Part shown: positions 1 to 64,000 of the stretch, piece after piece
Position numbering within the stretch: position 1 is the first letter of the stretch
Layout: the number at the start of each line of letters is the position of its first letter
Source: a bacterium 1XD8-76
GTDB taxonomy: Bacteria; Bacillota; Clostridia; Lachnospirales; Lachnospiraceae
Direction of reading: 5' to 3'
Assembly: GCA_003611955.1 (NCBI GenBank)
Contig: RAZE01000020.1
Coordinates: 1 to 64,000, forward strand
Length of the DNA stretch: 64,000 nt
Position numbers and translations under genes: made by a program
Notes under the pieces: model-generated
What the model saw: the letters and a program-made list of their open reading frames with translations, nothing else
Databases searched by the model: none
Told to the model about the DNA's origin: nothing

Positions 1-1
1 A

Positions 2-63
2 AAGTGCCACCGTCCCAGTATTTATGAGGGATTGTGGCACTTACTTGACTCTTAAAGTGTCAA
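2..63. repeat. Two adjacent inverted repeats at the window edge
   Basis: AAGTGCCAC (2-10) pairs perfectly with GTGGCACTT (34-42); inside it TCCC and GGGA can pair again, giving a two-step hairpin. Immediately after it, TTGAC (45-49) and GTCAA (59-63) flank a further imperfect palindrome. Neither has a following T-run, so a simple terminator is unlikely. The first could belong to the 3' end of a gene left of the window or to a mobile-element end; the second looks like an operator. No function can be assigned. Confidence 0.45.
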
Positions 64-169
64 AAAAGAGATTATAGCACACACTGATACCATTCCGCAA
101 GTGGAAATTTTCCTGAATTTATCAAAAACTGCAAAAATCACCTGAATTGTAGCAATTTCCCCACATCTG

Positions 170-178
170 TGATATGAT
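170..178 (+). promoter_or_regulatory. Extended -10 promoter of the DegV gene
   Basis: TGATATGAT is an extended -10 element (TG-n-TATGAT, hexamer 173-178) about 42 bases before the start codon. No convincing -35 is visible, which is usual for extended -10 promoters. GGAGA lies 8 bases before the ATG at 221. Confidence 0.5.
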
Positions 179-220
179 TATCGACAGACAACAATCATAA
201 TATAAAATGGAGAAATAATC

Positions 221-1096
221 ATGAGAGACTATCGTATCACAACCGATTCCAATTCAGACCTGCCTCAGGAATACATCGACAGGCTGCACACCACCATCAT
301 CCCCCAATACTACTCCTTCGGGGAGACCGTCTACGGCGATGAGCTCCATATGCCGCCCGCCGAGTTTTACGAGCGCATGAAAAAAGGAGAACTGCCCGGT
401 TCCCAGGCGAACAACCCCGCCGTGATCGAAGAAAAGTTCCGCGCCCTTCTGGAGGAAGGCTATGACATCATTCACATCGCCTTCTCCTCGGCCCTGAGCG
501 GAAGCTACAACAATGTCTGCATGGTGGCCAAAGAACTCTCGGAGGAATATCCCGACGCAAAGATCACGGTGATCGATTCTCTGAATGTCTCCCTGGGAGA
601 ATCCATCATGGTACTGCGGGCCAATCGCCTGAAGGACAAAGGCGCTTCCTACGAGGAAGTCGTGAAGGCCATCGAAGCTTTCAAACACCACATCAACGTA
701 CAGTTTACCGTGGACGATCTGTTTCACCTGCAGAGAGGCGGCAGGGTGAGCAAGGCCACCGCTCTGGTGGGCAGCGCTTTAAACCTGAAACCCTTCCTCT
801 ATGTCAGCGATACCGGCACTCTGGTCTCAGCCGGAACTGTGCGCGGCAGAAAAAAATCCATCCACACTCTCATCGAGAGGATGAAAGAAACGCTGGAGGA
901 GGACACCGATTATTCCCTGCCGGTCGGCATCGTACACGGAAACTGTCCTGAGGACGCACAGATGGCTGCAGGACTGGTAAAAGAACAGACCAGATTTACC
1001 GATATCATCATCAATGATATCAGCCCCAGCATCGGCACTCACGCCGGACCGGGCGCCCTCGGCATCCTCTATTACGGAAAGCCCCGGAAACCTTAA
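221..1096 (+). CDS. DegV family fatty-acid-binding protein
   Basis: DegV/FakB proteins bind a single fatty acid and, with the kinase FakA, deliver acyl-phosphate for phospholipid synthesis. The 291-residue length is normal for the family. Seen: the N-terminal TTDSNSDLP motif (residues 7-15), the ligand-loop motif FSSALSGSY (88-96), and QRGGRVSK (171-178), which are the three family signatures. The ATG at 221 follows GGAGA with 8-base spacing. It is monocistronic: a promoter sits directly upstream and a weak terminator overlaps the stop codon. No fakA-like DAK kinase is nearby, so its partner must be elsewhere. The ligand cannot be inferred. Confidence 0.93.
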   Translation: MRDYRITTDSNSDLPQEYIDRLHTTIIPQYYSFGETVYGDELHMPPAEFYERMKKGELPGSQANNPAVIEEKFRALLEEGYDIIHIAFSSALSGSYNNVCMVAKELSEEYPDAKITVIDSLNVSLGESIMVLRANRLKDKGASYEEVVKAIEAFKHHINVQFTVDDLFHLQRGGRVSKATALVGSALNLKPFLYVSDTGTLVSAGTVRGRKKSIHTLIERMKETLEEDTDYSLPVGIVHGNCPEDAQMAAGLVKEQTRFTDIIINDISPSIGTHAGPGALGILYYGKPRKP

Positions 1097-1115
1097 AGGG
1101 TGAAAACCCCTTTTT
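1095..1115 (+). terminator. Weak intrinsic terminator after degV
   Basis: AAAGGG (1095-1100) pairs with CCCTTT (1108-1113), followed by two more T. The stem starts at the stop codon. An alternative pairing gives GGGT-GAAA-ACCC with a GNRA tetraloop. It separates the gene from the convergent ABC permease. Confidence 0.55.
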
Positions 1116-1198
1116 GCATCGTATCCTCGATCTCTTCCACTGTTCTCGGAGTGGCGGCTGATAAGTTCTCACACCCGCCCTCCGTCACGAGGCAGCCT

Positions 1199-2557
1199 CT
1201 ATTCATTCCTGATCGCCGCAAGCGGGCTCAGCTTCATCGCCCTTCTCGCGGGGAAAAATCCCGCCACCATGCCTACTAACACCGCGAAGGCCATGGAGAG
1301 CAGTACCAGCCAGAACGGAATATACGAAATGCTCTCCATCCCCATATTCTCCGATTTGCTCACCAGATAGTTGATGGTTCCCGACAGGGTAAAACTTAAG
1401 ATCAGTCCGACGATCCCCCCCAGAAAACCGATGAAGCCCGCCTCCATCAAAAACAGCGTGCCGATATTTCTCATATCACAGCCGAGCACTTTCATCACGC
1501 CGATCTCTTTCGTCCGCTCGTAGATGGACATCATCATCGTGTTGGTGATACCGATCGCCGCCACAAACAGAGATACCGCGCCGATGCCCCCCAGTACCGC
1601 CTGGATCATGCCGAGCTGCTGCTGCTGGGATTCGATCCACTCCGCGTCGTTGTTGGCATTATATCCCATATCCGCGATCATCTGCGTCACCTCGGCCACA
1701 TTCGACATATCGTCCACATTGACGATCAGCTGGGAATAAAATATTTCTTTGTAAGGCTTTCCCTTGGACGTGGTGGGCTGGCCCGGGATGGCCCTCCCCT
1801 TAAACTCTTTCTTCAGCACCGGAAGCAGCTCGTCGATATTGCAGTAAGTATTCCAGCTGTAATTGCGGTACACCTCCGTGCCGCCGGCCGCGATTCCGGC
1901 CGTCGGAATCAGATGTTTTTTCGGTTTTTTATAGGGCTTTCCGTTTTCGTCCGTGCCGCCGCCCTGCGAATTATAGTAAGCGTCTCTGTCCAGAATATAG
2001 AAGACCGAATCGTTCATCAGATCGATATCCGGCAGTTCGTTCGACTCCCAATAGCCTCCTCCTCCGCCTGTCGTGCTGTAAAAGTTCGCCAGGACCATAT
2101 TGCCGAAAAACAGTTTCAGCTCGCCGTCGTCCTCTTTCGGAAGCGAACCTTCCCCCACGTCGATATTCATATCTTCCAGTGCGGACAGGGTGGTCGCCTG
2201 CAGCATGACATAGCCCTCATAATTCCCGTACCTTGCCAGGATATCTATGTTCAGATAGGGATCCACGCCCACCACATGGGGAAGCTGTATCAGCTCCTCC
2301 ACCAGATTGTCATCCAGATGTTTTTTGTCCTTCTCACTGACACCCTCCGAATCCCAGGGCTCACTCACCATGACGGCCGTCAGGCTGGCATAATCCGCTA
2401 TCTGCTCCATGGTCGCCTTATTGAGTCCGAGCCCCAGCGATACCATAACCACAATGGAAGCCACGCCGATCACCACGCCAAGCACCGTCAGAATGGTCCG
2501 CACTTTTCTCTTGAACAGGTTTGACATACTCATTCGAAGCAAGTCAATAAACCGCAT
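1199..2557 (-). CDS. MacB/FtsX-type ABC transporter permease (YtrF-like)
   Basis: This permease of the MacB/FtsX superfamily works with a LolD/MacB-type ATPase, here the gene at 4335-5060. Seen in 452 residues: an N-terminal transmembrane helix (about 21-45) just after a basic RKVRT segment, a large extracellular MacB-like core (about 50-320), then three C-terminal helices with the family motif ERTKEIGVMKVLGC at the first cytosolic loop. GAGAGGG precedes the ATG. It is the last gene of the six-gene operon starting at 8483 and corresponds in position and type to ytrF of Bacillus subtilis, whose operon responds to cell-envelope antibiotics. The transported substrate is not known. Confidence 0.88.
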   Translation of the reverse strand: MRFIDLLRMSMSNLFKRKVRTILTVLGVVIGVASIVVMVSLGLGLNKATMEQIADYASLTAVMVSEPWDSEGVSEKDKKHLDDNLVEELIQLPHVVGVDPYLNIDILARYGNYEGYVMLQATTLSALEDMNIDVGEGSLPKEDDGELKLFFGNMVLANFYSTTGGGGGYWESNELPDIDLMNDSVFYILDRDAYYNSQGGGTDENGKPYKKPKKHLIPTAGIAAGGTEVYRNYSWNTYCNIDELLPVLKKEFKGRAIPGQPTTSKGKPYKEIFYSQLIVNVDDMSNVAEVTQMIADMGYNANNDAEWIESQQQQLGMIQAVLGGIGAVSLFVAAIGITNTMMMSIYERTKEIGVMKVLGCDMRNIGTLFLMEAGFIGFLGGIVGLILSFTLSGTINYLVSKSENMGMESISYIPFWLVLLSMAFAVLVGMVAGFFPARRAMKLSPLAAIRNE

Positions 2558-2604
2558 ATTGATACCTATTCCCTCTCCAATCCGTCACCGGATTTTTCTT
2601 TCCG

Positions 2605-4338
2605 TCACCTGTCCGTCTCATCCAGTGCTTCCAGATCCGCGGCCAGTTCCGCCTTCTCTTTTTTCTTTTTTCTGATTCGCACTATGATAATGATCGCTGC
2701 GATCAAAACGACAACACTGACCAGAACGATCGGCAGAATAAACGGTTTGATACCGCCGCTTCCCTCCAGTTCCTCCATGCCCATCTCGCCTTCCATACCC
2801 ATAGACGGATCGGAGAAATCCCCCATAAATTCTTCCGACACGAACAGTTCCAGCTCTTTTTCTACCGTTGATATGGCGCCGGACTCATTTTCATAGGATA
2901 TCACCGCCCTGATCTTGCCGTCGTCCATCGTCGCAGCAGCGCCCGTCACCATGGCGTCCACGCTGCCCGTAGCCCCCGATGAGATCGTGCCGAGGAAACT
3001 GTCTCCGCCGCTGATGCTGTCCCCCTCAAATTTTACCCAGACATTGTAGAGGGTCGTCTTTCCCGTATTGTATACGTCAAACATAATATTACTCTGACCG
3101 CCCACCGTGATATCCGCGGGCGTCACCTCCGCGTCGCCGGTCTCGCAGCGCTGCTCCTGGTAGATCGGAATGGACACGCTGGCCGTATCGGTCAGATCCA
3201 CCGCCTCTTTCGCATCATACTTCATATTCACATCCAGCACATAGGGCTTCTGGGACAGGTCGGACTTCGCCGACATCTCGATCACCAGATCCTTCGATGC
3301 CCCCGGCGCTATGGAATCCACATAGACGGAGCTGGAGCCGGAAGTGGGCAGGAAAGCCGCGAACTTGCTGTCCTCATCCTTCCCCTCCTCCTTCGCCTGC
3401 ATATCAAACAGCACATTCGTCACGCTGGCGGATTTGGAAGTGTTCTGTACATGGATTGTCACGGTGAACGTCTCCCCCGCATAAACCTGTGCCGGGACGG
3501 TCTCAAATCCCGTCACAATGATACGCGGCTTGGAGGATTCCGCTTTATCCTCCTCACTGTCGCCGTCCAAAGTTCCGCTCTCCGGTTTGCCCGTGGTCTT
3601 TACATAGGTAGTGATCTCCGCTTTCTCCACATTCCCGTTTCTCGTGTAAGTCACCTCGAACACAAGAGGGTAATAGCCGGTCTTCACGTCGGAGCGCACC
3701 ACGAAGTTGAAAGACACATCCTGCCGCACGGTTTCCATGCTCTTCGTATTGTCGTAGGGGGGAAAGCTGAGGATCGATCTGGTCATCCCCGCCGATGTGG
3801 GCTCAAAAGGCCACTCGGACACCAGATTGGAGACTTTCGCCCTCACCATCACATCGCTGAGCTCCGTCGGGCTGTAATTGATCACCGGCAGCACGATCGT
3901 CACCGCCTGCCCGTATTTCACGGACGGGGTCAGATAGGTGTCGGCTAACGTCAGAAAATCGCTGGTACTGGACGGGATCGCCGCCACCACCGCATCCATC
4001 ATGCTCCGCACATTGGCCACATAACTCTGCATCTCCGCGTAGCCGTTCGCGTGATTGTAATCGTGCCCGATCTTATACCGCGCTTCATCCAGCATATCCA
4101 GAATCTTCTGCTTGTCTTTCCCCGTCAGATTCCGGGAGACGATCAGATTGTTGGCATAGGTCGCAATATCTGATTTTGCCGTATCCATCTGGCTGTCGGT
4201 GGGCGCCGGTCCTTCCACGTCATTGCTGCTGACCGCCTGCGCCTGCATAACCCACACCCCGGCTCCGGACATGGCGATCATCCCCGCGAGCACAAAAGCC
4301 ATGCTTCTCTTGATCCATTTGCTCATTTTCCTCTTCAT
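2605..4338 (-). CDS. Secreted Ig-like (CARDB/COG1361-type) membrane-anchored protein
   Basis: A 577-residue protein with a signal peptide or anchor (about 13-35), an extracellular part with three Ig-like repeats (about 150-240, 270-375 and 390-490, each beginning with a P-A-x-V-Y/T-x-G-type strand followed by aliphatic NT/NTS turns), and one C-terminal transmembrane helix (about 532-554) followed by a basic and then acidic cytosolic tail. This is the layout of COG1361/CARDB-like proteins that accompany MacB-type ABC systems. Its start overlaps the stop of the ATPase gene (ATGA), and the FtsX permease follows after 47 bases. It is absent from the Bacillus ytr operon; a role as extracytoplasmic adaptor or substrate-binding partner is inference. 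Confidence 0.75.
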   Translation of the reverse strand: MKRKMSKWIKRSMAFVLAGMIAMSGAGVWVMQAQAVSSNDVEGPAPTDSQMDTAKSDIATYANNLIVSRNLTGKDKQKILDMLDEARYKIGHDYNHANGYAEMQSYVANVRSMMDAVVAAIPSSTSDFLTLADTYLTPSVKYGQAVTIVLPVINYSPTELSDVMVRAKVSNLVSEWPFEPTSAGMTRSILSFPPYDNTKSMETVRQDVSFNFVVRSDVKTGYYPLVFEVTYTRNGNVEKAEITTYVKTTGKPESGTLDGDSEEDKAESSKPRIIVTGFETVPAQVYAGETFTVTIHVQNTSKSASVTNVLFDMQAKEEGKDEDSKFAAFLPTSGSSSVYVDSIAPGASKDLVIEMSAKSDLSQKPYVLDVNMKYDAKEAVDLTDTASVSIPIYQEQRCETGDAEVTPADITVGGQSNIMFDVYNTGKTTLYNVWVKFEGDSISGGDSFLGTISSGATGSVDAMVTGAAATMDDGKIRAVISYENESGAISTVEKELELFVSEEFMGDFSDPSMGMEGEMGMEELEGSGGIKPFILPIVLVSVVVLIAAIIIIVRIRKKKKEKAELAADLEALDETDR

Positions 4339-5060
4339 CCTTTCTGCTCCCCTTTCACTTCTCTCTTCTTCTCCGTAATCTCTATGACTTTTCCGTCCCT
4401 TATCCGGATAATTCTGTCCGCGTAGCTGGCCAGATGATCGTCGTGGGTAACCATGACCAGGGTCTGATTCCTCTCATACACCACCCTGCGCATCAGTTCC
4501 ATCATCTCCTCCGAGGTGACGGAATCCAGATTTCCGGTGGGTTCATCCGCGAAAATGATCTCCGGCTGCACCACCAGTGCTCTCGCCATGCCGACCCTCT
4601 GCTGCTGCCCGCCTGACATCTGTGTCGGTTTATGTTTTTTGTGGGTGGAGAGCCCCACCATATCCAACAGTTCCGACGCCCGCTTTGTCCGCGCCTTTTT
4701 GTTCATGCCCTGAAAAGTCAGCGGAAGCGCCACATTTTCAATCGCGTTCAACGTCGGAAGCAGATTGTAGGACTGAAAGATAAAGCCGATATGTTCTCTC
4801 CGGAATGCCACGAGCTGATTCTCCTTTTTGGTCTCCATATGTTCTCCGGCGATCACGATCTCGCCTTTGGTCGGTTTTTCTAACCCTGCCAGCATATTGA
4901 GCAACGTCGATTTCCCGGAGCCGGAAGTTCCCACGATGGAACAGAACTCTCCCCGGTTGATCACAAAGTCCACTCCGTTCAGGGCCCGCACCTTCTCCTG
5001 CCCCAGCCGGTATATTTTATATAATCCTTTTACCTGTATCACAGGTCCTCTATTTTTCAT
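4335..5060 (-). CDS. ABC transporter ATP-binding protein, LolD/MacB type (YtrE-like)
   Basis: This is the ATPase of the MacB/LolD family, 241 residues. Walker A GTSGSGKST, Q-loop FIFQSYNLL, signature MSGGQQQR, Walker B IIFADEPTGNLDS and the switch His in VMVTHDD are all present, so it should hydrolyse ATP. It overlaps the end of the upstream ABC-2 permease by 11 bases and the start of the Ig-like protein by 4, implying coupled translation. Its partner permease is the FtsX-type protein at 1199-2557. It is the positional counterpart of ytrE. Confidence 0.93.
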   Translation of the reverse strand: MKNRGPVIQVKGLYKIYRLGQEKVRALNGVDFVINRGEFCSIVGTSGSGKSTLLNMLAGLEKPTKGEIVIAGEHMETKKENQLVAFRREHIGFIFQSYNLLPTLNAIENVALPLTFQGMNKKARTKRASELLDMVGLSTHKKHKPTQMSGGQQQRVGMARALVVQPEIIFADEPTGNLDSVTSEEMMELMRRVVYERNQTLVMVTHDDHLASYADRIIRIRDGKVIEITEKKREVKGEQKG

Positions 5061-7251
5061 TTTTATTTCGATCAGCCCCCGTATCTTCTCTCACAAACTC
5101 CGGCACTTCATCCTTTCTCATGACAAACGAATCATTCCAGTTATAGTACCAGGCCTCCCTGTTGTCCGCCTCCTGTATATGCACGCTTATGCTCTCCTCC
5201 AAAATATCCGGAACATACAGCCAGCCAGACAGATAGGCGGGATAAATGCAGCCGAGCAGTTCCTCGATCTTTCCTCTGTCCGTATATTCTTTTTCCGTCA
5301 CTGCCGCCGTCGAGGCTGTCGCCACAGAGGTTCCAAAAAAGGAATCCTTCGTCGTGACCTCCATATCTTCCTCCTCGCCATAATGCACCACCTTTATACT
5401 CTCCACAGCTTCCGGAATAATATTCAGATACAATTCCAGATTCTTGCCGCGCAGGTATTCCACCGTTCCCGTAAAACTTGGAAATACCGGATATTCCAGT
5501 GTGTTCTCTCCCATCGTGTCCGTCCGGTAATTCAGTTTCAAAAATCCGCAGGGCATCGCACCCTTCACATCCGAAAAGGACATTTCCCGGACATCCGCCT
5601 GATAGGCCCTCATCAGCTGCAGCGCATTTTTATCGACGATCTCTCTGTCCTGCAGACCATTGCTGTAGTATGCCCGGCTCCGCTCAAAAATCCGGTCCAT
5701 CTCATCGGAGAGCACCTGATTTGCCCCCTCCTTATACTCTTTGTTGGCAAACAAAATATCCAGCACGGTCTTTTCCTGTTCATAATCGATCGTAAAATTT
5801 CGATATCTCACTTTTCCGTTTTTCAGTATATATTTTACGTCGCAGCGCAGACGAGTATCCACATCCTGCTTTGGCGCGTCTTTCCCCATCCCGTCCCTCG
5901 CCAGAGACAGTACGCCTGACACATCTGTCATTTTCATCCCTTCCAGAATATAATCGTCCCCCCATATCGGGTTTCCGTTCTCGTCCACACGGTCAAACCG
6001 ATAATGATTTCCGAAATAAATATCGATCGACGCGCTCTCCACCTGTCTCTGGTCCGGCACCCAGGTGTCGTAGCCGCTTACATCCAGCGCAAAAAACAGA
6101 TAGACGCAGACCGTAAGCGAAGCAGCGATCCCAAAGGACTTTTTATGGCGGGCAAAAGCTTTCAGATCGCCCTCATACACGATCTCCATAAGCGCCTGGC
6201 AGAACAGAACGCCAAACGAAAGCCCTGAAAAGGCCACAAAAAAACCGTTGTTGTCCGCGATATCACAGAAACCGAGGCAGGAGATAAGCCCTGTCAGCAA
6301 AATAAGCAGCACTTTCACCGGTCCCTTCAGAGCCGGAAACGCCAGCACCCGCGAGACTGCTTCCATCGGTCTTCTCTTATAACAGACGTACGCTGCCACG
6401 CCAAACACGACCGCTTCCAGGCACAAAACCGCCATGCCGGGCAGCATCGGCAGCACCAGTTCCCTTATCACCTCCCCGGATGTCACGATCCCCTCCTCCC
6501 ACGAAAACCTGTTTTCGTTCAACATGACAAAGATGCGGCAAACCGGGGAAATATACTGCCGCGATGGGATCCTGCCCGCAAATGTGGAAAAATAACTGCC
6601 GCAAAAGCTTTCCAGTGTGGCGCGAAGAAGCAGGTCGTACAGAAAGCCCATCAGCACCAGAAAGCCTGCCATGCCCTTTTTGCCGCTGATCATCATTGCC
6701 GTCAGTGTCAGATTATACACTGCCAGAAAATAGATCAGCGCCGCGGGCAGAGTGAAAAGAACATCTACAAAAAGCGCTCCGGACGCCGCTCCCATCCCCG
6801 ACAGGAGCAGCAGTGCCAGCAGCAGCGATATTATATAAGGTATAAAGTAGATCAGAATACCGTTTATGTAAGTCATCAGGAATCTGCGTCCTCTGGTGAT
6901 CGGCTGAGCCAGATACATGTCGATCTTCCGCCGGGAGTAGATCCACGAAAAACCTTCCACCGCGCATAAAACGCCGCCTGCGGTCAGCAGAAAAACGGTA
7001 ATGCCGCCGGTCAGGCCCAGGATATCATGTCCCACACTCTGCCGCAGCGCCGCAGAGAGGGCGCTGCCATCCGCATATCTGTTCAGGGTGAGCGTCATCA
7101 CCACCGGATAGCACAGCAACAATACAAAGCAGAGCAGCACAAAAAGCCACATCCGCCTTTTTCCATTCTCCTTCATCTGTATTATCAGATCCGTGGCGGA
7201 ATGCTTTTTTTGTCTGTACTCAGTCTTCCATGAGGAATTTTTTGACATCAT
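5050..7251 (-). CDS. ABC-2 type permease with large extracellular domain (YtrC/D-like)
   Basis: A membrane protein of 733 residues. After a short cytosolic N-terminus there are multiple hydrophobic helices (about 30-400), including runs at 34-53, 75-100, 135-165 and 310-350, then one more helix (about 385) and a roughly 300-residue soluble C-terminal domain rich in charged residues, probably outside the cell. The start at 7251 is chosen because GGAGG lies 9 bases upstream; the open frame runs further 5' inside the ATPase gene but has no ribosome site. It overlaps the ATPase gene by 32 bases. It is probably the transmembrane partner of the YtrB-like ATPase at 7220-8128; one long gene stands where Bacillus has ytrC and ytrD. 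Confidence 0.72.
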   Translation of the reverse strand: MMSKNSSWKTEYRQKKHSATDLIIQMKENGKRRMWLFVLLCFVLLLCYPVVMTLTLNRYADGSALSAALRQSVGHDILGLTGGITVFLLTAGGVLCAVEGFSWIYSRRKIDMYLAQPITRGRRFLMTYINGILIYFIPYIISLLLALLLLSGMGAASGALFVDVLFTLPAALIYFLAVYNLTLTAMMISGKKGMAGFLVLMGFLYDLLLRATLESFCGSYFSTFAGRIPSRQYISPVCRIFVMLNENRFSWEEGIVTSGEVIRELVLPMLPGMAVLCLEAVVFGVAAYVCYKRRPMEAVSRVLAFPALKGPVKVLLILLTGLISCLGFCDIADNNGFFVAFSGLSFGVLFCQALMEIVYEGDLKAFARHKKSFGIAASLTVCVYLFFALDVSGYDTWVPDQRQVESASIDIYFGNHYRFDRVDENGNPIWGDDYILEGMKMTDVSGVLSLARDGMGKDAPKQDVDTRLRCDVKYILKNGKVRYRNFTIDYEQEKTVLDILFANKEYKEGANQVLSDEMDRIFERSRAYYSNGLQDREIVDKNALQLMRAYQADVREMSFSDVKGAMPCGFLKLNYRTDTMGENTLEYPVFPSFTGTVEYLRGKNLELYLNIIPEAVESIKVVHYGEEEDMEVTTKDSFFGTSVATASTAAVTEKEYTDRGKIEELLGCIYPAYLSGWLYVPDILEESISVHIQEADNREAWYYNWNDSFVMRKDEVPEFVREDTGADRNKNEK

Positions 7252-8128
7252 ATCCTGCCACCTCCGTTTCACTGATAAAAATTTCTTCCAGCGACAGCGG
7301 CAGCATCTCAAAAAACACCGTCTCGATCCTGCCGAATTTCGCCTCCACCATCTCCCGGCTTCCCCGCACTGTAAAGGTATGCAGGGTTCCTCTCGCCTCC
7401 TCCTGCAAAATCTCCACATCCTGCAGCGCCATCTGCCATTCCTGCGGATTTTTCAGAACACATTGCACCTTCTGGATATTACATTTCATCTCCTCCAGCT
7501 CTCTGGACAACAGCACGCCGCCCTTGTGCAAAAGTCCCACATGATCACAGATATCTTCCAGCTCCCGCAGATTGTGGGAGGCGATAACCGGCGTAAAATT
7601 CCTTTCCTCCATCGTCTTCGCCAGAAGTCCTTTGATTCCCTGCCGCATCACCGGGTCGAGCCCATCGAAAGTCTCGTCGCAGAACAGATACTCCGTCCCC
7701 GCGTAAATTCCCAAAAGCAGCGCAAGCTGTTTCTTCATCCCCTTGGAAAAAGTATGGATCTTTCTCTTGCGGTCCAGCCCGAACTTCTCCAGCGCGCCGT
7801 AAAATTTCCCGCTGTCAAAATTTTCGTACACGCGGGCATAATATCTCTCCATCTCCGCCGCCGTGGCATTATTGAAAAAATAAGGTTCATCCGGAATAAA
7901 GAAAAATTTTTTCTTCGCCGCCCGGTTGTCGTACACCGGCAGAGAGTCGATATAGATCTCCCCTTCGTCCGGTCTGTAGATTCCCGTTATCAATCTTAGT
8001 ACAGTGCTTTTTCCGGCGCCGTTTGTTCCAATCAATCCGAAAACATTTTTCTCTTTTATCGCCACACTGACGTGATCCACTGCCACCACATCGTCAAAAT
8101 GCTTTGTCACGTTCTTTATCTCTATCAT
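7220..8128 (-). CDS. ABC transporter ATP-binding protein (YtrB-like)
   Basis: This is an ATPase of 302 residues for an ABC-2 permease. Walker A GTNGAGKST, signature FSKGMKKQL, Walker B YLFCDETFDGLDP and a switch His (IASHNLREL) are present. The C-terminal roughly 80 residues after the switch are a regulatory extension common in YtrB-type proteins. It overlaps the upstream GntR gene by 35 bases and the downstream permease by 32, typical of one transcript. AGGAG lies 11-12 bases before the ATG. Confidence 0.9.
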   Translation of the reverse strand: MIEIKNVTKHFDDVVAVDHVSVAIKEKNVFGLIGTNGAGKSTVLRLITGIYRPDEGEIYIDSLPVYDNRAAKKKFFFIPDEPYFFNNATAAEMERYYARVYENFDSGKFYGALEKFGLDRKRKIHTFSKGMKKQLALLLGIYAGTEYLFCDETFDGLDPVMRQGIKGLLAKTMEERNFTPVIASHNLRELEDICDHVGLLHKGGVLLSRELEEMKCNIQKVQCVLKNPQEWQMALQDVEILQEEARGTLHTFTVRGSREMVEAKFGRIETVFFEMLPLSLEEIFISETEVAGYDVKKFLMED

Positions 8129-8483
8129 ACTCTGCCTGTGCTCCTGTTTCCAATAGCTCCCCTATGGGGATGTCCAGCTCCCTGGCCTCCTCCAGTATCT
8201 CCGCGATCTGCTCCCGCAGCCTCTCTTTCCTGATCTCCAGCAAGTCCTCATTATACCGGACGAAACCCCCCCGTCCTTTTACCGTGTAGATAAAGCCCTG
8301 GCGTTCCAGTTCCCCGTAGGCGCGCTGGATCGTATTGGGATTGATTGACAGCTCAAACGCCAAAGAGCGTACGGAAGGAAGCTGTGCATCCGGTTCCAGT
8401 ACGCCTTTTAAAATCAATGTCTGAAATTTTTCCACGACCTGTTCATAGATCGGTCTCGTATCCTTATAATCCAGCATAATCAT
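8094..8483 (-). CDS. GntR family repressor, YtrA subfamily
   Basis: A short GntR regulator of 129 residues: an N-terminal winged helix (about 8-75: RPIYEQVVEKFQ, then LPSVRSLAFELSINPNTIQRAYGELERQGF) and a small C-terminal dimerisation helix pair instead of a large ligand domain, which defines the YtrA subfamily. It is the first gene of the operon. A TTG three bases upstream (8486) is better spaced from GAGGAG and may be the real start. A palindrome at 8502-8528 right at the transcription start is the obvious autoregulatory operator. Confidence 0.9.
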   Translation of the reverse strand: MIMLDYKDTRPIYEQVVEKFQTLILKGVLEPDAQLPSVRSLAFELSINPNTIQRAYGELERQGFIYTVKGRGGFVRYNEDLLEIRKERLREQIAEILEEARELDIPIGELLETGAQAEYDRDKERDKAF

Positions 8484-8501
8484 CAAAACAGGATTCTCCT
8501 C

Positions 8502-8528
8502 AAGTGTACTAACTGTCCTAATACACTT
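8502..8528. promoter_or_regulatory. Operator palindrome of the ytr-like operon
   Basis: Arms AAGTGTA (8502-8508) and TACACTT (8522-8528) are a perfect inverted repeat, with further partial symmetry inside (CTAA and CCTAA). It lies from just downstream of the -10 element across the start point, so binding by the YtrA-type regulator would block transcription. Confidence 0.72.
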
Positions 8529-8530
8529 GT

Positions 8531-8559
8531 ATCATATCACAGATGAGTCCTTTGTGCAA
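8531..8559 (-). promoter_or_regulatory. Sigma-A promoter of the ytr-like operon
   Basis: On the minus strand TTGCAC (8554-8559), 17-base spacer, TATGAT (8531-8536), preceded by TGTGA. It drives the six genes from 8483 down to 1199. Confidence 0.75.
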
Positions 8560-8575
8560 TATAAAATTACTCCTG

Positions 8576-9220
8576 TTATTCATTATCCCGGTTCCTTATG
8601 ATCAGGCAGGACAGAATCCCGGAAATAATAAGGCTCGCGATGCCCGTGCCCAGAACGATCAGGATGAGCCTTACCGAAAAGCCTTCCTTCCTGAGGATCC
8701 CCGTAAGGGTTTCCAGGTTTCCGGCGTTCATCACGGCGAAGAACAGGATAAAGCCGGGCAGCATCCGAACAAGTCCCGCAACCTGTATACCGAGAAACGG
8801 CGTCAGCAGATAGAGCAGCACATTCTGCAAGGCCAGGAAGAAAAAGGTAACTCCCAAAAGGCACAGAAGAACCGGTATCTCCAGCATACCGTTTGCGTGC
8901 CCCGTCAGCTTTATGATGCCGGCAGAAACTATTCCCACAACCGCGCACAGCATAATGCAGAGCACGCCGCCGAGATACCTTCCCACTACTTTCTGCCAGA
9001 TACTGCCGGGTACAAGAGCGGTGAACGATACCGTCTGTTTTGTGACATTGAACGCCGTACCTGCCATGACCAGTCCGCAAAAGAGCATATATGCCACTGC
9101 ACCCGTTCCGTTTTTCATCGAAAACGCCATGCTGACGATCCCGAAGATCGCGAGCATATATAACATCCCGTATTTAATATTCATAAAATCATATTCTATA
9201 TAACCAATCACTTGTTTCAT
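8576..9220 (-). CDS. ABC-2 type permease
   Basis: A 214-residue integral membrane protein with six likely helices (about 17-40, 42-60, 90-115, 122-145, 150-172, 178-207) and almost no extramembrane domain, which fits the small membrane subunits of GntR-linked ABC systems. AGAGGA precedes the ATG. It should pair with the ATPase at 9394-10287, from which it is separated by an unusually long 173-base spacer containing repeats and a stem-loop. Substrate unknown. Confidence 0.75.
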   Translation of the reverse strand: MKQVIGYIEYDFMNIKYGMLYMLAIFGIVSMAFSMKNGTGAVAYMLFCGLVMAGTAFNVTKQTVSFTALVPGSIWQKVVGRYLGGVLCIMLCAVVGIVSAGIIKLTGHANGMLEIPVLLCLLGVTFFFLALQNVLLYLLTPFLGIQVAGLVRMLPGFILFFAVMNAGNLETLTGILRKEGFSVRLILIVLGTGIASLIISGILSCLIIRNRDNE

Positions 9221-9233
9221 ATTTGTATCCTCT

Positions 9234-9379
9234 ATTCCAGTTCCGCAGAATCCCTCTCAGCACATCTTTACCCAACTCAATCTGCAGCCACTTTGTGTCT
9301 GCAAATTGAGTTATGCGCTTCCCGGGATTCCGCTGTTTTACAGTTTTCATTCCAGTTCCGCATATGCTGTTTTACAGTT
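9234..9379. repeat. Short direct repeats between ATPase and permease genes
   Basis: ATTCCAGTTCCGCA occurs at 9234-9247 and again at 9349-9362. GCTGTTTTACAGTT occurs at 9332-9345 and 9366-9379, 34 bases apart, each copy itself a small hairpin (CTGT-TTT-ACAG). The repeats fill the spacer of what should be one operon. Confidence 0.7.
9276..9310 (-). other. Intercistronic stem-loop
   Basis: In the minus-strand RNA CUCAAUUUGCAG (9310-9299) pairs with CUGCAGAUUGAG (9287-9276) over 12 pairs including one G-U, closing an 11-base loop. The wobble pairs only on the minus strand, matching the gene direction. There is no U-run, so processing or differential stability of the two cistrons is more likely than termination. 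Confidence 0.55.
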
Positions 9380-9393
9380 ACATTTCTTTCTCA

Positions 9394-10287
9394 TCATATC
9401 TCCAGTTTATCGTGCCCCTTCATCAGGTAGCTCATGATCTGGCTTATAGTGGGCTTCTCCATTACCGTTCCGGCGGGCAGAAGCGGCGCGTTGTCCGAGT
9501 GAATCAGCGCGGAGAAGCCGTAGGCGGAATGTCTTACCCCCAACAGGTATCTGGCGGTGCCTTCCGCCGCCAGCAGAGTCTCATCCCCTTTTACGAGGAT
9601 ATAATTCTCCGTCAGCTCCTCCTTCGTGTCCTGCAGAAGCACTCTTCCGTCCTCCACCATCACAATATAGTCCGCGATCTGTTCCAGATCGTCTATGATG
9701 TGGGTGGCAAACAGGACGCTGCGTTCGCCGTCCTCGATATAATGCTGCAGAAGGTTCAGTATCTCCTCTCGGAACAGCACATCCAGCCCGTTGGTTGCCT
9801 CATCCAGTATCAGAAGTCTGGTCTCCCTCGAGAGCGCCGCCGCGAACATCAGCTTTACCATCATACCTGTGGAGAAGGCGAAAAATTTTTTCTTCTCCGG
9901 CAGATTCCACCCCCTGGTCAGATGATAAAACTTTTCCTTTGAAAAAGTCGGATAAAACTGCTTAAGCAGCAGCGCCGCGTCCTTTATCTTCATATTCGGC
10001 GGGAAGTAGGATATGCTGCTGACATATCCGATCTTTTCCTTGTACAGGACCGGATCTTCCTCATACCGCTTTCCGCCCAGAAGCACCTCCCCTCCCTCCA
10101 TCCGGCGGGTTTGGGTGATCAGGCCAAGCGTGGTGCTCTTACCCGCGCCGTTCGGTCCCACATATCCCATGATATAGCCCTTCGGCAGCGTGAAGGAGAC
10201 TTTATCCAACATAAATCCTCTGTATTGTTTGGAGAGATTCCTTACCTCCAGCACCGGCGTCTCCCCTAAAAATTCTCTGTTATCCAT
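9394..10287 (-). CDS. ABC transporter ATP-binding protein (GntR-linked)
   Basis: An ATPase of 297 residues. Walker A GPNGAGKST, Walker B LLILDEATNGLD and the switch His in FATHIIDD are intact; the signature is the divergent FSTGMMVKL, as in YtrB/EcfA-like proteins that pair with ABC-2 permeases. A C-terminal extension of about 80 residues follows the catalytic core. The ATG at 10287 is preferred over a GTG two codons upstream because GAGG then sits 9 bases away. It is the second gene of the GntR operon starting at 10718. Confidence 0.88.
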   Translation of the reverse strand: MDNREFLGETPVLEVRNLSKQYRGFMLDKVSFTLPKGYIMGYVGPNGAGKSTTLGLITQTRRMEGGEVLLGGKRYEEDPVLYKEKIGYVSSISYFPPNMKIKDAALLLKQFYPTFSKEKFYHLTRGWNLPEKKKFFAFSTGMMVKLMFAAALSRETRLLILDEATNGLDVLFREEILNLLQHYIEDGERSVLFATHIIDDLEQIADYIVMVEDGRVLLQDTKEELTENYILVKGDETLLAAEGTARYLLGVRHSAYGFSALIHSDNAPLLPAGTVMEKPTISQIMSYLMKGHDKLEI

Positions 10288-10346
10288 CGTCACATACCTC
10301 GTTTCCGCGTACTTCTTCCCCCTTCGGTTTACCCGTTACGCCTTTC

Positions 10347-10718
10347 TTACATTTCCCAGATCGTCTCAAAAATCTCCTGTGCTTCCCCCAGAGGCATCTG
10401 CAGCTTCTTCGCCGCCGTCACGGCCTGCGTAAATCCCTCCTCCATTCGCCTCAGGTATTGCTCCCTGAGGATCTGATTGTCCGGCGCAAGCACGATACAT
10501 CCCTTTCCAGGCACCGTCGTGATAAACCCGTCCGCCTCCAGCTCTTTGTAAGCTCTCGTCGTCGTGATCACGCTGACGGACAGATCCGACGCCATCTTTC
10601 GGATGGAAGGCAGCACCGTATCCTCCGGAATCTCTCCGCTTAAGATCTGCTCCTCCACCTGCTCCTTGATCTGCAGATAGATCGGCTTCTCTGACTGATT
10701 TGACAATATAATCTTCAT
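10347..10718 (-). CDS. GntR family repressor, YtrA subfamily (second copy)
   Basis: A regulator of 123 residues with an N-terminal winged helix (KPIYLQIKEQVEEQ, then LPSIRKMASDLSVSVITTTRAYKELEADGF) and a short helical C-terminus (about 80-123). It heads the operon with ATPase 9394-10287 and permease 8576-9220, and is a paralogue in type of the regulator at 8094. A 90-base leader separates it from a near-consensus promoter embedded in a long palindrome, its likely autoregulatory site. Confidence 0.9.
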   Translation of the reverse strand: MKIILSNQSEKPIYLQIKEQVEEQILSGEIPEDTVLPSIRKMASDLSVSVITTTRAYKELEADGFITTVPGKGCIVLAPDNQILREQYLRRMEEGFTQAVTAAKKLQMPLGEAQEIFETIWEM

Positions 10719-10798
10719 AGTACCTCCACAGGATCGTCAGAGCCGCCGCGCTCCATGGTCTTCGCTCCGGCTTTCTGATGTATCCCTCCACATCTGCG

Positions 10799-10830
10799 CA
10801 TACTGTATATATATTATTATATACAGTATG
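10799..10830. promoter_or_regulatory. Long perfect operator palindrome over a -10 element
   Basis: CATACTGTATATA (10799-10811) and TATATACAGTATG (10818-10830) are exact reverse complements separated by six bases. The -10 hexamer of the GntR promoter lies inside it. Likely bound by the regulator at 10347. Confidence 0.8.
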
Positions 10831-10843
10831 GACGATATGTCAA
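10816..10843 (-). promoter_or_regulatory. Promoter of the second GntR/ABC operon
   Basis: On the minus strand TTGACA (10838-10843), 16-base spacer, TATAAT (10816-10821): both hexamers are consensus. A strong promoter held by the overlapping palindrome. Confidence 0.82.
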
Positions 10844-10853
10844 TAGGGAATTT

Positions 10854-10883
10854 AAAAAAAGCACTCTGTCTTCACAGAATGCT
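10854..10883 (-). terminator. Intrinsic terminator of the AAA/DUF4143 gene
   Basis: On the minus strand AGCATTCTGT, loop GAAG, ACAGAGTGCT, then seven T. All ten pairs form (one G-U). The stem includes the gene's stop codon (10872-10874). An almost identical terminator follows the DMT transporter at 19532-19565. Confidence 0.9.
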
Positions 10884-12221
10884 CTTTCTCTGCCCATCCA
10901 ACGCCAGTCCGATCAGCCGATCCGCGTGATCCGCCATAAACAGTGGGATATTCAGTACATCTCCATCGAGTTTCAGATTGTCCAGGGAAAACCGGATACG
11001 AAGTTTCACCTTTTCTCCAAACAGTTCCTTAAACTTTTTGAGACTCTTACCGGCCGTATTTGCCTCCGCTTTCACCTCCACCGGAAAAACATCATTCTCT
11101 CGCTGTATCAGAAAGTCGACCTCATACGGCGGATTATTTCGGCACCAGTATCTGGGCACGACCTCAAACTGGGTGAGAATCGTCTGCAGCACATAATTTT
11201 CGGTAAGTGCCCCTTTGAACTCCGTAAACAGCCGATTTCCTTCTCCGAAAGCGGTGGGAGCAAGATTCGCCAGACGGCGCAGAAGCCCCACATCCACCAG
11301 ATAAATCTTAAAAGCAGACAGATCATCATAGGCGGAGACAGGAAGCCCCGGCGCCGTGCTCCGGTATATTTTATGCACCAGTCTCGCGTCTGTCAACCAT
11401 TGCAGCGCATCCTCGTACTCCCTCGCTCTGGCCCCTTCCTTCACGACTTTGTACAAAAACTTCTTATTTTCTCTGGCGAGCTGTGAGGGAACCGATTTCC
11501 AGATCATGGATATCTTTGGAAATTCACTGACATCCGGATGCTTTGCAAAGTCCCGCTCATACGCTCCGATAATATCCGCCAAAGTATCCTGCATGGCGTT
11601 CACATCGCGCGCCTCAGTCCACATCAGTACAGATTCCGGCATCCCGCCTGTCACGTAATACATTTTTAACCTTTCATACAGAGGATTAAAAAATGCGTCC
11701 GGAAGAGGTTCCAATACATCCACCGTATCCAGACAGGCCACAAACTTCTCATCCCCATTGGCAAGCAAAAATTCCGTAAAAGTCATCGGATTGATCTGCA
11801 TAAAATTTACTTTACCGACCGGAAAAGACGACGGTTTTGCCAGCGCGATACCGAGCAGAGAACCCGCGCAGGCAATGTGATACTCCGGAGCATTTTCACA
11901 AAAATATTTCATGGAATTGATCACTTTGGGACAATCCTGCACCTCATCGAAAATAATGAGCGTTTTTTCCGGCAGAATTTTCTGACCACCTGCCATCATG
12001 AGATTCTGCAGTATCCGGTCTACATCTTTTGTTGTCTCAAAAAACTGTTTATACTCCTCATGTTCATCAAAATTGAAGTAAGCGGTATTCTCATAACATG
12101 TTCTTCCAAATTCTTTCAGAATCCATGTTTTTCCCACCTGGCGAACACCTTTTAATATCAGCGGCTTTCGATAGGGCGAATTTTTCCAGTCTTCCAGTTC
12201 TTTCATGATAAATCGTCTCAC
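10872..12221 (-). CDS. AAA-family ATPase with C-terminal DUF4143
   Basis: A protein of 449 residues. An N-terminal ATPase with Walker A GVRQVGKT (25-32) and Walker B TLIIFDEVQDC (about 106-116) is followed by the DUF4143 domain, where YEVDFLI and FPVEVKA (about 366-385) give the D...ExK pattern of a restriction-nuclease fold. Such proteins are common in anaerobic gut bacteria; their biological role is unsettled. The GTG start at 12221 has GAGGG upstream; an ATG at 12206 is an alternative. It is monocistronic between a strong promoter (12277-12305) and a terminator that overlaps its 3' end. Confidence 0.85.
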   Translation of the reverse strand: MRRFIMKELEDWKNSPYRKPLILKGVRQVGKTWILKEFGRTCYENTAYFNFDEHEEYKQFFETTKDVDRILQNLMMAGGQKILPEKTLIIFDEVQDCPKVINSMKYFCENAPEYHIACAGSLLGIALAKPSSFPVGKVNFMQINPMTFTEFLLANGDEKFVACLDTVDVLEPLPDAFFNPLYERLKMYYVTGGMPESVLMWTEARDVNAMQDTLADIIGAYERDFAKHPDVSEFPKISMIWKSVPSQLARENKKFLYKVVKEGARAREYEDALQWLTDARLVHKIYRSTAPGLPVSAYDDLSAFKIYLVDVGLLRRLANLAPTAFGEGNRLFTEFKGALTENYVLQTILTQFEVVPRYWCRNNPPYEVDFLIQRENDVFPVEVKAEANTAGKSLKKFKELFGEKVKLRIRFSLDNLKLDGDVLNIPLFMADHADRLIGLALDGQRKSIL

Positions 12222-12255
12222 GGCGCGCTTGCCCTCACGTAATTATATGTATTTT

Positions 12256-12271
12256 TGTGATTTCAGTCACA
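12256..12271. promoter_or_regulatory. CRP/FNR-like palindrome at the ATPase start point
   Basis: TGTGA (12256-12260), six bases, TCACA (12267-12271): the exact spacing and arms of the classical CRP half-sites. It lies just downstream of the -10 hexamer, a position for repression. Could also be chance or an operator of another family. Confidence 0.4.
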
Positions 12272-12276
12272 TTTTT

Positions 12277-12305
12277 ATTATATATTAGTGTTATTTAAAA
12301 GTCAA
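12277..12305 (-). promoter_or_regulatory. Promoter of the AAA/DUF4143 gene
   Basis: On the minus strand TTGACT (12300-12305), 17-base spacer, TATAAT (12277-12282). Confidence 0.78.
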
Positions 12306-12342
12306 TCATATCATGATTGTTTTCCTCATCATGTGTGGATAT

Positions 12343-12394
12343 AAAAAGCAGCATAGTTCATCTCTCGCAAAAAAATCAGAACTTGCCGCTTTTT
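12343..12394 (-). terminator. Terminator of the first PTS operon
   Basis: On the minus strand AAAAAGCGGC (12394-12385) pairs with GCTGCTTTTT (12352-12343), with an inner AGTTC/GAACT pairing and a T-containing tail. It lies 19 bases after the HAD gene stop. Confidence 0.6.
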
Positions 12395-12412
12395 AACACC
12401 ATATTAACTTTT

Positions 12413-13066
12413 TCATGTAATCTGCTCTGCTTCAAACAGTACAACGAGCTCTTTCATATTGTCAAACAGATAATCTGCATCCTGTTGAGTAAAACCAAAC
12501 CGATTTTCTCTTCTGGCAGCCACCGTACTTCCTGAAAGTTTCCCAGCCTGAATGCCATAATCAGAATCTTCCACAATCAGCGTGCGAGCCGCATTTACTT
12601 TCAAAATTTTTCTGGTGTAGAAATAAATTTCCGGATGTGGTTTGCTCTTTCGAAACATATCGCCGCTTATTACTTCGGAAAAATATTCCGTTAAACCGGT
12701 TTCTTCCAAAACCTTTTTTATCACCGGCATGGAGGAAGATGAAGCAATCGCCAGAGCTATGTTTTTCTTTTTCAGATATTCCAGCATCTCCGGAACCTCC
12801 CGAAACAAAAGATCCCGATAAGCAAAACAACGCTGTTTAAAATATAATTCATAATCCTTTCTGATATCTTCCGGCGTACAGGACAATCCATATTTATCAC
12901 ATATCATATCCAGTACTCCGGAATGATGTGCACCGACTACTCTGCATGCTGTTTCATAGGATATCGGTATGTTCCGATCTGACAGATACTCCATAAAACA
13001 GTTAAGATATACTCCTTCACTGTCAATCAACGTACCGTCCAAATCAAATATAACTGCCTGATACAT
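12413..13066 (-). CDS. HAD hydrolase, beta-phosphoglucomutase-like
   Basis: A HAD-superfamily protein of 217 residues with motif I FDLDGTLID (nucleophile Asp), a helical cap, motif II SSSS (about 110), motif III Lys in RKSKPHPEIY and motif IV VEDSDYG. The DxD and cap arrangement matches beta-phosphoglucomutase or small sugar-phosphate phosphatases. The ATG overlaps the SIS gene stop (TGATG), so translation is coupled; a TTG one codon earlier is also possible. As last gene of the LevR/PTS operon it probably acts on the phosphosugar made by the deglycase, or clears toxic sugar phosphate. Confidence 0.85.
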   Translation of the reverse strand: MYQAVIFDLDGTLIDSEGVYLNCFMEYLSDRNIPISYETACRVVGAHHSGVLDMICDKYGLSCTPEDIRKDYELYFKQRCFAYRDLLFREVPEMLEYLKKKNIALAIASSSSMPVIKKVLEETGLTEYFSEVISGDMFRKSKPHPEIYFYTRKILKVNAARTLIVEDSDYGIQAGKLSGSTVAARRENRFGFTQQDADYLFDNMKELVVLFEAEQIT

Positions 13067-14082
13067 CAATACTCAAACTGCCTGTAATATCTTCTCAACT
13101 GCATATCATGTCCTGTCTTCTCGGCAAACCAAACTGACATTCTGTCGATCATTATGGTCGTTGTGATCATCGGTGCATAAATCCAGCGAAACTTATCTTC
13201 TACTCCCTCCAGCGCATACTCTTTCGGGTCGATCACTACCAATCGCTTTGTTGTTTTTTTCAGAAACTTTTCAGCTCTGTCATCCAGAACTCTCTCTTTT
13301 CCTTCTCCCTTTATCAGAATAACCGGCAGCTTTTCATCCACAAGTTCCAGTGTTCCATGGAAGAAATCTGCGGAAGATACCGCTTTTGTCTTAATCCAGA
13401 GAGCTTCCTCCAACACACACATGGACTCATTGATAACTTCCCCCCACATCTGTCCACCCCCTACAAACAACAAATACGGTTCCTCTGCAAACTGCTCTGC
13501 AATCTTCTGTGCTCTGAAATCAAATTCCTTTTTGATTCTTACAAGGTTATTTGGAATCAAAGGAAGTTCCCTATATATCTGCTCATAATCTTCTCTGGAA
13601 ATATCCCCGAGGTTCAAACATAAACGCATAATAAATACGTTCAACGGCATATAGTAAAATTCCACCAGATCTGCTTTGACCACAGGGACAGTGACTGTGC
13701 TGTTTTTGGCAATCGGACAGTCATAACTGCTTGTAAAAGCTACGATCGGATTTCCCTGTTTTTTCAGCCGGTTTCCAATCTCCACAACTTCCTTCGTATC
13801 ACCTGATTTGGACATCACAATAACAAGAGACCTTTCTGTCAATTGGGAATGACCTGTTGCCATAAGTTCCGCCGCCTGCTCCATATATACCGGTACATGA
13901 CAGATCTGCTTTAAAATTTCTTTTGCGCTGGTCATCATTGCACAAGTCCCACCTACTCCTATAAAGAATATATTCTCAAATCCTTTTTCGGTGAGCGTAT
14001 CAGCGGCCTCCTCAGCCAGTTTCATCTCTTCTATCGTCTTATCCGCAATCGCAAGATATTCTGTTTCATTAAATCTTATCAT
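13066..14082 (-). CDS. SIS-domain protein, FrlB-like sugar-amine-6-phosphate deglycase
   Basis: A protein of 338 residues with two SIS domains. The first has a glycine loop (FIGVGGTCAMM, about 40-50) and the phosphosugar serine motif VMSKSGDTKE (about 105-114). The second carries SSADFFHGTLELV, which matches the active-site E/D-F-x-H-G-x-x-E-hydrophobic pattern of FrlB, and the protein ends RRYYRQFEY, very like the RRYY...EY end of FrlB. FrlB-type enzymes split fructoselysine- or glucoselysine-6-phosphate into glucose-6-phosphate and the amino acid. The mannose-family PTS genes directly upstream would supply the 6-phosphate. The family call is strong; the substrate is inference. Confidence 0.83.
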   Translation of the reverse strand: MIRFNETEYLAIADKTIEEMKLAEEAADTLTEKGFENIFFIGVGGTCAMMTSAKEILKQICHVPVYMEQAAELMATGHSQLTERSLVIVMSKSGDTKEVVEIGNRLKKQGNPIVAFTSSYDCPIAKNSTVTVPVVKADLVEFYYMPLNVFIMRLCLNLGDISREDYEQIYRELPLIPNNLVRIKKEFDFRAQKIAEQFAEEPYLLFVGGGQMWGEVINESMCVLEEALWIKTKAVSSADFFHGTLELVDEKLPVILIKGEGKERVLDDRAEKFLKKTTKRLVVIDPKEYALEGVEDKFRWIYAPMITTTIMIDRMSVWFAEKTGHDMQLRRYYRQFEY

Positions 14083-14103
14083 TTTTATCCGTTCCTTTCT
14101 CTC

Positions 14104-14931
14104 TTATCCTAAAATCCCAAAAAATGCAGCAACAATTCCAAAAATACAGGTTCCCAGAATCAGCCAGATTACATTTACATTCTTTTTCATTAACCAGTAA
14201 TATAGCCCTGTAAAAAGTACCCCCAGCATTCCCGGCATGATACCGTTTAACGTTTCCTGAAGCGTTACCATTCCTTCTCCACTTCCGATCGGTATAATAC
14301 AGTTTGCCGAAACCATTGTCATCATCATTCCGCCTACCGTCATGATACCCACAATACCGGTCGCATAGGTCAACTTATCTAACATATTGGACTTCTGCAG
14401 TTTCTCAAGATACGCGGTTCCTACAGAATATCCCTTGATCGCCCCAAAATAGCGAATCAAAAATCTCGGAATATTAAACAGCAACAAGAAAACTACCGCT
14501 CCAAGCCAGCTTCCGGAAGCGGCCAGAGATATCCCTATTCCTGTCGCAATAACACGAAGCGTACCAAGTATAATAGAATCACCTACCCCTGACAATGGCC
14601 CCATCAAAGCCGTTTTTACCTGGCTGATCGAACTTACATCAAAATCTTCTGAATTGGCATTTGCCTCTTCCATAGATGCAACGATTCCGCCGACAAAAGG
14701 AATCAGACAATGTGTTGCATTAAAAAACTCCAGATGACGTACAAGAGCCTCTTTATATTTATCAGTCCCTTCTCCATATAATTTTTTCAGGATCGGCGCC
14801 ATCATATATTCAAATCCCAGATGCATCTGCCGTTCATAGTGCCATGCCCATCCCGTTTTAAGGGAACGACGAAACATGCGCTGAATATCACTCTTTTCCA
14901 AGTGTCTTTCTTCTGTTCTAGAAGTCATCAT
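14104..14931 (-). CDS. PTS mannose/fructose/sorbose family EIID
   Basis: The membrane subunit IID, 275 residues. Seen: the N-terminal amphipathic R-R-S-L-K-T-G-W-A/W-H-Y-E-R-Q block, the conserved ALMGPLSGVGDS motif (about 150-161) and C-terminal hydrophobic helices ending in a short cytosolic FFGILG. Together with IIC it forms the translocation channel. The ATG at 14931 is six bases after GGAGG; the preceding ATG at 14937 has no space for a ribosome site. It overlaps the IIC gene end. Confidence 0.93.
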   Translation of the reverse strand: MMTSRTEERHLEKSDIQRMFRRSLKTGWAWHYERQMHLGFEYMMAPILKKLYGEGTDKYKEALVRHLEFFNATHCLIPFVGGIVASMEEANANSEDFDVSSISQVKTALMGPLSGVGDSIILGTLRVIATGIGISLAASGSWLGAVVFLLLFNIPRFLIRYFGAIKGYSVGTAYLEKLQKSNMLDKLTYATGIVGIMTVGGMMMTMVSANCIIPIGSGEGMVTLQETLNGIMPGMLGVLFTGLYYWLMKKNVNVIWLILGTCIFGIVAAFFGILG

Positions 14932-15706
14932 CCTCATCCTCCATTCCTGTATTTACTGATACAACGCCTGCTAACCTGTTTTCTCCGAATCCGACTTTTT
15001 CCATCGCAATGACCACACCAACCATAGCAACCGCCAAAATCGGCATATTCAAATAAGCGCAAAGGATAAATCCCAGAATCATAAACGGAATCAGCCTCTT
15101 GTTAAGAATCATCTTCGCAAGAACTGCAATACCTACTGCCGGCAAAATTCCTGCCGCCACAGAAAGTCCATTCGTAATAAATGCCGGAATAGAATCCAAA
15201 AGTGCCTGCATTGTATCGCTTCCAAGATAATATCCTGCCGCCACCATGATAAAAGCTGCCAGACATCGGATAAATCCAATCAGATTCATCACAAAAAAGA
15301 CTCCCTTTTCATTTCCTTTCGCCGCGTACCGGTCTGCCAGCTGTGCAATCACCGACGCCGACATAAAAACCAGATTATTGACTACCAACGCAATCAACGA
15401 TATCGGAAGCGCCATCGCCATGGCAATACCCGCATCCTGTCCCAGACTGATTGCAAATGCAGTTCCGAGAATCCCCCCGGTTACAACATCAGGTGGAATA
15501 TAAGCACCCACTGACACAGCTCCCATGAACATCAATTCCAGAGAAGCTCCGATAATCGCCCCCTGCGCTACATCACCAAACACAATTCCCACAAGAACTC
15601 CCGTCACCAGGGGGCGGAATATATAACATGTACCAATAGCATAATCGTATATCGCAAACGCGCCGATCAACCCCAGTAAAATCGCTGTACTTAAATTTGC
15701 ATCCAT
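14918..15706 (-). CDS. PTS mannose/fructose/sorbose family EIIC
   Basis: The sugar-binding channel subunit, 262 residues with about eight to ten helices. The family motif FGDVAQGAIIGASLELMFMG (about 44-63) and the IPPDVVTGGILG segment are present. GGAGGAG precedes the ATG. It lies between IIB and IID in the usual order. The acidic C-terminus (EDEDDDF) is cytosolic. Confidence 0.94.
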   Translation of the reverse strand: MDANLSTAILLGLIGAFAIYDYAIGTCYIFRPLVTGVLVGIVFGDVAQGAIIGASLELMFMGAVSVGAYIPPDVVTGGILGTAFAISLGQDAGIAMAMALPISLIALVVNNLVFMSASVIAQLADRYAAKGNEKGVFFVMNLIGFIRCLAAFIMVAAGYYLGSDTMQALLDSIPAFITNGLSVAAGILPAVGIAVLAKMILNKRLIPFMILGFILCAYLNMPILAVAMVGVVIAMEKVGFGENRLAGVVSVNTGMEDEDDDF

Positions 15707-15718
15707 TTTTATCTCCTC

Positions 15719-16189
15719 CTATAAGATCCGGGCAACATTGATCGTACGATCCGACGGAACCAGACGAATATCCACATCCACTCCCCTGTCTATAACCTTT
15801 CTCAGCCCGTTTTTTTCTTCTTCCGTAACCCACACCGTTTTGGATAGTTGCTGTCCATTTTCAACTTTTTTCACTCCACCAATATTGATATGGCGGATCT
15901 GTTCACAGCTCTCTGCTATCTTGACTGCATCTGTCACTGACTCCACGATCACAAACAACTTATATTTATCTGTCACACCGCTGTTGATCGCCCCAATGGA
16001 ATCTTCAAGATTCTTCATCACCAGTTTCACGCCGGACGGCTTACTCAGCTTCATCGTCGTTTTTTTCAGATCGTCTTTCATCACGCCGTCATTTGCAATC
16101 AAAATACAATCCGCCCCAAGCGAAGCAGTCCACGAAAAAGCAACCTGTCCGTGTAAAAGTCTGTGATCCACTCTTAATAATTGAATCAT
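15719..16189 (-). CDS. PTS mannose/fructose/sorbose family EIIB
   Basis: The cytosolic phosphocarrier, 156 residues. DHRLLHGQV near the N-terminus holds the phosphorylated His (residue 13). It passes phosphate from IIA to the incoming sugar. AGGAGG precedes the ATG with good spacing. Confidence 0.94.
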   Translation of the reverse strand: MIQLLRVDHRLLHGQVAFSWTASLGADCILIANDGVMKDDLKKTTMKLSKPSGVKLVMKNLEDSIGAINSGVTDKYKLFVIVESVTDAVKIAESCEQIRHINIGGVKKVENGQQLSKTVWVTEEEKNGLRKVIDRGVDVDIRLVPSDRTINVARIL

Positions 16190-16204
16190 ATCAACCTCCT
16201 ACTG

Positions 16205-16621
16205 TTAAAAATCTTCCATCATCTGACCATTGCAGACCAACGCACTGCAATCTACGCATCCTTCCTGCGCAGCGGACATAACGTCCTGCAACATAGACTC
16301 TCCATTCAGGTTGTCCAGATTTTCCGTCAATGTCAGCAGCATTGCAAGGTTCATCCCGGATAACAGGCGGATTTCTCCCGACTGTGCATAACCCATAAAC
16401 TCATTATTTACACTTCCGCCAAACAAGTCCGTCACAACGATCCACTCATCCTCTGCGCTACGCTCTTTCATAAATTTTTCTACTCTTGACTCTATCTCAT
16501 TTTCGCCATTCAGATAAGCGCACATCGTCTTGATCCGTTCCTGCCTGCCCATGATCATTTCTATTGAACAAAGCATACTGTCCGCAAGAGTTCCGTGAGA
16601 GGCAAGCAATATTTTTCTCAT
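16205..16621 (-). CDS. PTS mannose/fructose/sorbose family EIIA
   Basis: The cytosolic IIA, 138 residues. The N-terminal ILLASHG motif carries the phospho-acceptor His9, and TDLFGGS (about 78-84) is the second family motif. The start overlaps the stop of the LevR-like regulator by four bases (ATGA), so regulator and PTS are one transcript. Confidence 0.93.
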   Translation of the reverse strand: MRKILLASHGTLADSMLCSIEMIMGRQERIKTMCAYLNGENEIESRVEKFMKERSAEDEWIVVTDLFGGSVNNEFMGYAQSGEIRLLSGMNLAMLLTLTENLDNLNGESMLQDVMSAAQEGCVDCSALVCNGQMMEDF

Positions 16622-19347
16622 CCCTGATTCTGCTCCTTCCTTTTTTTATTTCGTTTTATCCGTATATCATTTTTGATATAGTCAAACACATAGGCTATTT
16701 CACTGACCGGCAAAACAATCCCATAATGACTACAGATTGCATCAAAACTTTCCCTCATGATCTTTATAAAACCGGCCTGCTCCTTCTCAAAATCCGTATC
16801 TCCATATGTCTGGATTTCTGCTTTCGTCACAAGCCGTTCCGTCAGGCAACATATATGAATATATAATCCACTCAACGTCCTTCCGCTGAATCTGCAATTC
16901 ATCCGGTTCTGCATCATCTCCAGTGCTTCCTCTACCATATTTAATAACACATCCGCATTTAATATAGTGAGATACTGCACTACATTTTCCAAAGAAAACC
17001 TCTTCAAAAAATTTGCCTTAAATTTTTCTATCTCCTTTTCATCCATGTACTTCAGAAAAACATCTTCCAAAATCCCCATAGATTTCCGCGATATAATGTC
17101 CTCCAAACCGATATACGGCAATCCGTCCATACCGGAATCGAAACTTCCGATCACGCAGAGCACATTATATTTTTCAAATATTTCATCACTCCTTCCGTTT
17201 TTCGCCAGTCTGTAATAATCAAAAGCCAGCGTCTGAATAGGAAACATCCTCGTAAGACTGCCGTCAAACAGTTTTTTCATTCGTTCTGCCGCCTGAATGC
17301 CTGATTCACTGATAAAAATAATCAATGGTTCTTTCTCCCGGTTTTTAATGATCCGGTATGTCGGTTTCATTTCTTCCGCAACTTCCCTCATTACAACTTC
17401 CATTTCTCCACCGGTTATCATAGCTGTTCCGACCGCAAGCGCCATAGCTGTAGATACATTTGTCAGAATTCCAAGTTTGATGCCGGACACTTCTCCCATA
17501 TAAGCATCTATCTCCGCAAGACTTCCCGTATCGATCAATAAAAATACGTTTTTAATACCTGTCATTTTTCGCAGTCTTTGCTGCAGTGCCAGAACCACCT
17601 GCTCTACCTGGCTTTCAAAAGGCATGTCAATCGCTTCAAATATTTTTTCATTTAAAATCGAATTGACGGAATCGGCTATACTGCTGGCAGTGGAGTAACC
17701 GTGGCATATGATCAATCCGGCATTTTCATTGATGGCAATCTTTTTGCTGTACTGATTTATTTCAAGCATCAGTAAAATTCTGACAGCGAGACTGATATCA
17801 AGATCCAGATTCTCTTTCAGCGTATCCGCAAAATCATCTGCCACAGCAGCCGCTTTTGTAAAACGCTCCCTGATTCCTTTATAAATCACAAGAAGCTCCT
17901 GTCCGTACTGTTTCTCCCACTGCATAATCTGAAAACTGTCCTGTATCTGTTGACAGATCAATTTTGCAATGATCAGTCCCCAATTGACAGAAAGTGTAAT
18001 ATTATATTTTTTCTCAATATAATCAATAACACTTTCCAATACCAGCCGTATTGCTTCCGATCTGACATTTATGCTTCCTCTTTGAAAGACCAGAAAGTTA
18101 TAATATGCTTTTACCTGCGCATACATCTGATTCATATATCTGTTCCAGTTATGATTCTCCTCATATTCCGCTTTCAACAGCACCATATTCTTCAAAAGGT
18201 TCAGATATTGATCCATATTCTCCCCTCGTTTGTATCTGGAGATCGGGATCATACTCTGTTCCTCCCCTGAACCGCCCTCGACCGGCAGCGAAGTGATCAT
18301 TTCCTCCGGTAAATGATATAAAAACACAAGTATTTCTTCGGCATCTGCCCTCTGCATCAGCGCATTGGCACAGCATATGGAAATATCATTTTTCATTTCG
18401 CGAATATTTCCCTTAAAACGGTTTTCCGAAAATGCCTGTAAAACTCTTTGACTGATTTTTATTTCTTTTTTAAAATTTAATGATTCTTTCTGAAAGAAAG
18501 AGATGATCAGCTCCTCTCGTTCTTCCTGTGAACGCTCTTCCAGAGCCGGTATCCTGACTATGATTGGAATATATCGCAGTAATACGCTCAACATAAACTG
18601 ATCCGGTGCCACTGTGGATGTAAAAGCCAACCTTACCCTTTTTTCTCGCGCCTTTTCTATGAGAAGCGGCAGTACTTCCTGCACAGAGGACATAAGACAG
18701 TCTATATTCTCGATCATCATCAGACTGTCCTGTGCTTCTGCCAGCAAGCTTTTCCCGAAACCATCCCCGCTTTCCGCCTCCATCAGCTTTTCCCAAAATA
18801 CAGACGGTTTTTTTTGATAATCATTACAGTCTATACGGACTGCTTTTTTACCTCTTTCGATGATCTCCAGATTTACTGCGTACTCCATCATCAAATCAAG
18901 AAGAAAATGTTTTCCGGTTCCTGCTTCTCCATACAGCAAAATCGGGATTCCAAAATCCGGATAGCCAACTGCCGCACGGCATTGATCAATGCAGTAGCCA
19001 AGGCTTCCTGCATGTCCGACCGCTTTTACAAAATCTCTTTCTTTTTGACAGGTGTAATTCAATGCCATCAGAAGTTCGTCCAGATTCTGATATGTATCTT
19101 CTGTCAGTCTGCATCCATAATTTTTTTCAACAGACGCTCTGTGAAGAAAACCGACCGGCCTGGAATTGATTTTTATCAATTTGTTTTCTTTCACCATCTC
19201 ATTCAGATACTGACTTGCCAGATTTCGGCTTATAAACAACGCATCACTGATACTGCCCGCCGTTTGGAGTATTCTGTTCTGCTTTGAAAATTGTTTACTT
19301 TTCTCTGCAAGGTAGCTTAAAATCTGTTCCTTCGTACTGACTGTCAT
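16618..19347 (-). CDS. LevR-like PRD transcriptional regulator with degenerate AAA+ core
   Basis: A regulator of 909 residues. Order: N-terminal HTH (about 1-60), AAA+ domain (110-340), PRD1 (about 425-530), mannose-type EIIA-like domain with His549 (ICHGYS), and PRD2 (about 790-890) with a conserved YIHICCLTERL His. Known LevR/GfrR proteins activate sigma-54 promoters through a GAFTGA loop. Here Walker A is intact (GEAGTGK, 140-146) but the GAFTGA loop is absent: the expected place (about 183-203) reads MEAESGDGFGKS. Walker B is MMIENID rather than hhhhDE. The PRD1 His position reads VNWG. It heads the operon 19347-12413. It probably senses PTS phosphorylation and regulates without sigma-54. 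Confidence 0.88.
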   Translation of the reverse strand: MTVSTKEQILSYLAEKSKQFSKQNRILQTAGSISDALFISRNLASQYLNEMVKENKLIKINSRPVGFLHRASVEKNYGCRLTEDTYQNLDELLMALNYTCQKERDFVKAVGHAGSLGYCIDQCRAAVGYPDFGIPILLYGEAGTGKHFLLDLMMEYAVNLEIIERGKKAVRIDCNDYQKKPSVFWEKLMEAESGDGFGKSLLAEAQDSLMMIENIDCLMSSVQEVLPLLIEKAREKRVRLAFTSTVAPDQFMLSVLLRYIPIIVRIPALEERSQEEREELIISFFQKESLNFKKEIKISQRVLQAFSENRFKGNIREMKNDISICCANALMQRADAEEILVFLYHLPEEMITSLPVEGGSGEEQSMIPISRYKRGENMDQYLNLLKNMVLLKAEYEENHNWNRYMNQMYAQVKAYYNFLVFQRGSINVRSEAIRLVLESVIDYIEKKYNITLSVNWGLIIAKLICQQIQDSFQIMQWEKQYGQELLVIYKGIRERFTKAAAVADDFADTLKENLDLDISLAVRILLMLEINQYSKKIAINENAGLIICHGYSTASSIADSVNSILNEKIFEAIDMPFESQVEQVVLALQQRLRKMTGIKNVFLLIDTGSLAEIDAYMGEVSGIKLGILTNVSTAMALAVGTAMITGGEMEVVMREVAEEMKPTYRIIKNREKEPLIIFISESGIQAAERMKKLFDGSLTRMFPIQTLAFDYYRLAKNGRSDEIFEKYNVLCVIGSFDSGMDGLPYIGLEDIISRKSMGILEDVFLKYMDEKEIEKFKANFLKRFSLENVVQYLTILNADVLLNMVEEALEMMQNRMNCRFSGRTLSGLYIHICCLTERLVTKAEIQTYGDTDFEKEQAGFIKIMRESFDAICSHYGIVLPVSEIAYVFDYIKNDIRIKRNKKRKEQNQG

Positions 19348-19397
19348 GGAAACACCTCTCCTGTTGAAAACAAACCTCTTGTTGTTCTCTGAAATTC

Positions 19398-19426
19398 ATT
19401 TTATCTGAACTGTCCGACTTTGAAAA
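19398..19426 (-). promoter_or_regulatory. Candidate promoter of the LevR/PTS operon
   Basis: On the minus strand TTTTCA (19421-19426), 17-base spacer, TAAAAT (19398-19403). No TGGCAC-N5-TTGC sigma-54 element was found in the 220-base spacer. A ten-base palindrome CGATATATCG lies upstream at 19474-19483. Confidence 0.42.
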
Positions 19427-19531
19427 CCCGTTTGACAGGCTTTCGACATTACAGTATCACTCCCGCCACACCGCGATATATCGTGCTCTTTTCTCGACAT
19501 CTTCCTCGACACTTTGCTGTCATATGCATAT

Positions 19532-19565
19532 AAAAAAAGCACTCTGTCCTCACAGAATGCTTTTT
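19532..19565. terminator. Bidirectional intrinsic terminator after the DMT transporter
   Basis: On the minus strand AGCATTCTGT, loop GAGG, ACAGAGTGCT, then seven T; on the plus strand five T follow. It differs from the terminator at 10854-10883 by a single loop base. It ends the long operon that starts at 27147. Confidence 0.9.
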
Positions 19566-19570
19566 CCCGT

Positions 19571-20413
19571 TCATCCCTGCCGCTCCTCCTTCGCCTCGAA
19601 CCATATCTCGTAGACGATCGCCCCGACCATCAGCACCGCCGCCGGCCAGGTGCCCGCCCTCTCCCGGAACAGGAGAAACGCCCAGACGGGTGCCATGATC
19701 ACCTCCGACATGGCGATCAGGTTGGCATTTAACGCCGTCGTCATCCGACACCCGATGGTGTACGTAACACCCGCCAACCCGATGCAGAGCACGCCGGACA
19801 GAAGCACCAGCCCCGTCTGTTTCCAGTCATACTCCTGTCTCACAAACAGCCCCGTGTAGCTGAGGCAGACCACGATACAGATGATATGGGACAGCACATG
19901 GGCCACCACCGCGTCGTTCTCCGGCTTGGCGCACAGGTAAAACTCCCCCGCAAAGCAGATGCCCGACAACACCGCCAACGCGTTCCCGAACATATTCCGC
20001 ATCGTCAGCTCCCCGGCAAAAAACAGAAGCAGTGCCAGAAAACACACGCCCACCGCCAAAAGCTGCTGCCTCTTTAACTTTCTCTTCTGGAAGATCCGAT
20101 AGTACAATACCACAAATATGGGCGACGAGTACTGCAGCACGATGGTGTTCGTCACCGTGGTGTGCTTGTTCGCCACCATAAAGCAGATATGCATCACCGC
20201 GATCACAACCCCGGTCCAGACTGCTAACGGCGTCACGCGCCAGACATGCTTCCGGTTATAGATCAGCAACACCAAAGCCGCCATAATCGAGGAGATCCCC
20301 GTCACCGTCAGGGCGTTGTAAGAGACCGCCTTCGTGATAATTCCCACAAAACTCCACAAAAAAGCAGTCCCCAGAATCAGGAGGTTGCCTTTATACTGTA
20401 CATTCTTTTTCAT
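19571..20413 (-). CDS. EamA/DMT family transporter
   Basis: A membrane protein of 280 residues with about ten helices in two five-helix EamA repeats, beginning GTAFLWSFVGIITK, and the second-repeat motif NLIAMSEVIMAPVWAFLLFRE near the C-terminus. Such proteins export or import small metabolites such as amino acids. It lies 44 bases downstream of the HAD gene with only a T-poor hairpin between, so it probably belongs to the PTS/deglycase operon. Exporting the amino acid released by a deglycase is an attractive but unproven role. Confidence 0.87.
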   Translation of the reverse strand: MKKNVQYKGNLLILGTAFLWSFVGIITKAVSYNALTVTGISSIMAALVLLIYNRKHVWRVTPLAVWTGVVIAVMHICFMVANKHTTVTNTIVLQYSSPIFVVLYYRIFQKRKLKRQQLLAVGVCFLALLLFFAGELTMRNMFGNALAVLSGICFAGEFYLCAKPENDAVVAHVLSHIICIVVCLSYTGLFVRQEYDWKQTGLVLLSGVLCIGLAGVTYTIGCRMTTALNANLIAMSEVIMAPVWAFLLFRERAGTWPAAVLMVGAIVYEIWFEAKEERQG

Positions 20414-20447
20414 AATAACTCCTCTTTTATCCTCTTATCCCAAACAG

Positions 20448-20469
20448 GCGCAGCTTTTATACGCTGCGC
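20448..20469 (-). other. Intercistronic hairpin between HAD and DMT genes
   Basis: GCGCAGC (20463-20469 read on minus) pairs perfectly with GCTGCGC over an eight-base loop spanning the HAD stop codon. The following sequence is CTGTTTG, too T-poor for a strong terminator; partial attenuation is possible. Confidence 0.45.
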
Positions 20470-21143
20470 CCGCCAGCTCCGGCGATCCCCGGGACCTCCG
20501 CCAGAGAATCGATCTGCAGATCGGCCGGACTCTGGTCAAAAGAAAACCTTTTATCCCTAAGCGCCGCCACGAGAGCGCCGCTGGCCGCCCCCGCCGCCAC
20601 GCCGTAGGTGGAATCTTCCACCACCAGACATTCCTCCGGCCTCGCGCCAAGCCTCTCAAAAGTACACAGATATATCTCGGGATCGGGCTTTCCGTTTACA
20701 AAAGATTCCCCACTGACAATACTGTCAAAATAGTCCGCGATCCCGCACTCTTTTAACACCTGACGGATATTGGACAGAGAGCTGCTGCTCGCCAGAGCGA
20801 TCTTCATCCCCATCTCCCGCAGCGTCTGCAGCATACCGGGCACCTCAGGGCGCATGATGCTGTGGTAATCCACATGGCATTCGCTGTTCACCCGATCAAG
20901 CAGCTTTTCAAACTCCGGATCCTCCTCCATGTGGAGCAGATCCGCCATAAATGTCCTGTACTCTTTGCTCCGCATCCCCACCGTGGGGTACATGGCTTCT
21001 TCCGTCACCTGCGGATGATCCATCTCAAGCATTTTCACCGTATGCCGCAGATAGATCGGTTCGCTGTCGATCAGCACGCCGTCCATGTCGAAGGCAACTG
21101 CCCTTATGATTCGTTCCGTCCTCTCCTGATTCATATCCCTCAA
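20457..21143 (-). CDS. HAD hydrolase, beta-phosphoglucomutase-like
   Basis: A HAD protein of 228 residues: motif I AFDMDGVLIDSE, a helical cap, motif II ASSSS, motif III GKPDPEIY, motif IV VVEDSTYG. It is the same subfamily as the protein at 12413, and both end a PTS/deglycase gene set. The longest in-frame start is a TTG overlapping the IIA stop; an ATG three codons later (21134) is the other candidate. Confidence 0.83.
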   Translation of the reverse strand: MRDMNQERTERIIRAVAFDMDGVLIDSEPIYLRHTVKMLEMDHPQVTEEAMYPTVGMRSKEYRTFMADLLHMEEDPEFEKLLDRVNSECHVDYHSIMRPEVPGMLQTLREMGMKIALASSSSLSNIRQVLKECGIADYFDSIVSGESFVNGKPDPEIYLCTFERLGARPEECLVVEDSTYGVAAGAASGALVAALRDKRFSFDQSPADLQIDSLAEVPGIAGAGGRSV

Positions 21144-21583
21144 ATCCCGTCCTCGTCTGTCATTTCTTCTGCGGCAGGAATATCCAGCACAAATTTCCCC
21201 ATGCTCTCCCTGGCATTTTCTATCAATTCTTCCACCAGTTTATCCGGATCTTCCGGATCCACACCGGTTATATTGCACATGCAGGCTTCCATCAGGAGCG
21301 CACTGTTGATCCCCCCGATCACCCTGACTTTCGGATTTGACACGCTGAGTGTCGCCGCACAGTTATAGGGTGTACCGCCGATCAGATCCGTCAGGATCAA
21401 TATCACCGAACAGGACGCATCCGCCTCGATCTGCGCCTTCAGCTTTTCACTCAGCTCCTCCGGCGTCATCCCTTCCATAAAATCCATCGCCACAAGTTCG
21501 GTATCCGCACCTGCCAGCATCTTTACATTCTTTTCCATTCCGGCCGCAAAACCGCCGTGTCCCGTAACAATAATTCCTACCAT
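21140..21583 (-). CDS. PTS mannose/fructose/sorbose family EIIA (second set)
   Basis: A IIA subunit of 147 residues with IIVTGHGGFA carrying the phospho-acceptor His9 and LTDLIGGTPYN as second motif. The ATG at 21583 follows AAGGAG by eight bases; the open frame extends upstream into deoC but without a ribosome site. It is encoded apart from its IIB, IIC and IID partners (25063-27147) by five genes of the same operon, unlike the compact first set. Confidence 0.92.
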   Translation of the reverse strand: MVGIIVTGHGGFAAGMEKNVKMLAGADTELVAMDFMEGMTPEELSEKLKAQIEADASCSVILILTDLIGGTPYNCAATLSVSNPKVRVIGGINSALLMEACMCNITGVDPEDPDKLVEELIENARESMGKFVLDIPAAEEMTDEDGI

Positions 21584-21587
21584 AATC

Positions 21588-22292
21588 TCACTCCTTATCC
21601 TCAAACTTCCGCGCGTTCTCAAACTGTCTCAAAATCTCTATGCCAAAGCTGGTTCCGATCCGCTCGGCTCCCGCGTCGATGACGGCGCTGCACATCTCCC
21701 AGTCGCGGATCCCTCCGGCGGCTTTCACTTTCACGCTCTCACCCACCACGCTCTTCATGAGTGCCACATCCTCTATCGCGGCTCCGCCGGTGCCGAAACC
21801 GGTACTCGTCTTGATAAAATCCGGCTTCACCTCCCGCGCAATCTCCGCCGCCAGGCGTATCTCATCCTTTGTCAGATAACAGTTTTCAAAGATCACTTTG
21901 ATCAGCACATCTCTGCTCTTACAAAGATCCGTAATACGCCGCATCTCCTCCTCGATATACGCCGTATTACCCATTTTCAGTTCCCCGATATTCAGTACAT
22001 AGTCTATCTCATCCGCCCCGTCCTCGATGGCTTTTTTTGTCTCGAACAGTTTGGTCTCCAGCGCCGTCTGACCAAGCGGAAAAGAGATGGCGGCTCCCAC
22101 ATGCACGCCCGTGCCGGCCAGCAGTTTCTTACAGTAGGCGACCGGAGAAGAGTTGATCGCCACCATGGCAAAACGATGCTTTGCCGCTTCCTGACAGAGC
22201 CTGTCAAAATCCGTGTGCACCGCATAGGCCTTGAGAAATGTATGATCTATCATCCCCGCCAGCTGCTCTCTCGTAATCGTCTTACTGTTCAT
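21588..22292 (-). CDS. deoC: Deoxyribose-phosphate aldolase family protein
   Basis: A class I aldolase of 234 residues, a normal length for DeoC. The Schiff-base Lys is seen in PDFIKTSTGFG and the second catalytic Lys in VKVKAAGGIRD. Known DeoC cleaves 2-deoxyribose-5-phosphate to acetaldehyde and glyceraldehyde-3-phosphate. No other deoxynucleoside genes are here; it lies inside the PTS/deglycase operon, so it may act on a different phosphosugar. Family assignment is firm, in vivo substrate is not. Confidence 0.85.
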   Translation of the reverse strand: MNSKTITREQLAGMIDHTFLKAYAVHTDFDRLCQEAAKHRFAMVAINSSPVAYCKKLLAGTGVHVGAAISFPLGQTALETKLFETKKAIEDGADEIDYVLNIGELKMGNTAYIEEEMRRITDLCKSRDVLIKVIFENCYLTKDEIRLAAEIAREVKPDFIKTSTGFGTGGAAIEDVALMKSVVGESVKVKAAGGIRDWEMCSAVIDAGAERIGTSFGIEILRQFENARKFEDKE

Positions 22293-22316
22293 ATCCGTTT
22301 TCCTTTCTCTGCCGCG

Positions 22317-23069
22317 CTATTTATTTACCACGCCAAACTCAAATTTCTGTACCATTCCGTCCAGATACTCTCTGCTGTAATCCACCGGACGGTCGTTCTG
22401 ATCGACGGCCACATTGGTAACATATAAGACCGGAGAGCCGCGCTTCACACCGAAAAGCTCAGCGAACTCTTTCTCCGCGATCTGTGCCCGGATCGTACGC
22501 TTTGCCCGCGTCACCTTCACGTGATAATCTCTCTCAAATACGTCGTACAGGGAATTTTCTGCCAGATCATACTTGTCGATCCCCGGAAAAATGGATTCCG
22601 GTATATAATTGTCCACCAGCACAAACGGCTTTTCTTCCGCATAGCGCATACGCCTGATGTGCAGGCATCGCTCATCCAGACCAATATTCAATTTGGACGC
22701 CAGCGTGAGATCTCCCGACACCCACTCCTGACGGACCATCTTTGTATAATGAGGTTTCCCCAGTATGGCCATCTCTTTCGCAAAGCTCAGTTGCGCATCT
22801 ATAAACCGCCCGCGGTTATCCGAGAGACGCACAAAAGTGCCTTTCCCCCGCATCCGCTCCACGTAACCCTCCGCGATCAGTTCACTGTACGCCTGTCTGG
22901 CCACCGGTCTGGATATCCCCAGCTGGTCGCACAGTTCCTCCTCCGTCGGCAGTTTGGTTCCCTCCGGAATCTTTCCGTTGGTAATCGCCTCCAGCAGCGC
23001 CCTGCGCAGCTGCTCATATAACGGCATGGGGCTTGATTTATCCAGATACAATCCGCCTAATCCTGTCAT
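22317..23069 (-). CDS. GntR family regulator with UTRA ligand domain
   Basis: A regulator of 250 residues: N-terminal winged helix (about 12-78, LPTEEELCDQLGISRPVARQ) and a C-terminal UTRA domain (about 95-245) that binds phosphosugar-type effectors in FrlR, NagR and similar repressors. It lies within the second PTS operon between the kinase and deoC. The palindromes at 27196-27228 over the two divergent promoters are its likely operators. Confidence 0.92.
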   Translation of the reverse strand: MTGLGGLYLDKSSPMPLYEQLRRALLEAITNGKIPEGTKLPTEEELCDQLGISRPVARQAYSELIAEGYVERMRGKGTFVRLSDNRGRFIDAQLSFAKEMAILGKPHYTKMVRQEWVSGDLTLASKLNIGLDERCLHIRRMRYAEEKPFVLVDNYIPESIFPGIDKYDLAENSLYDVFERDYHVKVTRAKRTIRAQIAEKEFAELFGVKRGSPVLYVTNVAVDQNDRPVDYSREYLDGMVQKFEFGVVNK

Positions 23070-23094
23070 GTCGTTTCCCCCGTCTCTCTTATTT

Positions 23095-23958
23095 TTAATC
23101 CACAGGAGATACCTTCGCCTTCACACCGAATCCGCCCTGCTGCATACAGTTTTTCGCCGACGCTTCCTGTCCTGCCTGCAGTGCCGCTGATAGAGCTTCC
23201 TCCGGCATCAGCCTGTTCTTCTGCCAGCCCAACTGCATCAACGTATTCAGAAAAGCCGCCAGGAAAGAATCTCCTGCTCCCATTGTGTCACTCGGAATCA
23301 CTTTTTGAATACCTTTTTTCATAATCTGTCCCCCCGCCGAGAGAAGCTGCCCCTCCGCGCCGATCGTCGCCAGCACATGCACCACTCCCCGCTCGTGCAG
23401 AGGCCGGCAGAACTCTTTAAACTCCGCCTCCTCCATCGGTCTGCAGGAAAACATCGCCAGATCAATGTGCCCGCACACCTGATCGTAGTACTCCTTTGTG
23501 CGGTACTTCTCCTTTTCGCCGAAATCATAGACAAACACAGACGGCAACTCCTGCACCTTCCGCATCTGCTCCGGCATCTTGGCATTGCAGCTGCAGGCGA
23601 TCAGATCCGCCTCCGCGAGATGCCTCAGATCTTCCTCCTCCAGCTGTATCGGTCCCGTCCAGTCAGGCCCCGTCACAACGCTCACAAAGGACCTTTCCCC
23701 GTCCGTCACCTCATAATTGCACACCTTCGTCGTCTTTCCGGCCAGAACCGGACAATGGTCATGCGCCACATGAAAATCATCTAACGCTTTCACGATCACT
23801 TCGGCGTAAGCGTCGGCGCCGAGATTTCCGAAATACTCCGACTCCGCCCCCTGCCTGGCCGCGTGTACCGCCACGTTCACCGCATTCCCGCCCGGAAAAC
23901 ATTCCCCGGTGTTCTGATAATAGTCAATAACATTGTCCCCTAACGCGATCACTTTCAT
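23095..23958 (-). CDS. PfkB family sugar kinase, FrlD-like
   Basis: A ribokinase-fold kinase of 287 residues. FPGGNAVNVAVHAARQG (about 22-38) is the PfkB signature 1 region, and SDTMGAGDSFLAAF is signature 2 with the catalytic Asp. Its closest named relative by pattern is FrlD, fructoselysine 6-kinase. It directly follows an FrlB-like gene, as frlB-frlD do, yet uptake here is by PTS, which already phosphorylates. It may therefore phosphorylate a second position or a related non-PTS substrate. The ATG follows the SIS stop immediately. Confidence 0.87.
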   Translation of the reverse strand: MKVIALGDNVIDYYQNTGECFPGGNAVNVAVHAARQGAESEYFGNLGADAYAEVIVKALDDFHVAHDHCPVLAGKTTKVCNYEVTDGERSFVSVVTGPDWTGPIQLEEEDLRHLAEADLIACSCNAKMPEQMRKVQELPSVFVYDFGEKEKYRTKEYYDQVCGHIDLAMFSCRPMEEAEFKEFCRPLHERGVVHVLATIGAEGQLLSAGGQIMKKGIQKVIPSDTMGAGDSFLAAFLNTLMQLGWQKNRLMPEEALSAALQAGQEASAKNCMQQGGFGVKAKVSPVD

Positions 23959-23959
23959 A

Positions 23960-24964
23960 TCAATAATTCTCTTTCCGATAATAACGGCGGATATCCAGGG
24001 AATGCCCTGTTATCTGCTCTATATTTTTGCTGATACGCTGCAGCACCGCCGCCATGACAACAGGGCTTAACCACCTGCGGAACTTTTGGCTGATACCCGG
24101 AAGTTCATACTCCGCACAGTCAAAACAGTTCAGTTTCTTCGTGTGCTGCACCGCGAAGTCTCTCACCCGCTCATCCAGCTCTCTGGTAGGTCCCTCTGTC
24201 AAAAGCAGGGTCATGCACACATCGTCCTCCAACAGCTCCAACGTCCCGTGGAAAAACTCCGGACTGGAAACGCTCTTTGTGCGGATCCACTGGCTCTCCT
24301 CCAGCACACACATACTGTAGCTGTAAGCCGTCGGCCAGAGATCGCCGCTGCCCACCCAGATATTGTAGGGCTCCTTGCAGTAATCCTCCGCATACTTCCT
24401 GCACTTCTCATCCGCCTGCTTCCGCACCTGTGCGAGGGCGTAGGCGAGCCCTTTCAGTTCTTCTGCAAATTCCGGATAGTCTTCAAAATCGCCGTTTCGA
24501 TATAAGATCCTGCCGATCAGGAGATACAGAACCAGCTCCTGAGGCCGTCCCTCCCCGTACACCACCGTGTCGTCGCTGATACTCTCCAGAACGGAATCCG
24601 GTTTTCCCACGATCGAAACGAGCCGCACGCCCTGTTCTTTCAGCCACTTCGCCGCCTTCACCGTCTCCGCCGTATCGCCGGATTTGGAGGTCAGAAAGGC
24701 AACTGTCTTCTCCGTGATCCGGTTGCAGCCGCCGAGCATCAGATCCGCGGAGATCACATTTTCCACGGGCAGCTTCGACTCGTGCCGGATATAAAAGGGA
24801 AACGGATCCAACATCGCCTGGCTTCCGCCGCTGCTCGTGAACAACAGCAGGTCAAACCCTTTATCCACGATGGAATCCGCGATCGCTTCAATCTTTTCTC
24901 TCTGTCTGTAAATGATATCGCCGTTCGCGACGATCTGTTCTTCATCAAAATTAACCATTTTCAT
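23960..24964 (-). CDS. SIS-domain protein, FrlB-like deglycase (second set)
   Basis: A two-SIS-domain protein of 334 residues: FTSSGGSQAM glycine/serine loop, LTSKSGDTAETV phosphosugar motif, SSPEFFHGTLELL active-site block and C-terminal DIRRYYRKENY. It is clearly paralogous to the protein at 13066 (same blocks in the same order). The ATG at 24964 is eight bases after AGGAGG; an ATG seven codons upstream lacks a site. Probably cleaves a 6-phosphorylated sugar-amine imported by the adjacent PTS. Confidence 0.83.
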   Translation of the reverse strand: MKMVNFDEEQIVANGDIIYRQREKIEAIADSIVDKGFDLLLFTSSGGSQAMLDPFPFYIRHESKLPVENVISADLMLGGCNRITEKTVAFLTSKSGDTAETVKAAKWLKEQGVRLVSIVGKPDSVLESISDDTVVYGEGRPQELVLYLLIGRILYRNGDFEDYPEFAEELKGLAYALAQVRKQADEKCRKYAEDYCKEPYNIWVGSGDLWPTAYSYSMCVLEESQWIRTKSVSSPEFFHGTLELLEDDVCMTLLLTEGPTRELDERVRDFAVQHTKKLNCFDCAEYELPGISQKFRRWLSPVVMAAVLQRISKNIEQITGHSLDIRRYYRKENY

Positions 24965-25062
24965 AATAATTGCCTCCTTTATCAATTTCTGCGCTCCGCT
25001 CTCTCTTTTCGGTCGCTCGGAGCGCAGTAAGTTGGGAATGTTAACTCATTTTCTCTCCTGCC

Positions 25063-25848
25063 TTACATAATACCAAAGAAGGAAAGCAGAATAGACACTG
25101 CGATAACCAATAAGATCAGTTTGATCGTATTGACATTCTTTTTCTTAAACAGCCAGTAGAGTAAAAATACAAATCCGAGAGGCAGTATGTTCGGCATAAT
25201 GGAATCAAAGATTCCCTGAATGGAAACGCCGCCGACTACGACCAGGCTCTCCGGGAACGCAAAGCTTACGTAACTCGGGATCAGGCCGCCCACTACCATA
25301 ACGCCCAGGATGCCTGCTGCCTTTGTCAGTGCCGCAGCATTGTCGCCGATAAACTTGATGGAGCTCACACCGGCTTTGTAACCCAGATCCACGAACCAGA
25401 TACGGCTCAGTATCGCCGTAACAGCCCAGAACAGGATGTAGAGGATCGGGCCGAGCACACTGTTCTGGCTCGCCAGGGAACAGCAGATCGATGCGATGAT
25501 CGGCATCGCCGTATACCACCAGATCGCGTCGCCCAGTCCCGCCAGAGGTCCGAACAGACCGGTTTTTAAACCGTGGATCAGGCTTCTCTCCTGTCCTCTC
25601 TCCTCCATGGAGACGATCAGGCCCTGTAAAATAGCCGCCATATGGGGCTCCGTGTTGATAAAGTCGAGGTTGTTGGCCATCGCCTCGGCCATCTCTTTGT
25701 TGTCATCGCCGTGGATCTTACGGAAACATTTTGTCATGCCCCAGCAGAAACCCACAGCCTGCATACGCTCAAAACTGAAACAGCACTGCTCCGCCATGGA
25801 GCGCCACGCCATATTGTGCAGATCTTTTTTTGTAATTTTAGATTCCAT
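25063..25848 (-). CDS. PTS mannose/fructose/sorbose family EIID (second set)
   Basis: A IID subunit of 261 residues with the GLFGPLAGLGDAIWW motif and C-terminal helices. GGAG lies nine bases before the ATG at 25848, which overlaps the IIC gene by 11 bases. Cys-rich N-terminal segment (EQCCFSFERM) differs from the first-set IID, indicating separate lineages rather than a recent duplication. Confidence 0.93.
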   Translation of the reverse strand: MESKITKKDLHNMAWRSMAEQCCFSFERMQAVGFCWGMTKCFRKIHGDDNKEMAEAMANNLDFINTEPHMAAILQGLIVSMEERGQERSLIHGLKTGLFGPLAGLGDAIWWYTAMPIIASICCSLASQNSVLGPILYILFWAVTAILSRIWFVDLGYKAGVSSIKFIGDNAAALTKAAGILGVMVVGGLIPSYVSFAFPESLVVVGGVSIQGIFDSIMPNILPLGFVFLLYWLFKKKNVNTIKLILLVIAVSILLSFFGIM

Positions 25849-26632
25849 CCTCAAACTCTCCTTCCCCTGAAGTCGTCTTTGCTTCCTCCAGCTTCGCTAT
25901 CTGTATATCACGATTGAATCCCACAAATGCGATACATCCCGCGATAATTGCCACCGGCAGGATATTCGCGCAGTTTGCGATGACCATGATCACAAAGCCT
26001 GCCAACAGAAACGCAACGTTCTCTTTCTTCAGCATAACAACCAAAAGCAGTGCAAGACCTACTGCAGGCATCAGGCCGCCGGCAACTTCAAAGCCGTGTA
26101 CAAGCCACTCCGGGAATGCGTTCACGAAAGCCGCGATGCCGCTCTGGAATGCATATACGGACAGAAATGCCGCCACTGCGAAAAGGATTCCGTAGAGGAA
26201 CCAGCCTGTGAACAGTTTCCGTTCCAGAACCTTCTCATTTCCTTCTGCAACGCCTTTATCGATAGAGGGAAGGAAACCTGCGTAGAATGTGTTGGTCGCC
26301 GTACCGATCCACTGACCGATCAGCGCGAACGGAACCGCAAGACCCAGCGCCGTATTCACGTCACATCCGGTGGTGTGAGCCAGAACTGTCGTCATAAGAC
26401 CCGCAAACAGCGGATCGGGGGGGACCGTACCGCCTACGGTCAGCAGTCCCAGATAGGAAAGCTCCGCCACCGCGCCCGCTTTCAAACCGAGGGACACATC
26501 CCCTAAGATAATACCGGTAAAGAACGCCACAACGAGCGGTCTAAACCACATAAATGTTTCCATGTGCTTATCCATTGCACAGATAAACACGACTAATGCA
26601 ATCAATAACCCCTGAATAAGTGTAATTTGCAT
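25838..26632 (-). CDS. PTS mannose/fructose/sorbose family EIIC (second set)
   Basis: A IIC subunit of 264 residues with about eight to ten helices. The family motif GDVSLGLKAGAVAELSYLG (about 44-62) is followed by GGTVPPDPLFAG. It forms the membrane channel with IID and is followed directly by it. Confidence 0.93.
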   Translation of the reverse strand: MQITLIQGLLIALVVFICAMDKHMETFMWFRPLVVAFFTGIILGDVSLGLKAGAVAELSYLGLLTVGGTVPPDPLFAGLMTTVLAHTTGCDVNTALGLAVPFALIGQWIGTATNTFYAGFLPSIDKGVAEGNEKVLERKLFTGWFLYGILFAVAAFLSVYAFQSGIAAFVNAFPEWLVHGFEVAGGLMPAVGLALLLVVMLKKENVAFLLAGFVIMVIANCANILPVAIIAGCIAFVGFNRDIQIAKLEEAKTTSGEGEFEDGI

Positions 26633-26670
26633 GATTCATTCTCCTTTTCCTTTGATCCGGACTTCTCTGT

Positions 26671-27147
26671 TTATTTATCAAAGTCCAGTTTTCTGTCTCC
26701 CGGTGCGATCTGAATATAGACTTCCGCGCCCTTTGCCCGGATCGCCCTCAAATCCTCTTTGTCCTGATCGTCCATATAGACATGCGCATCTCCCGTTACT
26801 ACTTTTCCCGGTCCCACATGCATATTTCCGATGCAGAGCTTGTCGATCGGCACCCCGCCCTCCACAAGCTTCCTGGCACTCTGCGGATCGCGCACGATCA
26901 GGAAAATATGCTGACTGGCAGACGCTTTATGTATCACTGCGATGGTCTTTTCCAGCGTAAAGAAACGGATGCCGCAGCCTGCGCTCTTTGCGGTAGCGCT
27001 CATCAGGCTCTGCTGCACCGGGTCAGCAGCCGCCATGTCATCCGCCACAACGATCAGATTGCAGCCGCTTAAGCTGCTGGTCCAGGCCACACCCACCTGT
27101 CCGTGTACCAGTCTGTTGTCAATTCGAGTCAATAAAATGTCCGGCAT
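26671..27147 (-). CDS. PTS mannose/fructose/sorbose family EIIB (second set)
   Basis: A IIB subunit of 158 residues with RIDNRLVHGQV holding the phosphorylated His15. The ATG at 27147 follows GGGAGAG; the longer open frame has no ribosome site and would run into the promoter. First gene of the long minus operon ending at 19571. Confidence 0.93.
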   Translation of the reverse strand: MPDILLTRIDNRLVHGQVGVAWTSSLSGCNLIVVADDMAAADPVQQSLMSATAKSAGCGIRFFTLEKTIAVIHKASASQHIFLIVRDPQSARKLVEGGVPIDKLCIGNMHVGPGKVVTGDAHVYMDDQDKEDLRAIRAKGAEVYIQIAPGDRKLDFDK

Positions 27148-27195
27148 GATTTTTCTCTCCCTTCTTTTATTATTGATACAAAATATTCCAGGTCC

Positions 27196-27228
27196 GCAAA
27201 ATATTTTGCAATATTGTAATGACAATAT
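27196..27228. promoter_or_regulatory. Twin operator palindromes between divergent operons
   Basis: GCAAAATATTTTGC (27196-27209) is a perfect 14-base palindrome. Immediately next, ATATTGT (27211-27217), four bases, ACAATAT (27222-27228) is a perfect inverted repeat that overlaps the -10 of the minus promoter and the -35 of the plus promoter. Probable sites for the GntR/UTRA regulator at 22317. Confidence 0.7.
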
Positions 27229-27247
27229 ATCAATTCTGTGGTACTAT
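27219..27247 (+). promoter_or_regulatory. Promoter of the divergent SIS gene
   Basis: ATGACA (27219-27224), 17-base spacer, TACTAT (27242-27247) preceded by TGG, an extended -10. It is interleaved with the opposite-strand promoter. Confidence 0.6.
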
Positions 27248-27252
27248 GTCAA
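27224..27252 (-). promoter_or_regulatory. Promoter of the second PTS operon
   Basis: On the minus strand TTGACA (27247-27252), 17-base spacer, TATATT (27224-27229). Confidence 0.72.
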
Positions 27253-27339
27253 TAGAGCAATCGACATTAATTTTATTTTGTACGATTTACACAATTTTCG
27301 CTCTCAAAATTTATCAATTTTTACAAGGAGGATTATACA

Positions 27340-28467
27340 ATGTCACAAAAAGAAACAAAAACCATGATGGATTACATCGCATCCTGCCCGGAATTTATCC
27401 GTGCCAATGTAAGGGATAGCAAGGCTCTTACCGCCCCTCTTGTGGAGGAGTATGTAAACGGAGGGTACAAAAATATCTGGATCGTAGCCTGTGGTTCCTC
27501 TTCCAACGGAAGTCTCTGCGCCCGTCAGTTCATACGCCGCCACCTGCAGTGCGAAGTCAAAATCGTGACTCCTTTCGCTTTCGTAGTCAGCGAGCATGAT
27601 TTCAGCGAGACGGATATGGTCATCGTGGTCAGCCAGAGCGGTTACAGCTTAAATGCTCTGGACGCCGTGAAAGTTATCAAAGAAAAAGGCCGCCGCGCTG
27701 TCGGACTGACCGGCGATCTGGACAGTGATCTGGCGAAAGTCTGCGACGTCGCCGCAAATTACGGCGTCGGCAGAGAAACGGTCGCCTATGTCACCAGAGG
27801 TGTGACGACGCTTGCGCTGTTCTTTATGCTCTTTGCCACGGACGCGGCGCAAAAAGCCGGAATCAAGACCGCGGAGGAAGCGGACGCCGTGAGAAAACAG
27901 CTTCTCGCCGCTGCGGATATCAATGAAAAGGTGCAGGCTTCCTGGCCCGCTTTCCTGGAAAAACACTATCAAAATCTTTCCGGCATGACAAAGGTCTATG
28001 TCTGCGGCGTGGGCGCCAATATGGGCACCGCCTGCGAGGGAGCGTTAAAATTCGGCGAAACCATCAGCATCCCCTCCTGCGCCTACGAAATCGAGGAGTA
28101 TATCCACGGCCCCAACATTCAGATGACCCCCACCTACAACGTTTTCCTGATCGACGGCGGCGAGGGCACGAAGCGCATCCATCAGATCTACGAGGGAACG
28201 CAGATCGTCACCTCTGGAGTCTATCTGATCACAAACTGCGCCGATTATCAGGACGAGCCGAACACGTTCTATGTGGAGTGCGACCTGCCCGAGGAGATCA
28301 CGCCGTTATGTTATCTCCCCGTCTTCCAGATGACAGCCTTCCGGATCACGGAGGATCTGTCCCGCTGGCTCAAACATCCGCTGCAGCGCAAAATGGAAAA
28401 ATCCGTCTCCTCCAAGAGCGAAAATTACGAGAACAGCCCGTTCAGCGAGGATACGCCGGGAAGATAA
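27340..28467 (+). CDS. SIS-domain phosphosugar isomerase/deglycase
   Basis: A protein of 375 residues with two SIS domains of the GlmS-isomerase/FrlB type. Seen: VACGSSSNGSLCARQF (about 49-64), VVSQSGYSLNAL (about 95-106), and the active-site block YEIEEYIHGPN (about 248-258). Unlike the other two SIS proteins it resembles the GlmS C-terminal layout more closely. AAGGAGG lies eight bases before the ATG. It shares a promoter region and palindromes with the opposite PTS operon, so it is presumably co-regulated. In Salmonella gfr, two deglycases handle two sugar-amine phosphates; a similar split of labour is plausible. Confidence 0.82.
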   Translation: MSQKETKTMMDYIASCPEFIRANVRDSKALTAPLVEEYVNGGYKNIWIVACGSSSNGSLCARQFIRRHLQCEVKIVTPFAFVVSEHDFSETDMVIVVSQSGYSLNALDAVKVIKEKGRRAVGLTGDLDSDLAKVCDVAANYGVGRETVAYVTRGVTTLALFFMLFATDAAQKAGIKTAEEADAVRKQLLAAADINEKVQASWPAFLEKHYQNLSGMTKVYVCGVGANMGTACEGALKFGETISIPSCAYEIEEYIHGPNIQMTPTYNVFLIDGGEGTKRIHQIYEGTQIVTSGVYLITNCADYQDEPNTFYVECDLPEEITPLCYLPVFQMTAFRITEDLSRWLKHPLQRKMEKSVSSKSENYENSPFSEDTPGR

Positions 28468-28511
28468 CCTTCTCGTCCGGATAGAAACGGCAGTTCATAC
28501 GTATTTTACTC

Positions 28512-28545
28512 AAAAAGAAACCGACCCCGGGGCCGGTTTCTTTTT
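28512..28545. terminator. Bidirectional intrinsic terminator
   Basis: AAAAAGAAACCG (28512-28523) and CGGTTTCTTTTT (28534-28545) are exact complements with a GC-rich centre. It serves the SIS gene on plus and the DUF4179 gene on minus, which end 45 bases before and 4 bases after it. Confidence 0.93.
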
Positions 28546-28548
28546 ATC

Positions 28549-29904
28549 TCACTTCGTCGTGTCGATCTTTTTCTTAAACAGCGCTTCCCTCTCCAGAATC
28601 TCCTGGAAATCCTCCGAGCCGATATAACCTTTCAGGCTGTCCAGATATTCCGTCTCGTCGCAGACATACACATACACCGTTGAGATGTCGTGTCCGGCGA
28701 CCGCCAGTTCGGTAGTGTTGCCGGAACCGGATTCCAGCGGCCTGCCGTCCGCGTCCAGAACCACCTCGAAGACATACCTTCCCGAGGGAGCTATGGTATT
28801 TACCGTCATCTCCACCGGCGATATCTCCAGGCTCTCCAGGCCGATCCCCGCCTCGTTTGTCTCATTCACAGATATAATCTGCGTGTTCTCCTTTTTCTGC
28901 ACGATATCCAGATCAAATTTCCAGCTGCCGTCCTGATACCAGTGCTCATACTTATTGGGATAACTGTCCCACTCCGCTGGCAATGTCGCCATGAAAGCTT
29001 CCCACTCCTCGTCGCTCATCGCCTCCAGCTCTTCCGCACTCTTTCTCTCAAACTCATCAGGTCTTGTCGGGTTGGCCAGATAACCTACGAGCCTTGTGAT
29101 CTCCAGATTCAGCGTAAACGTATCCGGCACTTCATAGAGTTCCATGTAATCATAATAATTCTCATCTGTAAGCATCGGGGCATCCTCCCCCTGTGCCTCG
29201 GCCTGCCTCAGGACTTCCTCATATTTGCTTCCATCGATATTGATCTCCGAATAGTCGATCCGCATAATACCGATAAAAGTATGGGCATCCTCAAAGGTTC
29301 CCTGCACATCCCTTATTCCTCCGACCAGCTCATCCCCCTGTCTCCGGAAAGAGTAGCGCTCGTTCGTCTCAAACCGTATCTGCTGTGTTCCGTCCGCAAA
29401 AATCGCCGTCTCCGGGAACTCCTGCTCGTTTTCCACACGGATTCCGATAAAAATTGCCTGATTTGTGGCGTACTCCTCCGTCAGCGTCACAAGGATGCCG
29501 CCATCGCTCTTTTGATAAAGTTCTTCCTTCTTTTCACCGGTTTCCGAGATATCTTCACCTTCCACTGTGTACAGCTGTGTGGTCTCCTCCTCCGGCAGCT
29601 TCCCGAAAGAGAACATATCCGCCATCTTTTCAAATATTCCTCCCAGAACGGGGATCTCTTTCGCCATCACCGGATTCATCACGCAGAATGTGAAAGTGAG
29701 CACCAGCACCGCCGCCATGCTGCCAAGCCCGATCATGATCCCTCTCCACGTATTTTTCCGCTTTCTGTCTTTTTTCCCTGCTCTGTACCCCGCATTTCTT
29801 ATCATAATATATGCCTCCTCGATCCTTGTATCGATGATATCGCTGTCCCCCAGGTCCGCTCCCAGGACCGCTCTGAGATCGTCATCCGAAAAATGTTTCC
29901 GCAT
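28549..29904 (-). CDS. DUF4179 membrane protein, putative anti-sigma factor
   Basis: A protein of 451 residues with an N-terminal cytosolic segment (1-52), one transmembrane helix (about 54-75) and a large extracellular domain beginning with VMAKEIPVLGG, the DUF4179 hallmark. AGGAGG precedes the ATG. It overlaps the ECF sigma gene by 23 bases. The arrangement suggests that the cytosolic N-terminus holds the sigma factor and the outer domain senses an envelope signal; this is inference from topology and linkage. Confidence 0.82.
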   Translation of the reverse strand: MRKHFSDDDLRAVLGADLGDSDIIDTRIEEAYIMIRNAGYRAGKKDRKRKNTWRGIMIGLGSMAAVLVLTFTFCVMNPVMAKEIPVLGGIFEKMADMFSFGKLPEEETTQLYTVEGEDISETGEKKEELYQKSDGGILVTLTEEYATNQAIFIGIRVENEQEFPETAIFADGTQQIRFETNERYSFRRQGDELVGGIRDVQGTFEDAHTFIGIMRIDYSEINIDGSKYEEVLRQAEAQGEDAPMLTDENYYDYMELYEVPDTFTLNLEITRLVGYLANPTRPDEFERKSAEELEAMSDEEWEAFMATLPAEWDSYPNKYEHWYQDGSWKFDLDIVQKKENTQIISVNETNEAGIGLESLEISPVEMTVNTIAPSGRYVFEVVLDADGRPLESGSGNTTELAVAGHDISTVYVYVCDETEYLDSLKGYIGSEDFQEILEREALFKKKIDTTK

Positions 29905-30451
29905 ATCTGATTCCTCCTATTCCAGTTTCCTTTCCACTCCCCTGCACGGATCCCGTTTTATCGGACAGACTTTCCCGGAGCTGTTCTTTTCCGCGGTGCA
30001 GCCTGCTCTTCACGGTATTTTCCTTCATCTCCAGGATCTCCGCTATCTCCTTTGTGGTGAACTGCTCTCCAAAGTACAATTGAAAAATGGTTCTGCTGTC
30101 CTCCGGCAAAATGAGGAGAAGCTGCCTGAATTCCACATCCGAAGCTCCGGCGTCAAAACTCCCCTCCTCCATGCCTTCCCCCATACTGACATGCCTTTTG
30201 TTTTTCCGGTAAGTTCTGGTACAGTTGTTGATCAGTATCCTCATCACCCATGTCCTGAAGTATTCCGCTTTTTTCAGGGAACCGATATGCTCAAAAGCGT
30301 CCAGTATCGTATCCTGTATGGCATCGGCAACATCCTCATCATTTCTCAGATAGCCGAACGCGATCCGCCTGAAGGACATTCTGCATTCTTCCATCAGGGA
30401 TATGAACGCTTCCGCATCCCCGCGCTGTGCCCTCTTCACTAACGTATTCAT
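29882..30451 (-). CDS. ECF-type RNA polymerase sigma factor
   Basis: A sigma-70 family protein of 189 residues: region 2 (about 5-75, with YLRNDEDVADAIQDTILDAFEH and FRTWVMRILINNCTRTYRK) and region 4 (about 110-165, FQLYFGEQFTTKEIAEILEMKENTVKSRLHRGKEQL). The C-terminal 25 residues lie in the overlap with the DUF4179 gene. The ATG at 30451 is 8-9 bases after AAGGA. A TGCAAC-type element upstream (30508-30539) suggests it transcribes its own operon. Confidence 0.92.
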   Translation of the reverse strand: MNTLVKRAQRGDAEAFISLMEECRMSFRRIAFGYLRNDEDVADAIQDTILDAFEHIGSLKKAEYFRTWVMRILINNCTRTYRKNKRHVSMGEGMEEGSFDAGASDVEFRQLLLILPEDSRTIFQLYFGEQFTTKEIAEILEMKENTVKSRLHRGKEQLRESLSDKTGSVQGSGKETGIGGIRYAETFFG

Positions 30452-30507
30452 TATATAATCCTTCCTCAACATCCATAGATTTACGCGCGCATTTGTTTGT
30501 CTTCAAA

Positions 30508-30539
30508 TATTAGATAACATTTTTTCCCGTTTCGTTGCA
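30508..30539 (-). promoter_or_regulatory. Candidate autoregulatory ECF promoter
   Basis: On the minus strand TGCAAC (30534-30539), 17-base spacer, TATCTAA (30510-30516). This resembles TGAAAC/TGCAAC...GTCTAA promoters of ECF sigma factors. It lies about 60 bases before the sigma gene. Confidence 0.42.
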
Positions 30540-30546
30540 TCCCATC

Positions 30547-30582
30547 AAAAAAATTGAGGGCAGATACTTTTCCGCCCTCAAT
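30547..30582 (-). terminator. Intrinsic terminator of the sigma-28-controlled gene
   Basis: On the minus strand ATTGAGGGC, 12-base loop, GCCCTCAAT, followed by a T-run: a nine-pair perfect stem. It follows the gene at 30628. Confidence 0.92.
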
Positions 30583-30627
30583 CATTTTCCTGATCACTCT
30601 ACGCTATGTATTTTTCGCAGTAACCCG

Positions 30628-31329
30628 TCAGTCCTCGATCGGATTCACTTTCTGAGACGCGCTCTCCTGCTCTTTGTAGTAATCCTCAAAAAGCTGATTG
30701 GTCGCATCCAGAGTCTGTTTGCTGATATCCGGAAGCTTGCCGCCCCATGTCTTTTCAGCCTGCTTGTAGCCTTTCTCCACTGCGGACTGCAGCTCTTTCA
30801 TCTTATCCACATCGCCGCCGGACAGTGCCATCGCAAACTCGAACATCCTTTCGGAAGTCTTCTTCACGCCGTAATAGCCATCCTCCGCGATGTCCGCCTG
30901 TGCCTGCGATTTGGTTGCTGCATCTACCGTGAACTTTCCGCTTGCCAGGAACTGCCACATATCGGTGCTCTGACCGTAGGAATTCGCCTGCTTGTTGAAC
31001 AGCTGCTGTACCATATTCATCAGCTGATTCTGTCTTGCCTCCTGATCGGCCTGCATTTTTGCCACCAGTGAACTCCTCTGGCTGTCTGTCATTTTATTGG
31101 TCTTCGCCGCGATCTTCGATGCGGCAGACTCTGTCTTTACTACCTTATCGCCTGTCTCTTTACTGCTCTCCAACGCTTTCTTGCCTTCGTCGGAAAGCTC
31201 TACCGTAGCACCGCTCTCGGAAGATGCCTTCCCGCTCTTTGTCCCGTTCGCAGCCGCCTGAGTATTCGCGTAGGAACTTCCTACCGCCCCTGTGTAAGAC
31301 TGTGAATAAGCATCAATACCTAATCCCAT
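30628..31329 (-). CDS. Hypothetical protein, probable flagellar/motility regulon member
   Basis: A protein of 233 residues, no signal peptide or membrane helix. N-terminus is Ser/Thr/Ala/Gly-rich and low complexity (about 1-55), followed by helical segments with Gln-rich stretches (about 70-115) and a conserved-looking C-terminal block EDGYYGVKKTSERMFEFAMALSGGD then W-G-G-K-L-P-D-I. I recall similar C-terminal blocks in uncharacterised proteins of flagellated bacteria but cannot name the family. GGAGGAGG lies directly upstream of the ATG at 31329. Its promoter is nearly the flagellar sigma-28 consensus, which ties it to motility. Single-gene transcript with its own terminator. Confidence 0.7.
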   Translation of the reverse strand: MGLGIDAYSQSYTGAVGSSYANTQAAANGTKSGKASSESGATVELSDEGKKALESSKETGDKVVKTESAASKIAAKTNKMTDSQRSSLVAKMQADQEARQNQLMNMVQQLFNKQANSYGQSTDMWQFLASGKFTVDAATKSQAQADIAEDGYYGVKKTSERMFEFAMALSGGDVDKMKELQSAVEKGYKQAEKTWGGKLPDISKQTLDATNQLFEDYYKEQESASQKVNPIED

Positions 31330-31407
31330 TTTTTTATCCTCCTCCGTGAATGAATTTCTATCCATTAAAATCCATTTTATGGATAACACATGTTTATGTT
31401 ATATTGT

Positions 31408-31435
31408 GTATCGGCAGTTTTCTCATAAAACTTTA
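31408..31435 (-). promoter_or_regulatory. Sigma-28 (FliA/SigD) promoter
   Basis: On the minus strand TAAAGTTT (31428-31435), 12 bases, GCCGATAC (31408-31415). The flagellar consensus is TAAAGTTT-N11-GCCGATAA, so the match is 15 of 16 bases with one extra spacer base. It lies 79 bases before the ATG at 31329. Confidence 0.8.
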
Positions 31436-31467
31436 GGGATTTTTAAAATTTTTTCCAACTTTTTTTC

Positions 31468-32529
31468 TCAATCCACAAACACGGTGTTATAACGGTCGAT
31501 ACACTGCCCGAGAACATAGGAAAAATGTTCCAGAGACCCCAGCGGCGCGCCGGAACCGCTCATATCCGGAAGCTCTCCGCTCTCCGCCTGCTTCATCATC
31601 CACTCGAGGGCATCGATCAGGCCGTCCAAAAGTCCGTCAAAAGGACGGGAATTGGACAGAGATTCCTTGACAAGCTGATCGTTGTCAGCCGTGGCCGCGT
31701 CAAAATCCGCCACTACTGCCACCAGTTCATCGTGCAGTTTCTGAATCTCCGTGAGGTCCAGCTCGTTGAGATTCCAGTCGTCAACCCCCTGGGCGTAAGC
31801 CTCGTCGAGAACCTCCCGCCCGATGGAGATCGCCCTGCTGGCGTTGTAGTTGATCAGCATACCTTCCTCTTTCAGTCGGTTCTCCTCCTCCGCCATCCGG
31901 ACATCTCCCATCTCGCCGATCGCATCCACAAAGTCGTAAGCGATCGCTGCAAATGCATCCGCGTTCGAATAGATGACCGCATGATATTCCTTCGCTTTCT
32001 GATACTGATTATCCGCATAGTCATTACTGCCGCTGATCTCCAGGAAAGTCCCCATCAGAGCCCGCAGCGGCTCCTCCATCTCCTTCACCATGCTGTCCAT
32101 CTCCCCAAAATCAGGCTCCATATCGGCGAGCATCACGCAGTCGTCGAGGGTATCCGTGTTGTTCCCGGAAACACGGTAACCGTAGGTGAGGCCGGTATCC
32201 GGCAGCATGGAAAATTCCTCCGTGTAATCCACCACTTCATAATAGTAAGCGATGGAGTCCAGAATTTCGATGATCTCATTGTTCAGCTCCACATAATAAT
32301 TGTATTTGATCAGCTCCATCTGCTCCGGAGAAATCTCATCCTCCGCACTCTCTGCATTCTCATCGTACTCCGTCTCTTCCGTATACTCTTCCTCCGCGGA
32401 AGTCTCCCTGGTATGTCCCCTCCATTCTGTCTTTTGCGCTTCATCCTCACTGCTGTTGCCGCAGCCCGACAAAACGATCATTACCACAAGAAATACCGCC
32501 ATAATTTTTGTCAAACTACTTTTTTTCAC
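31468..32529 (-). CDS. Lipoprotein, DUF3829-like
   Basis: A secreted lipoprotein of 353 residues. The GTG start at 32529 lies eight bases after AGGAGG; a basic KKSSLTK start, hydrophobic core and lipobox VLSGC (Cys about residue 26) follow, then a Glu/Asp-rich linker to about residue 75 and a mainly helical domain beginning YNYYVELNNEIIEILDS. The helical domain resembles DUF3829 lipoproteins, but this is recognition by eye. Function unknown. It has its own promoter at 32564-32592. Confidence 0.75.
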   Translation of the reverse strand: MKKSSLTKIMAVFLVVMIVLSGCGNSSEDEAQKTEWRGHTRETSAEEEYTEETEYDENAESAEDEISPEQMELIKYNYYVELNNEIIEILDSIAYYYEVVDYTEEFSMLPDTGLTYGYRVSGNNTDTLDDCVMLADMEPDFGEMDSMVKEMEEPLRALMGTFLEISGSNDYADNQYQKAKEYHAVIYSNADAFAAIAYDFVDAIGEMGDVRMAEEENRLKEEGMLINYNASRAISIGREVLDEAYAQGVDDWNLNELDLTEIQKLHDELVAVVADFDAATADNDQLVKESLSNSRPFDGLLDGLIDALEWMMKQAESGELPDMSGSGAPLGSLEHFSYVLGQCIDRYNTVFVD

Positions 32530-32563
32530 AATCTGATCCTCCTGTAATAAAAAAGATAGCATT

Positions 32564-32592
32564 ATTATAGCAAACCCTTCCTGTTTTGTATA
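32564..32592 (-). promoter_or_regulatory. Promoter of the DUF3829-like lipoprotein
   Basis: On the minus strand TATACA (32587-32592), 17-base spacer, TATAAT (32564-32569). Confidence 0.6.
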
Positions 32593-32625
32593 GACGGAAG
32601 ACAGTGGGGAACCTGTTTCCATTTT

Positions 32626-33633
32626 TCATCGATTATCCGCATTGATCTGCTTATAAACTGCCTCAGGGTCATACTCCGGAGCAAACTTTTTTGCCGCGTT
32701 GTAGATCGATTCCACTGCAGATACCTCCTCCTCCAGTTCTTCCGCAATCTGCTCCAACGTCTTCCCTCTTTTCAGCTTTTTACTGACGAGAGAAATCCTT
32801 TCTTTCATTTTTCCCTCGGCCAGTCCCTCCGCTTTTATTTTGTTAAGTTCCTCCATATATCTCAAATGTCTCAACATATACTTTGCGCTCACCTCCGGAT
32901 CTCTTTTTACCGTTTCAACCATTCTGTGAATTTCATGCAGCTCTTTATTCACTGCATTTTCGTAAGTACTGTTTTCCATATAGCGCAAAAGCTCTCCCAA
33001 TGCCCGGTCCGGTTCTCCCTCTGTTCCCCGCGTATACAGAAACAATGTACTTGCTCCATCTTCATAGGGCATTTCAGGCACTTCCACACATCTGTTCTCT
33101 ATCGTATACACCATACGTTTTAATCCAAACGGATCATATGGCATTATCATAATAATGACCACATTTTTCAGTTTATCATAATCAGCCCCGACGTCCAGAC
33201 TCCTGGCGGCAATTTTCGCATGATAAAAACGCATCCTGCGCGGCAATGCTTTTATGTTTGCCTTGTCCCCTTTCCTGTCAGGCTCCATATCATAGACCGT
33301 AGCCCTTCTCTCGGAGTCCTCCTCTATCTCCGGTTCCATATACACATCAAGTCTCGCTCCGTGCAGATCGGAATCAGCACCATAAAACACTTTTTGCGCA
33401 GTCACCGACAAGTGTCTGAACTCTCTGCCAAAGACAGTCTTTAACAAACTTTTAACAAATCTCTCCCCTATCTCCGGATAGGTCACCACCGTCCCAAACA
33501 AAAAATCGTCCAGCAGGTTCATCTCCTGGAGCTTTCTTTTAAAATCCTGCTCCTTCAAGTCTTCTTTCTCTGACGCCCCCTTGCCCGTACCCTTCTCATT
33601 TACTGCTTCTTTTCTCTCATCTCTTTCTTTCAC
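32626..33633 (-). CDS. Rpn-type PD-(D/E)XK nuclease family protein (putative transposase-related)
   Basis: A protein of 335 residues. After a charged N-terminus, DDFLFGTVVTYPEIGERFVKSLL and the nuclease core GARLDVYMEP...TVYDMEPDRK (about 95-130) give the D...(D/E)xK pattern of the Rpn/PDDEXK transposase-like family. The C-terminus has KLKRGKTLEQIAEELEEEVSAVESIYNAAK, the usual C-terminal repeat of these proteins. Such genes are multicopy in Lachnospiraceae; in E. coli Rpn proteins promote recA-independent recombination. The GTG at 33633 is chosen because AAAGGAG lies six bases upstream. It has a long leader of about 200 bases. Confidence 0.8.
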   Translation of the reverse strand: MKERDERKEAVNEKGTGKGASEKEDLKEQDFKRKLQEMNLLDDFLFGTVVTYPEIGERFVKSLLKTVFGREFRHLSVTAQKVFYGADSDLHGARLDVYMEPEIEEDSERRATVYDMEPDRKGDKANIKALPRRMRFYHAKIAARSLDVGADYDKLKNVVIIMIMPYDPFGLKRMVYTIENRCVEVPEMPYEDGASTLFLYTRGTEGEPDRALGELLRYMENSTYENAVNKELHEIHRMVETVKRDPEVSAKYMLRHLRYMEELNKIKAEGLAEGKMKERISLVSKKLKRGKTLEQIAEELEEEVSAVESIYNAAKKFAPEYDPEAVYKQINADNR

Positions 33634-33836
33634 GCAATTCTCCTTTCGCATCCGACGGAAAGAGGAGCCTGCATGACATTATAAAGACTTTCCCTGTCAC
33701 CATTTCCCCGCAATCCGCCATATTTATTGGAATATTCTCATTCCGCGGAAGATTCTTCTTCCATTTTCATAAACAGGGATTGTCAGCCGAAATGGCTTGA
33801 AAAGTTCTAACAGATACATCCCAGATATGTATGATT

Positions 33837-33865
33837 AGTATAACAGGCGGCATCACATGTGTCAA
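33837..33865 (-). promoter_or_regulatory. Promoter of the Rpn-type gene
   Basis: On the minus strand TTGACA (33860-33865), 17-base spacer, TATACT (33837-33842). The start point would be about 200 bases before the gene. Between 33634 and 33836 there is no gene; ATACAT/ATGTAT and smaller hairpins occur in the leader. Confidence 0.72.
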
Positions 33866-33879
33866 TAAAAAATTATACT

Positions 33880-33929
33880 TCAGGGAGACAGTTTCCCGAA
33901 AGAGTGTTCCTGTCTCCCTGATTTTTTTT
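33880..33929. terminator. Strong intrinsic terminator downstream of the acidic lipoprotein
   Basis: TCAGGGAGACAG (33880-33891) and CTGTCTCCCTGA (33910-33921) form a perfect 12-pair stem. The plus strand has eight T directly after; the minus strand has a looser AT-rich tail. It ends the lipoprotein gene on minus and could stop plus-strand read-through. Confidence 0.85.
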
Positions 33930-33930
33930 A

Positions 33931-35217
33931 TCATTTCATAGCGTCAATCATTTTTTTGGATACCCTGTTATTGACATCCAAATAGTATTTCAATTCCTCG
34001 TCATTCATCTCCCCCTCGTCCCATGCTTCAAATTTTTCTGTCATTTCAACGCTTCTATCCAACATATCCATATAGCCGTCGAGCAACGTCCTGTCGGAGG
34101 GATTTGCATTATATTTCTTCATAAAATCACAATATTCGTCATAAAAAGCTTCATAACTGTCCATAGCTTCCTTAAACTCGGGACGAATGCCGGCAACCGT
34201 TTTCTTATCTGAATCCGGATATGTATCGCTGTCTGCATCCTCCGTATCTTCGGAAACTGTATCAGCGCTCTCCTCATCCCCTGAACTTTCTTCGTCTTTA
34301 TCGTAGGGAGACTCGACAGTACCGCTCATTGCGCAGTCATCTTCTTCATAATACAGATAAATATTATACCCCTCCGCATTATCCGCGGAATAGAATCCTT
34401 CATAACCGCTCGGATCAACTGTATATCCCATACTCTTACATTCTTTAACATAGGCGTCAAACTGTTCAAGCGACATACCATATGCGTCAAACATTAACAA
34501 CTCTTCCATATCCAAACTGCTTTCCAAAATTTTTACATCCGGCTTTGGAATTTTGCTGCCGAGATCTGTCTGCGGCCACTGATATGCTGCCTCCGTCTCC
34601 GATTCGGCAGAATGCTTCCCAGAACTGTAGTCGTAGTAAACAGTATATATATTATCCTCGTCAACATACCTGACAGTGGCAATATCCGGCTCCACCAGAC
34701 TATAGTGATTTATGTCCTTCAAAGAATAATACCCTGTATAATATGAACAGGTTATATTTGTGACAGACTCTCCTGCATCCGTGACTCTCTCTGTCTTCGC
34801 ACTCATAGAAATAGGATATTCCTTCAGTTCCTCTATTTCCTCATCGTCCGACTCAAACATTTCCTGGATATCTGCATAAAACGCCTGTTTCTCTTCCTCT
34901 GTGAGATCGGATCTTTCTTTAAAAGTGATTTCAAATCCTGCAATCGTACAGGGCGAATTATTCGTATAACTCAGGAGAACACATCGCTTGCCATCAACAA
35001 TCCCCTCATCGACTTCCCATGCAATATCTTCTATGTTAATCCCTATATTCCCATCTTCCGCTTCATCCTCACCCTCCACGGTATCCTCATCTTCTGCATC
35101 TCCTTCCTCAGAAGACGCAACTGCATTTTCCGAATTACCGGACACCTCTTTGTTTCCGCAGGCAGAAACAGAAATCAGACACAATCCAAGCAGTAACACG
35201 CATAATTTCTTTCTCAT
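33931..35217 (-). CDS. Acidic lipoprotein of unknown function
   Basis: A lipoprotein of 428 residues: signal peptide with lipobox VSAC (Cys about residue 20), a strongly acidic linker (about 30-60, many Glu/Asp), a beta-rich domain (about 65-190) that reads like a lipoprotein Ig-type fold (EGIVDGKRCVLLSYTNNSPCTIAGFEITFKER split across strands), a DUF6591-like middle part (about 215-285), another acidic linker and a C-terminal helical domain. The ATG at 35217 is eight bases after AAAGGAG. Domain naming is tentative. It is divergent from the small XRE regulator. Confidence 0.72.
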   Translation of the reverse strand: MRKKLCVLLLGLCLISVSACGNKEVSGNSENAVASSEEGDAEDEDTVEGEDEAEDGNIGINIEDIAWEVDEGIVDGKRCVLLSYTNNSPCTIAGFEITFKERSDLTEEEKQAFYADIQEMFESDDEEIEELKEYPISMSAKTERVTDAGESVTNITCSYYTGYYSLKDINHYSLVEPDIATVRYVDEDNIYTVYYDYSSGKHSAESETEAAYQWPQTDLGSKIPKPDVKILESSLDMEELLMFDAYGMSLEQFDAYVKECKSMGYTVDPSGYEGFYSADNAEGYNIYLYYEEDDCAMSGTVESPYDKDEESSGDEESADTVSEDTEDADSDTYPDSDKKTVAGIRPEFKEAMDSYEAFYDEYCDFMKKYNANPSDRTLLDGYMDMLDRSVEMTEKFEAWDEGEMNDEELKYYLDVNNRVSKKMIDAMK

Positions 35218-35300
35218 AATCATTTCTCCTTTCATAATTATAAATATATCATATCATCTATTGCATTCTCGTGCAATTATTTTTATTCAAATCTTCATAA

Positions 35301-35324
35301 AATATTGCACAGAGGTACAATATT
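35301..35324. promoter_or_regulatory. Inverted repeat over the XRE gene ribosome site
   Basis: AATATTG (35301-35307) and CAATATT (35318-35324) flank the GAGG ribosome site and abut the ATG at 35325. A second repeat ATTGCA/TGCAAT lies upstream in the same spacer (35262-35279). Possible autoregulatory operator or an mRNA hairpin hiding the ribosome site. Confidence 0.5.
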
Positions 35325-35591
35325 ATGAAAAATGAAAACAGTATTGACAGAGTCATTCAGGTCAACAATGTTGACATAGGCAAAAACATAGCCGAAATGC
35401 GCAAAGCCATGCACATTAAGCAGACAGATATGGTTGCCCGCCTTCAGACAAGCGGAGTGGATATTTCCATCTACTCCTATAACAGAATAGAAAAAGGCAC
35501 GCAAAATCCGACCGTACTGTTTTTATACGCCTGCTGCCATATTCTGGAATGCGATATGAATCGGATATTCGCTTTCAATGCTTCTATTTGA
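35325..35591 (+). CDS. Small XRE-family HTH regulator
   Basis: A protein of 88 residues almost entirely made of one Cro/C1-type HTH (about 17-80: IGKNIAEMRKAMHIKQTDMVARLQ, then YSYNRIEKGTQNPT). It lacks any sensor domain. It sits divergently to the acidic lipoprotein gene and convergently to the MerR gene. It probably regulates itself and perhaps the lipoprotein. Confidence 0.85.
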   Translation: MKNENSIDRVIQVNNVDIGKNIAEMRKAMHIKQTDMVARLQTSGVDISIYSYNRIEKGTQNPTVLFLYACCHILECDMNRIFAFNASI

Positions 35592-35642
35592 CTACAGCGA
35601 CATTAGGGGGAGAGAGATGCTTTTTACTGCTGTCCGCCAGAC

Positions 35643-35969
35643 TTAAAGTTTTTCGATCAACTCATATATCTTTGCGATCAGTATTTCCGTATTTTCTTTT
35701 TGTTTCATCAGTTTTTCAGTCTGCCTTTCCAGTACAGCTTTCAGAACATCACCCGGCGCATCAATCAGGTTCTTTATTTCTTTTATGTTAAATCCCATCT
35801 GTTGGAACAGCCTGATCTGCCTGATCCTGTCCTGCAATGGCTCATTATAAAGCAGGTAGCCGCGCTCATTTTTCCCGGAAGCCGCAACCAAACCTGCCTT
35901 TTCATATCCCTGGACAGCCCGTCTGGACACCCCGTAAGTATTGCCTATTTCACGCAATGTCATATCCAT
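35643..35969 (-). CDS. MerR family regulator
   Basis: A protein of 108 residues: N-terminal MerR winged helix (MTLREIGNTYGVSRRAVQGYEKAGLV, about 3-28; then YNEPLQDRIRQIRLFQQMGFNIKEIKNLI) and a short coiled-coil dimerisation helix (about 75-105). There is no effector-binding domain and no Cys signature, so the signal is unknown. AGGAGA precedes the ATG. Its own promoter carries the palindrome expected of MerR operators. Confidence 0.9.
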   Translation of the reverse strand: MDMTLREIGNTYGVSRRAVQGYEKAGLVAASGKNERGYLLYNEPLQDRIRQIRLFQQMGFNIKEIKNLIDAPGDVLKAVLERQTEKLMKQKENTEILIAKIYELIEKL

Positions 35970-35987
35970 ATCCGCTTCTCTCCTTTT

Positions 35988-36017
35988 AGCCTAAAATTGC
36001 ACGTAACGTGCAGTCAA
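35988..36017 (-). promoter_or_regulatory. MerR-type promoter with palindromic spacer
   Basis: On the minus strand TTGACT (36012-36017) is followed by a palindrome TGCACGT-T-ACGTGCA (35998-36012) and a weak -10 TAGGCT (35989-35994) or AGGCTA (35988-35993); the spacer is 17-18 bases to TAGGCT and 18 to AGGCTA. An operator sitting between the two hexamers is typical for MerR regulators. Confidence 0.6.
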
Positions 36018-36160
36018 CAGTTTTTTCCAAAAATCTGTTTTCAGCAGTAAAAACTCCCTCTCCATATAAAAGGGCAGGATTTTTTCGCGAATGAAACCAT
36101 TGCAAATTGACAGTCATTATCGGCAGCACTCCACCAAAACCGAACATATGAAAATCTTGC

Positions 36161-36191
36161 CATGACGTTGTCATGATTATTTTGATATAAT
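36161..36191 (+). promoter_or_regulatory. Promoter and palindrome upstream of the UDG-like gene
   Basis: TGATATAAT (36183-36191) is an extended -10. Just upstream CATGAC-GTT-GTCATG (36161-36175) is a perfect inverted repeat in the -35 region, a likely operator. No consensus -35 is seen. Confidence 0.55.
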
Positions 36192-36231
36192 AAGAATTAG
36201 CAGGGAATCATTATACGAGGAGAATAAGGAT

Positions 36232-36825
36232 ATGAATATAAAAAAAGAACTTGAAACAAAGGCAGGTACAGCAAACGATATATATCTGAACAACATTGAT
36301 ATTGACCCGCTCACGATCAGAGCAATTATGATAAATGAGGTTGTCCCCTCCGACCCCTCACAGGACTTTTATGGAGCCCCCGACGCAGATTACCCAAAGA
36401 CAACTATCCCTCTTTTGCAGAGGGCAGGGGCAGAAGTTACTTCCATTCAGGAGATACTGCAAATGGGCATCTATATCACAAATGCCGTAAAAACGCCGAA
36501 GACAGAATATGCTGTTGATAAAAGCAGTATCGAAAAAAGTCTGCCTTATTTGGAAGCAGAACTTTCTCTATTTTCCAATATAAAAGTTATTATGCTTATG
36601 GGGGATGTAGCAAAGAAAGCCTTCAACATGATTGCGAAAAAGGCAACAAAGAAAAATGTTATTCCCGCTGTTTCTACCTATAAGTTGCGAAACAGTGAAA
36701 TCTATTATAAGGGTATCCGGGTAATGCCGTCATATATAATGACAGGGGGAAATATCCTGATTGAAAAATCAAAGGTGACAATGGCGGCTGAGGATATTGC
36801 AGCCATGTTAGAAATGATCAGGTAG
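36232..36825 (+). CDS. Uracil-DNA-glycosylase-superfamily-like protein
   Basis: A protein of 197 residues. The N-terminal half has INEVVPSDPSQDFYGAPDADYPKTTIPLL and the middle GIYITNAVKTPK, which resemble the substrate-loop and N-A-V-K strand of family 4/5-like uracil-DNA glycosylases; VIMLMGDVAKKAF (about 121-133) fits the following G-x-x-A block. It lacks the Cys ligands of the iron-sulfur class. Low GC relative to its neighbours. AGGAG precedes the ATG. Could be a UDG-like enzyme of other function. Confidence 0.65.
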   Translation: MNIKKELETKAGTANDIYLNNIDIDPLTIRAIMINEVVPSDPSQDFYGAPDADYPKTTIPLLQRAGAEVTSIQEILQMGIYITNAVKTPKTEYAVDKSSIEKSLPYLEAELSLFSNIKVIMLMGDVAKKAFNMIAKKATKKNVIPAVSTYKLRNSEIYYKGIRVMPSYIMTGGNILIEKSKVTMAAEDIAAMLEMIR

Positions 36826-36862
36826 CCCCATATTAAAAATTTAAACAGCAAATGGCATAAGT

Positions 36863-37273
36863 TTATAGGCTTACTCCAATATCCTTATTCTTATTAAAAT
36901 TGAAGCTCAGCATAACCCCTTCTTCAAATGATAATGCTCCGCGGTAATCTATGATCACATCCGTCCGCTCCATATTGCAGGTTACGCATGGTTGCGGTAG
37001 ATCAGTATCTGCGCGACATCCTCGCAGGCGGTACACTTATTGATATAGATACCGCTGAGCCGATAGGCCGCAGCCGGCATGACGCCGTCCTCGATCGCCG
37101 CCCACGCTGTCTCTCAGCGCGTTGCGAAGCGTCTCACTATTGTACAACGGATTGTAAGCCAGGTTTTCTTCATAGGAGATACACTCATCCCCCTTCAGGC
37201 AGAAAACGCCTGTGTGAAATATGCTTGCCAGATGTTTCCATATATATTCCCGTTCCTTCCCGCCTTTTCCCAT
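36863..37273 (-). pseudogene. Broken gene remnant with two frame breaks
   Basis: Three minus-strand reading frames join into one protein-like sequence of about 135 residues. Piece 1 starts at 37273 (MGKGGKEREYIWKHL) and is sensible to ...TLRNALRDS near 37105. Reading then continues sensibly one frame over with WAAIEDGVMPAAAYRLSGIY to a stop at 36982-36984. The next frame carries MERTDVIIDYRGALSFEEG to a stop at 36863. One-base and short indels at about 37105 and 36983 explain the breaks. The N-terminal part vaguely recalls sensor regions of AraC-type regulators (NPLYNSETLRNAL); the family is not established. Confidence 0.5.
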
Positions 37274-37288
37274 CGCCGTTTTCTCATT

Positions 37289-39067
37289 CTACTTCGCAAA
37301 CTGACTGTTGTACAGATTTGCGTAAAAGCCGCCTCTCGCCAGCAGTTCCCTGTGATTTCCCTGCTCGATGATATTTCCGTCCTTCATCACAAGGATGATA
37401 TCCGCCTCCTTGATCGTGGAGAGCCTGTGCGCCACGATAAAGCTGGTCCTGCCCTGCATCATCTTCGCGAAGGCGTTCTGGATCTTTAATTCCGTCCTCG
37501 TGTCGATGGAGGAGGTCGCCTCGTCCAGGATCAGCATCGGCGGCAGCGCCAGCATCACCCGTGCAATACAGAGAAGCTGCTTCTGTCCCTGTGACAGGGA
37601 ATCCCCATCCTCACTGACAACCGTGTCATATCCGTTTGGCAGACGCTTGATAAAGCTGTGGGCGTGAGCCGCCTTCGCCGCCTCGACCACCTCCGCCTCC
37701 GTGGCGTCCTCCCTCGCCATTGCGATGTTCTCCCGTATCGTCCCGGTCTTTAACCAGGTCTCCTGCAGCACCATGCCGAAGCCGTCCCGCAGATCGGAGC
37801 GGTTCATCTCCATGATATCCGTCCCCGACACGCAGATCCTGCCGCTGTTCACATCGTAAAACCGCATCAGCAGATTAATTAACGTCGTCTTGCCGCAGCC
37901 CGTAGGCCCCACGATGGCCACGCGCTCACCCTTTTTCACCTGCAGATTGAAATCCTCGATCAGATGCTGCTCGGGCACATAGGAGAAGTACACGTGCTCC
38001 AGCGTCACGCTGCCGTCGAAGTGCTCCACCACGGCGGGATGCTCCGGCTCCGGGCTCTGGGGCTCCTCCTCGATCAGCTCGAAGATCCTCGACGCGCACG
38101 CCAGCGCATTCTGCAGCTCCGTGACCACACCGGATATCTCGTTGAAGGGCTTCGTGTACTGGTTCGCGTAGCTGAGCAGGCAGGACAGTTCGCCCACCGT
38201 CACCGCGCCGCCCAGAAAAGCGATAAAGCCCGCCGCATGTCCGCCGCCGATGGCGAGGCAGGCACCCAGGATCGCCACCCCCGCGTACACCATGTTGTTC
38301 ACAAAACGGGTGCACGGATTGGTCAGGGAGGAGAAAAAGATCGCCCGCAGGGAGCACTTCTCCAGCCTGCCGTTGATCTCGTCAAACCGGCCAAGCACCC
38401 TGTCCTCCTGCCCGTAGGCCTGCACCACCTTCTCATTGCCGATCATCTCGTCGATCAGCGCCGTCTGTTCCCCCCTGGTCTTCGACTGCAGAAGAAACAT
38501 ATCGTGGGTCCTCGTCGCGATGAACTTCGCCACAAATAATGACAGTGGTGTCAGAATCACGACGAGCAGCGTGATCCCCACATTGATGGACAGCATAAAT
38601 CCGAGCGTCCCGATGATCGTGATCACCCCGGTGAAGAGCTGGGTGAATCCCATCAGCAGGCCGTCCGCGAACTGATCCACATCCGCGATGATCCGGCTCA
38701 CCACATCCCCGTAGGAATGCCCGTCGATATATTTCAGGGGAAGCTTCTGGATCTTCTCAAAGGCCTCCTCCCGCACGTCCCGGATGACCTGGTAGGTGAT
38801 CTGGTTGTTGCACACATTCATCAGCCACTGCGCGAGCGCCGTCAGCAATACCACAATGACCATCCTTTCCGCCAGCGCATACAATGCCGTAAAATCCACC
38901 TCGCCGGGTCCGAGGATACAGTCGATCGCCCTGCCCGACAGGATCGGGAAATACAGCGTCAGCGCCACTGTCACCGCCGCCAGAAGAATGGAGATCACAA
39001 GGATCCACTTATAACTGCTGATATGAGCCAGCACTTTTTTCAGCGTACTCTTCTTTCCTTCCTTCAT
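37289..39067 (-). CDS. ABC exporter half-transporter, canonical subunit
   Basis: A protein of 592 residues: six-helix transmembrane domain (about 20-330) and ATPase (about 355-590). Walker A GPTGCGKTT, Q-loop VLQETWLKTG, signature LSQGQKQL, Walker B MLILDEATSSID and switch His IVAHRLST are all intact. The ATG at 39067 lies 10 bases after AAGGAGG, overlapping the end of the partner gene. Together with the next protein it forms a heterodimeric exporter of the LmrCD/BmrCD/TM287-288 class, which pump drugs or lipids or peptides; this is the subunit with the catalytic Glu. Confidence 0.9.
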   Translation of the reverse strand: MKEGKKSTLKKVLAHISSYKWILVISILLAAVTVALTLYFPILSGRAIDCILGPGEVDFTALYALAERMVIVVLLTALAQWLMNVCNNQITYQVIRDVREEAFEKIQKLPLKYIDGHSYGDVVSRIIADVDQFADGLLMGFTQLFTGVITIIGTLGFMLSINVGITLLVVILTPLSLFVAKFIATRTHDMFLLQSKTRGEQTALIDEMIGNEKVVQAYGQEDRVLGRFDEINGRLEKCSLRAIFFSSLTNPCTRFVNNMVYAGVAILGACLAIGGGHAAGFIAFLGGAVTVGELSCLLSYANQYTKPFNEISGVVTELQNALACASRIFELIEEEPQSPEPEHPAVVEHFDGSVTLEHVYFSYVPEQHLIEDFNLQVKKGERVAIVGPTGCGKTTLINLLMRFYDVNSGRICVSGTDIMEMNRSDLRDGFGMVLQETWLKTGTIRENIAMAREDATEAEVVEAAKAAHAHSFIKRLPNGYDTVVSEDGDSLSQGQKQLLCIARVMLALPPMLILDEATSSIDTRTELKIQNAFAKMMQGRTSFIVAHRLSTIKEADIILVMKDGNIIEQGNHRELLARGGFYANLYNSQFAK

Positions 39068-39068
39068 A

Positions 39069-40844
39069 TCAGGCGCCCTCCTTTTCCTCTCTCTCGAACT
39101 GAGAGTAATAAATCTCCTGATACACCTCGCAGGAGGCGAGCAGTTCTTCGTGGGTTCCCTGCCCCGCGATCTTTCCGTCGTCCAGCACGAGAATCTTATC
39201 CGCATACATGATGGAAGCCGCCCGCTGGGAGACGATAAACACCGTCATATCATCCGAAGCCTCCCTGACGGCCTTTCTGAGCGCCGCGTCCGTCGCGAAG
39301 TCAAGCGCCGACGCGCTGTCGTCCAGGATCAGTATCTCCGGTTTCCGCACCACCGCCCGGGCGATCGCCATGCGCTGTCTCTGCCCGCCTGAGAGATTCC
39401 TGCCGCCCTGTTCGATCTCAAAGTCAAGGCCGCCCTCCTTCTTCTCCACAAACTCCTTCGCCTGGGCGATCTCCAGAGCCTCCCACATCAGAGCGTCCTC
39501 ATTCGCGCCACCTGTTTTCTCCGCGTCCACAATACCCCAGCGCAGGTTCTCCCGCACCGTGCCGTGGAACAGCACCGACTTCTGCATCACAATGCCGATC
39601 TTGTGCCGCAGCGCACTCAAAGAATAGTTTCTCACATCCTCCCCGCCTACCAGCACTTTCCCGGCGGACACATCGTAAAATCTCGGAAGCAGATGCACCA
39701 GCGTGGTCTTGCCGGAACCGGTTCCTCCGATGATACCCACGGTCTGTCCCTTTTCCACCGTGAAGTCGATATCCGTCAGCGCGTCGGCGCCGGCATCCTT
39801 GTAGGAGAAATCCACATGCTGAAATTGAATGTAAGCACTGCCGGTTTCCGCCTGCTCCTGCCGAAAATCCGTCTCCCCCTCAGCTGCCGTCTCCTCCAGC
39901 GAACCGGAAAGCTCCAGCACGCCCGCTATCCTGTCCGCGCAGGCGAAAGCCTTCGTCACCGTGATGATCAGGTTGGCCAACTTCACAAGTTCCACCAGGA
40001 TCTGGGACATATAGTTGACCAGCGCGATGACCTGCCCCTGGGTCAGGATCCCACTGTCCACCCGCACGGCGCCCGTCCAGATCAGCACAACCGTGGCGGC
40101 GTTCACGATAATATAGGTCACCGGATTCATGCAGGCGGAAAACCGCCCCACGAACATCTGCATTCTGGTCAGCGCCTGATTCTCCGCCGTGAAAGCCTCC
40201 TGCTCCTCATCTTCTCTGTTGAAGGCGCGGATGACACGGACACCGGTCAGATTTTCCCTGGTTCTGCCCAGCACCCGGTCGAGTCCCGCCTGCACCTTCT
40301 TGTATAACGGGATGCTGATCAGCATGATCCCGAAGACCACCAGCGACAACAGCGGGATCGTCACCACGAAGATAAACGCCGCTTTCCCGTCGATCGTGAA
40401 CGCCATGATCATCGCCCCGAACACGATAAACGGCGAGCGCAGAAACAGACGCAGTACCAGATTCACACCCGACTGCACCTGGTTGATATCGCTGGTCATC
40501 CTTGTGATCATCGCAGCCGTGCCCAGCTTATCCATCTCCGTGAAAGACAGCGACTGGATATGGGAAAACAGCGAGTGCCTGAGGCAGGTGGCGAACCCGG
40601 TCGCCGCCTTCGCCGCAAAATACTGCGCCGTCACAGAACAGACAAGGCCGATCCCCGCCAGGAGCAACAGCACGCCCCCCATCCGCCAGACATACCCGTA
40701 ATCCCTCCCGCTGATCCCCGTGTCCACGATCCGCGCGATCACCAGCGGTACAAACAGCTCAAAGGAAGCCTCCAGCAGTTTAAACAGAGGCCCCAGTACC
40801 GATTCCTTCTTGTAATCCTTCAAATAGACAAGTAACTTCCTCAT
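39069..40844 (-). CDS. ABC exporter half-transporter, degenerate-site subunit
   Basis: A protein of 591 residues with a six-helix membrane domain and an ATPase: Walker A GGTGSGKTT, signature LSGGQRQR. Walker B ends ILDDSASALD with Asp in place of the catalytic Glu, and the switch reads IVSQRAAS with Gln in place of His. These are the marks of the inactive nucleotide site in asymmetric heterodimeric exporters. It is directly upstream of the canonical subunit and 13 bases after radA, so it may share the clpC-radA transcript. Confidence 0.9.
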   Translation of the reverse strand: MRKLLVYLKDYKKESVLGPLFKLLEASFELFVPLVIARIVDTGISGRDYGYVWRMGGVLLLLAGIGLVCSVTAQYFAAKAATGFATCLRHSLFSHIQSLSFTEMDKLGTAAMITRMTSDINQVQSGVNLVLRLFLRSPFIVFGAMIMAFTIDGKAAFIFVVTIPLLSLVVFGIMLISIPLYKKVQAGLDRVLGRTRENLTGVRVIRAFNREDEEQEAFTAENQALTRMQMFVGRFSACMNPVTYIIVNAATVVLIWTGAVRVDSGILTQGQVIALVNYMSQILVELVKLANLIITVTKAFACADRIAGVLELSGSLEETAAEGETDFRQEQAETGSAYIQFQHVDFSYKDAGADALTDIDFTVEKGQTVGIIGGTGSGKTTLVHLLPRFYDVSAGKVLVGGEDVRNYSLSALRHKIGIVMQKSVLFHGTVRENLRWGIVDAEKTGGANEDALMWEALEIAQAKEFVEKKEGGLDFEIEQGGRNLSGGQRQRMAIARAVVRKPEILILDDSASALDFATDAALRKAVREASDDMTVFIVSQRAASIMYADKILVLDDGKIAGQGTHEELLASCEVYQEIYYSQFEREEKEGA

Positions 40845-40857
40845 ACATAACTCCCAT

Positions 40858-42231
40858 CTATATAAACTCTATCGCTTCCTGCACATTCCTCACTCCGACC
40901 AGCATGATGCCGCGCTCCTCCTCACAGGCAGCCCGGTTGCTCTCCGGCAGGATGACCGTGGAGAACCCTAACTTCCCCGCCTCCTTCACCCGCTCCTTCG
41001 CCATGCTGACCGCGCGCACTTCCCCGCTTAAGCCCACTTCCCCGAACACCACCACATCCTCCCTGATGGGTCTGTTCCTGAAGCTGGACGCGACCGCCAT
41101 CACGATTCCCAGATCTAACGCCGGCTCCTGCACTTTGATGCCGCCGGCCACGTTCACATAGGCGTCGCAGTCCCCGATCTGCATCTGCACCCGTTTCTCC
41201 AACACCGCCATCAGCAGATTGATCCGGTTAAAATCCGTCCCCGTCGCCTGCCTTTTGGGAAATCCGAAATTCGTCCGGGCGACGAGAGCCTGCACCTCCA
41301 GCATGATGGGTCTTGTCCCCTGGCTGGAACAGACCACCACCGAACCGCTCGCCCCCCTGGGTCTTCCGGAAAGCATAAACTCCGAAGGATTTTTCACCTC
41401 CGTGAGCCCTTCCTGCCGCATCTCAAAAACGCCGATCTCGTTGGTCGATCCGAACCGGTTTTTCACACTGCGCAGGATCCGGTAGGAGGCATACCTGTCC
41501 CCCTCAAAATAGAGCACCGTGTCCACCATATGCTCCAACACCCTGGGACCCGCCACGGTGCCTTCCTTCGTCACATGCCCCACAAGAAAAACGGAGATGT
41601 CAAGTCCTTTCGCCAGCTGTAAAAGCCGCCCGGCGGCCTCTCTGACCTGGGATACGCTTCCCGGCGCCGAACTGACCTGCTCACAGTACATCGTCTGGAT
41701 CGAGTCGATCACCACCACCGCGGGACCGCACTTTTTCACGACATCCTCTATCGTGTCCAGATTTGTCTCGCACAGCAGGGACAGGGAATCGGAAAAGCTC
41801 CCCAGCCGCTCCGCCCGGAGCCTGATCTGCTGCAGGGATTCCTCCCCCGATATGTAGAGTATCTCCCTTCCATCCTCCGCCAGATGCCGGCAGACCTGCA
41901 GGAGCAACGTGGATTTCCCGATGCCAGGATCTCCGCCCACCAACACCAGAGAACCTTTCACGATGCCGCCGCCCAACACCCGGTCCAGCTCCTCCGTATG
42001 TGTGGTAAACCGCTCTTCCCCGCCGCTCTCGATCTCCCGCAGTTTCACCGGTTTTGCCGCGCGGGAAGCGGAGGACTTTCCGCCCCCCATCCCCGGCAGG
42101 GAGGAGGGCCGTACCTTCTCCTCCACAAAAGTATTCCACTGTCTGCAGCCGGGGCACTGCCCCAGCCACTTGCTGGACTCATACCCGCATTCCTGACAGA
42201 AAAACACGGTAGTCTGCTTCCCTTTTGCCAT
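40858..42231 (-). CDS. radA: DNA repair protein RadA
   Basis: A RecA-like branch-migration ATPase, 457 residues. Order: N-terminal zinc finger (CQECG...CPGC, about 12-30), Walker A GDPGIGKST (about 95-103), the RadA-specific KNRFG motif (about 253-257) and a C-terminal Lon-protease-like domain. It acts in homologous recombination repair. It follows clpC by eight bases, a linkage also seen in Bacillus. Confidence 0.97.
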   Translation of the reverse strand: MAKGKQTTVFFCQECGYESSKWLGQCPGCRQWNTFVEEKVRPSSLPGMGGGKSSASRAAKPVKLREIESGGEERFTTHTEELDRVLGGGIVKGSLVLVGGDPGIGKSTLLLQVCRHLAEDGREILYISGEESLQQIRLRAERLGSFSDSLSLLCETNLDTIEDVVKKCGPAVVVIDSIQTMYCEQVSSAPGSVSQVREAAGRLLQLAKGLDISVFLVGHVTKEGTVAGPRVLEHMVDTVLYFEGDRYASYRILRSVKNRFGSTNEIGVFEMRQEGLTEVKNPSEFMLSGRPRGASGSVVVCSSQGTRPIMLEVQALVARTNFGFPKRQATGTDFNRINLLMAVLEKRVQMQIGDCDAYVNVAGGIKVQEPALDLGIVMAVASSFRNRPIREDVVVFGEVGLSGEVRAVSMAKERVKEAGKLGFSTVILPESNRAACEEERGIMLVGVRNVQEAIEFI

Positions 42232-42239
42232 ATTGCCAC

Positions 42240-44681
<2,442 letters not shown>

Positions 44682-44760
44682 CTGTTACATTCCTCCTGTC
44701 TGAAACTCCGCACACAACGGTACAGCCGACAAATTGCCGGCCGTCCATCGTACATCATTT

Positions 44761-46152
44761 TTATTCGTCATCGTCCATGTTTATGAACGAAAAATCATCG
44801 TCATCCTCTGTCAAAAAATTTTTGGACTTCCATTCCACATCCGGTCTCGCCGGTCTGCGCGCAGGCACGCTCTCCTGGTGGGCAGGCGCTCTTCTGACAG
44901 GAGCCGCAGGCTGGGCGCTCCGAGTCCTCACCGCCCCGGCGGCAGGCCGCCTCGGTATCTCCTCCTCCGGTCTTCTCTGCTGAGGCCGCCTCTGGACGGT
45001 CCTTCCCTCCGCCTCCGGTCTTCTGGCACTGCCCGCTTCCGGTCTGCGTCCTGTTGCCCTCGCGCCCCTTCCCCCGGTGCGGACGCTCTCCCTGCTCCCG
45101 GTTCTGGCTTCCGTCTGCACTCTTCTTCTCACGGGAGGAGCCTCTCTGAAATCGTCATCCTCATCGTCGTCGTCATCCTCGTCGTCATCGTCATCCTCTT
45201 TCAGATCATGATACTTAAAGCCGAAGATTCCGAGTGCGATCAGGGCGATCACAAAAAGCCCCGCGAGAATGATCACTGCGATCCTCATCTTCTGGATCTC
45301 TTTATCCTTGATCTCCACATTGTGGGTATTCATCTCATCCGCCTGCAGAAGCTGTTCCAGTTTATAGCGCTTCTGCGCTATATTGTCATGAATATACCAG
45401 CAGTCCACGCCTTCCTGGTCCGGCTCAAAGAAGAGTTCATAGTCATTGTTCCCCCCGGTCTCCCCCTCTGTCGGCATATCCTCGTACATTTCGGCCAGTT
45501 CATCCCCGCCGGCTTCTCCCTCCGGCGTCTCTTCCGTCGGTGCGGGCTCCACCACTTCGCCGAGCTCCACACAATCCTCCCGGATAAATCCCGTCACATT
45601 GGAACCGTTGTTGATAAAATTCACCTGATACCACTTCTTCCCGCTGCTGTCCGTAGAAGTTCCGGTCAATGTCACCGCCGCACCCTTGGGCAGCTTTGTC
45701 ACCGATTCCGCGCTGGTGGACGCGCTGGAGCGCACATTCACATTGTCCGTCGTCACGGTGGCGGCCTGGGAAGGCATCGTCTCCACCGAGGAGGAAGCCG
45801 CCGGCTGCGTCGGCTCCGTCTGCTCCGATGCGGAGGACAACGTCACTTCCGCATCTCCCTCCGGAGCTTTCTCCACGGTATCCCCGCGGACATAACCGGA
45901 CACATTATTGATCGATACCCTGTACCAGGTCTTACCCTCACTGTCCTGCTCCTCGCTGACCACATCCAGTTTATCCCCCGCATTCACTGCAGTCATCACT
46001 TCGCTACCGGTGCTCGCCGAGTTGCGCACTCTGGTATTATCGCTCTTGACAACGACCCAGTATGCCTTGCTCACGGAACTGTTAAAATACAACATGCCCA
46101 TGATGCAGAGCAAGGTTACTATAGTACCTCTGACTAACCTTTTCCCTCTCAT
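44761..46152 (-). CDS. SH3-domain membrane protein with acidic/Arg-Pro-rich tail
   Basis: A protein of 463 residues. N-terminal signal anchor (about 8-28), two extracellular bacterial SH3 domains (about 31-95 and 133-197, each with V-R-x-S-A-S-T and G-Y-V/G-F-I-R motifs), an acidic linker, a charged predicted coiled segment (about 255-289), a second transmembrane helix (290-312), a run of acidic residues (319-334), an Arg/Pro-rich region (335-445) and an acidic end. So SH3 domains face the wall and the low-complexity tail is cytosolic. Function unknown; wall sensing coupled to a cytosolic partner is inference. Confidence 0.75.
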   Translation of the reverse strand: MRGKRLVRGTIVTLLCIMGMLYFNSSVSKAYWVVVKSDNTRVRNSASTGSEVMTAVNAGDKLDVVSEEQDSEGKTWYRVSINNVSGYVRGDTVEKAPEGDAEVTLSSASEQTEPTQPAASSSVETMPSQAATVTTDNVNVRSSASTSAESVTKLPKGAAVTLTGTSTDSSGKKWYQVNFINNGSNVTGFIREDCVELGEVVEPAPTEETPEGEAGGDELAEMYEDMPTEGETGGNNDYELFFEPDQEGVDCWYIHDNIAQKRYKLEQLLQADEMNTHNVEIKDKEIQKMRIAVIILAGLFVIALIALGIFGFKYHDLKEDDDDDEDDDDDEDDDFREAPPVRRRVQTEARTGSRESVRTGGRGARATGRRPEAGSARRPEAEGRTVQRRPQQRRPEEEIPRRPAAGAVRTRSAQPAAPVRRAPAHQESVPARRPARPDVEWKSKNFLTEDDDDFSFINMDDDE

Positions 46153-46194
46153 GTAGAACCTCTCTTACTCTCTTGTCATTATGATTGATCTGTT

Positions 46195-47469
46195 TTACAA
46201 CTCCATTATAGTGTTGCCGATATCCCATCTCATATACTTGTTCGCGAACTGCACCCACTCCGTCGCCTCATAGGCATGCCTTCTCGCCTCTCTCAGGTCC
46301 GAACCTTTCGCGGTGATGCCAAGTACTCTGCCGCCGTTTGTGACAAGGGTTCCGCTCTCATCAAATTTCGTACCCGCGTGGAAACAGTAATATCCTTCCT
46401 CCGCGTCAAACCGCTCTAAACCGGAAATCGCAAGCCCTTTTTCATAGTGCAGCGGGTATCCCTCGGAGGCCAGCACAACGCAGACCGCCGCATTGTCCTC
46501 AAACTCCAGATCGATCGCATCCAGTTTTCCGTCCACACAGGCTTCCATCACTTCCAGGATATCGTTTTTCATCCGGGGCAGCACCACCTGCGCTTCCGGG
46601 TCTCCGAACCTGGCGTTATACTCCAACACCTTCGGCCCCTTCTCCGTCAACATCAGCCCGAAGAAGATAACGCCCCGGAAAGGTCTCCCCTCCGCCGCCA
46701 TGGCGTCCACTGTCGCCTGATAAATATACTTTTTACAGTATTCATCTATCTCCTCCGTATAGAAAGGACTGGGGGAGAAGGTGCCCATGCCGCCGGTGTT
46801 CAGACCGGTATCGCCGTCCCCCGCCCGCTTGTGATCCTGCGCCGAGGACATGATCCTGATGGTCTTTCCATCCACAAAGGACAGCACCGATACTTCTCTT
46901 CCTGTCATAAATTCCTCGATGACCATACGATTTCCGGCATCTCCGAACTTCTTGTCCTCCATAATGGTCTTCACGCCCTCCTGCGCCTCCTCCTCCGTGC
47001 TGCAGATCAATACGCCCTTGCCCAGCGCAAGCCCATCCGCCTTCAGCACGATCGGATAATCTGCTGTCCTCAGATATTCCAGAGCTTTCTCCGCGTCGTC
47101 GAAGGTCTCGTATGCTGCCGTGGGGATATGGTATTTCTTCATCAGATCCTTGGAGAACGCCTTGCTCCCCTCCAGGATCGCCGCATTCTTCCGCGGTCCG
47201 AAAGTACGGATCCCCGCCGCCTCCATCTCGTCCACCAGGCCGCCCACCAGCGGATCATCCATACCGACGATCACCAGGCCGATCTCCTTCTCCTTTGCGA
47301 AGGATACCAGTTTTTCAAATTCCATGGCGCCGATCGGAACGCACTCCGCCACCTGTGAGATGCCCGCGTTCCCCGGCGCGCAGTAGATCTTTCCGGCCCT
47401 GGGGCTCTTTGAAACGCTCATGGCGATCGCGTGCTCGCGGCCGCCGCTGCCGACAATTAAAATGTCCAT
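46195..47469 (-). CDS. purD: Phosphoribosylamine-glycine ligase
   Basis: GAR synthetase, second step of purine synthesis, 424 residues. N-terminal VGSGGREHAI loop, ATP-grasp core and the signature RFGDPEAQVVLPRM near residue 290 are present. The ATG at 47469 follows GGAGG; the longer open frame upstream has no ribosome site. Last gene of purE-purM-purN-purD. Confidence 0.97.
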   Translation of the reverse strand: MDILIVGSGGREHAIAMSVSKSPRAGKIYCAPGNAGISQVAECVPIGAMEFEKLVSFAKEKEIGLVIVGMDDPLVGGLVDEMEAAGIRTFGPRKNAAILEGSKAFSKDLMKKYHIPTAAYETFDDAEKALEYLRTADYPIVLKADGLALGKGVLICSTEEEAQEGVKTIMEDKKFGDAGNRMVIEEFMTGREVSVLSFVDGKTIRIMSSAQDHKRAGDGDTGLNTGGMGTFSPSPFYTEEIDEYCKKYIYQATVDAMAAEGRPFRGVIFFGLMLTEKGPKVLEYNARFGDPEAQVVLPRMKNDILEVMEACVDGKLDAIDLEFEDNAAVCVVLASEGYPLHYEKGLAISGLERFDAEEGYYCFHAGTKFDESGTLVTNGGRVLGITAKGSDLREARRHAYEATEWVQFANKYMRWDIGNTIMEL

Positions 47470-47518
47470 ATTTAACCTCCATCCCGGCACAGTCATAAGC
47501 CCGTACCTTTTATCGTCG

Positions 47519-48136
47519 CTATCCCTGTCGCAATGGATTCCCGCTGACATAACCTGCCGCGATCCGCCGGATCGCCTCCGGCAGAATCACCCACTCGGCT
47601 TCCTCCATCACTCGTCTCTGCAAAATTTCCGGTGTGTCGCCCTCCTGTACCATCACAGCCTTCTGCAGGATGATGGGCCCGGTGTCCGTCCCCTCGTCCA
47701 CAAAATGAACCGTAGCGCCTGTTATTTTAACGCCTCTCGTCAGGGCGGCCTCATGCACCTTCAATCCGTAGTACCCCTTCCCGCAGAAAGAGGGAATCAG
47801 GGACGGATGGATGTTGATGATCCGGTTCCGGTAACGGGCGATCATCTCGGCCGGAAGCACCACCAGAAAACCCGCCAGCACAATCAGATCGGGCGCCGCC
47901 TCATCCACTGCGGCCAGGAAAGCTCCGTGAAATGCCTCCCTGTCCGGAAAATCCTTCGGGGAGACACAGATCCCCTCTATGCCCGCCTTCTTCGCCCTCT
48001 CCAGCGCGTAGGCGTCCTTCTTGTTGCTGATCACCCGGACCAGCTCCACATCCTCCAGTTTTCCCGCCTCTTTCGCGTCCAGGATCGCCTGCAGGTTCGT
48101 CCCTCCCCCGGAGACACAGACCAACACTCTCAGCAT
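47519..48136 (-). CDS. purN: Phosphoribosylglycinamide formyltransferase
   Basis: GAR transformylase, 205 residues. Seen: [11 protein letters not shown] near the N-terminus, the catalytic [10 protein letters not shown] block and THxVDEGxDTGPII-type motif ([14 protein letters not shown]). It uses 10-formyl-THF. It overlaps purM by seven bases. Confidence 0.96.
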
Positions 48137-49155
48137 AATGTCACTCCTTTTTCGCCTGCCTCCGCACTGCCGACAATATAGGCCTTCTCGCCCGCCTCGC
48201 TCAACGCCGCCATGGTCTTTTCCGCATCCGCCTTATCCACCGCGAGTACCATGCCCAGCCCCATGTTGTAAGTATTATACATCATTTTCTCTTCTATGCC
48301 GCCCTTCTCCTGCAGCAGTCCGAAAATCGGCAAAACATCGTAACTGTCTTTCTTTATCACGGCACAGACGCCCTCGGGCAGCATTCTTGGAATATTCTCG
48401 TAAAAACCGCCGCCCGTGATATGACTGCAGCCCTTCACGCGCACGCCCGCCGCCTTCACGGCTTTCAGCGCCTTCACGTAAATCCTGGTCGGCGCCAGAA
48501 GCGCCTCACCCAACGTCGTCCCCAATACATCATAATACGTATCCAGGCTTTCTCTCGTCATGTCAAACACTTTTCTGACAAGGGAAAATCCGTTGGAGTG
48601 CACGCCGGAACTGGCGATGCCGACAAGCACGTCGCCCGCTTTGATATCCGCGCCGGTGATCATATCCTTCTCATCCACAATGCCAACCGCGAAACCGGCA
48701 AGGTCGTACTCCTCCTCCGGCATCAGGTCGGGATGCTCCGCCGTCTCTCCGCCGATCAGTGCCGCGTCAGACTGCACACAGCCTTCCGCCACTCCCTTTA
48801 CTATAGATGCAATTTTCTCGGGAAAGTTTTTTCCGCAGGCGATATAATCCAGAAAGAATAACGGTTCCCCGCCTGCGCAGGCGATATCGTTGACGCACAT
48901 CGCAACACAGTCGATTCCGATCGTATCATGTTTGTCCAACACAAACGCCAGTTTTAACTTTGTGCCCACACCGTCCGTTCCCGACACAAGTGTCGGTTTT
49001 TCCATCTCCTTAAAACGTTCCATGGAAAAGGCGCCGGAAAATCCGCCGAGCCCCCCCAGCGCCTCCGGGCGCATGGTCCGCCTCACATACTGCTTCATCA
49101 GTTCCACGGACTTGTAGCCCGCCTCGATATCTACGCCTGCTTTTTTGTAATCCAT
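48130..49155 (-). CDS. purM: Phosphoribosylformylglycinamidine cyclo-ligase
   Basis: AIR synthetase, 341 residues, normal length. Key blocks: [12 protein letters not shown], the [17 protein letters not shown] segment and [16 protein letters not shown]. It sits between purE and purN in the operon. Confidence 0.97.
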
Positions 49156-49165
49156 CCCCGCTCTC

Positions 49166-49672
49166 CTATTTACCGTAATTTTTATATCCGACTTCCTGTA
49201 ACTTTTGATCTTTCGCCTGCACTTCCCGCTTCATGTTCTCACTGTACTCTTTCAGCTTTCTCAGCAGCGCCTCATCGGAAGTGGCAAGGATCTTTGCCGC
49301 CAGAAGACCTGCATTTGCGCCGCCGTTTATCGCCACCGTAGCCACCGGAATACCGGAAGGCATCTGCACGATGGAATACAGGGAATCCCGGCCGCCCAGA
49401 GATGTGGTATGCATCGGGATCCCGATCACCGGCATCGGAAAGATCGCCGCGCACATACCGGGCAGATGTGCCGCCATGCCGGCTCCGGCAATGATCACCT
49501 TAAACCCCTTTGCCTCGGCCCCCTTTGCGTAAGCGAAAAACTCCTCCGGCTCCCTGTGCGCCGAAAGGATCGTCATCTCATAACTGATACCGAGCTGATC
49601 CAGAATCCCCGCCGCTTTCGCCATCACCGGCATATCCGAATCACTGCCCATCACAATTCCTACCTGTGCCAT
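49166..49672 (-). CDS. purE: N5-carboxyaminoimidazole ribonucleotide mutase
   Basis: A class I PurE of 168 residues with the N-terminal GSDSDMPVM signature, SAHREPEEF and the [13 protein letters not shown] and [15 protein letters not shown] blocks. The ATG at 49672 follows AAGGAGG; the upstream frame extension has none. It heads the pur operon, 85 bases after the chemoreceptor gene. No purine riboswitch fits in that spacer. purK is not in the window. Confidence 0.96.
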
Positions 49673-49756
49673 TTCCTTATCCTCCTTTTCCTTCCATAGT
49701 GTAGCCGAAATTCCCGATCTGCGCAATATCTAAACCGAAAACTCCCCGGAAATCAT

Positions 49757-51790
49757 TCACGAAAACCGCTTCACAATACCGCTGATCGCATTCGCGTTCT
49801 CCTTGTTCCGATCTACGATCACCGTCATCGCCTCCGTTGTCTCCTCCGTCTGTCTCGCCTTATCCAGCATATCCTCGCTGCTGATATTCTCTGCCCCGGG
49901 CACATCCGATACCTCCCGGATCTGGGACTGGATATTCTGCACCGTATCGGCAAAGATGCCGGAAGCCTCCGCGATATCCGCAATAATGCGCTGAATGTCC
50001 TGGATAGACTGATAGTAATCTCTGGTCGAATCCGCAAATTCCGTAAAGCGGGACTGCACATCATTCTGCAAAAACTGGATGACCTGATCGAAACATTTCT
50101 GTACATTCCCGATATTGTCCCTTGTCTCATTGCAGATCGCCTGGATCTGCGTTGCTGCCTCGGAGGAATTGCCCGCCAGGCCGCCGATCTCCTCGGCTAC
50201 CACCGCAAAACCTTTGCCCGCCTCCCCGGCTCTCGCCGCCTCGATCGAAGCATTCAGGGACAGCAGATTGGTCTGGCTGGCAATGCTGAGTATCTTTGCC
50301 GCCATATCATCGATGCGCATCAACGTCTGCAGCTCTTCCATCGCCTTTTCGATGGCTTTTTGATTGTCCTCGATCTGCTGTTTTGTACTCGTCATGGTAT
50401 TATCCGCCAGGCGCTGCATCCGCTCAACCTCACCCAAAAGCTGCGTCCCATGAACGCTGCCCTGTTTGATCTGCTGTTCTACCTCAGCCACAACCTGCGC
50501 GATCTCTCCTACTTCCTGGTCCACCTTCGTCACGGTCTCGTTGATCTGCTCCGTGTGCTGCGCGAATGTCGTCGCGGCTCTGGTATTATCCGCCACACAG
50601 GAGATCAAAACATCGGAAGAATCCTGCATTGCCACAGCGGAACCGCTGAGCGAAGAGGAACAGTCCGTCAATGTCGCCACCATCTCCTGCAGTGCTCCGT
50701 ACAGAGAATCCATGGCCGTTGCGATCTTCCCGATCTCACTTCGCTTTCCGATCCAGGGTTCCAACTTTCTGTTTTTCTGCAGCCTCAGATTGCTCAGCCC
50801 GATAATGGCTTCCTCCACATACCGCAGAGGCCGCATGCTGATCACAATCATCACAAAGGAAAGTACGCTGATGATCAATACAAAAACTATACAGATCTCT
50901 CCCAGGATAACCATATTCTCCCTGGCCGTACTGTAAATATTGTCCTCGCTGTCGCAGGAGATGACCGCCCAGCCATGTTTATCGATATATTGATAACTTA
51001 CAACAAAATTCTCTTCCTTCCCCTCATAGACCATCTCACCCGCGCTCTGCCCGGCCTTTATCTGATCGATGACCTGCAGCAGCATCTCATCCTGAATCCC
51101 GGTCGCGATCAGGGATTTATCATCCGCGAAAATATAGGTACCGGTCTCCACATTGATCATATAGTAGCGCTCTGTATCCTCCTCACTTTTCAGTCCGTTT
51201 AAAAGAGCCTCCATTTCTTCCGCAAAGGGCCCGCCGCCCACATAACCAAGAATGGTTTTTCCGTCCGTGTCAAAAACCGGACAGTACATGGACAGTATCA
51301 GTTTTTCGGAAGCCGGAGAAACAATGATACCGGCGTCGTACAGCCCGCCTCTCGATGTCATTTCATTCTGCAGCGCCTTAAGCCCTTCTCCCTCTCTTGT
51401 CACGATTCCGATGACATTCGGATTGGAATGTGCGATAACATGGGTATCCCACTCTCCTATGTAGAGCCCTTCCCAGTTTTTCAGGCCTTCATAAAAATAT
51501 TCCGTATATTCCTGCGCCGCCGCCTGCTTTTCCGCATTGCCCGCGTCCTTCAAAAGTTCCCTGACCACCGGGGCTTTGCTGAACGCACTCAGCATATCCT
51601 CCTGTCGTGTCACATGCTCTTCGATCACCGCAGTCTGACCCGCCAGCATACTTTCCATATGATTCCGTTCCGATTCCTGCATCATACCGTTCAGCGTTTT
51701 GTTTGCCGTTATATAGAGCAAACTCATACATAACATAACGATCAACATGATCCAAAGTGTGATTTTTCTGCTCAACTTCCAGTTTTTCAT
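49757..51790 (-). CDS. Methyl-accepting chemotaxis protein
   Basis: A chemoreceptor of 677 residues. N-terminal helix (about 8-28), extracellular double-Cache-like domain (about 30-285), second helix (about 290-312), HAMP (about 312-365) and a long cytoplasmic coiled coil with the hairpin tip [19 protein letters not shown] near residue 555 after [19 protein letters not shown]. The ATG at 51790 follows AGGAG. It implies a motile host. Ligand unknown. No sigma-28 promoter was convincing upstream. Confidence 0.94.
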
Positions 51791-51871
51791 TGTCCCTTCT
51801 CCTGTTGCCATTCTTTATTCTTTTACTGTCTCTATAATGTATTTCTCTATTATCCGATTTATCCGCCCGCA

Positions 51872-53974
51872 TCACCCCCCGGAAAGCAGCGGTTCATTCA
51901 GCACCTCACAGCCCGGCAGCACAAACCGTCCTTCCTCAATGACCATCACAACGCTTCCATCCGCCCTGACTGCGGAAACCTCCCCCAGTTCATCGTAGGG
52001 GATCGTGATATCCGTGTGACAATTGAAATATGCCAGTTCCGGGTGTTCCTTCCTGACAAGAGACTTCTCGTTATCCCTGGCGATGATCTCCTTGCCGTCG
52101 GGATTATAGACCGCCACATCCTCCGCATGGGAATAACAGGTATCTCCCACCGCAAAATGCGGTCCCATCTTCTCCGCGATCAGGATCGGCAGCTTATCCT
52201 CGATCTCAAGGCGCTTTGCCGCCACATATGCCGTGGTATTCGTGCCGATGGCAAATTCCCCGAGAGGCAGCGTGTCATGGTGAAACAGCACCGTATCCCT
52301 GACCAGCTTCTTATTCTCCGCCTCCGTCTCAAAATTGGTGCAGTTATAATCCGTCACCATGCCGTCCCGGAAAGTCAGTTCCAGGTTCTCATACTGCAGC
52401 TCGTTCAAAAATACTTTTGTCACATGCAGTGTCCCCTCGGTACCCGCGAGAAGGGGCGATGTGAACACTTCCCCCACCGGGATATTGACATCCGCCACAC
52501 AATTTTCAAAGTTCGTCTGATGCGCCCGGTCCGTCAGCTTATGGAGCATCACCTTCATATCGGTACGGTTCTCCCCCATCCCCCTGATAATGCAATATTC
52601 CGCCTCATCCAGCACATCGATGATCTTTTGCTGGATATCCCTGTAAAGGTTATAATCCAGCGTATTCAGGCGGATCGTCTCGTCAAAAACTTCCTCGAAG
52701 CGCTCCCCGATATCCGGCACGGGAAAGGCGATGATCGTAAAGCTGCGCTCCTCCCCTCTGATATATTCGTTGGTGATCTGTCCCGCCCCCGACGCGTATT
52801 CCACGGATAATTTCTGCTGCTTCTCCGTCAGCTTCACCGCGCAGTCCTTATTCTCCGGCGTAAAATCCGCCTCCCCGAAAATCTCCATCACGGCAGGCCC
52901 GGCGTGTACAAAAGCCCACTCCCTGTTCTCCTCAAAACTGTTTTTTAAAAGTTCCAGCTTCCGGTTTACCAGCTTCTTATCCAGGATGAGCCCGATATCC
53001 TCTCTGTGGTCATAGTCAAACTGCCTGTTGGCCGCGGCGCCGTAAACGCCGATCCGGTTTATCCCTTTCCCTTCCAGAATACTCACAGCCTGACGGTATA
53101 TGACGGGCTTAAGCCCCATCTTCTCAAAATTTTTCACCGCCGCCCGGATGATCCGCTCAAACCCCAGATGATAACGGATATTCACCGTCTTTTTCTTCGA
53201 CAGATCCTTCCTGCCCAGCACAAAACCCATCCGGTAGCCTTCCGTGTATGTGTCCGCGATCAACTGTATCTTCTCCTCGGGAAGCCCCCGCAGATAGTCC
53301 GCCATTCTTTCTTCCTGCTTCGTCACATACTCCCCGTAGGCATAGAGAAAACGGTTATCCGACAGATCCGCCTCCATCACGATCTTCGCGCAGAAATCCT
53401 CCGCCGGATCTACCTGTGTCCGCACCCGCCTCTCCATCACCACTTCCGAATAATCGCTGACATACCAGTACAGAATTTCCCGGATCTCCTCCGCCTTCGG
53501 GCCCTTCATCCCTTCCTCAAAGGCGCTCTCGAAAGCGCCGTAAACCTCCAGCAGGAGCTCCTGCCTGATCACCAGCTCCTGCGCCCTTCTCTCATAGCAG
53601 GCTGCGATCTGCGCCCGCATCTCCGCGGCCAGCGCGCATAAAAGCTGGCCGTACTCCCCCAGCTTCTCCCGGCACACAGCCGGATTGGACCAGCTCTCGC
53701 CATAATTTTCAGGCAGTATCTCCTCATACAGACCGCGGTTTAACTCCCGCAGCTCCTCCAGGGAATCTTTTTCTCCATCGCCGGAGCGCAGATGCTTATT
53801 CAACTTACAGCACATATTACAGAACGAAAACTGACTCCGGAAATAGCACAAAAAAGAATCCTTCCCTTCTTCCTCCCGATCCCCGTCGAGCGAATCCAAT
53901 ATTTCCGAGATCCGTCCCTCCGCAAGTTCCAGACGCTCCACATAGATTTCTTCCTCGTCTCGATACAGTAACAC
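51872..53974 (-). CDS. M29-type aminopeptidase with long N-terminal extension
   Basis: A protein of 700 residues from a GTG start. The C-terminal about 400 residues match thermophilic aminopeptidase (M29): NIPVGEVFTSPLLAGTEGT with the metal Glu, LGEFAIGTNTTAYV, EKMGPHFAVGDTCYSHAED and NCHTDITIPYD supplying Glu and His ligands. The N-terminal about 290 residues are helical and without a recognised domain; usual M29 enzymes have about 410 residues. Cobalt/zinc-dependent release of N-terminal residues is the expected reaction. It ends the operon pyrE - small membrane proteins - peptidase. Confidence 0.82.
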   Translation of the reverse strand: MLLYRDEEEIYVERLELAEGRISEILDSLDGDREEEGKDSFLCYFRSQFSFCNMCCKLNKHLRSGDGEKDSLEELRELNRGLYEEILPENYGESWSNPAVCREKLGEYGQLLCALAAEMRAQIAACYERRAQELVIRQELLLEVYGAFESAFEEGMKGPKAEEIREILYWYVSDYSEVVMERRVRTQVDPAEDFCAKIVMEADLSDNRFLYAYGEYVTKQEERMADYLRGLPEEKIQLIADTYTEGYRMGFVLGRKDLSKKKTVNIRYHLGFERIIRAAVKNFEKMGLKPVIYRQAVSILEGKGINRIGVYGAAANRQFDYDHREDIGLILDKKLVNRKLELLKNSFEENREWAFVHAGPAVMEIFGEADFTPENKDCAVKLTEKQQKLSVEYASGAGQITNEYIRGEERSFTIIAFPVPDIGERFEEVFDETIRLNTLDYNLYRDIQQKIIDVLDEAEYCIIRGMGENRTDMKVMLHKLTDRAHQTNFENCVADVNIPVGEVFTSPLLAGTEGTLHVTKVFLNELQYENLELTFRDGMVTDYNCTNFETEAENKKLVRDTVLFHHDTLPLGEFAIGTNTTAYVAAKRLEIEDKLPILIAEKMGPHFAVGDTCYSHAEDVAVYNPDGKEIIARDNEKSLVRKEHPELAYFNCHTDITIPYDELGEVSAVRADGSVVMVIEEGRFVLPGCEVLNEPLLSGG

Positions 53975-53997
53975 TTGTTATTCCACCCTTCCCTTCC

Positions 53998-54315
53998 TCA
54001 AAGCAGCGCCCCCGCATACAGGATCAGACTCACCAGCCCGATCGCCAGCAGATTCAGCGCGATTCCGACATAGCAGAACAGATAAAACTTATCTTTTTCC
54101 ATCCTGCCGAGCACTCCCAGCACCACACCCACAAAGGCAAAGATCATGGCAAGAAAGCAGGCCGATCCATACCTCATATTTTCCGCCCCCTTATCCATGT
54201 AGGACAAATATGCCGCCAGAATAAGGGATGCTGACGACAGTACGCCCAATATGGTAGACATGATCGCCTTTCTGGGGTGTTCCTTATTGGTAAAAATATA
54301 ATTTTTCTTCGCCAT
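53998..54315 (-). CDS. Small membrane protein, DUF6142-like
   Basis: A protein of 105 residues: basic start MAKKNYIFTNKEHPRKAIMST, then three hydrophobic helices (about 22-42, 50-72, 80-104). The FTNK...H...K-I-MST start is what I recognise as DUF6142. GGAGAA precedes the ATG at 54315. Function unknown. It sits between the 50-residue protein and the aminopeptidase. Confidence 0.7.
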   Translation of the reverse strand: MAKKNYIFTNKEHPRKAIMSTILGVLSSASLILAAYLSYMDKGAENMRYGSACFLAMIFAFVGVVLGVLGRMEKDKFYLFCYVGIALNLLAIGLVSLILYAGALL

Positions 54316-54379
54316 CCGACATTCTCCGCCATATCCCATAAACGAAAAGGGCACTTCCCGCGGAAAGCACCCGTCCATG

Positions 54380-54532
54380 CTAAAACAACATCTTTGATTT
54401 TCTCGAAAGAAGTTTTGCTCCGCTGATGATCAACAGCACCCCTCCCGTCACACCTGCCACAATACCGATCACACCGAGTACAATATTCAGTGCGCCCGTG
54501 CCGTTCAATGTCTTAAAAGTTTTTTCTTCCAT
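54380..54532 (-). CDS. Very small membrane protein
   Basis: A protein of 50 residues: a polar start MEEKTFKTLNGTGA, one Gly/Val/Ile-rich transmembrane helix (about 15-40) and a basic end LLSRKSKMLF. AGGAGG lies 10 bases before the ATG. Its place in the pyrE operon next to another small membrane protein supports it being real. Function unknown. Confidence 0.65.
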   Translation of the reverse strand: MEEKTFKTLNGTGALNIVLGVIGIVAGVTGGVLLIISGAKLLSRKSKMLF

Positions 54533-54551
54533 GATCCGCCTGCCTCCTGTT

Positions 54552-55223
54552 CTACGCTCCGTACTGCGCATAGTATGCGTCTATCGCCGCTTTCAAACTA
54601 TCATCAATATAAACTTTCCCCCTGTAAGGACGGTTATGCAGATGTTCCACCACTTCCGCCATCGTCACGATCGCCGCCGTCTCAAAGCCGTAGGTCTCGG
54701 AGATCTCCGCCAGGGCGCTTTTTTCACCCTTGCCGCGCTCCATCCGGTCCACACTGACCACCAGGCCGCAGACCTGCACATCTCCCTGCGCCCGAATGAT
54801 CGGCAGTGTCTCCTCTATGGAGGTTCCCGCCGTAGTCACATCCTCGATCAGAAGCACCTTATCGCCTGCCGCAAGCGGACTCCCTAACAGGATTCCCTTA
54901 TCGCCGTGATCCTTTATCTCTTTTCTGTTGGAACAGTATTTGATATCTTTATCATAGTTTTCCGAGATCGCCATGGAAGCCGCCACACTCAGCGGAATCC
55001 CTTTGTAGGCGGGGCCGAACAGAACGTCAAAATCAAGTCCAAATTTATCGTGGATGGCCTTCGCGTAATAGCCGCCCAGTTTGCGCAGCTGCGCCCCTGT
55101 CCGGTAAAACCCCGTGTTGACAAAAAACGGTGTCTTTCTGCCGCTCTTTGTGACAAAGTCCCCGAATTTAAGCACATCGCTGTCCACCATGAACTCGATA
55201 AATTCCTCTTTATACCTTTCCAT
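54552..55223 (-). CDS. pyrE: Orotate phosphoribosyltransferase
   Basis: OPRTase of 223 residues, pyrimidine pathway step five. The PRPP-binding motif VLLIEDVTTAGTS (about 124-136) and the GPAYKGIPLSVA segment are present. It has its own sigma-A promoter at 55281-55309 and is separated from pyrF by the PadR/DUF2812 genes. Confidence 0.96.
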   Translation of the reverse strand: MERYKEEFIEFMVDSDVLKFGDFVTKSGRKTPFFVNTGFYRTGAQLRKLGGYYAKAIHDKFGLDFDVLFGPAYKGIPLSVAASMAISENYDKDIKYCSNRKEIKDHGDKGILLGSPLAAGDKVLLIEDVTTAGTSIEETLPIIRAQGDVQVCGLVVSVDRMERGKGEKSALAEISETYGFETAAIVTMAEVVEHLHNRPYRGKVYIDDSLKAAIDAYYAQYGA

Positions 55224-55280
55224 ATGCCGGCGCTCTCCTCATTCTTTGTATTTTCTTTTATCTGTTGAAATTTCTTTCCA

Positions 55281-55309
55281 ATTTTACCATATTTACCGCC
55301 TGTAATCAA
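55281..55309 (-). promoter_or_regulatory. Promoter of pyrE
   Basis: On the minus strand TTGATT (55304-55309), 17-base spacer ending TGG, TAAAAT (55281-55286); also an extended -10. The leader is short, so no PyrR-type attenuator fits. Confidence 0.72.
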
Positions 55310-55352
55310 CTGTTTTGTTCTGCATGGCAGTCGTTTTGAATCTCCAAATCGT

Positions 55353-56738
55353 TTAAAACTTTTCTCCGACGATCCCCATCTGCCCCTCCGTCAGCTCCCA
55401 CTCCGTATTCACCTCCACGATCACATTCCCGTAACAGACCACATATTCCTTCTCCGCCTCTTTGTCCCGGTACACGCGGTACGCCTCGTCCGCACCCCAG
55501 GGCGCGGCGTCCATCCCGCGCAGTTCATGGTACGACGCCTCTCCGTTATATTCCCGGGAGTAAAAATAGCTGTCCTTCACAGCCCGAAGACACCAGTCGT
55601 ACAAAAACGGCAGTTTGATCTTCGTGACGGTGTATCGCATGGCGGGAAGGTTTCCGGCGTCCCGTCTCGGCATCTGCCTCGCCTCGATCCTGGTGAGGAC
55701 AAAGGACTCCTTCTTCGTCAGTTCATAGGAGTACCGTTCCCGGGGGTCCCCGTCAAATTCCCCCTGCAGCAGATCCTCCACCGTCAGCGGCAGTTCGTCG
55801 CGTCCCGCCTCATACGTCCTGCCTTCGTATTCGTAAGTCTCAGACCTCCCCCCGTGGGAGAAATTTCCTCTGATCACCATGAGAAACATGCCCTGCGTCG
55901 TAACGATGGTGAACCCAATACCGATGACAATAACCGTCAGCCGGTTCACCGCCGCGGACACGCCCTTTCGCTTCATCCAGCCCGAGACTCCCGCGATCAA
56001 CGCCGTCAGGAAACCCACCATCAAAAGCATATAGAAAAAGACCCGCGCCAGCCGGCTGCTGCTCAAAAAGAACATTTCCAGCAAAATAAAGAAAATCGCG
56101 CAATACGGCAGCAGGCTCCAGACTCTGCCGACGCCCTCCGCCGGGACAAAACGCCCGCTCTCCTCCGCAGCCCTCTTCGCTTTTTTGTACCAGAGAAAGT
56201 AGCGGACGATCTCCCTGATCACGTAGACCGCAAACAGCGTCCCCCCCAGAAGGAGAAACAGCACCGCATTGTCCGCCAGCGTCCCCAGCGGATCACGTCC
56301 AAACCTCTGCAGGTTCATCCCCACCTGCAGCAGCCAGGAAGCCAGCAGAAGGATATAGGGGAACACATAACTCTTCTTCGCCGACTGGTGCACTTTCTCC
56401 ACCTCCATCACGGCATCCGTCTCGATCGGCACCGGATCTTCCTTCTCATTGTAGAAGATCTGCATCTGCTCGTTCGTCGCCGCCAGCTTCCAGCCCGCAT
56501 GCTCACAGAAATCCCAGAAAAGCCTCTGCTCCTCGGATCCCTCCGCCTCAAAGACGGATTTCTTCGGAAAATAGGTCACAGAGAAACGGAGCTTTCTCGG
56601 CTCGATCCTGCGAAACACCCAGTTCACGGATATTTTTTCCAACATCCAGCCCCGCTCGGCCTGCTCCTCCAGATATTTCCGGATACCGGCTTTGTCGTAG
56701 AACGTGAACTTCGGTATACATCTTTTCGTCTCTCTCAT
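55353..56738 (-). CDS. DUF2812 domain membrane protein
   Basis: A protein of 461 residues. The N-terminal about 120 residues (RETKRCIPKFTFYDKAGIRKYLEEQAERGWMLEK, in pieces) are a DUF2812 domain, followed by two helices (about 140-200), two more (about 215-300) and a soluble C-terminal part. It starts at the PadR stop (ATGA overlap) with GGAGG upstream. DUF2812 proteins are regularly encoded next to PadR regulators in Firmicutes; their role is not known. Confidence 0.82.
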   Translation of the reverse strand: MRETKRCIPKFTFYDKAGIRKYLEEQAERGWMLEKISVNWVFRRIEPRKLRFSVTYFPKKSVFEAEGSEEQRLFWDFCEHAGWKLAATNEQMQIFYNEKEDPVPIETDAVMEVEKVHQSAKKSYVFPYILLLASWLLQVGMNLQRFGRDPLGTLADNAVLFLLLGGTLFAVYVIREIVRYFLWYKKAKRAAEESGRFVPAEGVGRVWSLLPYCAIFFILLEMFFLSSSRLARVFFYMLLMVGFLTALIAGVSGWMKRKGVSAAVNRLTVIVIGIGFTIVTTQGMFLMVIRGNFSHGGRSETYEYEGRTYEAGRDELPLTVEDLLQGEFDGDPRERYSYELTKKESFVLTRIEARQMPRRDAGNLPAMRYTVTKIKLPFLYDWCLRAVKDSYFYSREYNGEASYHELRGMDAAPWGADEAYRVYRDKEAEKEYVVCYGNVIVEVNTEWELTEGQMGIVGEKF

Positions 56739-57064
56739 CACTGCACCTCCATATCCTCCCCGAAAATCCTCCGGTAATCTGCGGCCTGCGACCGGATACG
56801 TCCGTACTCCCTCTCCAGCATATCCCGCCCCTTTTTCGTCAGGATATAGCTGCGCCGCCTGCCCTCCACCCTGGTCTCCCGTATCATGTCCGCCTCCAGA
56901 AACTGCTCCAACAGGGTATAGAGAGTGCCGGAGCCAACGCTCACCCTGCCCTCCGTCATGGCGGGCACCCGATCCAGAATATCCATCCCGCAGCACTCCT
57001 CCTTCAGACAGAGCAATGTGTAAAACATCTGCTCTGTCAATGTCTGAAATTTCAGGCGCGGCAT
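56738..57064 (-). CDS. PadR family transcriptional regulator
   Basis: A regulator of 108 residues: winged helix (FQTLTEQMFYTLLCLKEECCGMDI, then GTLYTLLEQFLEADMIRE and a wing RRRSYILTKKG) and a short C-terminal helix. The absence of a long C-terminal domain makes it a PadR-s2 type. It is translationally coupled to the DUF2812 gene. Two inverted repeats in its promoter are its likely operators. Confidence 0.92.
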   Translation of the reverse strand: MPRLKFQTLTEQMFYTLLCLKEECCGMDILDRVPAMTEGRVSVGSGTLYTLLEQFLEADMIRETRVEGRRRSYILTKKGRDMLEREYGRIRSQAADYRRIFGEDMEVQ

Positions 57065-57082
57065 CTCATCACCTCCCCTATT

Positions 57083-57095
57083 CTCGATAATCGAG
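57083..57095. promoter_or_regulatory. Second PadR operator
   Basis: CTCGAT-A-ATCGAG is a perfect palindrome in the leader, centred 34 bases (about three helical turns) from the promoter operator and sharing its CTCGA/TCGAG core. Confidence 0.65.
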
Positions 57096-57108
57096 TATTC
57101 TTGTTTTC

Positions 57109-57137
57109 ATTATATTCTCGAATATCGAGAATGTCAA
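57109..57137 (-). promoter_or_regulatory. Consensus promoter with operator as spacer (PadR/DUF2812)
   Basis: On the minus strand TTGACA (57132-57137), exactly 17 bases, TATAAT (57109-57114). The whole spacer (57115-57131) is a palindrome with arms TTCTCGA and TCGAGAA. A fully consensus promoter with the operator between the hexamers points to tight repression. Confidence 0.88.
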
Positions 57138-57138
57138 C

Positions 57139-57182
57139 AAAAAAAAGACGACTCCCTCCTGTCCTGACAGAAAACAGCCGTC
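57139..57182 (-). terminator. Intrinsic terminator of pyrF
   Basis: On the minus strand GACGGCT pairs with AGTCGTC (one G-U), with an inner CTGTC/GACAG hairpin, followed by eight T. It sits directly beside the PadR promoter. Confidence 0.82.
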
Positions 57183-57197
57183 ATTTTATTCGCATTT

Positions 57198-58124
57198 CTA
57201 TCTGTTTTCAAGCGCTTCCGCGATATCTTCCCTCATATCCAGCACGGCCGCCCTTGACGCCTCGCCGAAATGTTCCGGGCCGTACTTTCCGTACTTCTCC
57301 TGCTGCCATGCGGCGATGATGCCTCTGGAGGAATTGACGATGGCGCCCAGCCCGTCCTCGTCAAAGAAATGTATGAGGTCCGCGCCCTTTCCGCCCTGGG
57401 CCCCGTAACCCGGCACCAGAATATAGGCCTTCGGCATGATCTTCCGGAGGATCTTCCCCATCTCGGGATAGGTGGCGCCAACCACCGCGCCCACATAGCT
57501 GTAGGAATCGCCCATGCACTCTTCTCCCCACTGGGCCACCTTCTCGCCCACATGCTCATACAGCGGCCTGCCGTCGATCAGCCTGTCCTGAAACTCCCCG
57601 CTGCTGGGGTTGGACGTCTTTACCAGCACGAAGATACCTTTTTTCTCCTCCTGGCAGACCTTCACAAAGGGCTTCACGCCGTCCGAACCGAGGTAGGGAT
57701 TCACCGTGGCAAAATCCTCGTCGAAGGCGGCAATCCGGTTTGTCCCCACCGTCACCTTTCCGAGATGCGCCGCCGCGTAGGCCGCCGAGGTGGAGCCGAT
57801 ATCCCCCCTCTTCACATCCCCGATCACCACCAGCCCCTTCTCCTTACAGTACTTCACGGTTTTCTCGAAGGCCTTCAGTCCCTCCACGCCGAACTGCTCA
57901 TACATGGCGATCTGCGGCTTCACGGCAGGAATTAAATCACAGGTGTTATCTATAATTCCCTTATTGAACTCCCATATCGCCTGCGCCGCCCCCTCAAGGG
58001 TCTCTCCGTACTCCGAAAAAGCCTTCGCCAGAACCTGCTCCGGAATATAGGAAAGCATGGGATCAAGCCCCACCACGATGGGCGCTCCCGTCTCCCTGAT
58101 CCTGTCTACCAGTCTGTTGATCAT
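57198..58124 (-). CDS. pyrF: Orotidine 5'-phosphate decarboxylase (long type)
   Basis: OMP decarboxylase of 308 residues, the longer subfamily 2. The catalytic block VIGDVKRGDIGSTS (about 90-103) holds the Lys-Asp pair; VPGYGAQGGKGAD is the phosphate loop. The ATG at 58124 follows AGGAGG; the upstream extension lacks a site. Final step of UMP synthesis. Confidence 0.95.
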   Translation of the reverse strand: MINRLVDRIRETGAPIVVGLDPMLSYIPEQVLAKAFSEYGETLEGAAQAIWEFNKGIIDNTCDLIPAVKPQIAMYEQFGVEGLKAFEKTVKYCKEKGLVVIGDVKRGDIGSTSAAYAAAHLGKVTVGTNRIAAFDEDFATVNPYLGSDGVKPFVKVCQEEKKGIFVLVKTSNPSSGEFQDRLIDGRPLYEHVGEKVAQWGEECMGDSYSYVGAVVGATYPEMGKILRKIMPKAYILVPGYGAQGGKGADLIHFFDEDGLGAIVNSSRGIIAAWQQEKYGKYGPEHFGEASRAAVLDMREDIAEALENR

Positions 58125-58182
58125 GTCATTTCCTCCTGTTTTCTGTTGTTGCAAATCATCGCCCGCTCCCTCGGCCGCCGCA

Positions 58183-59238
58183 TCACCTGGAGCGCAAAAA
58201 TTCATTTTCCCTGACCGCCGTTTCGTCGTCCGGATAGTCCTGTATGTATTTGCTCATCAGCTGCGCCGCCTGCTTGAAGTTTCCCTGCCTCTCGTTGACC
58301 ACGATCTGATTGAAAGACAGGGTTTGCCGCAGCGCCGCATCCTCCAGTGCCAGCCCGGACTGCAGGGCGGAAAGCGCCGATTCATAATCCTCCAACTGCA
58401 CATAGCAAAGCGCCAGCTGGTTGTAGATCAGCGCGCTCTCCCCCTGATCCTGCAGATAGGACAGATAGACGCTGGCGGCGTAATTGTACTCCCCAAGATT
58501 CTCCCAGGTCTTCCCGAGATAGTAGGTCGCCTGGGCGTCCCCCGCGTCCCTGGCCTGTTCCAGATAATTTCTGGCCGACTCGAAATCCTCCAGGTAAAAA
58601 TAAATCCGCCCCTTGTCATAATTGCTCATATCTTTCGGGGCCTTCTGGATCGCCGATTCCAGATAGGCCGTCCCCATCTCCTGATAACCGGTCTCATCCA
58701 TCACCTTATAAATTTCCACCAGCTGATCGTAGTCCGTGGGCGCCAGTTCGATCGCCTTGTCGAAATCCGGCTTGGCCAACTCATAATTCCCCATCCGGAT
58801 CTGCACGATCCCCCGCATAAAATAGGCCTCCCTCGCATCGCCCTTCAGCGCCAGGACCGCGTCATAGACTTTCTTCGCGTCCTCCGGCCGCCCCGCCTTG
58901 TAGTAAGCGGTGGCCAGATAATAGTTCACATCGTAATCCATGGCATCCGGGATACAGCTGCCGGAGGAGAGGCACTGTTCCAGCGCCGCCGCCGCCTCCG
59001 CGTACCTTGCCAGCCCCAGATTCGCCAGCCCCTGCCCCCGGAAGATCAGTCTTTTGTCCTCCCCCGACACAAGAGCCTTGTCAAAACAGGCGAGCGCGTC
59101 CTCATAGCGCAGCTCCTCGATGGCCGTCATGCCCTCATTGATATTGCTGTTCTTCTCCTTGCCGCCGCAGCCCGTGCAGAGCATTCCCGCACACAAAACT
59201 GCGAACAGCGCCGCTTTCATCCCGTTCTTTTTTTTCAT
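58183..59238 (-). CDS. TPR-repeat lipoprotein
   Basis: A lipoprotein of 351 residues: signal with lipobox LCTGC (Cys about 24), then eight or nine tetratricopeptide repeats (A-x-x-x-F-x-x-A-L patterns about every 34 residues from 35 to 330). It should be an extracytoplasmic protein-protein scaffold. The start region has only a weak ribosome site; an ATG at residue 7 is an alternative. An extended -10 TGCTATACT lies upstream (59278-59286). Partner unknown. Confidence 0.85.
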   Translation of the reverse strand: MKKKNGMKAALFAVLCAGMLCTGCGGKEKNSNINEGMTAIEELRYEDALACFDKALVSGEDKRLIFRGQGLANLGLARYAEAAAALEQCLSSGSCIPDAMDYDVNYYLATAYYKAGRPEDAKKVYDAVLALKGDAREAYFMRGIVQIRMGNYELAKPDFDKAIELAPTDYDQLVEIYKVMDETGYQEMGTAYLESAIQKAPKDMSNYDKGRIYFYLEDFESARNYLEQARDAGDAQATYYLGKTWENLGEYNYAASVYLSYLQDQGESALIYNQLALCYVQLEDYESALSALQSGLALEDAALRQTLSFNQIVVNERQGNFKQAAQLMSKYIQDYPDDETAVRENEFLRSR

Positions 59239-59305
59239 TTATCGCACCGTCGTCCACATTCTTCTATGCTCTTCCCATCAGTATAGCAAAATCTTCGACA
59301 TTTTT

Positions 59306-59575
59306 CTATAAAAACTTCTCCGGATACTCCCTGTCCTTCCAATACCACCATCTTAACTTCTCCTGCTCGTGCTTCTCATGCTCCGCAAAATACACCGCAC
59401 ACCGGAACACATACAGCACGCACCGGTCATCCCGAAACCCTTTGTGCAGACAGTCCATCTCGTACAAAACCTCCGGATCCTTTCCCCTCAGATCCGCAAT
59501 ACAATAGATCCCGATGTTCTGCAAATGTCTTTCCATATTGGCGCCCACGCCTGGTATTTTTTTCAGATCGCTCAT
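59306..59575 (-). CDS. Helix-hairpin-helix protein, Cdd1-like
   Basis: A protein of 89 residues. N-terminal DLKKIPGVGANMERHLQNIGI is a helix-hairpin-helix DNA-binding motif, and the C-terminal CLHKG, DDRCVLYVFRCAVYF and RWWYWKD blocks match the small Cdd1/pathogenicity-locus family. AGGAGG is 10 bases before the ATG. Role unknown; divergent to the choloylglycine-hydrolase gene. Confidence 0.8.
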   Translation of the reverse strand: MSDLKKIPGVGANMERHLQNIGIYCIADLRGKDPEVLYEMDCLHKGFRDDRCVLYVFRCAVYFAEHEKHEQEKLRWWYWKDREYPEKFL

Positions 59576-59684
59576 CCTCTCTGCGCCTCCTTCCGTTCCA
59601 GTATAACTTATTTTCTGAAATTTTTATAGCTATGGAAGCACAATATTGTGTATAATAATAAAAACGTTCAGAGAGGACTCAGCT

Positions 59685-60659
59685 ATGTGCACCTGTATTG
59701 ATTTCCAAACAAAAGACCATTACTTCGGCAGGAATCTGGACCTGGAATACCGGTTTAACGAAAAGGTCGTCATCACGCCGAGGAATTATCGATTCGATCT
59801 GAAAAACGGTTCCGCGATCCGTACAAAATACGCCATGATCGGCATGGCGTCCGTCCGGGACTGCTATCCGCTGTACGCGGAGGCGACCAACGAGAGGGGA
59901 CTGTCCATGGCCGGACTCTACTTCCCGAAAAACGCTCATTTCTGTTGCCGGAATAAAGACAGATTCAATCTCTGCCCCTATGAACTGATCCCCTATTTTC
60001 TGGGGCTCTACACGAAAATCGCCGACTTTCGGGATATTTTGTCCCGCCTGAATATCGCGGATACGCCTCTGGCGGAAGATCTGCCGGTGGCGCAGCTGCA
60101 CTGGATGATCAGCGACGGCACCGAATGCATTATTCTGGAGCAGATGGAGGACGGGCTTAAAATTTATGACAATCCTGTCGGTATTTTGACAAACAATCCG
60201 CCTTTCTCCTACCATCTCGCCAACCTCAACAACTACATGAACCTCACTCCCCGCTGCCCGGAAAACCGTTTCTCCGACCGGTTAAACCTGCAGCAATACG
60301 GGATGGGCATGGGCGCCATCGGTCTGCCCGGCGACACCTCCCCCACCTCCCGGTTCGTGAGAGCATCGTTCACCAAGTTCAATTCCGTCTGTGAGGAGGA
60401 CGAGGTGAGCTCTGTCACCCAGTTCTTTCATATCCTGGATTCCGTCTCCGTCGTAAAGGGAACCTCGCTGACAAAGGACGGTCTGGACGACCTCACCACC
60501 TACTCCTGCTGTATCAACGCCACCAGGGGAATCTACTATTATAAAACCTACAACAACAGCCAGATCACCGCGCTCCGCATGACAGACCGGGAAAAATGCC
60601 GGAAAACCCTGTGCATCCATGAGTTGATCGATGTCCAGCAGATCCGGTATCTGAACTGA
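59685..60659 (+). CDS. Choloylglycine hydrolase family protein (bile salt hydrolase-like)
   Basis: An Ntn-hydrolase of 324 residues. Processing of Met1 exposes Cys2 (MCTC), the nucleophile; GRNLDLE gives Arg16 and Asp19; the VGILTNNPPF block supplies the oxyanion Asn; TSRFVRAS supplies the later Arg. These correspond to the catalytic set of bile salt hydrolases and penicillin V acylases. The ATG at 59685 is required for the N-terminal Cys. Expected reaction: cleavage of conjugated bile salts in the cytosol. Acylase activity on other amides cannot be excluded. Thirty-five bases separate it from the response regulator gene. Confidence 0.9.
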   Translation: MCTCIDFQTKDHYFGRNLDLEYRFNEKVVITPRNYRFDLKNGSAIRTKYAMIGMASVRDCYPLYAEATNERGLSMAGLYFPKNAHFCCRNKDRFNLCPYELIPYFLGLYTKIADFRDILSRLNIADTPLAEDLPVAQLHWMISDGTECIILEQMEDGLKIYDNPVGILTNNPPFSYHLANLNNYMNLTPRCPENRFSDRLNLQQYGMGMGAIGLPGDTSPTSRFVRASFTKFNSVCEEDEVSSVTQFFHILDSVSVVKGTSLTKDGLDDLTTYSCCINATRGIYYYKTYNNSQITALRMTDREKCRKTLCIHELIDVQQIRYLN

Positions 60660-60694
60660 TCTGTCTGCGCCGCATTGCTGAAAGAAGGAAAAAT

Positions 60695-61372
60695 ATGCCC
60701 TACAGGATACTGCTCGCAGAGGATGACCCGATCCTCCGAAACGAATTGAAAGTACTGCTGGAAAACGCCATGTATCAGGTCGCCGCGCCGGACACTTTCG
60801 ACCGGATCCCGCAGACGGCGGCGAACGAAAAGGCCGACCTTGTCCTGCTGGATATCAACCTGAACGGCAGCTCCGGCTTCGATATCTGCACGCAGCTGCG
60901 CCAGAGTTCTGACACTCCTGTCATTTTTCTGACCGGCCGCACAGACTCCATGGACGAGCTGACCGGCATGCTGAAGGGTGCCGACGACTATATCACCAAG
61001 CCCTTTCTGCCCGCCATCCTGCTCGCCAGAATCTCAGCCGTCTTAAAGCGCACCTCCAAAGCGGAGGAGCGCCGCAGCGACGCAAGATTCTCCCACAGAG
61101 GCGCGGAGTTGGATATCGCCGCCTGCCGGCTGACCTTCGGCGGCAGAAACGCGGATCTGACCAAAACGGAGATGAAGATCCTGCACCTTCTGTTCCTGCG
61201 TCCGGACTCCTTTGTGGCAAGGGAAGATCTGATGGAATATCTGTGGGAAAACCGCATCTTTCTGGACGACAACACGCTCAGCGTCCATGTCACAAGGCTT
61301 CGGGACAAGCTGAAAACGATCGGACTGCATGATTTTATTGAGACGAAGAGAGGACTGGGATACCGCATATGA
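60695..61372 (+). CDS. OmpR-family response regulator (BceR-like)
   Basis: A regulator of 225 residues. Receiver domain (1-115) with acidic pocket EDD, phospho-acceptor Asp53 (LLDINL) and Lys102 (ITKPF), then a winged-helix DNA-binding domain (about 130-225). Its stop overlaps the kinase start. The partner ABC genes follow, the hallmark of Bce-type modules that sense and resist cell-wall-active peptides. Confidence 0.93.
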   Translation: MPYRILLAEDDPILRNELKVLLENAMYQVAAPDTFDRIPQTAANEKADLVLLDINLNGSSGFDICTQLRQSSDTPVIFLTGRTDSMDELTGMLKGADDYITKPFLPAILLARISAVLKRTSKAEERRSDARFSHRGAELDIAACRLTFGGRNADLTKTEMKILHLLFLRPDSFVAREDLMEYLWENRIFLDDNTLSVHVTRLRDKLKTIGLHDFIETKRGLGYRI

Positions 61373-62412
61373 AACTATCTGCTTTTGGGAAAGACAAAGG
61401 ACTGCTCCTGCTGCTGCATCTGGTGTGCATGGCTCTGCTCTCCGCTTTTTTACATATCACAGGCTATCCCGCCGCGAACATCACGCTGATCTGTATCTTC
61501 TGGCTCCTGCTGCTCAGCGTGTGGTTTCTCACCACATATCTGCGGAGAAAAAGTTATTTTCGGGAAGCCTTCCGCCTCCTCGAGGACATCGACGACCGCT
61601 GCCTGTTCGGGGAGATGCTGCCGGATTCCTTCGCCCTGGAGGACAGGCTCTACCGGGAAATGATCCGCATCTCCACCCAGTCCGTCATCGAAAAAATCCG
61701 TGCGCTGGAGGACGCCCAGACGGAATACAGGGAATACCTGGAGAGCTGGGTACATGAGATCAAAACCCCCATCTCCTCCATAGAGCTCCTCTGCGGGAAC
61801 GCGAAGAACACGACTTCCGGCCCGGAAACAGCACCTGTTATGAATAAACTTCTCCGCGATATCCGCCTCGAAAACAGAAAGATCGAGAACTGTGTGGATA
61901 TGGTGCTCTATCAGGCGCGCTCGGGGCAGGTCTACAAGGACTACCGGATCCGGGAGACCGATCTGCGGGAAGTGGTCTGCGAGGCCCTGGAAAAAGACCG
62001 CCTGCTGCTGATCCGAAGCGGAATACAGGCGGATGTCTCCTGCGACGAGACAGTCTTCACCGACAAAATATGGATCGTCTTCATCCTGAACCAGCTGATC
62101 TTAAACAGCGTGAAATACCGCTCCGAAACGCCGTCCCTTCGTTTTTATACACACCGCAGTAAAGATAATATCGTTTTGACAATAGAGGACAACGGGACCG
62201 GCATTCCCGCCGAGGATCTCCCGCGGATCTTCGAGAAAGGGTTTACCGGCAGCAACGGGCGCGACCACAGGAAAGCCACCGGCATGGGCCTGTACCTGTG
62301 CAAAAAACTCTGCGACAGGCTCGGCATCCTTCTCACGGCGCGGTCCGCATACGGCAAAGGGACTGAGATGACACTCACGTTTCCCGTCAGCAGCTATATT
62401 GTCAGGACATGA
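61369..62412 (+). CDS. Intramembrane-sensing histidine kinase (BceS-like)
   Basis: A kinase of 347 residues. Two transmembrane helices (about 10-31 and 37-57) with only a few residues between, so it cannot sense ligands outside on its own. HisKA with His129 in SWVHEIKTPISS, then HATPase with N-box NQLILNSVKYR, DNGTGIP and F-E-K-G-F-T-G. Known BceS kinases read flux through the BceAB transporter, encoded next. Confidence 0.93.
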   Translation: MKLSAFGKDKGLLLLLHLVCMALLSAFLHITGYPAANITLICIFWLLLLSVWFLTTYLRRKSYFREAFRLLEDIDDRCLFGEMLPDSFALEDRLYREMIRISTQSVIEKIRALEDAQTEYREYLESWVHEIKTPISSIELLCGNAKNTTSGPETAPVMNKLLRDIRLENRKIENCVDMVLYQARSGQVYKDYRIRETDLREVVCEALEKDRLLLIRSGIQADVSCDETVFTDKIWIVFILNQLILNSVKYRSETPSLRFYTHRSKDNIVLTIEDNGTGIPAEDLPRIFEKGFTGSNGRDHRKATGMGLYLCKKLCDRLGILLTARSAYGKGTEMTLTFPVSSYIVRT

Positions 62413-62449
62413 TTTCAAAACTTTGCATCAGCATAAAATCTTTCAGAAA

Positions 62450-62471
62450 TGTAAGATAACTTTAACCTAAC
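62450..62471. promoter_or_regulatory. Tandem half-sites, candidate response-regulator box
   Basis: TGTAAGATAAC (62450-62460) is followed directly by TTTAACCTAAC (62461-62471), eight of eleven bases alike, an 11-base direct repeat typical for OmpR-type regulators. A weak -10 TATCAT lies downstream at 62501-62506 without a consensus -35, consistent with an activated promoter of the ABC genes. Confidence 0.45.
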
Positions 62472-62553
62472 CTGATACCCCATCCCCCTCTCCCTGTGTT
62501 ATCATCATTTTATCAGCCAGTATATTCCATCACAGACAAAAACGAGGTACGCC

Positions 62554-63312
62554 ATGAACAGTTATATCCGAATATGCGACATCGAAAAATACTACGGAAA
62601 CGCATCCCATGTGACCAAAGCCGTAGACCGTCTCTCCTTCACCGTGGACAGAGGCGAGTTCGTCGGCGTCATGGGCGCTTCCGGATCCGGAAAGACCACG
62701 CTCTTAAACCTCCTCGCCACCATCGACAGAGTGAGCGCCGGCCATATTTTCTACGGGGACACCGACATCACCGCCCTCTCCGAAGACGCCCTGTCGGAAT
62801 TCCGGAAAAACAATCTGGGCTTTGTCTTTCAGGAATACAATCTTCTCGACACACTGACCATAGAGGAGAACATCTCCCTGGCGCTGACGCTGCAGGGCAG
62901 CGGCAAAAAGCGGGCGCAGGAGGCAATCGCAAGGCTCTTAAAACTTCTGGATATCGAGGAGGTGCGGGATAAATTCCCCTACCAGACTTCCGGCGGCCAG
63001 AAACAGCGCTGCGCCTGCGCCAGAGCGTTAGCCAACGATCCGAAACTCCTGCTGGCGGATGAACCCACCGGAGCCCTGGACTCCCTCTCCTCCCAGACTC
63101 TGCTGGAAACCTTCACGACACTCAACCAAAATCTCGGGACAACCATCCTGATGGTGACCCACGACGTTTTTTCCGCCAGCTACTGCAGCCGCATCCTGTT
63201 CCTGAGAGACGGGAAAATTTTCCATGAGCTGCTTCGCGGGGCAAACCCCAGACAGCTCTTTCTGCAGGAGATTCTGGACGTTTTGTCTTTCACCGGCGGG
63301 AAAACAGAATAG
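62554..63312 (+). CDS. ABC transporter ATP-binding protein (BceA-like)
   Basis: An ATPase of 252 residues with Walker A GASGSGKTT, Q-loop FVFQEYNLLD, signature TSGGQKQRC, Walker B LLLADEPTGALDS and switch His MVTHDV. The C-terminal FHELLRGANPRQLFLQEILD is a Bce-type extension. GAGG precedes the ATG. It works with the permease starting at 63330. Confidence 0.94.
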   Translation: MNSYIRICDIEKYYGNASHVTKAVDRLSFTVDRGEFVGVMGASGSGKTTLLNLLATIDRVSAGHIFYGDTDITALSEDALSEFRKNNLGFVFQEYNLLDTLTIEENISLALTLQGSGKKRAQEAIARLLKLLDIEEVRDKFPYQTSGGQKQRCACARALANDPKLLLADEPTGALDSLSSQTLLETFTTLNQNLGTTILMVTHDVFSASYCSRILFLRDGKIFHELLRGANPRQLFLQEILDVLSFTGGKTE

Positions 63313-63329
63313 AAATGAGGTATCACGAC

Positions 63330-64000
63330 ATGTACTTAAAGCTCGCATTCCGCAATACGAAACGATCCGCCAGAGACTATCTGGTCTACCTTCTCACCAT
63401 GACTCTTGTCAGTGCACTGATGTACACCTTCAACAGCCTGCTCTTCCAGAACGAGCTTAGACAATACTGGAACGCCGAGGATATGATGGAGATCATGGTC
63501 TGTCTCGCCACCGTGTTTATCATGCTGGTCACCGCCTGGCTCATCGCCTATATGGTGCGCTTTATGATGGAAAAGCGAAGCGCGGAATTCGGCATCTATC
63601 TCCTGCTGGGCATGAAAAAAAGCGCCATGACAAAACTGTACCTGCGGGAAAACATCCTGCTCGGCGCCGTCTCCCTGCTGTCGGGCATGCTCTTCGGCAT
63701 TTTTCTGCAGCAGGTTCTGATGGCAGCCCTGTTTTCCATGCTGGGAATGACATACCATCTCCATGTCGCCTTCCACCCGGGCACCATCTCCATGACCGTA
63801 TTCAGCTTCGGCGGATGTTACCTGCTCTCCCTGTTCCGCTGCCGCCGGAACTTTAAAAAGATGAACATCCGCGACCTGATGGAAGCCGGACAAAAGAACG
63901 AGGAGATCAAAGAAAAGTATGAGCAGGCAAAGCGCCTCCTGCTGCCGCTGTCCGTCCTGTTTATCCTTCTGTTCTGGAGGTTCTTCGGCGCATTGCAGAG
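63330..64000 (+). CDS. FtsX-family ABC permease, BceB-like (partial, runs off the window)
   Basis: The frame is open to the last base, so only about 223 residues are seen. MYLKLAFRNTKRSARDYLVYLLT at the N-terminus (given in pieces: LAFRNTKRSARDY, then a helix), a second and third helix (about 50-72 and 105-130) with the FtsX motif EKRSAEFGIYLLLGMKK between them, then the DLMEAGQKNE segment and a further helix. This is the BceB layout (ten helices with a large outer loop expected beyond the end). GAGG lies nine bases before the ATG; an in-frame ATG at 63315 is less likely. Confidence 0.87.
   Translation, partial: MYLKLAFRNTKRSARDYLVYLLTMTLVSALMYTFNSLLFQNELRQYWNAEDMMEIMVCLATVFIMLVTAWLIAYMVRFMMEKRSAEFGIYLLLGMKKSAMTKLYLRENILLGAVSLLSGMLFGIFLQQVLMAALFSMLGMTYHLHVAFHPGTISMTVFSFGGCYLLSLFRCRRNFKKMNIRDLMEAGQKNEEIKEKYEQAKRLLLPLSVLFILLFWRFFGALQ

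Follow-up and report, generated by a model that had tools for sequence, protein, structure and literature searches.

Two adjacent mannose-family PTS operons predicted to use sugar-amine glycation products in a Lachnospiraceae genome, one with a kinase that it should not need

Results

The locus lies in a 64,000-nucleotide stretch of DNA (the window) from the gut-type Lachnospiraceae bacterium 1XD8-76 (contig RAZE01000020.1). Positions 12413-28467 hold 18 gene-like open reading frames (ORFs), out of 78 listed for positions 8000-33000, and the ORF list together with family matches placed all 18 genes where the original prediction had put them. We identified two sets of the phosphotransferase system (PTS) subunits EIIA, EIIB, EIIC, and EIID (PF03610, PF03830, PF03609, and PF03613), along with two FrlB-like SIS proteins (SIS_A and SIS_B), two HAD phosphatases, a third SIS protein (SIS_C), and a PfkB kinase. 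The remaining genes encode two regulators, one of the LevR-like PRD type and one of the GntR/UTRA type, as well as a DeoC-family aldolase and an EamA exporter. Motif checks recovered the EIIA histidine (HG), the EIIB histidine (HGQV), GAGD of the kinase, DxDG of the HAD proteins, the DeoC lysine motifs, and IHGP of SIS_C. Furthermore, FFHGTLEL was read in both SIS_A and SIS_B, and in a seven-sequence SIS alignment the active-block residues E225, E226, F240, F241, H242, and G243 are invariant columns.

Module A (12413-19347, reverse strand throughout) is a divergent gfr-type operon. At its end is HAD1 (12413-13069), a beta-PGM-like member of the HAD superfamily (PF13419, 1.6e-32) with 36.6% identity to HAD2 of module B. 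It is followed by SIS_A (13066-14082), a predicted GfrF-type fructosamine-6-phosphate deglycase that matched PDB entries 2a3n (326 bits) and 8glr (323 bits). Next are EIID (14104-14937; PF03613, 43% to Enterococcus faecium GfrD), EIIC (14918-15706; PF03609, 43% to GfrC), EIIB (15719-16189; PF03830, 55% to GfrB, with HGQV), and EIIA (16205-16621; PF03610, 36% to GfrA), and then the LevR-like PRD regulator (16618-19347). SIS_A shares a 12-row set with Salmonella GfrF (support of 97 in one tree and 100/98 in a second), and the PTS falls inside a 26-row Gfr set (98). Both sit on long branches, so specificity may have shifted, which counts against an Amadori-type substrate. No GfrE partner was found among the module A genes. 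The regulator lacks the GAFTGA loop and has a degenerate Walker B motif, and there was no match to the sigma-54 families PF04552 or PF04963 in the window's genome (4 of 14 control genomes were positive). Judging from these features, the usual sigma-54-dependent mode of action is probably closed to the regulator.

Module A sits in an 8.6-kb block. Specifically, 10.9-19.5 kb is missing from L065 and L066, the two closest loci found, neither of which has the block at this spot, and therefore the two modules are not one unit. The block is bounded by a hairpin-forming repeat, terminator-like by eye, with a distal copy at 10853-10888 that is identical to the proximal copy (19531-19566) at 34 of 36 positions; L065 has a single copy at this junction, and a terminator scan listed neither copy. 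GC content is 42.1% in module A versus 53.2% in module B. Because L065 and L066 lack the block, repeats flank it, and its GC content differs, module A looks like an independent insertion. Module B is also widespread alone, and the single paired gene set of the original prediction gives way to two units. An AAA_14/DUF4143 ATPase gene outside the pathway (10872-12221, reverse strand), which the original prediction did not mention, belongs to the same block and is missing with module A from both relatives.

Module B spans 20457-28467 and, apart from SIS_C, lies on the reverse strand, as does the neighboring EamA (DMT) exporter (19571-20413; PF00892), which also follows HAD2 in L065 (97%) and L066 (74%). 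HAD2 (20457-21143; PF13419) is kept in close module B loci. Beyond it are EIIA (21140-21583; PF03610, 2.2e-21) and an accessory DeoC-family aldolase (21588-22292; TIGR00126, 237 bits, cut-off 117) that is missing from L066 and occurs within 8 kb in just 5 of 80 loci. A second deoC is located elsewhere in the genome. The regulator is FrlR-like (22317-23069; PF00392 and PF07702, 32% to Escherichia coli FrlR), the PfkB-family kinase is a predicted FrlD-like 6-kinase (23095-23958; PRK09813, 138 bits, below the cut-off of 247), and SIS_B is a predicted FrlB/GfrF-like deglycase (23960-24964; PDB 2a3n, 236 bits). The galactosamine-type PTS comprises EIID (25063-25854; PRK09855, 302 bits, below the cut-off of 400), EIIC (25838-26632; PRK09757, 236 bits, below 300), and EIIB (26671-27147; PRK09756, 231 bits, over 180); the start codons of EIIA, SIS_B, and EIIB are our own assignments. 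On the forward strand, SIS_C (27340-28467) is GlmS-isomerase-like (PDB 2aml, 128 bits; 29.7% to E. faecium GfrE) and a predicted aldosamine-6-phosphate deglycase. Because gene order is kept in relatives, the module B gene set is beyond chance.

Trees placed SIS_B inside a 43-row clade (99), SIS_C in a separate 19-row clade (97) adjoining the 12-row GfrE clade, and the PTS with E. coli AgaCD (100). An FrlB-family deglycase and an FrlD-like kinase are the best models for module B (PRK11382, 80 bits, cut-off 430), with 25% identity of SIS_B to E. coli FrlB and 28% of the kinase to FrlD. Counting against Amadori or Heyns substrates, SIS_B, SIS_C, and the kinase all score far under the NCBIfam curated cut-offs for FrlB and FrlD, and the PTS is galactosamine-like rather than Gfr.

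Upstream of the EIIB-first operon is a predicted GntR operator, the palindrome ATATTGT-N4-ACAATAT (27211-27228, no mismatches), which overlaps the -10 box of a sigma-70-type promoter-like site, TTGACA-17-TATATT (27224-27252, reverse strand, 11 of 12 positions). With up to two mismatches, the palindrome is present in all 11 close module B relatives that have a PTS. It also lies upstream of SIS_B in Parablautia L079 and L080 (one mismatch), both fed by ABC transporters and sharing the SIS_B-kinase-GntR core. Three galactosamine-type loci at a greater distance, L095, L099, and L102, showed no copy within two mismatches. Module B recurs in Bacillota, and Gemmiger formicilis L072 and L098 hold it complete. 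In Faecalibacterium sp. L070 a palindrome is directly upstream of SIS_B, and no PTS is visible because the contig begins just ahead of SIS_B. SIS_C accompanies 12 of 14 galactosamine-type PTS loci, and in the remaining pair (L066 and L071) the contig stops at EIIB.

Across the 80 loci, we called GfrE at 33% identity or more and a PTS locus by three PTS subunits. All 28 PTS loci without GfrE have an adjacent kinase, and none of the 8 with GfrE has one within 8 kb; the kinase is present in 35 of 36 loci without a three-subunit PTS, and in all 8 of a separate group of cut loci. This split is weakened because it is a single event on the tree and depends on the 33% rule, under which fall the SIS genes of L087-L089 and L109-L111, best matched by GfrE at 24-28%. 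GAGD is kept in 53 of 53 aligned kinases. Against L065, L066, L067, and L072, Ka/Ks is 0.10, 0.11, 0.21, and 0.14 for the kinase versus 0.05, 0.03, 0.05, and 0.08 for SIS_B, and in 11 of 13 loci where SIS_B is more than 80% identical the kinase is less than 70% identical.

Discussion

Work by Miller in 2015 and Wiame in 2005 reportedly dealt with gfrABCDEF of Salmonella and E. faecium. In the available parts of two accounts, the operon is described from both organisms (PMC12675984, PMC4987338). Like gfr, module A has a LevR-like regulator, EIIABCD, and a GfrF-type deglycase, but it has no GfrE, an extra HAD, and a regulator without GAFTGA. Module B likewise combines a mannose-family PTS with two deglycases, one of the GfrF family and one sister to GfrE, yet differs in its galactosamine-type PTS, FrlD-type kinase, GntR regulator, and divergent GfrE-like gene. 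It shares the FrlB-like deglycase, FrlD-like kinase, and GntR/UTRA regulator with frl of E. coli (L039) and Bacillus subtilis, which, in the portion of the account consulted, imports by permease or ABC transporter rather than by a mannose-family PTS (PMC12632257); the two Parablautia loci look like ABC-fed versions of the module B core. In E. coli aga (L152), AgaC and AgaD are 41% identical to EIIC and EIID of module B; family-model matches recognized no AgaS or tagatose-bisphosphate aldolase at module B, and the tree was built without E. coli AgaS.

The original prediction did not know the gene set as a described one. However, module B may be the seven-gene "fructoselysine PTS" operon of Faecalibacterium prausnitzii, matched here by published description: the available part of that account reports gfrABCDF homologues, one gene without gfr homology, a different regulator, and occurrence in a Gemmiger species (PMC12136445). 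Unlike our description of module B, the same part names neither the extra gene nor a divergent SIS protein nor an operator, and it places regulatory genes at the operon start. Kinase-bearing module B with its divergent SIS_C appears to differ from known gfr and otherwise to be of a known kind.

We somewhat favor the view, from gene families and trees, that modules A and B evolved separately as operons for using glycation products of the sugar-amine type, and both probably feed on the sugar-coated amino acids of cooked food. Use of Amadori and Heyns compounds is the best reading of both modules that we can infer. The Amadori-type chemistry of the original prediction is consistent with the placement of SIS_A with Salmonella GfrF, of SIS_B in a sister clade inside the GfrF/FrlB family, and of SIS_C as sister to GfrE, and no SIS protein grouped with an unrelated isomerase family. 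Its separate control of the modules is likewise in line with the predicted GntR operator at module B and the LevR-like regulator on module A. That SIS_C is a GfrE-like partner, and that a kinase is odd beside a PTS, were not among its points.

Under this favored reading, the resident operon would be module B, whose galactosamine-type PTS would import the compound. SIS_B would cleave a ketosamine 6-phosphate (Amadori, e.g., fructose-amino acid) to glucose-6-phosphate and amine, and SIS_C an aldosamine 6-phosphate (Heyns, e.g., glucose-amino acid) to fructose-6-phosphate and amine. The anomaly is the kinase. If the PTS phosphorylates an Amadori compound at C6, the kinase is redundant, as in gfr, and a widespread operon keeps a kinase that it should not need. 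The kinase may instead add the 6-phosphate to ketosamines that are unphosphorylated in the cell, whether from glycated peptides, another importer, or release from a glycosylated form, which would make the operon a two-entry hub. The GntR/UTRA protein would repress from the palindrome that overlaps the -10 box until the phosphorylated compound lifts it, and HAD2 may drain surplus sugar phosphate. Module A would have been acquired as an inserted block, adding a second gfr-type PTS, a GfrF deglycase, and a HAD, under a LevR-like regulator acting without sigma-54. More tentatively, and with considerable doubt, the PTS may be paired with an obligate Amadori kinase across a widespread class of operons because it does not make the deglycase's 6-phosphate. 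It would then act at a different position or on a different sugar, either that of a glycosylated Amadori compound or that of the aldosamine branch served by SIS_C. Repeated exchange of importers would have taken place around a core of deglycase and kinase, with a single operator in part of the family.

An argument can be made that module B is instead an amino-sugar operon. Galactosamine or a different hexosamine would then enter through the AgaBCD-like PTS, and its 6-phosphate would be deaminated by SIS_C. The kinase and the DeoC-family aldolase would complete the pathway, leaving SIS_B with a side substrate. The combination of PTS, SIS, PfkB, and aldolase resembles the aga scheme, EIIB scores over its galactosamine cut-off, the PTS groups with AgaCD, and SIS_C is kept in nearly all galactosamine-type PTS loci. 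Yet the NCBIfam library includes an AgaS model, and no AgaS-named model matched SIS_B or SIS_C at E 0.001. The kinase is best modeled as a fructoselysine 6-kinase (138 bits, against 72 for fructokinase as the next model), the aldolase is rare among the loci, and the palindrome and SIS_B-kinase-GntR core are common to the ABC-type Parablautia loci. We consider the amino-sugar operon unlikely.

It is about equally improbable that the PTS phosphate lands on a sugar other than that of SIS_B, the substrate being a glycosylated Amadori compound of the lactulosyl- or maltulosyl-lysine type, from which a phospho-glycosidase would release the Amadori part without a phosphate, so that the kinase would be required. 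This would account for the kinase in every PTS locus without GfrE. Gene orders elsewhere also fit: GH1, SIS_C, SIS_B, and kinase in L081; GH1 (878 bits, 6-phospho-beta-glucosidase cut-off 639), SIS_B, and kinase in L085; and a beta-glucoside-type PTS, GH1, SIS_B, and kinase in L086, although this last GH1 is under the cut-offs. The window's genome has four GH1 genes and one GH4 gene, but there is no glycosidase in module B and none was noticed in L067, the one close orthologue scanned. Mannose-family PTSs, moreover, are known mostly for monosaccharides. Least probable is that the kinase is a leftover of an ancestral ABC-fed frl operon, idle once a PTS feeds the deglycase; it does evolve faster than SIS_B, but its Ka/Ks is well below 1, GAGD is invariant, and it adjoins every PTS locus without GfrE while gfr operons lack it.

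A kinase next to a PTS makes the substrate question of module B directly testable. If module B is the F. prausnitzii operon, a plain fructoselysine PTS reading is incomplete given the kinase, the divergent second deglycase, and the predicted operator. That operon is more common among healthy people than among patients with inflammatory bowel disease, according to the available part of the account (PMC12136445). Heated food is a source of fructoselysine and glucoselysine, and their use is reported, in the part available, to aid early gut colonization by Salmonella (PMC12675984).

A second testable oddity is a LevR derivative that lacks GAFTGA and is encoded in a host genome without detectable sigma-54, a bar to the usual route that the original prediction had not raised. 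In the accessible portion of a survey of Clostridiales GfrR regulons, LevR-type activators control gfrABCDEF in genomes with sigma-54 (PMC6615313). Module A resembles these regulons in pairing a LevR-type regulator with gfr-type genes, and differs from them in both the regulator and the genome.

Organization of the locus

The genes and coordinates of the original prediction were correct, as judged by ORF listing and domain searches. Module A (12413-19347, minus strand) consists of a LevR-like regulator, EIIA, EIIB, EIIC, EIID, the predicted GfrF-type deglycase SIS_A, and HAD1. Module B (20457-28467) reads, on the minus strand, EIIB, EIIC, EIID, the predicted FrlB/GfrF-like deglycase SIS_B, an FrlD-like PfkB kinase, GntR/UTRA, DeoC, EIIA, and HAD2, followed by EamA, while SIS_C lies divergently on the plus strand. 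Phospho-acceptor and catalytic motifs were found wherever examined in both modules (motif scan, alignment). The two modules had also been read as a single paired system, an interpretation that we dropped because module A is missing from this site in two relatives.

Those relatives, L065 and L066, have the top two SIS_B identities among the best 80 loci, which were retained from a genome scan that matched at least 588 stretches and confirmed at least 374 relatives. L065 is 95-97% identical to the window at the nucleotide level over three pieces, and its module B and EamA are joined directly to genes that lie below 10.9 kb in the window. L066 (69-87% identity over its pieces) has the same junction and likewise misses the block, which comprises module A and an AAA_14/DUF4143 ATPase gene (10872-12221). 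GC content is 42.1% in module A, 46.7% in the ATPase gene, 53.2% in module B, and 50-53% in the flanks. Two copies of a hairpin-forming repeat, identical at 34 of 36 positions, flank the block, and L065 has one at the junction; by eye the repeat looks like a terminator, and neither copy is in the terminator scan's list. Module A appears to have been inserted separately. Since L066 branches outside the window and L065 in the SIS tree, a gain in the window lineage would be the simplest reading. The other sampled genome of the window's genus (G184) had no SIS_B or LevR relative at the limits used.

Synonymous divergence from L065 across 19571-28467 is uneven, which calls for caution about the direction of insertion. 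It is at most 0.054 for SIS_C, HAD2, and EIIA, and 0.37-0.54 for the kinase, GntR, and SIS_B, a patchiness that suggests recombination inside module B.

Module A

SIS_A falls in a set of 12 rows that also holds Salmonella GfrF and proteins of gfr operons (support 97; 100/98 in a second tree). Its PTS falls in the Gfr set of the PTS tree and shares 43% identity with E. faecium GfrCD, vs 30% for AgaCD and 32% for ManYZ; GfrE is absent from the module A genes. Close SIS_A relatives are scarce, occurring in 3 of 295 genomes of the order, the window's own included (search at 1e-70). Both SIS_A and the module A PTS sit on long branches, so their specificity may have shifted.

In the LevR-like regulator (16618-19347), the GAFTGA loop is missing and the Walker B motif is degenerate. 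Among this protein and five family homologues (200 genomes searched), only that of L159 keeps GAFTGA. Two models found no sigma-54 domain in the window genome (4 of 14 controls positive; genome 98% complete). Of the homologues' genomes, G033, G133, and G138 encode sigma-54, G119 has a fragment within a frame of 71 residues, and G065 has none; loss of GAFTGA thus does not follow loss of sigma-54. Module A may be activated with sigma-70. A sigma-54 promoter for module A was rejected, with 21 matches in the window vs 27 expected by chance and none upstream of LevR (19348-19570).

A kinase beside the PTS

FrlD is reportedly absent from gfr operons, a point said to have been made by Wiame in 2005. 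We scored kinases as adjacent or within 8 kb in the best 80 of at least 374 loci, some of them near-copies, calling GfrE at 33% identity or more. There was no kinase within 8 kb in any of the eight loci with both PTS and GfrE, and an adjacent kinase in all 28 PTS loci without GfrE, six of which (L087-L089, L109-L111) carry SIS genes that match GfrE best, at 24-28%, below the 33% rule. The 28 PTSs divide into 14 of galactosamine type and 14 that best match the Gfr type, with L087-L089 of the latter forming a third, distant type in the PTS tree. Loci without a three-subunit mannose-family PTS had a kinase in 35 of 36 cases (17 adjacent, 18 within 8 kb; none in L143), as did all eight loci that end before an importer is visible (six adjacent). 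In an ABC-fed subclade (L103-L106, L108, L115-L118) the kinase lies at a distance of 1-6 kb and belongs mostly to another kinase clade; many genes appear twice in the kinase tree, and its support values were left unused.

By parsimony on the tree, using earlier kinase labels from a tighter distance rule than the 8-kb count, which had overlooked some adjacent kinases, SIS_B-like rows underwent six transporter changes, and kinase presence changed once over 36 PTS rows, with one independent pair. The kinase/GfrE contrast alone therefore carries no statistical weight, and we dropped it as independent evidence of exclusion.

GAGD is retained in all 53 kinases aligned. Against L065, L066, L067, and L072, Ka/Ks was 0.10, 0.11, 0.21, and 0.14 for the kinase and 0.05, 0.03, 0.05, and 0.08 for SIS_B, with synonymous sites close to saturation in all comparisons past L065. 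A PDB search with the kinase at 1e-10 returned no match. Judged by its sequence, the kinase is retained and apparently working where theory makes it unneeded. Unphosphorylated Amadori compounds may occur in the cytoplasm, the PTS could phosphorylate elsewhere, or the PTS might serve SIS_C. In Erysipelotrichaceae (L086, L085, L081), GH1 genes precede SIS_B and the kinase, an arrangement that fits glycosylated Amadori compounds as substrates in those loci. The presence of GH1/GH4 in the window genome does not discriminate, and a search of the open-licence literature for lactulosyllysine yielded nothing useful. Besides GH1, SIS_B, and the kinase, L086 carries a MupG-like gene and a PTS of beta-glucoside type.

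A predicted operator shared across importers

A promoter-like site at EIIB (TTGACA-17-TATATT) overlaps a perfect palindrome, ATATTGT-N4-ACAATAT (27211-27228, 0 mismatches). Allowing two mismatches, the window has three such sites vs 0.11 expected. At that stringency the palindrome occurs in all 11 close relatives of module B that have a PTS (L065-L069, L071-L075, L098, with L068, L073, and L075 corresponding to the contigs of L040, L042, and L041), at EIIB, about 2.2-2.4 kb before SIS_B. When these loci were shuffled by mononucleotide, 17 of 550 six-kilobase trials contained such a site. The Parablautia loci L079 and L080, whose ABC and MFS genes were recognised from their resemblance to the L078 genes, have two copies: one, at 1 mismatch, overlaps the -10 region ahead of SIS_B, and the other, at 2 mismatches, is on the side of the divergent genes. 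L078 itself has a site at 3 mismatches, and L076, L077, L095, L099, and L102 have none within two. This distribution supports one regulon in which the importer was exchanged and the predicted operator shared. For E. coli FrlR, fructoselysine-6-phosphate has been proposed as effector (PMC12632257).

Relation to published operons

An operon of seven genes, described as a fructoselysine PTS, is reported from F. prausnitzii and was found in a Gemmiger species as well (PMC12136445). Seven genes of module B would match it (EIIA-D, deglycase, kinase, GntR); unlike in module B, its regulatory genes are stated to be at the start. The only Faecalibacterium locus among the best 80 of at least 374 (L070) is cut off ahead of SIS_B, with a palindrome immediately upstream of that gene, so it does not help in matching the two. 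In the open-licence literature, as far as its texts were accessible, we found no report of the kinase beside a PTS, the divergent SIS_C, or the operator. The main text and Figure 1 legend of PMC12675984 give opposite substrates for GfrE and GfrF.

SIS_C and accessory genes of module B

Relatives in Lachnospiraceae, Gemmiger formicilis, Solobacterium, and elsewhere share the gene order of module B. Its PTS (EIIC and EIID) shows 41% identity to E. coli AgaCD, and its EIIB passes the galactosamine cut-off of 180 bits, which E. faecium GfrB fails at 99 bits. SIS_C is GlmS-isomerase-like, 29.7% identical to E. faecium GfrE, and belongs to a 19-row clade (support 97) adjoining the 12-row GfrE clade (95) in the SIS tree, where E. 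coli AgaS, with a branch length of 6, could not be placed.

DeoC was dropped as a core enzyme, being within 8 kb in 5 of the best 80 loci of at least 374 (L065, L072, L096, L098, L099). It is missing from L066, and a second genomic copy is 37% identical. A DeoC-family gene also adjoins a SIS_A-like gene in L048, so DeoC may still have a role. Such genes recur in several lineages near FrlB/GfrF-like deglycases (L048, L072, L096, L098, L099, and the window at 21588-22292).

Of the best 80 loci of at least 374, 27 have a HAD gene no more than 6.5 kb away, and EamA follows HAD2 in L065 and L066 too. Growth of a Salmonella fraB mutant was halted by accumulation of 6-phosphofructose-aspartate (PMC4941530), so HAD could plausibly act as a safety-valve phosphatase. 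In L040 (7940-9427), an in-frame fusion joins HAD2 to another HAD domain, of the Cof type (Pfam on L040 only), and L041 and L067 have long frames resembling this fusion (482-500 aa across the three). Finally, E. faecium plasmids (L060, L061, L063) bear gfr operons, and in the gfr-like operon of L060 a SIS_C relative replaces GfrE.
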